From a virus: a DNA stretch of 31,885 nt. Below are positions 1 to 31,885 of this stretch, in pieces. Within the stretch, counting starts at the first letter, position 1, and every line of letters begins with the position of its first letter. Made by a program: the position numbers and the translations under genes. The notes under the pieces are model-generated. The model had not been told where the DNA came from. It searched no databases and saw only the letters and a list, made by a program, of their open reading frames with translations. The DNA is taken from the IMG/VR virus record IMGVR_UViG_3300026484_000200, positions 1 to 31,885 of that record; one strand, 5' to 3'.

Positions 1-2
1 TA

Positions 3-1007
3 ATAAAAATAGTGGAAAATGAGCCAAGAGTTAGCCATAGAGTTATAGCTGAGAACACAAACAATAATCAAAAAAATGTAAATGAGATTATTCGTAAATA
101 TGAAGATGATTTTAAACAGTTTGGAAAGCTTCCGTTTCAAACGGAGGCTTCAAAAAATAGTAAAACAGGACAAAAAATTAAAACCTACTATCTAAACGAA
201 GACCAATTTTATCTTTTAGTTACATACCTAAGAAACAATATAAAAGTAAGAGAGTTTAAAGTGAAACTTATCAAAGAGTTTTCATCACTAAGAAACAACC
301 TCCAAGTATGCCAAGAAACACCATACTATTTAAAAGAGGTAGATTTAAAAGACAAGAGAGTTAGAAAAGCATTTTTTAAAGCATTTGATGGGAGATGCTA
401 CTATAGTTCAAAGAAGCTACATATAGATAACTTTCATATAGACCATATACTACCAAAGAGTAGAGGTGGTCAAGATGTTTTGATGAATCTTGTAGTATGT
501 GATCCAGCTGTAAATATCTCAAAGTTAAATGCTTATGATGAGGAGTTTGTAAAAAAACATCAAGCAGTTGTAAAGGGTGAACCATCATTAAAAGTTTCAG
601 TATATCTAACTCAGGAGAAAAAAGAGGTAGCAGATAGTGTAAAGATAGCATTGCTTTCTAAAATGGCTAACTTTGAAAAGATGTTTGGAACTGTGACAGC
701 AAGAAACTATTTTGCAGAGATGTTTGATGTAGATATATGCAAAGAAGATTTTGAAGTAACACCTACACAAGAGCATATTAAACTATTTGTAGATGAGTAT
801 GTAGAATATTCTGAGGAGATATATACAACAGTAGCAGATATATATGAAACATATAAATTATATGCAGACAACATAGGTGTGTTACCAACAAGTAAGATAG
901 CTTTTTTTAAAGAGTTTAAAAAACTAACAGGGTTAAAACCATACCAAACAAGAGCAGATACAACAGGCACTAGACCTAGAGTTTATGATGTAGAGATTAG
1001 TTTTTAA
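3..1007 (+). CDS. Rha-like regulatory domain fused to HNH endonuclease (5' partial)
   Basis: The N-terminal ~95 residues (from the GTG at 12) resemble the phage regulatory protein Rha family: VSHRVIAENT followed by a basic YY-LNEDQFYLLVTYLRN stretch and a charged KLIKEF helix. An HNH nuclease core follows at about residues 115-172, with H142, the D144-H145 pair in HIDHILPKSRGG, N159 and N168. The last ~150 residues are helical and unassigned. The frame stays open from the GTG to the window edge (codons ATA AAA ATA), and Rha proteins normally have a few residues before this motif, so the true start is probably upstream of the window. Rha proteins are early or antirepressor-like regulators; HNH domains cut DNA. 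Combining them suggests a DNA-targeting regulator or a homing-type nuclease with a phage DNA-binding domain. It lies 10 bp ahead of the next gene on the same strand. Confidence 0.7.
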   Translation: MKIVENEPRVSHRVIAENTNNNQKNVNEIIRKYEDDFKQFGKLPFQTEASKNSKTGQKIKTYYLNEDQFYLLVTYLRNNIKVREFKVKLIKEFSSLRNNLQVCQETPYYLKEVDLKDKRVRKAFFKAFDGRCYYSSKKLHIDNFHIDHILPKSRGGQDVLMNLVVCDPAVNISKLNAYDEEFVKKHQAVVKGEPSLKVSVYLTQEKKEVADSVKIALLSKMANFEKMFGTVTARNYFAEMFDVDICKEDFEVTPTQEHIKLFVDEYVEYSEEIYTTVADIYETYKLYADNIGVLPTSKIAFFKEFKKLTGLKPYQTRADTTGTRPRVYDVEISF

Positions 1008-1017
1008 AGGGTAAAAG

Positions 1018-1233
1018 ATGGATAGATTAGATTTAATCAAGATTTTAGAACAAGTAGATTTACAAGTAGATGCTATAGAGTATATAGTAGGTGAAACAAG
1101 TCAAAATGCAGAAAATGCAAAGATAGCAAACGGACTCTACCATGCAGTTGTAAACTGCACAAATGAGATAGTAAGATTAAACAAAAGCTTGGAGGATGGT
1201 ATAAATGCGACCAATAGGCTCAACAAAAGATAG
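1018..1233 (+). CDS. Small helical protein of unknown function
   Basis: A 71-residue, mostly helical, acidic protein starting MDRLDLIKIL. An AAGGG-like ribosome site sits just before the ATG, right after the Rha-HNH stop. Its 3' end overlaps the recombinase start by 29 bp, which suggests translational coupling in one operon. I do not recognise a family. Its position directly upstream of a recombinase is compatible with an accessory or directionality role, but no helix-turn-helix is visible and this is only a guess from position. Confidence 0.6.
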   Translation: MDRLDLIKILEQVDLQVDAIEYIVGETSQNAENAKIANGLYHAVVNCTNEIVRLNKSLEDGINATNRLNKR

Positions 1234-1789
1234 ACAACCCATAGGTTTAGCTGAGTTTAAAACTTTGCTAAACCTAACCAAAAGAGATAAAACTTTAAGA
1301 GAGATAACAAAAAAGAAGTTTATCCGTGCATTTACTCTACTAAGACTTACAGGCTGTAGAGTTAGTGAAATCATAGAGTTTACAAAAGAAGATTTAAAGT
1401 ATATGTGTAAGAACTCTTACATATCTCTCAACAATCAGAACAAAACAAAAAAAACAAGATTGTTGAGATTTAGTCCAGCTGGTATAAACTTACTAGAAAA
1501 ACTAGATGTTGAAGATGTAAGTGAAAAGCTATTTTATAAAAATGGTTCATCTCATGCTATGAGTACAACTGTGTTCACACGAGAGTTAAACAAACAACTT
1601 AAAAAAGTTCTAGGCGATATATATACAACACACTCTTTTAGAGCAGGAGTAGCAACGGACCTAATCCGTGCAACTGGAAACCCAAACATAGCAAAAGCTG
1701 TACTGGGTCATTCATCTTTAGCTACAACACTAGGCTATGATAAACCATCAAACAATGATATTTATGAGGGATTGAGGAAGATACTGTAA
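1205..1789 (+). CDS. Short tyrosine recombinase (catalytic domain only)
   Basis: This 194-aa protein carries the tyrosine recombinase active site: R52 in LTGCRVSEI, H143 and R146 in THSFRAG, H169 in LGHSS and the nucleophile Y178 in LGYDKPS. A lysine near 80-83 may be the beta-hairpin lysine. Such enzymes cut and rejoin DNA through a 3'-phosphotyrosine. Typical phage integrases are 300-400 aa with an N-terminal core-binding domain and often an arm-binding domain; only about 40 residues precede the catalytic domain here, as in FimB/FimE-like or other minimal recombinases. The ATG at 1205 has GGAGG at 1191-1195, nine bases upstream. No tRNA gene or obvious attachment site adjoins it, and only 3 bp separate its stop from the convergent gene. 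With a plasmid-type Rep in the same element, multimer resolution is as plausible as chromosomal integration. Confidence 0.85.
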   Translation: MRPIGSTKDRQPIGLAEFKTLLNLTKRDKTLREITKKKFIRAFTLLRLTGCRVSEIIEFTKEDLKYMCKNSYISLNNQNKTKKTRLLRFSPAGINLLEKLDVEDVSEKLFYKNGSSHAMSTTVFTRELNKQLKKVLGDIYTTHSFRAGVATDLIRATGNPNIAKAVLGHSSLATTLGYDKPSNNDIYEGLRKIL

Positions 1790-1810
1790 AAGTTATCTTC
1801 CCCGTTTTTT
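1776..1810 (+). terminator. Intrinsic terminator between convergent genes
   Basis: A perfect 8-bp stem, GGAAGATA (1776-1783) and TATCTTCC (1794-1801), with a 10-nt loop is followed by CCG and six T (1805-1810). It terminates rightward transcription from the recombinase operon. The hairpin spans the stop codons of both convergent genes, and the T-run exists only on the + side, so its effect on the leftward transcript is likely weaker. Confidence 0.75.
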
Positions 1811-4420
1811 ATCTTTTATCCTAAAACTTTTCTTTCTAGCACTTCTCTTATATTTAAGCATTTTTTCACGATATTCTCTTTCATTTTGTAACTTTTGCTT
1901 AGGGTCTTTTTTATTTTTGTATTTTCTTATAGTGTTTGCTTCTGTAGCTTTTTTCTGTAACTCTTTTTTAGAGTTAAACTTTCTAACACCACCTGCACGA
2001 CTTGCAAGTTCACCCATAGTCATATCTTCATCATAGTAGTTTTTCTTAGGTTCGAGAACATCAAACTCTGCTAAACCTATATGTATAGACCTCTGAGCAT
2101 ACCGACCAAAGGTTAAAGGTGGTAAATAGTTCTCTGCCAATGCAAGTAGTTTTTTAGATAGCTTTTCATAATCCTCATCATATTTACCAGCTATGTCATA
2201 CCCTAGTGGAGTTTTACCCTGTAAGATGTTTGTAGCACCACCAACAAACCCAAGACCAGTATCAAAACTAAAATCTAAACCACCAAATTTCATAGCAGGA
2301 ATCATACGACCAGCATTAAGATAGTAACCCCCTCCTATATCCCACCACTCTTTAGTACCAAATAAGTTCCATTTATCCTCAGCCCATTTAGGCTTATAAT
2401 CATCATCGTTTTCATTGAACCATGTACTAGCTCCAACTCCAGCTAAAACACTTTGAAGTACCAAGTACTTTATAGGGTTTTTAAATATAACTTTTGCAGT
2501 TGCAGGGGTAGATTTATATACATAGTGTAAAAATGGTGATATACCTGATTTATCAACAAGCCGTACAGCTTGTGGTAATGGTGTTGAGTAATCAACATAC
2601 ACTTCACTAGACAAGTTGTAAGCTTCTCTACTACTTTTACCATCTTCGAGATGTCTTGCAAATGAAGCAAGTTTAAAAAGCTTATCTTCCCAATCATAAA
2701 GTTTACGAACACCTGAGCCGAGTTTAGAGTCTTGTGTCATATATAAGTTTTTAAATAAACTCTTAACTACATTTGGCTTATCGTTTTCAACAACAGCATC
2801 CATACCCTCAAAATCTTTCAATGATGAGTTAAGACCATGCTTGTTAGCTTCATCAAGAAGTGCTTGAAACTCTTTAGGTTTTGCTTTTGCCATATACATA
2901 ACTTTACCTAGATGAACTAAATCACCATTAAGAGATGCAAGTAATATATTTGAACCTATATTATACAGATGAGTTACAGGGTTCTTAACAGTTACATTCA
3001 CTTTTATATGGTCCACTAAACCAAACCAACCACGAGCAAGTTCACTCATGGTGTTCCCTCCAAGTTGTGCATCATCAACAGCTCTAAGTATATCTGCTCT
3101 AACATACTTACCAGCTAATGCACCATATCTATATATACCACCACCATTAGTTTCATTTGAAACCCTTACACTACCCTCAAACTCTTCATCTTGTGCAAAC
3201 TTATCAGCAAGTGCTTTAAGTGTGTTGGCTTTTAGTAGTTGTGTTCTTTGTGCTGCTATTGTCTTTGGTATCACAAATGATGCATCTTCTATCATCCCAA
3301 GTGCTACCCTCTCATCATAAGTAAGGTTTTTTCTTTTTACAAATCGCTTATTATGAAACATCTTAGCAAATGCACTCTTCTTATCAAGATGTTCTTTGTA
3401 AAATCTCTTAACATAATCATCTAGTACATAATCCTCTTTTAAAGCACCAGCTTCAACTAAATCTTTAGCATTTTTATCTATCGTTGCTCTAAACTTCTTA
3501 TATATCTCTCTGTTACTATCACTAAGCTCATAAGGGTCTATATCACCATTCAATGCTTTAACTAAGTTCTCACTATCACTCTTTTGTAGTTTTTGTAACT
3601 GTTCGACTAAATGATTAGCTCTACCAACAATATCGTTAGACTCTATCTCATAGTCTTTTACTATGTTATGCATCTCCTTTTGAGCCTTAGAGTTCGTTAG
3701 TAAATTATGCTTATCAAACTTCTCATTAAGTCTCTCAAAGATATTTTCACCTACCCATGCAAAACCTTTATCTACATTTCTATCTAAAAAGTTTTTGTAC
3801 TTCTCATAAGGTACATTAAATATATCAGCAGATATAAAGCCTCCTTTTCCTATACTTTTATTAGAAGAGGGACGAGCCTCATTATGAGGAGATTGGGCAT
3901 CATGCACCATACCCCTCTTTTTCTTATTTGTATAAAAAGATATAACTGAGTGTTTATCTTTATCTGTTCCAACAACGACTCGGTATCTATTGCCGTCTAT
4001 CTCTTTTTCATAAATATGTTTACCATTGCTTGAATAAGGTTCACTGCTTCTTATAATTTTATTTATCTCTATTAAATCTATAAAATCTATGTTACCATTT
4101 TTATTTTCACCATAGTGTCTTACTAAAATGTGCATAGCACCTTTGCCTTTTCCATTACTCTTTTTGTGCCAACCTTTCTCTATCGATATATTTTCTACAT
4201 ATTCACCTAGTGCATCTAAATCATCCCTTTTAATCTCAGATATTTTCTTTTTCCCTCCAAATACTTCAAGAACCCCTTTAGACTCACTATCAAGAGGTTT
4301 TTTTAAATATTCTTCAACTAGACTCAAAGCTTTCTTAAACTCTTCATCACTAGCTTTTAAAGGATTCTCACCCAAAACTTTATCTAATCGTTCTTGTAAC
4401 TTTTTTCTCTTGCAACCCAT
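1793..4420 (-). CDS. Polyvalent protein with PBECR-like nuclease and LPD38-like regions
   Basis: An 875-aa protein. A GTG nine bases upstream (4429) is also possible, but a GAGGGG ribosome site lies 8 nt from the ATG at 4420 and abuts the GTG, so I choose the ATG. Residues ~92-167 look like a phage Barnase-EndoU-ColicinE5/D-RelE-like (PBECR) nuclease: MHILVRHYGENKNG with two spaced histidines, then a YRVVVGTDKDKHSVISFYTNKK strand pair. Residues ~450-640 have features of the large polyvalent-protein-associated domains (VKNPVTHLYNIGSNILL, then DWEDKLFKLASFARHL and FLHYVYKSTPATAKVIFKNP, LPD38-like). The tail from ~815 is very lysine/arginine-rich. Such proteins are packaged in the virion and enter the cell with DNA. 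It follows the 1804-aa gene by 2 bp and is the last late gene. The nuclease call rests on motif pattern only. Confidence 0.7.
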   Translation of the reverse strand: MGCKRKKLQERLDKVLGENPLKASDEEFKKALSLVEEYLKKPLDSESKGVLEVFGGKKKISEIKRDDLDALGEYVENISIEKGWHKKSNGKGKGAMHILVRHYGENKNGNIDFIDLIEINKIIRSSEPYSSNGKHIYEKEIDGNRYRVVVGTDKDKHSVISFYTNKKKRGMVHDAQSPHNEARPSSNKSIGKGGFISADIFNVPYEKYKNFLDRNVDKGFAWVGENIFERLNEKFDKHNLLTNSKAQKEMHNIVKDYEIESNDIVGRANHLVEQLQKLQKSDSENLVKALNGDIDPYELSDSNREIYKKFRATIDKNAKDLVEAGALKEDYVLDDYVKRFYKEHLDKKSAFAKMFHNKRFVKRKNLTYDERVALGMIEDASFVIPKTIAAQRTQLLKANTLKALADKFAQDEEFEGSVRVSNETNGGGIYRYGALAGKYVRADILRAVDDAQLGGNTMSELARGWFGLVDHIKVNVTVKNPVTHLYNIGSNILLASLNGDLVHLGKVMYMAKAKPKEFQALLDEANKHGLNSSLKDFEGMDAVVENDKPNVVKSLFKNLYMTQDSKLGSGVRKLYDWEDKLFKLASFARHLEDGKSSREAYNLSSEVYVDYSTPLPQAVRLVDKSGISPFLHYVYKSTPATAKVIFKNPIKYLVLQSVLAGVGASTWFNENDDDYKPKWAEDKWNLFGTKEWWDIGGGYYLNAGRMIPAMKFGGLDFSFDTGLGFVGGATNILQGKTPLGYDIAGKYDEDYEKLSKKLLALAENYLPPLTFGRYAQRSIHIGLAEFDVLEPKKNYYDEDMTMGELASRAGGVRKFNSKKELQKKATEANTIRKYKNKKDPKQKLQNEREYREKMLKYKRSARKKSFRIKDKKRGR

Positions 4421-4422
4421 CT

Positions 4423-7400
4423 TTAACACCCCTCACTTTTAAAACTATCTGCTTTTTCTTTTGTAGGAAAGATAAAACCACTTTTAAACCGACTCCAGTA
4501 GCCACCTAGTGTTGTAGCTAACTCTTTAGCTTTGTTAAACTCAGCTTTATCTAACTGTTTTTGAAGCTTTGCAACATATATAGTGCTATCATCACGAGTG
4601 TCTATATCTTCTATAACTTTTATAGAACTATCATCTAAAAGCTCATCTATGCTTACATCTGTATCTTTTTTCTTTCTATTTGGTAGTGAAATATGCTCTA
4701 ATCTTGAAAAGAACTCTTTGTTATCCTTAGAATCTCTTAAATCTATGGTTTTTGTAAAATCAGCTGGTGCTTTGTCTATCACAACAACCCTACCTATAAC
4801 TTTAGTTCCAGCTCTTTCAAATGTAGATGATGGTAAAAGTACCTCTGCACTCAAAGAGGCATCATTAGTTAATTTACCATCTTTATCTTCTGCATACAAC
4901 CATTTGTTAAGCCGTTTTTGCATAGAAGCACCATCAGGTATAAGTGCTACAACACGACCACCATCTTTAAGATGTTTATATGCTTTGTCTAAATGCTCCA
5001 TAGCCATCTTACCAGCAGTTCCAAAAGGTGGGTTCATCACAATAGTGTCATATTTGTTGATGATGTTGTGGTCTTCAAAACGAGAGTTTATTATCTCACC
5101 TTTGGCTCTTAAACTAAGCTTTCCAACAAGTTCACTACTTAACTCTATCATTTTGTTTTTACTATTTGATGGAAAATACCTTGCAATAGCACCATGACCA
5201 GCTGAGGGTTCAAGAACATCATCATTTGCAAGTATGTCAGCCCATTCAACCATCTTAAACCCTAATGGTTCAGGTGTTGCAAAATAATCTATACCCTCAC
5301 TAGATTTATTTCGTGAAGTTTTTTTAGCATTAGAATAGTAGTCACTCTTAGCTATCTCCCATGCACTAAGCTCTACAAGTGTTCTATCTCTAACCTTACC
5401 ACCCTTACCAGTAGAAAGATGTGCTTCACTTTCATCTATAGAGTTTAAAAAGCTTTCTTTAAAAGTGTCGGCTAATGCTCTTGCATCACTTCCTAAAGAT
5501 AAGTTTTCTGTAGTACCTAATCGTTTATTTATCTCTGTACCAAATTGCCACTCTTCAAGCTTAAAACCAAGTATAGGGTATTGATATATAGCATCAGATT
5601 TTACACCGATGCGAAATGTACGCCCCTCTATCTGAATACCTGCAATAGGGTCATAAGGTAAAGCCATATTTATAAGAACCCTTTGAGCATCACCCTTTAT
5701 GTCATGTAAACTTATACCCTCTTTACCAGCTTGTTCTTGTATAACTATTATTTTCTTTTGACCACTATTAAAATCATCTACATTTTTAGAACGAACCTTA
5801 TTAGCGATTGAACCATTAAACAAAACAACATCATCACCAAACTCTTTTTTAAGTGTATATATTACACTATTAAAACCTTTTATATCTACTACATCAGCAA
5901 ACTCTTTTTTAAACTCACCCCATTGTTCTAGTGCTTTTGTATCTACATTTAAACTGTGTTTGGTAGGTCTTCCAAAAGAATTAACAGTATAAGAATAGTT
6001 ATCAAACTTAAAAGGTTGAGTTGTAGATGTTTGATTGTACTTGTGAAAAACGACTATTTGACGACCAGCTTGTATATGTTTTTTAAGCATAGGTATAGAG
6101 TATTTAGCTTTCATTGCCTCATACATCTGATTAGATTCTAAATAATCCCAAAATCTATGACGAACATATTTACTAAGCTCATCATACTTCTTACTCTTAA
6201 AATCAAAAACAGCATCCAATGCTCGACCCATTTTGTCAGTTTCATTATGACCAACTTTGACAAATTCACGAGAATAATCTTTGTCACCTATGATAGTGTA
6301 ACCACTCAATGCACCATCAGTTTTAAGACTATCTGCGAATCTTCTCTCCATAAGTGACACATCAATCTCTGCATCAGGTTTAGTAAGCTTGTTGTATCTC
6401 ATTTTATAACCAAAATTTTCTATGAAAAATCTTTGCTCACCACTACCACTATTGTAACTCATCCCATCTTCACGAGCAACATCAAAAAGATAACCCATCG
6501 CATAACGGAGGTTAAAATGACCCTTAAATGGTGTAGCACTAAGAAAAACTACTTTAATATCAGAAGATTTTAGTCTAGCTATCTCTTCATCTATTTCATC
6601 TGCCATCTCTCTTTTTGCTTCAAAATATGCTTGTTGCTTGTCTTTCTGGGTTATAGCTCTATTAAAAAGTTCCCTTTTTTGCTTCGCACTTAATTCTATG
6701 CGATGCTGTTGTAAATGTTTATCTAAGTCAGCAAGAGTTTCTATATCTTTATGAAAAAGTATCTTTCCAGCAATATCAAATTTTTCATTTAAAGACTCGT
6801 TCATATTATTAAATGTTTCAAAATCCAATATATCAGCAGGTATAACTCTACTCTCAGCTCGTTGTGTTATCTCATAATCTCTACCATTTGTTATAGCAAA
6901 GTGCTGTTTAGTAGAGGCTGTTTCTTCCCCTCGATTGTTTTGCATAAGATAATGTGACTCATCATAAATCACTAAATCAAAATCACGAGAAAGTAAAGCT
7001 TTGTTTTGGTAAAAATTAGCATAAGTAGTTACAACTGTACCATCTCCAGCGTCATTAACACCTTTAAGCTGTGTAGGTTTCATACGAAGATTTTGAGCAT
7101 CACCAATCCAGTCTTTAACTTTTTTATCAGTTGGTGTAACTATAAGTATGTTTTTTTTGCCTTTTTTTTCAAACCTTTTTGCTATACCTAAACCAGTATA
7201 GGTTTTTCCAGTTCCTGTACCATCTGTAAATAACATCCCTTTTTTGTTTTTTATAAAGAATCTTGTTTCAGCTTTGAGGGTATTTGTCTGTTGATGTGGT
7301 AGCTGTATAGGTAGAGTTAAAGCGATGTTATCTGCATCAGCTTCAACAACCTCATACTCTTCTGCTATCTCTTGTAGTTTTAACTTCTCTGCTAGGTCTA

Positions 7401-9837
7401 GTCCACTTGTGGTAGAGTTCTTGACATTATCAGTCTTAGAGTTTGTGTCGTTTGAGGGTGTATTAACATCTGCTTTAACTCCTCCACTTGTGTCGTTGTC
7501 AGTCTGTGTTCTAGCTTCATCAGCTCTATCGCTTCTGTTATCGAGTTTATCTCCACTAACACTTGTCTTAGATTTATCTGTTTCGTTTCGTTGATGTAAG
7601 CTGTTATCGCTTTTCGTTCTATTAGAAGAGGAAACACCTCCAGATAAGCTGTTATCGTCTTGCTCTGAAAGTGTAGATTTTGTTCTATCTCTTTGGTCAC
7701 TTTGTCCTGGTACTTCACTATCTCTTGTGGTGTCATTGAGAACACTATCTTGCTCCATTTGCAAGTCAAGTTCTGCGTGTTTGCTATCTCGTTCCAGTAT
7801 GCTTGGTCTATCTGTGTCATATTGTATATTCTCCGTTTCTTCATTTCCAAAAACTGCATCAGCTTCTGCTAATTCAGCCTCATATCTCTGTGGGTCTTCT
7901 TGCTTAATCTTCTTGTTAAAATCAACAATACTTTTATAAGCTGGAGTATTAAACCTTTGGTCTTGCTCCATTATGCCTAAATCATTTTTCAAATCTGCTA
8001 AATCATTTTTAGTAGCTGTACCTTTTTGTATCCGTTGAACTTTAGCTTTAGTTAAGGAAAAACCATGTGCATAATTAGGTTCATACAAAGCACTATCATA
8101 CCTAGATGATTTTTTCAACAACCTCTTAGGATGAACACTATCTGTAGATGATAACTCTTTTGTAAACTCTATAAGCTCATCATATCTTGGATGTTCTTTC
8201 AGCTTATTAGATATTATTTCAATATTATTATGATATTGTTTAGATATTAAATCAATATTATCTACATCTAATTTACTTTTTACTGATTCTATAGTTTTAG
8301 CATTGTCATGCTCTTGTGCAAGTTGTAGTTTCTTTACCATAAAATCATCAAACATAGTTATATCTTTAGATGCATAACTATCACTTGCTACTTTTGCTAA
8401 CTCGTCATTTGCCCCAGCTTCAAGAAGCATTGAGTTTAGTTCATCTTTTTTAAACTGCTCTTTTTGTATAGCTTCATAAAGATATTCTTTTAGTCTTGCC
8501 CCAGCAAAACGATTCTCAATCGCACGACCATCGTTGATGATAAATGTATATTTTACTTCATCTTCACTAGGTACTAATGTAGAGTTTAAATGCTTTTTAA
8601 CTTCTGTTGGTTTAACACCATCTTGTATAAGTTGCTCTATCAAAACCTTTTCTTGTGAACGAACACTCTTAGCTGTTTGTTCTACTTCATTAACTTTGTT
8701 TATAGCCTTAGCATTTATAGCTTCTACTATATGCTGACCAACACTCTCAGCCCATCCATGATAACCTGCAACTTTTACATCATCTGCTATCTGCTTAGTA
8801 GCTTTGTGTGTTATCTCTTTCATAGCATCAGGTTCTACTATCTCAGCTTCAACAAGTTCATTTGCTAATGCTGGTAAGTTTTCATGCACTAAGATAAAAT
8901 TAGGGTCTTTTGGTTGAGTAGTTTCTTTGACATTAACAGTTTCACTTTTGTATTTATCATCAACTTTTGAGTGTTTAGTAGCCTTTGTTGTTTCCTCATC
9001 ATTAAGCAAAGGATTGTTTAAAATATCCCTTTCAATATCATTATGATATTCATTTGATGTTGTTTTAATATTGTCTTTTACAGTTTTATGACTAAAAGCA
9101 CCACCCATTGAACCAAATGCTGAACCTGCTGCACCACCACCTGCACCACTTTGTATAGCTACTTTTGTTGCTTCATCTTCACTATGACCACGACCTCGTT
9201 CAACTGCATACTCAGTTGCACTTGTTACAACTGCACCCTCAACTGCACCACCTGCACCACCATAAATAACTTTAGTAGCTAAAGATGTACCAAACTTAGC
9301 AGCAAGACCACCAAAACCTAAACTTATTAGGTTTGTAGGGTCACCAACACCCTCTGTTACACCTTGAACAGTCCATTCACTAGGATGAGAACCAACATCA
9401 ACTGCTTTAACTACACCAGCCTTAACATTTTCCCAAACACCTGTAGCACTCTGACTTTGCTCATCAAGCTGTTTTAACTCTAATAACCTCTCAGGAGATA
9501 AACCAGCCCGTGATGTTTGCTCTTTCTTCTTCTCGAAAAGGTTAAGAGTATGGTCTAGTTTCTTATCATCAACTAAGTCAAGTCCAACTTTTTCAGCACC
9601 CCAATCAGCAACAGCACCAAGACGAAGACCAACAGTTCCTGCACCTCGCAAAAACTTAGCACCAGTATCATCTGAATTTTTTATATAATTTCTAGCTTTA
9701 TCAGCTATTGTTTTTTTCTTTGGAGGTTTTGGAGTGTTTAGTCTTAATCTAGCTACATCTTTTATCTCTTTATCAGTTTTTCCCTCACCCTGTAAAGTTA
9801 AAATTTCATCCTGAGATAATATTTCGCCTATATTCAT
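4423..9837 (-). CDS. Giant polyvalent protein: SF2 helicase plus adenine-type DNA methyltransferase
   Basis: An 1804-aa protein. Residues ~50-250 are rich in Gly/Ala (repeated GGA/AGG patterns), as in membrane-active ejected virion proteins. Residues ~270-690 are helical and charged. Residues ~700-820 are a disordered Ser/Asp/Thr/Arg linker. A superfamily 2 helicase follows: Walker A GTGTGKT (~873), DESH box (~958), SATPF motif III (~1099), and motif VI EGRTFRIG (~1404). A class I methyltransferase comes next: LEPSAGHGA (~1543) binds S-adenosylmethionine and NPPFG (~1602) is the amino-methyltransferase catalytic motif. The last ~40 residues (AKELATTLGGYWSRFKSGFI) are a small domain common at the ends of such proteins. 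P1 DarB has the same helicase-methylase combination and protects incoming DNA from restriction. The ATG has AGGA 7 nt upstream. A late-type promoter element precedes it, so it can be made independently of the other late genes. Confidence 0.85.
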   Translation of the reverse strand: MNIGEILSQDEILTLQGEGKTDKEIKDVARLRLNTPKPPKKKTIADKARNYIKNSDDTGAKFLRGAGTVGLRLGAVADWGAEKVGLDLVDDKKLDHTLNLFEKKKEQTSRAGLSPERLLELKQLDEQSQSATGVWENVKAGVVKAVDVGSHPSEWTVQGVTEGVGDPTNLISLGFGGLAAKFGTSLATKVIYGGAGGAVEGAVVTSATEYAVERGRGHSEDEATKVAIQSGAGGGAAGSAFGSMGGAFSHKTVKDNIKTTSNEYHNDIERDILNNPLLNDEETTKATKHSKVDDKYKSETVNVKETTQPKDPNFILVHENLPALANELVEAEIVEPDAMKEITHKATKQIADDVKVAGYHGWAESVGQHIVEAINAKAINKVNEVEQTAKSVRSQEKVLIEQLIQDGVKPTEVKKHLNSTLVPSEDEVKYTFIINDGRAIENRFAGARLKEYLYEAIQKEQFKKDELNSMLLEAGANDELAKVASDSYASKDITMFDDFMVKKLQLAQEHDNAKTIESVKSKLDVDNIDLISKQYHNNIEIISNKLKEHPRYDELIEFTKELSSTDSVHPKRLLKKSSRYDSALYEPNYAHGFSLTKAKVQRIQKGTATKNDLADLKNDLGIMEQDQRFNTPAYKSIVDFNKKIKQEDPQRYEAELAEADAVFGNEETENIQYDTDRPSILERDSKHAELDLQMEQDSVLNDTTRDSEVPGQSDQRDRTKSTLSEQDDNSLSGGVSSSNRTKSDNSLHQRNETDKSKTSVSGDKLDNRSDRADEARTQTDNDTSGGVKADVNTPSNDTNSKTDNVKNSTTSGLDLAEKLKLQEIAEEYEVVEADADNIALTLPIQLPHQQTNTLKAETRFFIKNKKGMLFTDGTGTGKTYTGLGIAKRFEKKGKKNILIVTPTDKKVKDWIGDAQNLRMKPTQLKGVNDAGDGTVVTTYANFYQNKALLSRDFDLVIYDESHYLMQNNRGEETASTKQHFAITNGRDYEITQRAESRVIPADILDFETFNNMNESLNEKFDIAGKILFHKDIETLADLDKHLQQHRIELSAKQKRELFNRAITQKDKQQAYFEAKREMADEIDEEIARLKSSDIKVVFLSATPFKGHFNLRYAMGYLFDVAREDGMSYNSGSGEQRFFIENFGYKMRYNKLTKPDAEIDVSLMERRFADSLKTDGALSGYTIIGDKDYSREFVKVGHNETDKMGRALDAVFDFKSKKYDELSKYVRHRFWDYLESNQMYEAMKAKYSIPMLKKHIQAGRQIVVFHKYNQTSTTQPFKFDNYSYTVNSFGRPTKHSLNVDTKALEQWGEFKKEFADVVDIKGFNSVIYTLKKEFGDDVVLFNGSIANKVRSKNVDDFNSGQKKIIVIQEQAGKEGISLHDIKGDAQRVLINMALPYDPIAGIQIEGRTFRIGVKSDAIYQYPILGFKLEEWQFGTEINKRLGTTENLSLGSDARALADTFKESFLNSIDESEAHLSTGKGGKVRDRTLVELSAWEIAKSDYYSNAKKTSRNKSSEGIDYFATPEPLGFKMVEWADILANDDVLEPSAGHGAIARYFPSNSKNKMIELSSELVGKLSLRAKGEIINSRFEDHNIINKYDTIVMNPPFGTAGKMAMEHLDKAYKHLKDGGRVVALIPDGASMQKRLNKWLYAEDKDGKLTNDASLSAEVLLPSSTFERAGTKVIGRVVVIDKAPADFTKTIDLRDSKDNKEFFSRLEHISLPNRKKKDTDVSIDELLDDSSIKVIEDIDTRDDSTIYVAKLQKQLDKAEFNKAKELATTLGGYWSRFKSGFIFPTKEKADSFKSEGC

Positions 9838-9864
9838 AAATAATCCTAATGTAAAATATACATT

Positions 9865-9897
9865 ATTTTATTTTAGAATAGTTGTTATTTTGTCACT
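9865..9897 (-). promoter_or_regulatory. Late-type promoter element, copy A
   Basis: On the minus strand TGACAAAATAAC (TGACA = complement of 9891-9895) is followed after exactly 20 nt by TAAAAT (complement of 9865-9870). The -10-like box lies 28 nt before the ATG of the 1804-aa polyvalent gene. The box and spacing match three other copies in the late region. Confidence 0.6.
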
Positions 9898-10393
9898 TTA
9901 AAACTTAATTTATAAAAAGAGTAGTATTTTTTGAAAGATTTTATTTTTATTTTTATTTTTGTGTGTTATTATTTTATATAGAGAAATTTGAAGTCATTAT
10001 CAACTACGGTTCACTTATAAGGGCATATAAAAAGAACCTATCCAAAATTTACTCTGCTTTTATTCTAACCAAGCAAAGGTTAGTTTAGCCGTGCAAAGGC
10101 AACTCTAGTTTAATCAGTTCAGATAAAGTTACTTCGTAAAATAAACTATTATCTGAGCTATACTCCATATAAAATTAACTATTAAAATAAACAGTTCCAT
10201 TATACTTAATACTCCGTGTTTTGAACTCCTCAAGTCGCTAGACTCTAACACCACATCCAATGTTCAAAAATCACAAAAAATTAAACTTTTATTGCATCTA
10301 TATAAAAATAAAAGAACGAACAACACTTAGATTTATACAGAACCAACCTAAATGAAATGAGATATTATCTAATTTTCTCTAAAAAAAACATTA
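9898..10393. other. Long non-coding gap, AT-rich left half and structured right half
   Basis: No convincing gene lies here. 9940-9960 is a short T-rich tandem repeat (ATTTTT units). On the minus strand TTGATA, 17 nt, TATATA near 9970-10000 could be an ordinary promoter toward the 1804-aa gene, but this is weak. The part from about 10064 to 10274 is dense in inverted repeats and is listed separately. I see no tRNA and no T-run terminator after the 217-aa gene. Confidence 0.5.
10064..10274. other. Cluster of stem-loops: candidate structured RNA or DNA site
   Basis: Several inverted repeats stand in a row: CTAACC/GGTTAG with a 7-nt loop containing GCAAA (about 10065-10083); GCC/GGC with loop GTGCAAA (about 10089-10100); AGTTCAGATAA (10116-10126) with TTATCTGAGCT (10149-10159), 11 bp with one G-U on the + strand and an inner AGTT/AACT stem; AACTATT/AACAGTT with one mismatch (10177-10196); and TTTTGAAC (10219-10226) with GTTCAAAA (10262-10269), extended by GTG/CAC across a 2-nt bulge and enclosing AGTC-GCTA-GACT. 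The first two share GCAAAGG. None is followed by a T-run on either strand, so they do not look like terminators. Confidence 0.4.
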
Positions 10394-11047
10394 CTATAAT
10401 TTCAACTTAGCTGTTTTCTTAGCTCTTTGCACCTGCTGGGCTTCTTCAAAAGTCTTTTTAGAAGCATAGTAACTACCTTTACCATTGTATTGATATAACT
10501 CTTCTGCATCATATAAACCACTTCTTGGATCTACTTGAACCTTATCATCTGCCCATTTTTCAAACTTTTCATCTTTTTCAGAAGACGATTTAAAAGCAAG
10601 TTTTGTAACTGGTTTATTGTTCTCATCTGCATAAACCATAACTATCCCATCATTTGTATTGTAAAAAGCAGGTTGTTTTCTTGATGTCTTATCTTTATAG
10701 ATTTTTTCAATTCTATCACCATTAAATTCTATATCATCATCACTATACTGTGATGTATCTACTTTATACTCTTTACTTAAAAAGTTTCTCATAGATAGTA
10801 TTTTTGCTTTTCGCTTCTTCTCTTTTTTTATATCTGCCTTATTTTCTCTATCTGTAACTGCTTTAGTTCTTCGTATCGTGCTATTTACAGCCTTTGTCTT
10901 TAAATCAAGTGCAGCTGCATTAGCAGCATCTACTTTCTTTGTTTGTATATCACTATCTACTGCTTTACCTATACCTGCAAGTGCTACACCTGTACCACCG
11001 ATTTTAGATACCAAAGAGGAGTCTATAGCTGTTCTGTGCTTCATCAT
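10394..11047 (-). CDS. Hypothetical late protein, charged, probable virion component
   Basis: 217 aa. A Gly/Ala-rich N-terminus (VSKIGGTGVALAGIGKAV) is followed by a highly basic helical stretch (~55-90, REN-KADIKKEKKRKAK) and a folded-looking C-terminal half with Tyr/Asp/Lys. The start MMKHR lies 1 nt after the stop of the 80-aa gene, with AGGA eight bases before the ATG, so the two are co-transcribed. I do not recognise a family. Its place between membrane-active late genes and the polyvalent proteins suggests an internal or ejected virion protein (inference from context). No terminator is visible after it. Confidence 0.6.
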   Translation of the reverse strand: MMKHRTAIDSSLVSKIGGTGVALAGIGKAVDSDIQTKKVDAANAAALDLKTKAVNSTIRRTKAVTDRENKADIKKEKKRKAKILSMRNFLSKEYKVDTSQYSDDDIEFNGDRIEKIYKDKTSRKQPAFYNTNDGIVMVYADENNKPVTKLAFKSSSEKDEKFEKWADDKVQVDPRSGLYDAEELYQYNGKGSYYASKKTFEEAQQVQRAKKTAKLKL

Positions 11048-11048
11048 T

Positions 11049-11291
11049 TTAATATCCTAATGCTAATGTTGGTTTTTTCTTTTTCTTTGCATAAACACTA
11101 TCTACTGCATTGTCAAGATTTAACTGAGTTTGACTTAGTGCTTTTTCCTCTCTTGCAAAAGACCTCTTTTGCATATCTAAGATACCTTTTGCAGATTTAC
11201 TTTGCTGTATCGCAGCATATCCACTACCAACAGCACCACCTATCTTTGCTATGCTTGAAAGATTATCAGCATTTTTTAGCCATTCCCACAT
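11049..11291 (-). CDS. Small Gly/Ala and coiled-coil late protein
   Basis: 80 aa, MWEWLKNADNLSSIAKIGGA followed by GSGYAAIQQSKSAKG and a Gln/Asn/Lys-rich helix. This pattern (aromatic N-terminus, small-residue helix, polar helix) occurs in small phage virion proteins that associate with membranes or tails, but I cannot name a family. AAAGG lies 7 nt before the ATG. Promoter copy C sits directly upstream, so this is the first gene of a two-gene unit with the 217-aa gene. Confidence 0.6.
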   Translation of the reverse strand: MWEWLKNADNLSSIAKIGGAVGSGYAAIQQSKSAKGILDMQKRSFAREEKALSQTQLNLDNAVDSVYAKKKKKPTLALGY

Positions 11292-11314
11292 ATTTTAACC
11301 TTTATTTTTTATTT

Positions 11315-11347
11315 ACTATATTTAGTTTTTTTTGTGATTTTGTCAAA
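11315..11347 (-). promoter_or_regulatory. Late-type promoter element, copy C
   Basis: Minus-strand TTTGACAAAATCAC, with TGACA at 11345-11341, is followed after 20 nt by TATAGT (complement of 11315-11320), 24 nt before the ATG of the 80-aa gene. The TGA inside TGACA is at the same time the stop codon of the preceding 248-aa gene, so promoter and gene end are superimposed. Confidence 0.6.
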
Positions 11348-12089
11348 AATAACTTATATCCATCTCTATACCATTGAAAGGTTTATAGTTAGAACTACCT
11401 GCAAAGCGACCATTAAAAAGATTACCACCTGCAAAGTTATTTAAAAAAACCTCCCTTTTTAAAGGGGTTAAGTCAGTATAAGTGCTAGGAATATTACCAA
11501 ACATTTTAGTATCTCTCTCCAGCATACCAGTAGATGAAAAAAGAGTGCCACCTGCAAAAACTGCATTATGGTTTTCACCACCAGCTAACCAGTCAAATAT
11601 GCTACCATCAAGCAAAGAGTTCATAAACCCTACATTTGCAGCCTCTCTTTGATATGAAAGCATAGAGAGTGCGACACCACCTATCATAGTGCTTATCGCC
11701 ATATCTGTCATACCATCAAGAAGTTCACCACTAACAACATACATAATCGCATAAGATGCCCAGTAAACACTCATAAGACCAAAACTTGAAGTTATACCTG
11801 CTGAATATGCAGCAGCCGTAATAGCACCAGCATATTCAGATATATAAGGTACAAGATAATACTGCTGAAATATAACAGCAATGATTATAAGAACAACAGC
11901 AACTATCTCAACTATATACTCTTTTATACTAGCCCAAGCTTTACTTATAAGGTTGCCAATAGACTTAAAAGCCTTTGATATAACATTTACAACACTCACA
12001 ACAAAATCTACAATAGCATTTACGATAGAAGCAACAACATCTACTACTGCATCTATTATGTCATCTACTATAGGTACACCACACCCCAT
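11343..12089 (-). CDS. Hydrophobic membrane-active late protein
   Basis: 248 aa. The first ~50 residues are a long amphipathic, beta-branched helix series (IVDDIIDAVVDVVASIVNAI and onward). A strong transmembrane segment follows at ~60-80 (IVAVVLIIIAVI), with further hydrophobic, small-residue segments at ~85-150. The C-terminal ~90 residues are Gly/Asn/Phe-rich and soluble-looking. No signal peptidase site is evident. This architecture is typical of phage DNA-ejection or channel-forming proteins, but a specific family is not recognised. The ATG directly follows the upstream TAG stop, indicating coupled translation. It sits downstream of the lysis genes and upstream of other probable ejected proteins. 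Confidence 0.6.
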   Translation of the reverse strand: MGCGVPIVDDIIDAVVDVVASIVNAIVDFVVSVVNVISKAFKSIGNLISKAWASIKEYIVEIVAVVLIIIAVIFQQYYLVPYISEYAGAITAAAYSAGITSSFGLMSVYWASYAIMYVVSGELLDGMTDMAISTMIGGVALSMLSYQREAANVGFMNSLLDGSIFDWLAGGENHNAVFAGGTLFSSTGMLERDTKMFGNIPSTYTDLTPLKREVFLNNFAGGNLFNGRFAGSSNYKPFNGIEMDISYF

Positions 12090-12566
12090 CTAGTCATCCT
12101 TTATCATAAAGTAGTCTTCTCTTAACTCTACATCACCTAGTGCTTGATTAACGAACATACTTCCGTAAGAACCACCCATAAACCAAAGTTTAAAAGGTTT
12201 TGCTAATGATGTAGAGTTAAAACAATCCATAGCAAGTTTGTATAAACCTAACCTATTAGCTCTTTTATAACTCCAACTATCCACAAAAACACCACTCTTT
12301 TCATCTGTTATCTGAACTATAAAAAAACTGACTATGACCCCTTTTTTAACAACCCCTAATTTTAAATAATTAGGGTTAGTTAAAACCATCAAGTAGTATT
12401 TTTTAATGTCTATAGTATTATTCCACTCATCACCCAACTTCTCAACAACAAATTCTATATGTGATATATCTAAAGACAAGACACCATTTGTAGCTATTCT
12501 TTTAGCTACTTGAAGTTTTTGAAGCTTTTTCTTTCTCTTTAATTTTCTATGAGTTTTAGAAGTCAT
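12090..12566 (-). CDS. Hypothetical protein, possibly GNAT-fold acyltransferase
   Basis: 158 aa. A very basic N-terminus (KTHRKLKRKKKLQKL) precedes an alpha/beta region whose order (helix, YYLMVLTNP, KLGVVKKGVIVSFFIVQITD, then WSYKRANRLGLYKLAMDCF and KLWFMGGSYGSMFVNQALG) loosely resembles GNAT-like folds seen in several phages. No clear acetyl-CoA loop (Q/R-x-x-G-x-G/A) is visible, so I would not assign an activity. Its stop codon abuts the ATG of the 248-aa membrane protein, and its start touches the stop of the 273-aa gene by one base, so it belongs to the late operon. Confidence 0.55.
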   Translation of the reverse strand: MTSKTHRKLKRKKKLQKLQVAKRIATNGVLSLDISHIEFVVEKLGDEWNNTIDIKKYYLMVLTNPNYLKLGVVKKGVIVSFFIVQITDEKSGVFVDSWSYKRANRLGLYKLAMDCFNSTSLAKPFKLWFMGGSYGSMFVNQALGDVELREDYFMIKDD

Positions 12567-13387
12567 TATTTACTCACCGATACATCTTCACTTAGGTTTA
12601 TATCTGAGTTTAGTAAAAGTAGATTATTTAACTTATAAAAGTTTTTAAACATAGTTTCACTAGGAACTAAACCACCAGCACCGATAGTACCTATCATCTC
12701 AGATTGTGAATCTAAAGATTTTATAAGTCTATTGTCAGTCACACTCTCTCTTAGTGTCTTCTCTTGAGTCTTTTTATAAACTTCATCAGCCAACATAACT
12801 TTAGCTTGATTTTTTTGAACCTTAATCTGTGCAGTTTTTAAATCACTCTCAGCCCATAAAGTTTTTAGCTCTAAAGATATTTTTATCTCTTTGTCTAACA
12901 CCTGTAAAGCCGTACTCATAGCATTTTGAGTAACACCATTCACTATACCTATCATAGAGTTAGTAAGTAACTGTATCTTTTCCTCATCTGTAATGGTATA
13001 GTTTGCAAAGCTATCGTTAATATTTTTTATCATCTCTTTGTAAAATGCTGTATCTTTAGTACCATCAACGATTTCACCATAAAGTGTTTTATATCTTTTT
13101 GTAAAATCTTTAGGTGTTATCTGCTCCAAAGCAACTATTTGTGCTTTATACTTTTCAAACTCTTTTTCTACATCTTCAACATTTTTATATGCATCACTTA
13201 GCTCATCTTGTATAGTTGCATACTCACTATCTTTGTTTTGTATGGTTTTACTTAAAGCTGTATTAGAAGCTTTAAGTTCCACTATCTCATCATCTTTTTT
13301 TACAATCTCATCATCATGAAGAGATTGAGAGGTTTTTAACCTCTCATACTCTTCAAACTCATCATCATTAAGTATATGTGAACCCAT
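12566..13387 (-). CDS. Coiled-coil late protein, probable virion component
   Basis: 273 aa. Residues ~8-90 form a long heptad-rich coiled coil (repeated EI/EL spacing, KDDEIVELKASN). Residues ~90-230 are helical and include a conserved-looking core (ITPKDFTKRYKTLYGEIVDG, then NSMIGIVNGVTQNAMSTALQ). The C-terminus has MIGTIGAGGLVPSETMFKN. I do not recognise the family. It begins at the single base shared with the holin stop and ends at the single base shared with the next gene, so it is in the lysis/late operon. A structural or internal capsid role is inferred only from size and context. Confidence 0.6.
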   Translation of the reverse strand: MGSHILNDDEFEEYERLKTSQSLHDDEIVKKDDEIVELKASNTALSKTIQNKDSEYATIQDELSDAYKNVEDVEKEFEKYKAQIVALEQITPKDFTKRYKTLYGEIVDGTKDTAFYKEMIKNINDSFANYTITDEEKIQLLTNSMIGIVNGVTQNAMSTALQVLDKEIKISLELKTLWAESDLKTAQIKVQKNQAKVMLADEVYKKTQEKTLRESVTDNRLIKSLDSQSEMIGTIGAGGLVPSETMFKNFYKLNNLLLLNSDINLSEDVSVSK

Positions 13388-13812
13388 TAAACAGCACTCC
13401 TATTATCAGAACCTTTTTTGATTGATTGAGCTTTCTCAATACCACGAGAACCAAAATAAGCAACATAAACAGTCATCACCAAAGTTTGAACAAGAACCAC
13501 ATACGACTCTGGCACTATAAAATTCATCATAGCACCAAAAACCATAACAAAAAGTAAAAAACTCATAGCATGAAGAGTTAAAGGTCGTGCAGTCCGTGAG
13601 ATAACACCAGCAACTGAATCACTCTGCCATCGTGTAGTCACGGCTATATCTTCACTCTTTTGTAGCTCTATATCTAACTTCTTACTTTCAAGCTTATGAA
13701 GATTATTAGCCTTTGCTAACTCATTACTAGCTTCTAATCGCTCCTCATCAGATGTATAAACTTCATCAACCACATCACCAACAACCTTAGCTAATCCTAA
13801 AAAATCAATCAT
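13387..13812 (-). CDS. Holin, three-TM family
   Basis: 141 aa. An N-terminal amphipathic helix (MIDFLGLAKVVGDVVDEV) and a charged helix are followed by the signature of the 3TM holin family found in gene-transfer agents and phages: RWQSDSVAGVISRTARPL leading into two transmembrane helices at ~84-98 and ~103-120, then a short soluble tail. Such holins form lesions in the inner membrane that let endolysin reach the peptidoglycan and set lysis timing. It overlaps the end of the endolysin gene by 4 bp (ATGA-type coupling), which supports a lysis function. A second membrane protein lies on the other side of the endolysin. Confidence 0.8.
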   Translation of the reverse strand: MIDFLGLAKVVGDVVDEVYTSDEERLEASNELAKANNLHKLESKKLDIELQKSEDIAVTTRWQSDSVAGVISRTARPLTLHAMSFLLFVMVFGAMMNFIVPESYVVLVQTLVMTVYVAYFGSRGIEKAQSIKKGSDNRSAV

Positions 13813-14285
13813 GCTAAAGCTCTCTTTACCCAGCCATAAAAAAACTTTCTGTTTTTAGGGTTTCTTTTGCATATCTCTGCATATCTCGTTATCTTAGCAA
13901 GTGCAAATTTACTTAAAAAAAGCTCACTATCAAGAGAGTTTATTAAAGTTACACTATTGTTGCCTATCACACCATCAACAACAGCACCACTAACAGCTTG
14001 TGCTAGTTTACAACTCATGCGAACTCCAGCATTAACACCAAAGTCAAATATAGAAGATGCAACATTTATATTATCTATATCATCACACCGACATCTATCC
14101 CAATAATCATGCTTATAAATAGCCTTTGCTTCATCTCGTGTAAGACTTTTTATATCTATGCTAGGATAAGCTCTCTTGCTTATCCCAAACTTTGTTTCAC
14201 CACCTGCGTCATCAGGGTCATTAACATAACCACCCTCATGCGATAGTGTTTTGTCTATAACTATCTCAAAGTTATTTTTTTTCAT
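13809..14285 (-). CDS. Endolysin, GH108-type muramidase
   Basis: 158 aa. The N-terminus carries the glycosyl hydrolase 108 signature LSHEGGYVNDPDDAGGETKF with catalytic Glu17 in the HEGGY motif, followed by YWDRCRCDDI and VASSIFDFGVNAG, and a C-terminal peptidoglycan-binding region (VSGAVVDGVIGNNSVTLINS). The enzyme cleaves the glycan backbone of peptidoglycan during host lysis. There is no signal peptide, so it needs a holin for export. It overlaps the upstream membrane protein by 14 bp and the downstream holin by 4 bp, forming a compact lysis cassette. Length is typical for the family. Confidence 0.9.
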   Translation of the reverse strand: MKKNNFEIVIDKTLSHEGGYVNDPDDAGGETKFGISKRAYPSIDIKSLTRDEAKAIYKHDYWDRCRCDDIDNINVASSIFDFGVNAGVRMSCKLAQAVSGAVVDGVIGNNSVTLINSLDSELFLSKFALAKITRYAEICKRNPKNRKFFYGWVKRALA

Positions 14286-14622
14286 TTTTTTCTAACCTCT
14301 GTGCCATTGTCATCACTTTTTTTTGTAAAAGCAACCATATCTCACCACCAGCAGTTGCAAAACTACCAGCTATCGCTACTTGATATATTTGGTCTTCAAC
14401 ACCCAAATGCCCAGCTATCAAAAAACCAACAACTGCAACAAAACCACCAATAAGAGAACCAACGAACCCATAAGCAACTTCAAACCACCAGCAGATTTTT
14501 CCCTGCTTATTTTTTTTTATCTTTTTAGTATTGTTAAGAAGATGCCAAGCCCTAGTAACTAAAGCTATAGCAGAACCTAAAACAAATGAAACAGATAAGT
14601 ATGCAAGTATAGAGTTGTTCAT
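14272..14622 (-). CDS. Membrane protein, probable second holin (LydA/holin III-like)
   Basis: 116 aa from the ATG at 14622; a GTG three bases upstream is the alternative. Transmembrane helices are apparent at ~4-20, ~48-70 and ~80-100, with a basic loop KKIKKNKQGKICWWFEVAYG and a GGEIWLLLQKK segment near the end. The WWFE...GFVGSLIGG...GGEIW layout resembles LydA-type or holin superfamily III proteins. It directly precedes and overlaps the endolysin. Having two membrane proteins flank the endolysin suggests a holin/antiholin pair or two independent holins; which one triggers lysis cannot be told from sequence. Confidence 0.6.
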   Translation of the reverse strand: MNNSILAYLSVSFVLGSAIALVTRAWHLLNNTKKIKKNKQGKICWWFEVAYGFVGSLIGGFVAVVGFLIAGHLGVEDQIYQVAIAGSFATAGGEIWLLLQKKVMTMAQRLEKNEKK

Positions 14623-14633
14623 CACTTTAAAAC

Positions 14634-14939
14634 TTACGGTTTAACTGGAAATTCTAAAGCATCAAAATCTGTACCATCATCAATATTATTTGTTAAATCT
14701 CTCAACTCTTGACGATACTTAGCCCAACTTTTCTTTTTTGAAACACTAAGAGGACTATCAACTGTTTGTGTCCAATCACTCTCAGATAACAAAACATCTC
14801 TTTGGTATCTAAATGCATTTAGTTTTGTTTCAAACTCACTTACACTATCTGTAGTGGTTAGATTAGCTTGAAACTCATCTAACTCCTCTATCTCTTGACT
14901 ACTCATTTTAACTTTCTTACCATTTAAAGATTTAAACAT
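14634..14939 (-). CDS. Tail (fibre) assembly chaperone
   Basis: 101 aa. The C-terminal half matches the phage tail assembly chaperone pattern: FRYQRDVLLSESDWTQTVDS, then KKSWAKYRQELRDLTNN and an ending with FPVKP. In this family the conserved RD-LL-SDW and YR-LRD motifs form a helical domain that helps tail fibre subunits fold or assemble. A GGAG ribosome site lies 7 nt before the ATG, inside the end of the fibre gene. Its place directly after two fibre-like genes is the usual fibre-chaperone order. Confidence 0.75.
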   Translation of the reverse strand: MFKSLNGKKVKMSSQEIEELDEFQANLTTTDSVSEFETKLNAFRYQRDVLLSESDWTQTVDSPLSVSKKKSWAKYRQELRDLTNNIDDGTDFDALEFPVKP

Positions 14940-14942
14940 AAA

Positions 14943-15842
14943 TTACTCTCCTACTTTCTTAGGTTTAAAATGCACAACCACTTTTACAGTTCCATTATAA
15001 AAATTACTACTACCCCATAATCTAATCCCGTATATATTTTTACGCCAAGCCGATTGATTAGAATAGTTAGACCATTGCCCTGTCTGTCTTTGTGGATAAG
15101 TAGAACAAGATGTATCCCAACCACTACATACATAAGAGATAACACCATTGCCTTTATAGCCATTACGATTCATCGGTCGAATAGGTATTTTTATCTCCAT
15201 GTTCACACCACCACCATAATATCCATAATCTTTATCACAAATCTCACTTTGAGTTGGAAACCAAATATAACTGTTGTTTGAGTTATGCGAAGCTTCAGCA
15301 TTTCTACTTGTTGAACCATAAAGTCTATGTTGTGTATATCCCATATAGCCAGATAAAACATTTTTAGAACTATCTAATGCATACATATACATATATGAGT
15401 TATTTGTAAAGTTTAATCCAGTTGTAACGACTTCAAGATAATCAACATCATTAAATTCAATATTAGTATCAGCAAGATTAAACTCTAACTGAGAGAAATT
15501 AGTATCGCCCTCATCTTTTAACATAAACTCTACAGATGGTACAGCAATACTAGATATAGCTTTATCAACAGCTTCTTCACCTTTTGCTATTAACTTTTTA
15601 CTCTCAGTAACAACCTTGTCATTTTGCTCTGCTACTTTAAGCATCTCCTCAAAAAACACCTTATTATGAGCATTAAGAACAGATGCTTTTGTTAAATCAC
15701 CCTCTTTCCATTTTCTCATCTTTCCAGCTTTAACCATATCATCCAAAACAGATGCTGCAACTGCTGATATATTTATCTCACCAGTTGTTGCATCTTTAAA
15801 TGTTGAACCCTCTTGGGCTTCTTGCATTTTTTCTAAAAGCAT
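14943..15842 (-). CDS. Tail fibre/receptor-binding protein candidate
   Basis: 299 aa. The N-terminal ~110 residues are helical with a short coiled coil (NKVFFEEMLKVAEQNDKVV) that probably trimerises. The rest is beta-rich and heavy in Tyr, Asn, Ser, Gly and Trp (NNSYMYMYALDSS, GYYGGGVNMEIKIPI, then GIRLWGSSNFYNG and a KVVVHFKPKK end), a composition common in receptor-binding tips. It overlaps the preceding 299-aa gene by one base and is followed by the assembly chaperone. The role as distal fibre is inferred from composition and gene order. Confidence 0.65.
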   Translation of the reverse strand: MLLEKMQEAQEGSTFKDATTGEINISAVAASVLDDMVKAGKMRKWKEGDLTKASVLNAHNKVFFEEMLKVAEQNDKVVTESKKLIAKGEEAVDKAISSIAVPSVEFMLKDEGDTNFSQLEFNLADTNIEFNDVDYLEVVTTGLNFTNNSYMYMYALDSSKNVLSGYMGYTQHRLYGSTSRNAEASHNSNNSYIWFPTQSEICDKDYGYYGGGVNMEIKIPIRPMNRNGYKGNGVISYVCSGWDTSCSTYPQRQTGQWSNYSNQSAWRKNIYGIRLWGSSNFYNGTVKVVVHFKPKKVGE

Positions 15843-16741
15843 TATTCAGTTACCTCTTTATTTATACCAACACCATCACCTATAACAAATGGCTCTTTAA
15901 TCATGTGCGATATAGAGATAACAACAGTAACTGGCTCTACCTCTGCATTGTGTGCTTTTTCAAGAATAAATCTCTTTGAGATAAGCTCTATGTCAAAACC
16001 ATCACCATCAACCTTAGATATATATGCATCAACATTTCTAGCACTAACACTCTCTATCTTAGCTATATAATCATCACCACTTGAAAACTCACCCAAATCA
16101 TTCAGTCTTAGATTGAAGTTAGCAGTACCACTACTTGTATCTATCACAAACTTTCTATTTGTAGTAACCTCAGTTTTGTTGATTCTCTCAACAATAGCTT
16201 TAAAGTTATCAAAAAAATCAGTATTAACACCAGCAAACTCTTTGTTTATCTCAATGATTTTAGCAGTTCTCTCACTTACATCAATATCTGTCTGATAAAC
16301 TTCATCCAGTGCAGCAAACTTTTTCTCTTGTGCATTGTGTGCTGATTGAAGTGCTAAGATATTATCGTAAAGTTTAGCTAAACCAACATTTGCATCTTTT
16401 CTGATTTTTGAGTTAGCACTAACAACCTCTTTACCAAACTGGTTAAAAGTTTCTTGTATATCTTTTTGAAAACCAACTGTATTTTCATTGATACTCTTAG
16501 CTAAAGTTTCAGCTGGTTTGTTGTAAGCATCTAAACTGTCAGCTTCCTCAGTACCATCAACTCCAACAAATGAAACCTCTTTAGGGTCAGCTATCTTTAT
16601 GCTTGTTATCGCTACCTCTGTAGATACTGGCTTCTCACCCAGTTCTACTATCTTGACATCATTCTGAGCCTCAAGAATCGCCTGAGCCTCTTTTTTACTA
16701 TCTATCTCTTCTTGAGATAATGTCTTTAACTCTTCAGCCAT
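15842..16741 (-). CDS. Tail fibre-like structural protein
   Basis: 299 aa from the ATG at 16741, which has AAGGA 7 nt upstream; a TTG 33 bases earlier would add 11 residues but has no good ribosome site. The N-terminus is acidic (MAEELKTLSQEEIDSKKEAQ), the middle (~75-190) is a long helical, probably coiled-coil shaft, and the C-terminal ~110 residues are beta-rich (GTANFNLRLNDLGEFSSGDD and a repeated I/V pattern). Same length as, and one base overlapping with, the next fibre-like gene. A proximal fibre or adaptor role is likely but no family is recognised. Confidence 0.6.
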   Translation of the reverse strand: MAEELKTLSQEEIDSKKEAQAILEAQNDVKIVELGEKPVSTEVAITSIKIADPKEVSFVGVDGTEEADSLDAYNKPAETLAKSINENTVGFQKDIQETFNQFGKEVVSANSKIRKDANVGLAKLYDNILALQSAHNAQEKKFAALDEVYQTDIDVSERTAKIIEINKEFAGVNTDFFDNFKAIVERINKTEVTTNRKFVIDTSSGTANFNLRLNDLGEFSSGDDYIAKIESVSARNVDAYISKVDGDGFDIELISKRFILEKAHNAEVEPVTVVISISHMIKEPFVIGDGVGINKEVTE

Positions 16742-16813
16742 AAATCTTTCCTTAGTTTGTTTTAGCTTCGTCAAGCTATATGGAGAACTCCTTAGAAATC
16801 ACCTAAATAATCT

Positions 16814-17119
16814 CTAAGAATCCTCTTTAATAAACCTCTGTAAAAACTTTTGTAAATTTAAAATATTTGAATTTAAAGTATTTAGTATCTCGCCAAGTTC
16901 CTCTTTTTTAGTACCATTATCAACAACAACAGATTTTATACCTTCAAGATTATCACTATAACCACGAAGTTCATCTTTTATAGCCCTAAGAGTTTCTTTC
17001 TGAGATGTTTGTATCTCGCTTTTAAGAATCTTTATTGTTTCTACCTGAGAGGTAGCTATAGCTTCTTTCATATCTTTAAAAAGTCTTCTTAAAACCTCAC
17101 TATCACTTATTTCTGGCAT
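16814..17119 (-). CDS. Small coiled-coil protein of the tail module
   Basis: 101 aa, almost entirely helical with heptad spacing (KDMKEAIATSQVETIKILKS and LNTLNSNILNLQKFLQRFIK). The repeated TSQ-ET units at ~18-45 suggest a short internal duplication. GGAG lies 5 nt before the ATG. It overlaps the previous 60-aa gene by 13 bp. Function unknown; small coiled-coil proteins in this position often act as spacers or connectors in fibres. Confidence 0.55.
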   Translation of the reverse strand: MPEISDSEVLRRLFKDMKEAIATSQVETIKILKSEIQTSQKETLRAIKDELRGYSDNLEGIKSVVVDNGTKKEELGEILNTLNSNILNLQKFLQRFIKEDS

Positions 17120-17289
17120 AAAATCTCCTTTTTTATCTTTTCATACTCTTCTGAGGTCATGGTGTTTTTATCGCTAACAACACCATCAACCCTCAAATCT
17201 TTTTTAAACTCAACATCATTCTTTATAACTAGCTTTTCCACCAAGTTTAAAGAGGTGCTTATAGTTCCACTTCTTAAACTACTTATCAT
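17107..17289 (-). CDS. Small hypothetical protein, tail module
   Basis: 60 aa from the ATG at 17289; a TTG one codon upstream is the alternative. It begins MISSLRSGTI, has LNLVEKLVIKNDVEFKKDLR in the middle and a charged C-terminal helix. It overlaps the previous gene by 11 bp and the next by 13 bp, so the three small genes are translationally linked. The KNDVEFKKDLRVDG pattern resembles the head region of short fibre or baseplate-type proteins, but this is too short to assign. Confidence 0.5.
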   Translation of the reverse strand: MISSLRSGTISTSLNLVEKLVIKNDVEFKKDLRVDGVVSDKNTMTSEEYEKIKKEILCQK

Positions 17290-17542
17290 CAATGCTTACC
17301 GAGTAAAGAACATTCACATCACCATCAACTTCAACAAAACTACCATCTCTTAAAAAAAGTTTATGAGATATAAACCTATCCTCTTTTGGTTGCATCTCAA
17401 CCTCTGCAAACTGTGTTCTCACTCCGACCCTATTTAAAAACAAACCTACATTAACAACCTCTGTAGTTTGATTAAAAAGTATCATCCCAACAAGTGCAAC
17501 CTCTTTACCTACAGTATCTAGCTTAGTTACAGTATCTAACAT
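17279..17542 (-). CDS. Small beta-rich hypothetical protein, tail module
   Basis: 87 aa with alternating hydrophobic strands (KEVALVGMILFNQTTEVVNV, then RTQFAEVEMQPKEDRFISHK) and an acidic C-terminus. It looks like a compact beta domain, as in small head-tail or baseplate proteins, but no family is recognised. It begins 2 bp after the stop of the 592-aa tail protein and overlaps the following gene by 11 bp. Confidence 0.55.
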   Translation of the reverse strand: MLDTVTKLDTVGKEVALVGMILFNQTTEVVNVGLFLNRVGVRTQFAEVEMQPKEDRFISHKLFLRDGSFVEVDGDVNVLYSVSIDDK

Positions 17543-17544
17543 CT

Positions 17545-19323
17545 TTAAAACCTATAACTATATTTTTTAGAAGTTTGCCACTCATAAACAGCTGCATGAT
17601 TTATAGTTTTATATGTTGCTGGTATAGTTCTAGTTTTACTAACTTTAACTGTTTTAGGACTATCTGGACACTCACCCTGATAATTAGTCTTTGTAGCATC
17701 ACCCCAAGTGTCCGTATGTGACTGACCACAACCAGACCATTCACTAACTCCACCAGCCCACCAGTAACATCTCATAACACAATTTTCTGTATAATTTTCT
17801 GTATATGAAGCTCTATCGATAACTCTTTCACTCCAAGCATTTGCTATTTTTACATAGTTAGTTTCATCCTTATAAACACCTGTATTATCTATGCTAAAAC
17901 CAACACTTTTTAGATAATTTTTTGCTTTTGCAACCATAACAGAACAACCACCATGACCCAATGCACCAAATGCAATAGTTTCATTTAAAACTGCTTGTGT
18001 ATATCCAACCCTAATAGTTTCATCATACCAGTATGCAAAACCTGCACTACCTATATACTCACGACCTAGAACATCTTTATATGCTTTAGCTACCATCTTT
18101 TGAGTAGTATCAGTAGTATCAATTCTGATATAACCACCTGATAACCCTTGTGCTTTTATACACTCATCATCAGATGGTAACTCCTCATCAAAATACAACT
18201 TAAACCTACCATCAGCACTATATTCAGCCTCTTTTGCTTGTATAGTTTCACTAAAAGTAAACACCTTGCTCTTACCACTCAACTTATGAGTAACCTTAGC
18301 TTTAACATCATAAACTTGTGTGTCAATAGTTCTACTCTTTTTATCAGCTGGAGCAAACTCAACATCATAAACTGCATCACTAGGTGTGTTGGTTCTGTTA
18401 AAAACATCTACACCATCAAAAACATCTATAACTATAGAAGCTTCATTAAATGTATATAATTTCTTTTCACCATTAGAATTATTTACAACAGTAGCATTAA
18501 CAACATAACTACTTAGTTCGTATTCTCTTTTTACATCAGCTGGTTCAAAAGTGATGCTGTAACCATCAGGTAAAAAGTATTTAACCCTACTTGTAACACT
18601 AACCTCTTTTGAAAAGTTAGGGTAATTTACTTCTAGCCAATCCCTAGCTTTAGATGATGCAAGTACACATAAATTATCTTCTAGTGAAGCATTAGCTATA
18701 GCAAGTTTTAAAGTATCATCATCCCAACCCTTAGATTTTAACTCTTGGACCCAATACTCTAAACCCTCACTACCAACATAAGCACGACCTAAAACCTCTT
18801 GATAAGCTGACATAACTATAACATCTTCATCATCATCTTTTGGCTTTACAAACCTCTTGTTTTCACGAAGCTTTATAGTCTTACACTCACTATCACTAAC
18901 ATCAGACATATCATAAAACTCACGACCATACTTGTCATGTGTTTGAACTACTGGGTAAGCTGTTTCCACAAAATCATACCTATGTGTATCACCACTCTCT
19001 TTATGCGTGACTATGGCACTAACAAGATAACTCTCTTGAACTGCAACCGTTTTTATACTAGCTGGGTCATAAACTACACCATAACCATTTGGTAAGACCT
19101 TATCCCTATAATCAACATTGATACCATCAAAATAATCAACCTCCACAACATCATCAACAATATTATCATCACAATCACCCATACACCCACTAGGCTTATC
19201 AACAACAACACTACCACCAGCACTAAACTCTTCACCTGTAAGCTTCTTATATATCTCTAACATATTTGGATACTTAACATTAGCTATATCCACAACCATT
19301 GAAACAAAACTTTTTTTTGACAT
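17545..19323 (-). CDS. Large tail protein with two DUF4214-like modules
   Basis: 592 aa. Two DUF4214-type modules are visible at ~170-215 (AYQEVLGRAYVGSEGLEYWV) and ~410-455 (AYKDVLGREYIGSAGFAYWY), each with the family's LGR-x-x-x-G-x-x-YW signature. Between them and before the first are three similar beta domains (~75-130, ~245-300, ~310-365), each with a DG/NG-YGV or YSITFEPAD-like strand, a Y-V-A-V pattern and a K/T-Y-F-E end, suggesting duplication. The C-terminal ~110 residues are Cys/Trp/Tyr-rich (NCVMRCYWWAGGVSEWSGCG). DUF4214 occurs in bacterial adhesins and phage tail proteins. It is the largest tail gene, begins after an AGGGG site, and lies between adaptor-like genes and the small fibre genes, so it may be the main tail appendage or spike. 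The exact role is unknown. Confidence 0.7.
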   Translation of the reverse strand: MSKKSFVSMVVDIANVKYPNMLEIYKKLTGEEFSAGGSVVVDKPSGCMGDCDDNIVDDVVEVDYFDGINVDYRDKVLPNGYGVVYDPASIKTVAVQESYLVSAIVTHKESGDTHRYDFVETAYPVVQTHDKYGREFYDMSDVSDSECKTIKLRENKRFVKPKDDDEDVIVMSAYQEVLGRAYVGSEGLEYWVQELKSKGWDDDTLKLAIANASLEDNLCVLASSKARDWLEVNYPNFSKEVSVTSRVKYFLPDGYSITFEPADVKREYELSSYVVNATVVNNSNGEKKLYTFNEASIVIDVFDGVDVFNRTNTPSDAVYDVEFAPADKKSRTIDTQVYDVKAKVTHKLSGKSKVFTFSETIQAKEAEYSADGRFKLYFDEELPSDDECIKAQGLSGGYIRIDTTDTTQKMVAKAYKDVLGREYIGSAGFAYWYDETIRVGYTQAVLNETIAFGALGHGGCSVMVAKAKNYLKSVGFSIDNTGVYKDETNYVKIANAWSERVIDRASYTENYTENCVMRCYWWAGGVSEWSGCGQSHTDTWGDATKTNYQGECPDSPKTVKVSKTRTIPATYKTINHAAVYEWQTSKKYSYRF

Positions 19324-19334
19324 CTTTTTGACCC

Positions 19335-19793
19335 CTAACTTAAAATAAGTGCCGTTTTCTTAGCTTTTTCTATAGCTAATGCGACACCATCATCAACTAT
19401 GCTCTGAGTATCTGATTTCAACTTCTCTAAAGAACCAAGTGCTTCAACAATACTAATAGCCTCAGCTTTAAAATCAACCTCTTTAAATATCTCATCAACA
19501 GCTTGTGAATTAGGATCTAAACTCTCAACAACTCCAAAAAGTAAACTGTCAAGATTTTTAAATGCTAAATTGTTATTACCATCTTCATCAGCCCACTTTA
19601 GATAACCATTTATAAACTGCTGGTGTGACCTACTTATCTCAAAAACTTCACCAGCTAAATACCTATCTAAAATGAGTATAAAATCTACATCAAAATCATA
19701 ACTTGCACCACCAATAGCATTAGTGGCACAATATGGTTTTTTAAAACCATGCACTTTAAGCATTTTGTCTATATTCTCATTTCTATACATCAT
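19335..19793 (-). CDS. Head-tail region protein, unknown
   Basis: 152 aa from the ATG at 19793 (a second ATG follows at once); GGAG lies 4-7 nt upstream inside the previous gene, whose stop overlaps by 11 bp. An upstream TTG/ATG giving 169 aa would add a hydrophobic stretch read out of frame from the previous gene and is unlikely. It has a mixed N-terminal half (GFKKPYCATNAIGGASYDFD) and an acidic helical C-terminal half ending in Ala/Lys-rich helices. Position after the adaptor-like gene suggests a virion connector or tail-stub protein; no family recognised. Confidence 0.55.
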   Translation of the reverse strand: MMYRNENIDKMLKVHGFKKPYCATNAIGGASYDFDVDFILILDRYLAGEVFEISRSHQQFINGYLKWADEDGNNNLAFKNLDSLLFGVVESLDPNSQAVDEIFKEVDFKAEAISIVEALGSLEKLKSDTQSIVDDGVALAIEKAKKTALILS

Positions 19794-20178
19794 CACTCTC
19801 CATGGCACGATATAAAGTCCAACGATAATTATGCATAAACTCATTTGCTCGTGCTAAACACTTAACCATAACACTTTTGTCTTTAGCTATATAACTAGCA
19901 ACAACATTAACAACAGCTAAACATAAAGATTCATCTATATCTATAAAATCATCATCATTTTCAGGTAAGAGAGGCACTCTTATAAATTGCCCCTCTTTGT
20001 TTAAAGCTATTAAAATATCATCTGCACTATCATCACTAACTAAACTCAAAGCAAAACATTCTATTGCAACTGCATTAAGTGCTTGTCGCAACAAAGGTAA
20101 AAGCAACGCATCATCACCCTTAGTTCTATCACTCAAGAGTAAAGCATTTAGATGTGTTTTAAAAGTGCCATAAGTCAT
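19783..20178 (-). CDS. Head completion/adaptor-like protein
   Basis: 131 aa, mainly helical: MTYGTFKTHLNALLLSDRTK, LLPLLRQALNAVAIECFALS, an acidic loop ENDDDFIDIDESLCLAVVN and a helix ending with NYRWTLYRAM. The pattern (helices, acidic connector loop, second helix with Y/W) resembles podophage-like adaptor proteins encoded directly after the capsid gene. It starts 2 bp after the capsid stop and its end overlaps the next gene by 11 bp. The assignment is mainly from size and position. Confidence 0.5.
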   Translation of the reverse strand: MTYGTFKTHLNALLLSDRTKGDDALLLPLLRQALNAVAIECFALSLVSDDSADDILIALNKEGQFIRVPLLPENDDDFIDIDESLCLAVVNVVASYIAKDKSVMVKCLARANEFMHNYRWTLYRAMESDDV

Positions 20179-20180
20179 AG

Positions 20181-21098
20181 TTAAACTTTTATGTTTTCCA
20201 TCTTACAAACAGCAAAAGGGTTATTAACTCTTAAAGTAGCTTCCGTAATTATCTCTTTTTCAACAGCATCTTTAACTCTTCCTAACTCTTCATCTTTTGT
20301 TAGTCTTTGGTAAACAAATGCAAGTGATGGCATATTTACACCAAACATTAAACCCTGCTCAACAAAACGAGAGTAAACAATCTTTATATTTGGACTATAA
20401 GCAAGATTTTTAACCTCAGTATAGTTAGGGAACTCAACAACCTTACCACCAGCACCACGACGAACTTGTGCTTTAAACAAATCATCAATCTGGTCTTTAA
20501 CCAAATCATTAACATAGATATGAGTAACAGGCATACCCTTATCAGTACCACCTATTTTTGCAAAATTTCTAAGTAAAGTGTCACTCATAATATTGTCATC
20601 TGCATCGATTGTGTTCTCTGTAACACACCAATGATCAAGTGAACCCATACGACCAGCTACATCATTAGCTTTGTCCTCTTGAACAGGTGCTTGATCAAGT
20701 GCGAAAAGTGAACGCTCTATAGTAAGTCTATGATTTATAGCTGCCATTGTTTTTTGTCTTGCTAACTCAGCTTTACCCTCAACATTTTGAGCATCTTCCA
20801 TGCTTCCCTCAATCCCATAAGTATCTTTAAAAATTTCATAATGATTAAGAGAATTACTATAGCCCCAGCTCTCAGCCTCAGCTGGTGCAGAACCACCAAG
20901 AAAACCAGCACTAGATTTACCAGTTGGCATATCTTCATATCTCCAACTATGACCTTTCCATCTCTCAGCCTTTCTACTAGGCATATACTTATTTATAGCA
21001 CTAAAAAAAGGTGTATCTACAGCACCTAACTTTGCTATTTTCTCATAGAGGTCATCTTGACCACCACCCCAACTTTTCAGATTTACCAATCCCTGCAT
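20181..21098 (-). CDS. Major capsid protein (HK97-fold, SU10-like/DUF5309-like)
   Basis: 305 aa. The N-terminal part DDLYEKIAKLGAVDTPFFSA followed by a Trp-rich segment (ERWKGHSWRYEDMPTGK) matches the SU10-type major capsid family, in which the dTPF motif is highly conserved. A central Gly/Ala/Asp domain and THIYVNDLVKDQIDDLFKAQ follow, and a C-terminal beta domain (YSPNIKIVYSRFVEQGLMFG). The ATG has a strong AAGGAG site 6 nt upstream. It comes after a scaffold candidate and before the adaptor-like gene, the standard order. HK97-fold subunits assemble the icosahedral shell. Confidence 0.8.
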   Translation of the reverse strand: MQGLVNLKSWGGGQDDLYEKIAKLGAVDTPFFSAINKYMPSRKAERWKGHSWRYEDMPTGKSSAGFLGGSAPAEAESWGYSNSLNHYEIFKDTYGIEGSMEDAQNVEGKAELARQKTMAAINHRLTIERSLFALDQAPVQEDKANDVAGRMGSLDHWCVTENTIDADDNIMSDTLLRNFAKIGGTDKGMPVTHIYVNDLVKDQIDDLFKAQVRRGAGGKVVEFPNYTEVKNLAYSPNIKIVYSRFVEQGLMFGVNMPSLAFVYQRLTKDEELGRVKDAVEKEIITEATLRVNNPFAVCKMENIKV

Positions 21099-21107
21099 CT
21101 ACTCTCC

Positions 21108-21683
21108 TTAATTTAAAAAGTGTGATTGTTCATCAACACTTAACAACTCACCTTTAGCAAGTTTATCTTCAAACTCTTTATCTCTGTTCTCAGCTCCATC
21201 ACCTCGACCAAAGTTAAACTCATCATTTACAACATCTTTTGTAGCAAACTCTCTACTCCAAAGAAGTTCCCAACCAACAGGATTGTTATATTGCTCTGCT
21301 TCTTGTGGGTTATCTTTAGCCATCTCTTTTAGATGCTCTTCAATCTTACCTATATCAAAATCATCATAACGACTCTGTATAGTTTCAACAGCACTAGCTA
21401 TCAACTTGTCCTGCTCCTGAGCAGCTATATACTCTTTGAGTTCTGCAACCGTCTGTTTTAAATCATCTCCATCAGTATCAGAAGAAGTATCATCGGCATC
21501 AGAAGAAGTATCATCTCCATCAGTATCAGAAGAAGTATCATCAGCATCAGAAGAAGTATCATCTCCATCAGTATCAGAAGAAGTATCATCTCCACCACCT
21601 GCACCATCATCATCAACAACTTTAAGAGTTAAAAATGAAAACAAAAAAGACCAAATGGCAAAAATTCCAAATCTACTCTTCAT
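21108..21683 (-). CDS. Scaffold-like protein with Asp/Ser repeat
   Basis: 191 aa. The C-terminal ~120 residues are acidic and helical (ELKEYIAAQEQDKLIASAVE, a Y-rich bridge, NNPVGWELLWSREFATKDVV and a DKLAKGELLSVDEQ end), as expected of a capsid scaffolding protein placed directly before the capsid gene. Residues ~24-75 are a repetitive Asp/Ser/Thr linker. Residues 5-22 (FGIFAIWSFLFSFLTLKV) are strongly hydrophobic, which is unusual in a scaffold. The ATG overlaps the upstream 85-aa gene by 11 bp. It ends 10 bp before the capsid ATG. The C-terminal part is the firmer evidence; the N-terminus could be a membrane anchor or a start chosen too far upstream. Confidence 0.6.
   Translation of the reverse strand: MKSRFGIFAIWSFLFSFLTLKVVDDDGAGGGDDTSSDTDGDDTSSDADDTSSDTDGDDTSSDADDTSSDTDGDDLKQTVAELKEYIAAQEQDKLIASAVETIQSRYDDFDIGKIEEHLKEMAKDNPQEAEQYNNPVGWELLWSREFATKDVVNDEFNFGRGDGAENRDKEFEDKLAKGELLSVDEQSHFLN
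21463..21585. repeat. Tandem coding repeat, alternating 27- and 21-bp units
   Basis: Three 27-bp units (21463-21489, 21511-21537, 21559-21585; TCATCTCCATCAGTATCA plus a tail) alternate with two 21-bp units (21490-21510, 21538-21558). The 48-bp composite period encodes DDTSSDTDG/DDTSSDA blocks in the scaffold-like gene on the minus strand. Copies are nearly identical, consistent with recent expansion or slippage. Confidence 0.85.
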
Positions 21684-21930
21684 CTATCTCTTCCTCTTTA
21701 TCTTGCATATCATCTAAGATAACATCTTCATCTATCTCTTTTTTATCTTTTGATTTAGGAGGGTTACGAGGTGCTTTCTTCTTTATAAACACCTCTCTAC
21801 TTTGAACATCTTGTAAAAGAGTATCACCAACTTCTGCCTTTATATTAGACTTTTTACCTTTGTCAGTTTCAACGATACCACTAGCATGTATCTTGACAAC
21901 TCGCCCTAATAACTTTGGTTTAACAGCCAT
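21673..21930 (-). CDS. Small KOW-like/acidic-tail hypothetical protein
   Basis: 85 aa. The N-terminal ~45 residues are beta-rich and basic (MAVKPKLLGRVVKIHASGIV, then GKKSNIKAEVGDTLLQDVQS); the C-terminal ~35 are very acidic and Lys-rich (DEDVILDDMQDKEEEIDEE), probably disordered. The fold may be a small beta-barrel, but I do not assign a family. GGAG lies about 7 nt before the ATG. Promoter copy B is just upstream, so this gene opens the scaffold-capsid unit. Confidence 0.55.
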   Translation of the reverse strand: MAVKPKLLGRVVKIHASGIVETDKGKKSNIKAEVGDTLLQDVQSREVFIKKKAPRNPPKSKDKKEIDEDVILDDMQDKEEEIDEE

Positions 21931-21958
21931 AAAAAAACTCCTTGAATATTAAAAGATA

Positions 21959-21991
21959 ATTCTAATAAGTATCTTTTGCTATTTTGTCAAT
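21959..21991 (-). promoter_or_regulatory. Late-type promoter element, copy B
   Basis: Minus-strand TTGACAAAATAGC (TGACA = complement of 21985-21989) is followed after exactly 20 nt by TAGAAT (complement of 21959-21964), 29 nt before the ATG of the 85-aa gene. It lies in the gap after the portal gene and would drive the scaffold-capsid-tail block. Confidence 0.65.
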
Positions 21992-21994
21992 CAA

Positions 21995-23551
21995 TCAAGA
22001 GATACCTAACTCTTTCATAGCTTTTTGTTCATTTTCATCTAAAGGCTCACTCTCCCCATCAACAAATACCTCTTTTAAAAATGGTGCTTCACCAAAATTC
22101 ATAGTCAAAATCTGCTTTAAAATTCTCTCAGATATTTTAGGGTTTATGTTTTGATTTTGCGATATAGGTAGAAGTACATTCATAAGGTCATTTATTTTTT
22201 TATCCTTATCAACAGTCATCCCAAAGTTTATATTTATCTCATAATCAATCTTTTTTCTATTTCCCTTAGCACCTAAAAAATATTTATCACCTGTAAGTTG
22301 TTCTATAACCTTAGAATCTGCATTTTTTAAAACTAACTCAACATACTCTTTAGCCCAATGCTCAAAGAGTGTATCTTTCATAAGGTTTACCATATTTGTA
22401 ATTCTTGTAGTTGAATTTGCATTAACCACAGCTAGTGCTGTACCACTTCTTCTATCACTAGCACCAGTTTGCCCTTGCTGTATAGAGTTTACAGCACTAG
22501 CCTCATTTAAATCTTTATCTAACAATGGTAAATCATTATTTAAAGAGTAGTCATTAGGTGCTGGCACAAACATCAACCCATCAAGTGAACCTTTAGCACG
22601 AATCCTCTGACCTGCTCCCTTTTTCATATCAGCAGGGTTTATCTGAGTTTTATCTGAGATAATTATAGATGGATTGATATGCTCCTCTTGTATATCATTC
22701 TTTTGATTCCTCTTTTGGTTTATCTCATCATTAAGCTCTTTTATAAGCTCAACAAGAGAAACACCATAAACAAGATTTTCATCTTCTCTTTTTGCATCAT
22801 CAACAGAAGCTAACCTTTCAAGTGCTATCCCCCACTTAAAAGGTATCTTTTTAACAGTAGTTTTTCTTAAAAGTATATCTTTACAAAAGGTTTTATATAT
22901 CCACTTATTACCATCACGAATATACAACTCCTTTATCTCAAACCTTTGAGTAATGTTCTCATCATCTTTAAAAATCAACTCTTTAGCATTCTTATCATAA
23001 ACACCTGTTTTTATCTTCTTAACAATTTGGTTCTGAGATTCTTTAAATCTATAAGCAACATATTCCACATCATCAATATTTCTAGCATCACAATCAAAAG
23101 CTATATCAGTTATAGGAACTTGGTAAGTAACAACTTTATCTTTTTTAGAATTCCAACTTATAAAAACAATACCCATAGAGTAAATTAACGAACTTAAAAA
23201 AGCTTTAGTTAGTTCATTATTAGGTTTTTGTTTCTTATAATAATAGTGAATAATCTTAGTAATTTTTCTTTGAAATTCTCCACCTTTATCATCAACAGCT
23301 ATCAACTCAATAGGGCAACCCTGAGAGAAAAAAGACATAGAAAATATACTTTTTACAATATTCACAATATTTCTAGTAACAGGTATAAATATCCTAGACC
23401 TTTTTGACTTCTTTAAGCTTTTTAATTTACTAGGTTCATATTCAGCGTTATAGTATCTTTCATTATCAACCCATTTATCCAAATTTTTTTGTTGATTATC
23501 AAAAGCTTTATTTACAAGAAAAATATCTTTATCCATTTTATTTTTTTTCAT
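21995..23551 (-). CDS. Portal protein
   Basis: 518 aa from the ATG at 23551, which has AAGGA about 7 nt upstream. The open frame runs on to a TTG at 23584, but that would place the start inside promoter copy D, so the shorter protein is preferred. The sequence has the podovirus-type portal layout: an N-terminal segment with NKAFDNQQKNLDKWVDNERY, a hydrophobic/basic clip region, repeated strand-helix units (VTYQVPITDIAFDCDARNID) and a helical stem with KELNDEINQKRNQKNDIQEE, then QQGQTGASDRRSGTALAVVN. Portals form the dodecameric ring at one capsid vertex through which terminase packages DNA. It is the first late gene. Confidence 0.75.
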   Translation of the reverse strand: MKKNKMDKDIFLVNKAFDNQQKNLDKWVDNERYYNAEYEPSKLKSLKKSKRSRIFIPVTRNIVNIVKSIFSMSFFSQGCPIELIAVDDKGGEFQRKITKIIHYYYKKQKPNNELTKAFLSSLIYSMGIVFISWNSKKDKVVTYQVPITDIAFDCDARNIDDVEYVAYRFKESQNQIVKKIKTGVYDKNAKELIFKDDENITQRFEIKELYIRDGNKWIYKTFCKDILLRKTTVKKIPFKWGIALERLASVDDAKREDENLVYGVSLVELIKELNDEINQKRNQKNDIQEEHINPSIIISDKTQINPADMKKGAGQRIRAKGSLDGLMFVPAPNDYSLNNDLPLLDKDLNEASAVNSIQQGQTGASDRRSGTALAVVNANSTTRITNMVNLMKDTLFEHWAKEYVELVLKNADSKVIEQLTGDKYFLGAKGNRKKIDYEININFGMTVDKDKKINDLMNVLLPISQNQNINPKISERILKQILTMNFGEAPFLKEVFVDGESEPLDENEQKAMKELGIS

Positions 23552-23570
23552 AACAATCCTTACAATCATC

Positions 23571-23603
23571 ATTTTAAAAAACAAATTATGCTATTTTGTC
23601 AAA
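23571..23603 (-). promoter_or_regulatory. Late-type promoter element, copy D
   Basis: Minus-strand TTTTTGACAAAATAGC (TGACA = complement of 23597-23601) is followed after exactly 20 nt by TAAAAT (complement of 23571-23576), 20 nt before the portal ATG at 23551. It fits as the main start of the late transcript, running away from the replication origin. Confidence 0.65.
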
Positions 23604-23652
23604 AACTAAAACATTACAACTCTCAACAAAAGTAATAATAAAAAAAACTCTT

Positions 23653-23694
23653 TTTTATATCTTGATTTTATATTGATTTTATATCTTGATTTTA
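23653..23694. repeat. AT-rich direct repeats (candidate unwinding element)
   Basis: TTTTATATCTTGA (23653-23665), TTTTATATTGA (23666-23676) and TTTTATATCTTGA (23677-23689) are head-to-tail, followed by TTTTA. Short AT-rich direct repeats beside iterons are typical of the DNA-unwinding element of Rep-dependent plasmid origins. Confidence 0.65.
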
Positions 23695-23737
23695 GCATCT
23701 CCCACAGCCCCTACTACAACGAGATTTAAAAGGATTT

Positions 23738-23824
23738 GATATAACTACTTTGTATGGTAGGTATAACTACTTTGTATGGTTTAATAATACCAAACAGTAT
23801 GTAGATATAACTACTTTGTATGGT
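23738..23824 (+). repeat. Iterons of a putative Rep-dependent origin
   Basis: The 19-bp unit TATAACTACTTTGTATGGT occurs exactly at 23740-23758, 23762-23780 and 23806-23824; the first and third are preceded by GA. Starts are spaced 22 and 44 bp, so all lie on one 22-bp (two helical turns) register, with a degenerate unit in the empty slot (CAGTATG near 23796-23802). Iterons upstream of a Rep_3 gene bind the Rep protein and control initiation and copy number. Confidence 0.8.
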
Positions 23825-23871
23825 TTAACTTTAATATTACCATCTACACAATCAGTAATATTAAAGTTAAA
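23824..23871. other. 17-bp perfect inverted repeat before rep
   Basis: Arms at 23824-23840 (TTTAACTTTAATATTAC) and 23855-23871 are perfect complements with a 14-nt loop. The left arm begins at the last base of the third iteron. Inverted repeats between iterons and rep often bind Rep dimers to autoregulate rep; a hairpin role in replication is the alternative. A 66-codon open frame across this repeat and the iterons is not a gene. Confidence 0.75.
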
Positions 23872-23999
23872 AAAGCTATATAACCAATATGTATGTTTAT
23901 ATAACTCTTATATAAAAAAAGGTACACTTTCAAAATTATTAGGCTTTTAAGCCCCCATAATTGGGAAAGATAAAAATAAAAACAAGGTAAATATAACTA

Positions 24000-24956
24000 A
24001 TGAATGATAAAAGTATTGATAACATACAAAATAGTAATAGTGATTTAAATAGAGTTGTTGGACAATCTAATGAGATAGTAAGAAAAACATTTTATTCTAA
24101 TCTTGAGATTGATGATATAAAATTATTTAGAGCTATTATTTCAAAAATTAATTATAGAGATTCTTTGTTTAATGATTTTTATACTTTAAACTATAAAGAA
24201 CTTGACCTTATTGGAATTACAAAAAACACAAACAGAAGATTTACAAAAGTAGTTAATAGTTTAAAAAAGTTATCTTCCACATTTGTTAGTATTGTTGATA
24301 AAGATGGAATACCAACCGAATTAGGTTTAATTAAAAATAAATTTAAATATCCTAAAAAATCAAAACAGATTTTAGTAGAAATTGATGATGATTTGATGCC
24401 TTATCTACTAGAACTAAATGGAGAATATACAAAATACCAACTATCCAACATAGGAAAAATAAAAAGTATTCAACAGTTAAAGTTATATGAATTATTAAGA
24501 AGCTGGGCAAAACAAGGAATGTATAAAATTACATTAGAAAATTTAAAAGAATATTTAGAAATAAAAGAGGGTACTTATAAAATATATGGAAATTTTAAAC
24601 AAAAAATACTTAGTAAATCTATTGAAATTATAAATAAAGAAACAGATATTACAGTCCAGTTAGAAGAGTTAAAAATTAAATCATTCAAAATTGACACTTT
24701 AATTTTTCATATAGAACTTAAAAAACAAAACATCGCATTTGACATAACAGAGTTCATAGAAAAAGTTTTTACAGATAAATCAAAAAACAAATACCTCATA
24801 AAAAGTTATACAAAAGATGAAGAAAAAACTAACTACTATAACCTAGAACTACTAAGCTTACAAGATTATCAAATCTACACATTCAAAGAGAGCTTACCAA
24901 AAAAAGCACTATACCAACTGGTAAAAGGGCAGATAGATGTTAGTGAGATGACCTAA
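24000..24956 (+). CDS. Plasmid-type replication initiator (Rep_3/RepB-like)
   Basis: 318 aa with the double winged-helix pattern of Rep_3 initiators: residues ~38-130 (LFRAIISKINYRDSLFNDFY, the YKELDLIGITKNTNRRFTKV segment, SLKKLSSTFVSI) and ~155-245 (SIQQLKLYELLRSWAKQGMY, LKEYLEIKEGTYKIYGNFKQ). The RLYELL-like helix is typical of the family. Such proteins bind iterons as monomers to open the origin and dimers to repress their own promoter. Iterons lie 180-260 bp upstream, which supports the call. The gene is more AT-rich than its neighbours, hinting at separate origin of the replicon module. The start ATG has AAGG about 12 nt upstream, slightly far. It is convergent with the repressor gene, overlapping by 4 bp at the stops. 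Confidence 0.8.
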   Translation: MNDKSIDNIQNSNSDLNRVVGQSNEIVRKTFYSNLEIDDIKLFRAIISKINYRDSLFNDFYTLNYKELDLIGITKNTNRRFTKVVNSLKKLSSTFVSIVDKDGIPTELGLIKNKFKYPKKSKQILVEIDDDLMPYLLELNGEYTKYQLSNIGKIKSIQQLKLYELLRSWAKQGMYKITLENLKEYLEIKEGTYKIYGNFKQKILSKSIEIINKETDITVQLEELKIKSFKIDTLIFHIELKKQNIAFDITEFIEKVFTDKSKNKYLIKSYTKDEEKTNYYNLELLSLQDYQIYTFKESLPKKALYQLVKGQIDVSEMT

Positions 24957-24974
24957 TTACGACTAACATCTTTT
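24936..24974 (+). terminator. Hairpin over the convergent ends of rep and repressor
   Basis: GATGTTAG (24936-24943) and CTAACATC (24963-24970) form a perfect 8-bp stem with a 19-nt loop, followed by TTTT (24971-24974). The stop codons of both genes lie in the loop. The short T-run and long loop make it a moderate rather than strong rightward terminator. Confidence 0.5.
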
Positions 24975-25339
24975 ATAACCTTTAGTTTTTGTTCTATGTT
25001 TTTATATAAATCGTTATTTCCATAGCTTATTAAATCATCAATCAACATAGCTAACTCTTTAGAATTAACAATATCTTCAATTTTTTTAGTGTCTTTTTCT
25101 GCATCAAGATTAAGACTTACTTGTGTTGGTTTTCTATCGCCAACACCTAAAAACACATAATCAAGTTTATATCTACCAAGTTTACCATTTTCAATAATTT
25201 TTAAATATGGGATATTATTTCGTTTTTTCATTTGAGATATTTGCTGAGGAATAACCTCTAAAAATTCAGCGAGTTCTACATCTTTTTTAAACTCTAAAAC
25301 ATATTTTAATCTCTCAAAAACTTTCTCTGTATCATTCAT
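24953..25339 (-). CDS. CI-type phage repressor (helix-turn-helix)
   Basis: 128 aa. The N-terminal ~70 residues match the Bacteriophage CI repressor helix-turn-helix family: VFERLKYVLEFKKDVELAEF, then LEVIPQQISQMKKRNNIPYL and LDYVFLGVG, the last two marking the recognition helix and the GVG turn that ends the domain. The C-terminal ~55 residues are helical (SKELAMLIDDLISYGNNDLY); there is no Ser/Lys LexA-type protease domain, so RecA-stimulated self-cleavage is unlikely and induction would need another route, such as an antirepressor. It is divergent from the early operon across a 191-bp region with several inverted repeats, its probable operators. Confidence 0.75.
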   Translation of the reverse strand: MNDTEKVFERLKYVLEFKKDVELAEFLEVIPQQISQMKKRNNIPYLKIIENGKLGRYKLDYVFLGVGDRKPTQVSLNLDAEKDTKKIEDIVNSKELAMLIDDLISYGNNDLYKNIEQKLKVIKDVSRN

Positions 25340-25363
25340 TTGATAGTCCTTTAATCATAAATT

Positions 25364-25396
25364 AATCATTTGAGTGATAAAGTTACACAAATGATT
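25364..25396. promoter_or_regulatory. Operator-like inverted repeat by the repressor gene
   Basis: AATCATTTG (25364-25372) and CAAATGATT (25388-25396) are perfect complements with a 15-nt spacer. A related TTCATTTGA is at about 25336-25344, overlapping the repressor start. Repeated TCATTTG half-sites in the repressor/early intergenic region fit binding by the neighbouring repressor (inference). Confidence 0.5.
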
Positions 25397-25436
25397 TATA
25401 GACTAAGTATTTAATTACATTATAAACCAAACATCC

Positions 25437-25530
25437 TTAAAGCTGTACAAAGCACTTAGTTAGTCGTGTTTCTAAGTGCTTCATCAAGTGCTTTGTACAG
25501 CTTTAAACAAACACGACAGGAAAACACGAC
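25437..25530 (+). promoter_or_regulatory. Early leader with mutually exclusive hairpins and RBS-flanking repeats
   Basis: A perfect 21-bp inverted repeat (25437-25457 with 25486-25506; core GCTGTACAAAGCACTT) encloses a second stem that uses the same sequence: AAGCACTTAG (25450-25459) with CTAAGTGCTT (25472-25481). The two cannot form together. The inner loop holds GTCGTGTTT (25463-25471), complementary to AAACACGAC, which occurs twice at 25509-25517 and 25522-25530, directly on both sides of the AGGA ribosome site (25518-25521) of the next gene. No T-run follows either stem. Operator array, translational switch or antisense target are the candidates. Confidence 0.6.
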
Positions 25531-25965
25531 ATGATACAATTTAAAATATTTTCTATTATCGGTGGTGTTTGTATGTTCTTACCAGTTGAGATTGTTGCGT
25601 ATGAGAGAAATATACAACCAGCATCCATAGTAGCTATGACATACAAAACACAAACAGTAGGTAATCACCTAAAATTCAAACGAGCAAAAGATGGTACACT
25701 TCTAGTAAACTCCTCTTATGATGCACCATTACAAGAAGAACTACAAGATTTGTACTACATAGCACTACAATCAACACCAACAACGCTAACCCTAGCTAAA
25801 GAGTTATCTAAGATAGCAAACACACTATCTTTAGATGAAAAACCAGCCACACTCTACAGATACCTACATAGATTTAGATTTGCACAAGTTAGCCGAGCAT
25901 TAGAAGTAAAAAAACTACTAAAACTCTTCATACAAAAAAATAACCTCTTTGAGGAACTATCATGA
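25531..25965 (+). CDS. Early protein next to the repressor, possible winged-helix regulator
   Basis: 144 aa from the ATG at 25531 (AGGA nine bases upstream). An internal ATG at 25573 would give 130 aa starting MFLPVEIVAYERNIQPASI, removing a hydrophobic N-terminus (MIQFKIFSIIGGVC); its upstream GGTGG is a poorer site. From residue ~17 the order helix, NIQPASIVAMTYK, LKFKRAKDGTLLVNSSY resembles excisionase-like winged helices, and the rest is helical (LRYLHRFRFAQV-type). In position it is the first gene divergent from CI, where cro/cox-type regulators are found. The HTH reading is tentative. Confidence 0.6.
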   Translation: MIQFKIFSIIGGVCMFLPVEIVAYERNIQPASIVAMTYKTQTVGNHLKFKRAKDGTLLVNSSYDAPLQEELQDLYYIALQSTPTTLTLAKELSKIANTLSLDEKPATLYRYLHRFRFAQVSRALEVKKLLKLFIQKNNLFEELS

Positions 25966-26204
25966 ACTTCACCAAAGAGCAAAAAAAACAAGTAACAAAA
26001 CATATCCACTCCATAAATGAGATGACAGCACAAGAACTACATAGTTTCGCTGCTAGATGGCACTTAGCAAAACCAGACTTAGAAAAAAATGTTTTTGACA
26101 TAGTCCTAAGAGCTATAGATCTACACAACATAAACATAAAAGACAACACAACCATAAACGCTTTAGCAGTAGTAGCAGATTTAGGGGCAGATGAAGATGA
26201 ATAA
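25962..26204 (+). CDS. Small helical early protein, unknown
   Basis: 80 aa, helical, MNFTKEQKKQVTKHIHSINE, then SFAARWHLAKPDLEKNVFDI and an acidic C-terminus. The ATG overlaps the previous stop (ATGA, 4 bp), and its end overlaps the primase start by 8 bp, so it is translated as part of the same operon. The ARWHLAKPD-type turn could be a small DNA-binding helix pair, but no family is recognised. Confidence 0.6.
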   Translation: MNFTKEQKKQVTKHIHSINEMTAQELHSFAARWHLAKPDLEKNVFDIVLRAIDLHNINIKDNTTINALAVVADLGADEDE

Positions 26205-29079
26205 CACATATCTTGCCATAAAACAAAGAGGCGTAAATACAAAAGAGTTCATAGAAAGACACTACAACATTGAGTTTAAAAACAACAAAGCTAGATGCCC
26301 TTTCCATGAGGAAAAAACATCAAGTTTTACCTACCAACAAAAAAACAACTTTGTTCATTGTTTTGGTTGTTCTAGTGGTGGAGATGCTATTAGTTTTGTA
26401 GAAAAGTTTGAAAAGTTGTCTAACTATGAAGCTTCAAAAAGAGTATGTGAACTAGAAAACATAGAGTATGAAGAGAGTGACAACACAAAAGAGTTAAGTG
26501 AAGAAGAGAAAAAACAAAGAGAACTAAAACATACCCAAGCTGTAGAAGAGTTGAAAAAGAAAAAACTCAAAGAGCAAGAAGAGGAAAACAAACTTAGACA
26601 AAAAGCTAAACAACAGATGTCAAAAGTTGCACCAACCTACCTAGCAGATTTTAAAAACTTTTATGGAACTATCCATCAGGATATAGCAAAAATATTTCCA
26701 AATCAAACGGAGATTTTCAACGAATGGGCTAACTACTACTTAGGATATGACTCAAGACAAAACAGCGTGGTTACTATAAACAGATATAAAGATGAGTTTT
26801 TCAACATCAAACATAGAACTAAAAAGAAACAAGATGGCTCAGATTATGAGGGTAAATGGATAGGCTGGTACAAAGGTAGCCGACACCCATTCCCACTAGA
26901 GTATTATCTACAACACAAAAGTGATGCAGTTGTATTAGTTGAGGGTGAAAAAGACTCCCTTAATCTACTCTCTTATGATATTAACAACATAACTCTAGGT
27001 GGAGTGTCAAACACATGGGAACATAACAAAGAACTACTAAAAGATAAAATAGTTTACATTTGGTTTGACCATGATAAAGCAGGTTATGAAAATGCTATAA
27101 AAAAATACTATGAACTAAAGAGCATAGCTCGTGATGTGTTTGTAGTGCTTTTTTACCACATAGATGCAGATATACCAAAAGGTTACGATATAAGTGACTT
27201 TTTGTATGAGAAACAATTTACAAATAAAAAAGAGATTTTTCATGCTATATCTTACTCAACATACAGATTAACAAATTCACTCATAGATGATATGGGTGAA
27301 TTTTGTGATAAAGATTTTTCCAACTACCATGAACTAGCACCATACAAAGACTTTAGAGATATTAAAAGAGAGTGGTCAAAAACAGACCAAGATGGAAATG
27401 CTTACAACATCTTTACTATAGTTGGTGAACTAGATGATGAAGAGGTAGATAAGTTCCTACAAGATTTGAAAAAGTCAAAAAAGATAGTTGGTTCAAAACA
27501 TGAAAGTGACTATGAACACTTTAGAAACATCTGTATAAATAGTGTCTTAGTAGGTCGTGATGATAAAGCTCAGATGATTGAAAACATGGAAAACACTTTC
27601 GATAGATTTATGAACATAAAAAAAATACTACTCACAAACTACAGACAAACACACATAGTAGATGCACTAAGAGCTTTTTTAAAAATGGCTAAAAAAAGTG
27701 GAAATACTTTTGCAAAGTACCAGGGCAATTTATATATTTGGACTGGAACTCACTACGAATGTTTAGACAACCTAGATGCACTCACAACTTGGATTCATAA
27801 TATTTGGTTTTTTCATGCAAGATTTGACATCAAAAAACAAACCAAAAGAAATATAGATGAGATAGTAGAAAATATAATGTCAAAAGCTTACGACATAGAT
27901 GAAACAAGAAGATATGAAGAGAGGAGAGTTATGAACTTCTTAAATGGCACTCTCAAAATCTCAAAAAGGGGTAAATACACCTTTGTAGAGTCACATAACA
28001 AAAAAGATTGTGCAACAAACATACTAAAATTTAACTATAACAAAAATGCAACAGCTCCAAAGTGGAAAAAGTTTTTAAACAGAGTTCTGCCAGACAAACA
28101 AGACCAGCAAACACTTATGGAGTTTATAGGCTACACCCTAGCACCAACACATAACTATGAATCGTTTATGTTTTTGTATGGAAAGTCAGGTGCAAACGGA
28201 AAAAGTGTCATACTAGATGTTATCCGTGCTTTTTTTGGTGAAGACAACACCTCTTCACTTCAGTTACAACAGTTCTTTGACCATCAACTAAGTTCATTAC
28301 AAAACAAAATTATAAACATTGGAAGTGAAATAGATGCTAAAGGTTTAGATAAAGGTCAATTAGCAACACTAAAAGCACTCGTTTCTCCAAAAGATTCTAT
28401 ACAAATCAATCCCAAAAATAAAGAACCATACCAACTAAAACCAAATGAGAAACCTAAACTTATCTTTGCAGGTAATGACAAACCAAAAGGTAGTGATGTA
28501 GATAGTGCAGTCTTTAGAAGAATGTTACTTTTAAACTTCGATGCAGAGATAAAAGATGATGAAAAGATAAGAGATCTCTCAGACCGTTTCAAAGATGAGA
28601 TGGCAGGTATTTTAAACATGGCACTAGAAGCATTAACAGTCCTGGTAAAAAATGGTAAGTTCTCAAGAAGTGACAAGATGAAAGGTGAGATAGAAGCATA
28701 CAAAGATGAGATAAACCCTATGCGAACATTTGTAAAAGATACACTAAAAGTAGATAACTCCTGTATGGTAGCTAAACCTTTTGTGTACCACTTCTATAAA
28801 GAATGGGCAAGTGAAAAAGGTTTTAAACCTTATTCAGAAATCAACTTTTGGAGAAAGATTAAAGATGAACTGCCAAACATAGAAACTACAGGTAAACAGA
28901 TAAGACTTGCAACCTCATACTTTGGGATTGAACGACCAAGATTTGTACTAAACATAACTTTACAAAACAATGAGTTTAAATCGTTTAGATACAACAACAT
29001 AGAGATACCAGTAAATGAGATTACATTATCCAATGAAAAACCTCATGATGTGGTGATTTTTGAGCAAAACAGCGATTAA
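26197..29079 (+). CDS. Primase-helicase (DnaG-type zinc and TOPRIM plus SF3 helicase)
   Basis: 960 aa from the ATG at 26197 (AGGGG nine bases upstream; an ATG at 26191 is only 3 nt from it). A CHC2 zinc finger has C34, H37, C55 and C58 (CPFH and CFGC). A charged coiled-coil spacer follows at ~95-140. The TOPRIM primase core has VLVEGEKD with E249 and FDHD with D291. The C-terminal half carries a D5N-type region and a superfamily 3 helicase: Walker A GKSGANGKS (~662-670), Walker B-type INIGSEID, and KLIFAGNDKP. Together it primes and unwinds DNA, as P4 alpha and related phage replication proteins do. It closes the early operon and is directly followed by the GTCACG repeat cluster. Confidence 0.85.
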   Translation: MNNTYLAIKQRGVNTKEFIERHYNIEFKNNKARCPFHEEKTSSFTYQQKNNFVHCFGCSSGGDAISFVEKFEKLSNYEASKRVCELENIEYEESDNTKELSEEEKKQRELKHTQAVEELKKKKLKEQEEENKLRQKAKQQMSKVAPTYLADFKNFYGTIHQDIAKIFPNQTEIFNEWANYYLGYDSRQNSVVTINRYKDEFFNIKHRTKKKQDGSDYEGKWIGWYKGSRHPFPLEYYLQHKSDAVVLVEGEKDSLNLLSYDINNITLGGVSNTWEHNKELLKDKIVYIWFDHDKAGYENAIKKYYELKSIARDVFVVLFYHIDADIPKGYDISDFLYEKQFTNKKEIFHAISYSTYRLTNSLIDDMGEFCDKDFSNYHELAPYKDFRDIKREWSKTDQDGNAYNIFTIVGELDDEEVDKFLQDLKKSKKIVGSKHESDYEHFRNICINSVLVGRDDKAQMIENMENTFDRFMNIKKILLTNYRQTHIVDALRAFLKMAKKSGNTFAKYQGNLYIWTGTHYECLDNLDALTTWIHNIWFFHARFDIKKQTKRNIDEIVENIMSKAYDIDETRRYEERRVMNFLNGTLKISKRGKYTFVESHNKKDCATNILKFNYNKNATAPKWKKFLNRVLPDKQDQQTLMEFIGYTLAPTHNYESFMFLYGKSGANGKSVILDVIRAFFGEDNTSSLQLQQFFDHQLSSLQNKIINIGSEIDAKGLDKGQLATLKALVSPKDSIQINPKNKEPYQLKPNEKPKLIFAGNDKPKGSDVDSAVFRRMLLLNFDAEIKDDEKIRDLSDRFKDEMAGILNMALEALTVLVKNGKFSRSDKMKGEIEAYKDEINPMRTFVKDTLKVDNSCMVAKPFVYHFYKEWASEKGFKPYSEINFWRKIKDELPNIETTGKQIRLATSYFGIERPRFVLNITLQNNEFKSFRYNNIEIPVNEITLSNEKPHDVVIFEQNSD

Positions 29080-29089
29080 ATGAACTTTT

Positions 29090-29385
29090 GTCACGCTGTC
29101 ACGCCATTTGTCACGCCATTTTAAAAAAAGCCGTGACAGTTTTCAGCCCTATATTAGGGCTTTTAGTGGGTGTTGTCACGGCATCTCAGGATAAAACCTT
29201 ACATATTGGTTCTGAAAAAGTTTTTTTTTATTTATTTTTTTTTCTCACAAATTTCATGGAAAAAGCCGTGACAAGGTGACAAATAAAAAAAACATCTATC
29301 TAAGCCCTTAAAATAGGGCTTCATAAAGGTCACCCCATTTTAAAAAAATGGCGTGACAAACAAAAAAATGGCGTGACTGCGTGAC
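29090..29385. repeat. Cluster of GTCACG motifs in direct and inverted array
   Basis: The gap between the primase-helicase and the next gene has nine exact GTCACG/CGTGAC hexamers (29090, 29098, 29110, 29132, 29175, 29267, 29352, 29372, 29380) and two near copies (29275, 29329). Four are part of a longer GTCACGCCATTT (29098, 29110, and inverted at about 29346-29357 and 29366-29377). 29329-29357 is itself a 12-bp-arm palindrome. Left copies mostly point one way, right copies the other, giving a large inverted arrangement around an AT-rich centre (29220-29250). A short open frame here (29088-29279) is a by-product. Confidence 0.75.
29145..29164 (+). terminator. Hairpin terminator after the primase-helicase gene
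   Basis: AGCCCTA (29145-29151), loop TAT, TAGGGCT (29155-29161) and three more T. It could end the early transcript. A second, similar stem, AAGCCCT/AGGGCTT (29302-29321), lies downstream without a T-run. Confidence 0.55.
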
Positions 29386-29422
29386 AGATTAATTAAACAT
29401 AACTTAAAAAGGGGCTTTTTAG

Positions 29423-29626
29423 ATGGCATTTCAAATAAAAGAGATAGTTATAGAACCAAGTGCTATAGGTTTAACAAGAACTACTAAAAAAAAAGTATGG
29501 CTAAACCCTAAAGTGTCTATAAAATATAAAAAAGGTAATACAGTTATAACAAGCTTTGAAGCATATCCTGAAGCTATGGACTTTGTAGCAGAATCTTTAA
29601 CAAAGGATAGAGATGTTGCCAAATGA
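29423..29626 (+). CDS. Small beta-rich hypothetical protein before terminase
   Basis: 67 aa with strands IKEIVIEPSAIGLT and KVWLNPKVSIKYKKGNTVIT, then a helical EAYPEAMDFVAESL. AAGGGG lies 9 nt before the ATG. The end overlaps the small terminase gene by 14 bp. No family is recognised. Confidence 0.6.
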   Translation: MAFQIKEIVIEPSAIGLTRTTKKKVWLNPKVSIKYKKGNTVITSFEAYPEAMDFVAESLTKDRDVAK

Positions 29627-30134
29627 AAAAAGAGGTTTTGACCTATATATAGAGAGTGCAACATTTGAAAATGGTTTTATACCCCTCTCCTTTGCAAAAA
29701 TAGCAGAAAAACTAAAAGAAGAACAATACTCAGGAAGTAAAGCAAGTGTTCATAGATGGAGTAAAAAGTACAAATGGGAAGAACAACTACATCTTAAAAG
29801 ACAAAAAGCTATCTTAGTAGCTGGAGGCGATAAAGATATACAAGAAAAAGCTATCTCAGTTCTTGATGAAAAAACTAAAGTGGATGTTGAAAGAAATGCG
29901 ATACTTATAGGTGGCTCGTATGATGTTATGGAGGGTTTTATAGAAAAAGTAAAAGCTGAGATGGCAAGAGGTATCTATAAACTAGACAACATAAAGTTAG
30001 CTAAAGATATAGCAGTCCTCGTAACTGGTCGTGAAGATAAGATGCTAGACCGTCTAGCAGATATGGGTGCAGATAGATTGTCAAGCCAAGATTTAAAAGC
30101 TGAATTTGAAGCGATAGAAGTAGATTTTGAGTAA
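29613..30134 (+). CDS. terS: Terminase small subunit candidate
   Basis: 173 aa. The N-terminal ~60 residues hold a helix-turn-helix typical of small terminases (IPLSFAKIAEKLKEEQYSGS, KASVHRWSKKYKWEEQL, where the W-x-K-KYKW-x helix is the usual signature), followed by an oligomerisation helix region with Ala/Gly/Lys. The C-terminus is acidic. Small terminases recognise the packaging site and activate the large subunit. The stop overlaps the large terminase start by 8 bp. Family assignment relies on the HTH pattern and on gene order. Confidence 0.7.
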   Translation: MLPNEKRGFDLYIESATFENGFIPLSFAKIAEKLKEEQYSGSKASVHRWSKKYKWEEQLHLKRQKAILVAGGDKDIQEKAISVLDEKTKVDVERNAILIGGSYDVMEGFIEKVKAEMARGIYKLDNIKLAKDIAVLVTGREDKMLDRLADMGADRLSSQDLKAEFEAIEVDFE

Positions 30135-31692
30135 AACTAAATCAAATGCAGTCCTAAAAATAAAAACTGCTAAACATATAGCACCAGAGATTTTTACAAA
30201 TAAATCACCACTCATACATAAAGAGATTTTAGACTTCTTAGATGAGTTCGATAAATATAAAGTAGCTACTATATTTCGTGGAGCTGGTAAAACAACAGTT
30301 GTAAATAAAATAGATACTTTCTCAGATATTTTGTACGAACATGAACCATATCATCAAATATTTTCATCAACTGAAAAAAAAGCTAAAAAGTTTTTAAAAG
30401 ATGTTAAAAATATGATAATCTCAGCTATAGCAAAAGGTTATCACATAGAAAAAGGTAGTGTTTGGAGCGATACAGAGATAGAGGTTAAAGTAGATGGAAA
30501 ACATAACTGTTTTGTAGAAGCATTAGGAGCAGGGCAAGACCCTCGTGGTGGTAGTTTTAATTTTATGCGACCAACTAAACAAACATTTGATGATATAGAA
30601 TCAAAAGTGGGTCAGTATGCTATCCGTTCAAGAGCAAACCGTGAAAAACTTTGGGAATGGTTTTTGGGTGATTGTTTACCTGCACTAGATCCAGTTGCTG
30701 GAAGAGCTAGAGTTATAGGAACTATCTTACACGCAGATTCACTCATATCTAAACTTTTACGAAAAAAGAACTTTAAAAAACTTGTTATACCTATACTTAG
30801 AGATGAAAAGAGTGTATGGGCTGATAGGTTTCCATTGACAGATGAAGATGCCAAAATAAAAGAGATGCACTATCTAAAACAAACAGGTAAACATATAGAG
30901 GTTGAATCTATTGAGTCTATAAAAAGAGGTTTGTTTTCAGAGGGTAAACATAACTTATTTTATCAAGAATACCTTTGTATAGCTCAATCAGAGGAAAAAA
31001 CACTTTTTAAAAGAGAACATTTTAGATACTTCTCCCATATAGAATATGAAAATAAAGTAAGAAATATAGAGTTTAAAAATGCACTAGAATCTGAAAAAAT
31101 CATAGTAAAAAAACCTAAAAATATAGTTTTAAAAGATGGCTCAACAATCCCACTAGCAAACTGTACCATATATAGCACTATGGACTTAGCAAGTGATGGT
31201 AAAGATAAAAGTGCAATTCTCACATTTGCTATAGATACACATAACAATATTTACCTACTAGATATAAGTGCAGGACACTGGACCCCTTTTGAAAAATCAT
31301 TAAATGCTATCCGTATTCAAGCTACTTTTAACCCTATCCGATTCGGTATAGAAAAAGCTGGAGCTCAAAATGATTTTTTCTATACTGTAGATGTAGCTCA
31401 AAAAGAGAGTGGTATCAATATACCAGTAGAAGAACTAAGACATGGTGGTGTAAACAAAAATATCCGTATATCAAATCTACACCCACTTTTTATGACAAAT
31501 AAAATCTTTTTTAATGAAGATGACATAAATACAGCAGAACTAGAAGCTCAACTAGGAACATTTGATATAGATGTAGAAAGCTTACATGATGACATAATGG
31601 ATGCCCTAGCTTATTTACTACACTTCATAAAAGACAGAACATTTAGTGACGAATGGGAAGCAGAAGATGAGGAGGAAAGCGTATGGAATTAA
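30127..31692 (+). CDS. terL: Terminase large subunit
   Basis: 521 aa. The ATPase half has the Walker A variant RGAGKTT (R51-K55), a coupling segment, and Walker B TFDDIE (D155-E158). The nuclease half has the first catalytic Asp in TMDLASDGKDKS (~358) and the final Asp pair in HDDIMDALAYLL (~500-505). The protein cuts concatemeric DNA and drives it through the portal. The start is TTG with GAAG six bases upstream, coupled to the small subunit stop; there is no in-frame ATG near the N-terminus, so TTG is used here. A P22/Mu-like class cannot be decided. Confidence 0.85.
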   Translation: MSKTKSNAVLKIKTAKHIAPEIFTNKSPLIHKEILDFLDEFDKYKVATIFRGAGKTTVVNKIDTFSDILYEHEPYHQIFSSTEKKAKKFLKDVKNMIISAIAKGYHIEKGSVWSDTEIEVKVDGKHNCFVEALGAGQDPRGGSFNFMRPTKQTFDDIESKVGQYAIRSRANREKLWEWFLGDCLPALDPVAGRARVIGTILHADSLISKLLRKKNFKKLVIPILRDEKSVWADRFPLTDEDAKIKEMHYLKQTGKHIEVESIESIKRGLFSEGKHNLFYQEYLCIAQSEEKTLFKREHFRYFSHIEYENKVRNIEFKNALESEKIIVKKPKNIVLKDGSTIPLANCTIYSTMDLASDGKDKSAILTFAIDTHNNIYLLDISAGHWTPFEKSLNAIRIQATFNPIRFGIEKAGAQNDFFYTVDVAQKESGINIPVEELRHGGVNKNIRISNLHPLFMTNKIFFNEDDINTAELEAQLGTFDIDVESLHDDIMDALAYLLHFIKDRTFSDEWEAEDEEESVWN

Positions 31693-31710
31693 AAAGAAAA
31701 TGGGGTGAGT

Positions 31711-31885
31711 ATGACAAATAATATACACTTAGGTGACAGCCTAAAACTATTTAAAAAGCTTGATGATGAAAGTATAGACCTTATAGTTTCAGATGTTCCG
31801 TACAAAATCATAGCTGGTGGTGTTCGAGTTGTTGATGTTGGAGATGAACCAGCTGGATGCCTAAGAAAAAGGGATTATTCAAAAA
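31711..31885 (+). CDS. DNA methyltransferase, N-terminal part (3' partial)
   Basis: 58 codons are in the window before it is cut. The start MTNNIHLGDSLKLFKKLDDE leads to SIDLIVSDVPYKIIAGG: the GDSL-x-x-L-x-x-L and DLIVSDxPY pattern is that of adenine/cytosine-N4 DNA methyltransferases with motif IV near the N-terminus. The catalytic motif reads DVPY instead of the usual DPPY/NPPY, so the activity may be altered or the motif variant tolerated. GGGGTGAG lies just upstream of the ATG, 18 bp after the terminase stop. It could methylate phage DNA against restriction. Confidence 0.7.
   Translation, partial: MTNNIHLGDSLKLFKKLDDESIDLIVSDVPYKIIAGGVRVVDVGDEPAGCLRKRDYSK

Follow-up and report, generated by a model that had tools for sequence, protein, structure and literature searches.

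A probable phage-plasmid lineage of Campylobacterota with an iteron replicon and SU10-type virion genes

In P1, N15, SSU5, and D6, the structural and lysis genes of a phage are linked to a plasmid initiator, to genes for partition, and to a recombinase that probably resolves multimers. Phage-plasmids of this sort are a well-described kind of element (PMC11652158, PMC10879196, PMC9600943). Campylobacter is mentioned in none of these three papers and Helicobacter is unmentioned in two of them, and our text searches, in a literature coverage that was non-exhaustive, found no paper describing phage-plasmids in Campylobacterota. The temperate phages NrS-1 to NrS-5 of Nitratiruptor are siphoviruses, with an integrase among the core genes listed for them, and the separate circular plasmids of the Nitratiruptor hosts carry no prophage genes (PMC9723563).

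Here, we analyzed a stretch of 31,885 bases (~31.9 kb; hereafter the window), which is a whole IMG/VR record and an incomplete viral contig. An earlier note, made from the letters alone, had proposed that it is a phage-plasmid maintained as an episome. The element resembles P1, N15, SSU5, and D6 in its phage structural and lysis genes, initiator, partition genes, and probable resolver. We saw no close sequence relationship to these four; the window differs from them in its SU10-type, podovirus-like character and its Campylobacterota hosts, and in that members of its family hold either Rep_3 or RepL in one slot. The window and NrS-1 to NrS-5 both appear to be temperate phages of Campylobacterota, but the NrS phages are siphoviruses with an integrase. 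The Nautiliales plasmids pHRV44 and pNitYY0826_PLS share with the window family a Rep initiator and a ParA followed by a ~70-aa partner, whereas no matches to the phage structural proteins of the window were found in the parts compared. The Campylobacter-type proviruses IMGVR 2881293083 and 2881301707 have portal, primase, TerS, and TerL in the same order as the window but encode a 386-aa integrase and lack Rep_3, RepL, and ParA. The kind of element is known, and its podovirus-like lineage in Campylobacterota appears to be new.

Replicon, lysogeny control, and phage genes of the window

The GC content is ~33% across the window and falls to 24% around the origin. No known RNA families were found in the window. 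The initiator gene (24000..24956, + strand) encodes both domains of a Rep_3 protein, Rep3_N (1.7e-18) and Rep3_C (1.7e-9), above the Pfam cut-offs; as is typical of this type, the protein has two winged-helix domains and iterons lie near its gene. Its top-scoring plasmid relatives among the matches listed are on Arcobacter-group plasmids, and a sequence search against solved structures returned no match. Three identical 19-bp iterons, TATAACTACTTTGTATGGT, are located at 23740..23824 on the + strand, starting at 23740, 23762, and 23806, i.e., in steps of 22 and 44 bp that keep a 22-bp phase. Four matches to this motif were found in the whole window, where 0.03 are expected by chance, and none of 100 shuffled sequences reached four. 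Tandem Repeats Finder detected 3.4 copies of an AT-rich unit of ~13 bp (23653..23694), which is probably the unwinding element of the origin, and a perfect 17-bp inverted repeat that looks operator-like is placed between the iterons and rep (23824..23871). The initiator, phased iterons, and AT-rich element described in the earlier note were thus all recovered. Among 23 relatives collected in the first round, Rep_3 had a single match, on a separate contig of the Sulfurospirillum genome described below, which indicates that the phage family as a whole does not share Rep_3.

The lysogeny-control genes of the family comprise a CI-type repressor and proteins with pRha and AntA domains. In the window, the predicted repressor (24953..25339, - strand, 128 aa) matches PF07022 (Phage_CI_repr) weakly and barely above the cut-off (4.5e-5), and it is 43% identical to a protein of the relative GLR69 that scores better (7.1e-7). 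The intergenic region between the CI gene and an HTH gene contains a perfect 21-bp inverted repeat with 28 nt between its arms (25437-25506), which may be an operator or a terminator. At the left contig end, the window encodes a pRha N-terminal domain fused to HNH (12..1007, + strand; PF09669 1.1e-17, HNH_4 7.9e-9), an antirepressor-like protein at a hypervariable locus.

The late genes are read from the - strand. They encode an SU10-type portal (21995..23584; PF23899 1.3e-11, phrog_332 1.9e-40), an SU10-type major capsid protein (20181..21098; PF17236 5.3e-34), a tail-fibre assembly protein (14634..14939; phrog_4912 3.6e-14), an endolysin of the GH108 type (13809..14285; phrog_315 7.5e-52, PF05838 9.4e-28), and a holin (13387..13812; phrog_3427 4.8e-18). 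An acidic protein encoded next to the capsid gene (21108..21683) is probably a scaffold, judged by its position, its 48-bp tandem repeat, and its 43% identical counterpart in GLR69. Only distant capsid matches were found among 50,697 phages and none on known plasmids. We recognized no major tail protein in the window and matches to tape-measure proteins were weak; together with the SU10-type portal and capsid, this makes the virion look podovirus-like. The earlier note had spoken of a complete virion module: the genes for portal, capsid, holin, endolysin, and tail-fibre assembly are confirmed, and completeness is more than this incomplete contig can prove.

Two large proteins are encoded downstream on the same strand. 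The 1804-aa polyvalent protein (4423..9837) combines helicase and methyltransferase parts (phrog_10691 1.5e-268, phrog_342 1.2e-8; ResIII, Helicase_C) and weakly matches an internal virion protein. We take it to resemble DarB of P1, and it may be injected against restriction. The other, of 878 aa (1793..4429), is family-wide, 60% identical in GLR69, and probably virion-associated; its match to phrog_2206 (C-terminus of a virion RNA polymerase) is weak (2.5e-5). On the other arm, all on the + strand, follow a primase-helicase with CHC2 zinc finger, Toprim, and D5 domains (26191..29079; phrog_864 7.7e-70, PF01807, PF08706) and the terminase that the earlier note had placed there. TerL (30127..31692) is assigned by phrog_38 (5.1e-59). 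The assignment of TerS (29613..30134) is weaker: its PF06056 match (0.0017) is barely under the cut-off, and it is probable from a 64% identical counterpart ahead of TerL in GLR69.

As noted previously, the sole recombinase of the window is a minimal tyrosine recombinase of 194 aa (1205..1789, + strand; PF00589 3.5e-15). It consists of the catalytic domain alone, with the catalytic residues kept in the alignment, and there is no N-terminal domain for binding arm or core sites. Only four plasmid relatives of it were found among 72,556 plasmids, all from the Arcobacter group (Arcobacter/Aliarcobacter). No full-length integrase was found in the window or in the second contig described below. The small recombinase is probably a multimer resolver, in line with the earlier note, but this is the least secure of the proposed functions because integrating relatives keep a version of it too. 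A candidate recombinase site upstream of its gene, AAAGGTATTAA, recurs in the par-recombinase region of GLR69 but is absent from the window, and was dropped as a shared site.

A second contig carrying partition genes and a rearranged antirepressor locus

Comparison of the window ends gave zero end-to-end overlap, which indicates that the genome extends beyond the window. Its right end cuts a DNA methyltransferase gene, of which only the 5' part is present (31705..31885, + strand). A second contig, IMGVR_UViG_3300026512_000048, is 99.4% identical over window positions 9910-31885, contains all three iteron copies, and extends 7.4 kb past the right end. This extension carries the complete methyltransferase gene (L012 6730-7569; PF01555 1.5e-29) followed, in order and on the opposite strand, by genes for a 216-aa ParA and a 76-aa partner. 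Partition genes, which the earlier note had suggested seeking outside the window, are therefore present in a near-identical phage. ParA is a small Walker-type ATPase with a P-loop (KGGSGKTT) near the N-terminus and without an N-terminal DNA-binding domain; its best match among solved structures is ParF of a plasmid (1.6e-16), and its best plasmid matches by score, among the matches listed, are from Nautiliales. The 76-aa partner has no Pfam match, and a homologue adjoins ParA on the Nitratiruptor plasmid pNitYY0826_PLS; the Nitrosophilus plasmid pHRV44 shows a comparable row of replication initiator, ParA, and an ORF of ~70 aa. Repeats upstream of parA are present in GLR69 and are not convincing in the second contig. 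At its end, the second contig leads back into the left end of the window. The window plus ~5.7 kb from the second contig would close into a circle of ~37.6 kb if both strains agree, the gap being bridged solely by this slightly different strain.

The region between ParA and the antirepressor locus of the second contig is variable. It includes an ORF with a PBECR3 nuclease domain (L012 3355-3762, + strand), an ORF resembling part of the 878-aa protein of the window (L012 2047-2538, + strand), and, alongside these, several small HTH genes. Beside ParA, a direct duplication of ~315 bp with 94% identity (L012 2629-2942 and 3882-4183) partly resembles window positions 10382-10435.

Among the side findings, the antirepressor locus stands out as the most unusual. 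In the second contig, the HNH half of the window's pRha-HNH gene (477 bp, 99% identity) occurs twice, in inverted orientation and once at each contig end (L012 2-817, - strand; L013 1809-2564, + strand). One copy is fused to AntA and the other to a different pRha, so that the same HNH half is joined to three N-terminal antirepressor domains (two pRha versions and one AntA) in phages that are otherwise nearly identical. Possible explanations of this arrangement are an inverted duplication, an inversion, or an assembly effect at the contig ends. One could imagine that the small recombinase, or recombination between the inverted copies, reshuffles the locus by giving one HNH alternative pRha or AntA N-terminal domains; we regard this as a long shot. 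If it were true, members of the population would carry differing antirepressors and answer different triggers, and the locus would be a programmed variation system of a phage-plasmid lysis-lysogeny switch and, as such, the most novel part of the element.

Plasmid-type and integrating relatives

The nearest non-identical relative is contig WTBY01000076.1 of the Helicobacteraceae MAG GLR69, with identities of 77% for TerL, 69% for primase, 63% for the small recombinase, and 50% for ParA. Its ends overlap by 127 bp with an exact match, as is usual for circular contigs, which gives a circle of ~34,860 bp (~34.9 kb), although a circularly permuted, headful-packaged genome also yields a circular contig. 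The check for a circular element suggested in the earlier note thus gave a closed circular map for the nearest relative, while the window itself is unclosed. The gene order is that of the window, running from capsid to TerL, ParA, recombinase, and the two large proteins and back to the late genes, and the contig links every module in the arrangement expected if the window were closed into a circle. In the slot between portal and CI, however, GLR69 carries RepL (over the cut-off) where the window has Rep_3; relatives of this RepL are mostly on Campylobacter plasmids. The GLR69 contig has no full-length integrase, only a small recombinase (194-197 aa), and no Rha-HNH locus between ParA and recombinase.

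A third relative, IMGVR_UViG_3300032253_000014, encodes its own, different Rep_3 (1.3e-11) adjoining the portal, with about six 21-bp iterons, TATTCTCATCAAATGAGTGAG, beside the gene (L076 17259-17393). It also has ParA with a 73-aa partner, a minimal recombinase alone, and a CI repressor with an S24 peptidase domain. A 191-bp repeat of 98% identity near both ends of this contig is suggestive of a circle, but we do not claim one because the match between the two ends is inexact. In the TerL tree, the window, GLR69, and the third relative form one clade with support of 100/100.

More distant relatives bear full-length integrases, and two of them are located at tRNA genes. Three Campylobacter-type proviruses (G003, G004, and G007) each encode one integrase of 386 aa, and searches for Rep_3, RepL, and ParA found none in them. 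In a Campylobacteraceae MAG, a provirus has a 417-aa integrase that adjoins tRNA-Pro, with cellular genes beyond. A Sulfurospirillum MAG contains a 71.5-kb composite prophage (G009:C7 50869-122432) at a tRNA-Ser gene, delimited by direct repeats that are 26 bp or longer and with a 348-aa integrase at one end. This composite holds RepL, ParA, a ParB-like ORF, two small recombinases, and two late-gene sets, which means that the split between integrases and plasmid genes is not absolute and that plasmid genes alone are no proof of a plasmid state.

The probable mode of lysogeny

We consider it very probable, from gene content and comparison, that the window derives from a podovirus-like temperate phage that infects Campylobacterota and persists as a circular plasmid prophage. 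During lysogeny, the CI-type repressor would hold the lytic genes off, while Rep_3 would bind the 19-bp iterons and open the AT-rich element, allowing the circle to replicate with its copy number under control. ParA, together with the small partner protein, would distribute copies to the daughter cells, and the minimal tyrosine recombinase would probably resolve multimers. Antirepressor-type proteins, in which pRha or AntA is fused to HNH, probably trigger lytic growth. The phage would then use its primase-helicase, terminase, capsid, and lysis genes and presumably produce virions.

Episomal lysogeny, as the earlier note had proposed, is supported by the partition genes, the GLR69 circle, and the lack of an integrase. 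Alternatively, a conventional temperate phage that integrates, has borrowed Rep_3 and ParA, and uses the small recombinase as its integrase would fit the more distant relatives with full-length integrases, two of them at tRNA genes, and the Sulfurospirillum element, in which RepL, ParA, and small recombinases lie between repeats at tRNA-Ser. We judge this unlikely, since the small recombinase has no N-terminal domain that would bind arm or core sites, the contig of the nearest relative closes into a circle, and integrated relatives keep a separate full-length integrase beside the tRNA gene. In addition, the plasmid-type members form their own TerL clade, and no tRNA genes were found in the window. 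The refuting pattern named in the earlier note, att-flanked integrated copies in every related genome and no circular form, was not found: the relatives sited at tRNA genes, of which one has att-like ends, encode full-length integrases and stand further from the window.

The weak CI match in the window and the phage's own primase-helicase could also point to a virulent phage without a lysogenic state, in which Rep_3 and the iterons start lytic replication. CI-type repressors are nevertheless kept in GLR69 and in the third relative, and antirepressor domains and a partition pair would have no evident use in such a phage, which makes this highly improbable. Least credible of all is a chimeric assembly of plasmid and phage: the contigs are metagenomic and both near-identical ones have variable ends, but these two differently ended contigs agree over the replicon-phage joins, and two relatives likewise carry a replication initiator gene in the corresponding slot next to the portal gene.

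With the window read as the plasmid prophage of a temperate phage, one phage family has both integrating and plasmid members, which makes a gene-by-gene comparison possible, and two families of plasmid initiators occupy one slot within it. The family would therefore be a natural test of how phages shift between integrated and plasmid lysogeny.
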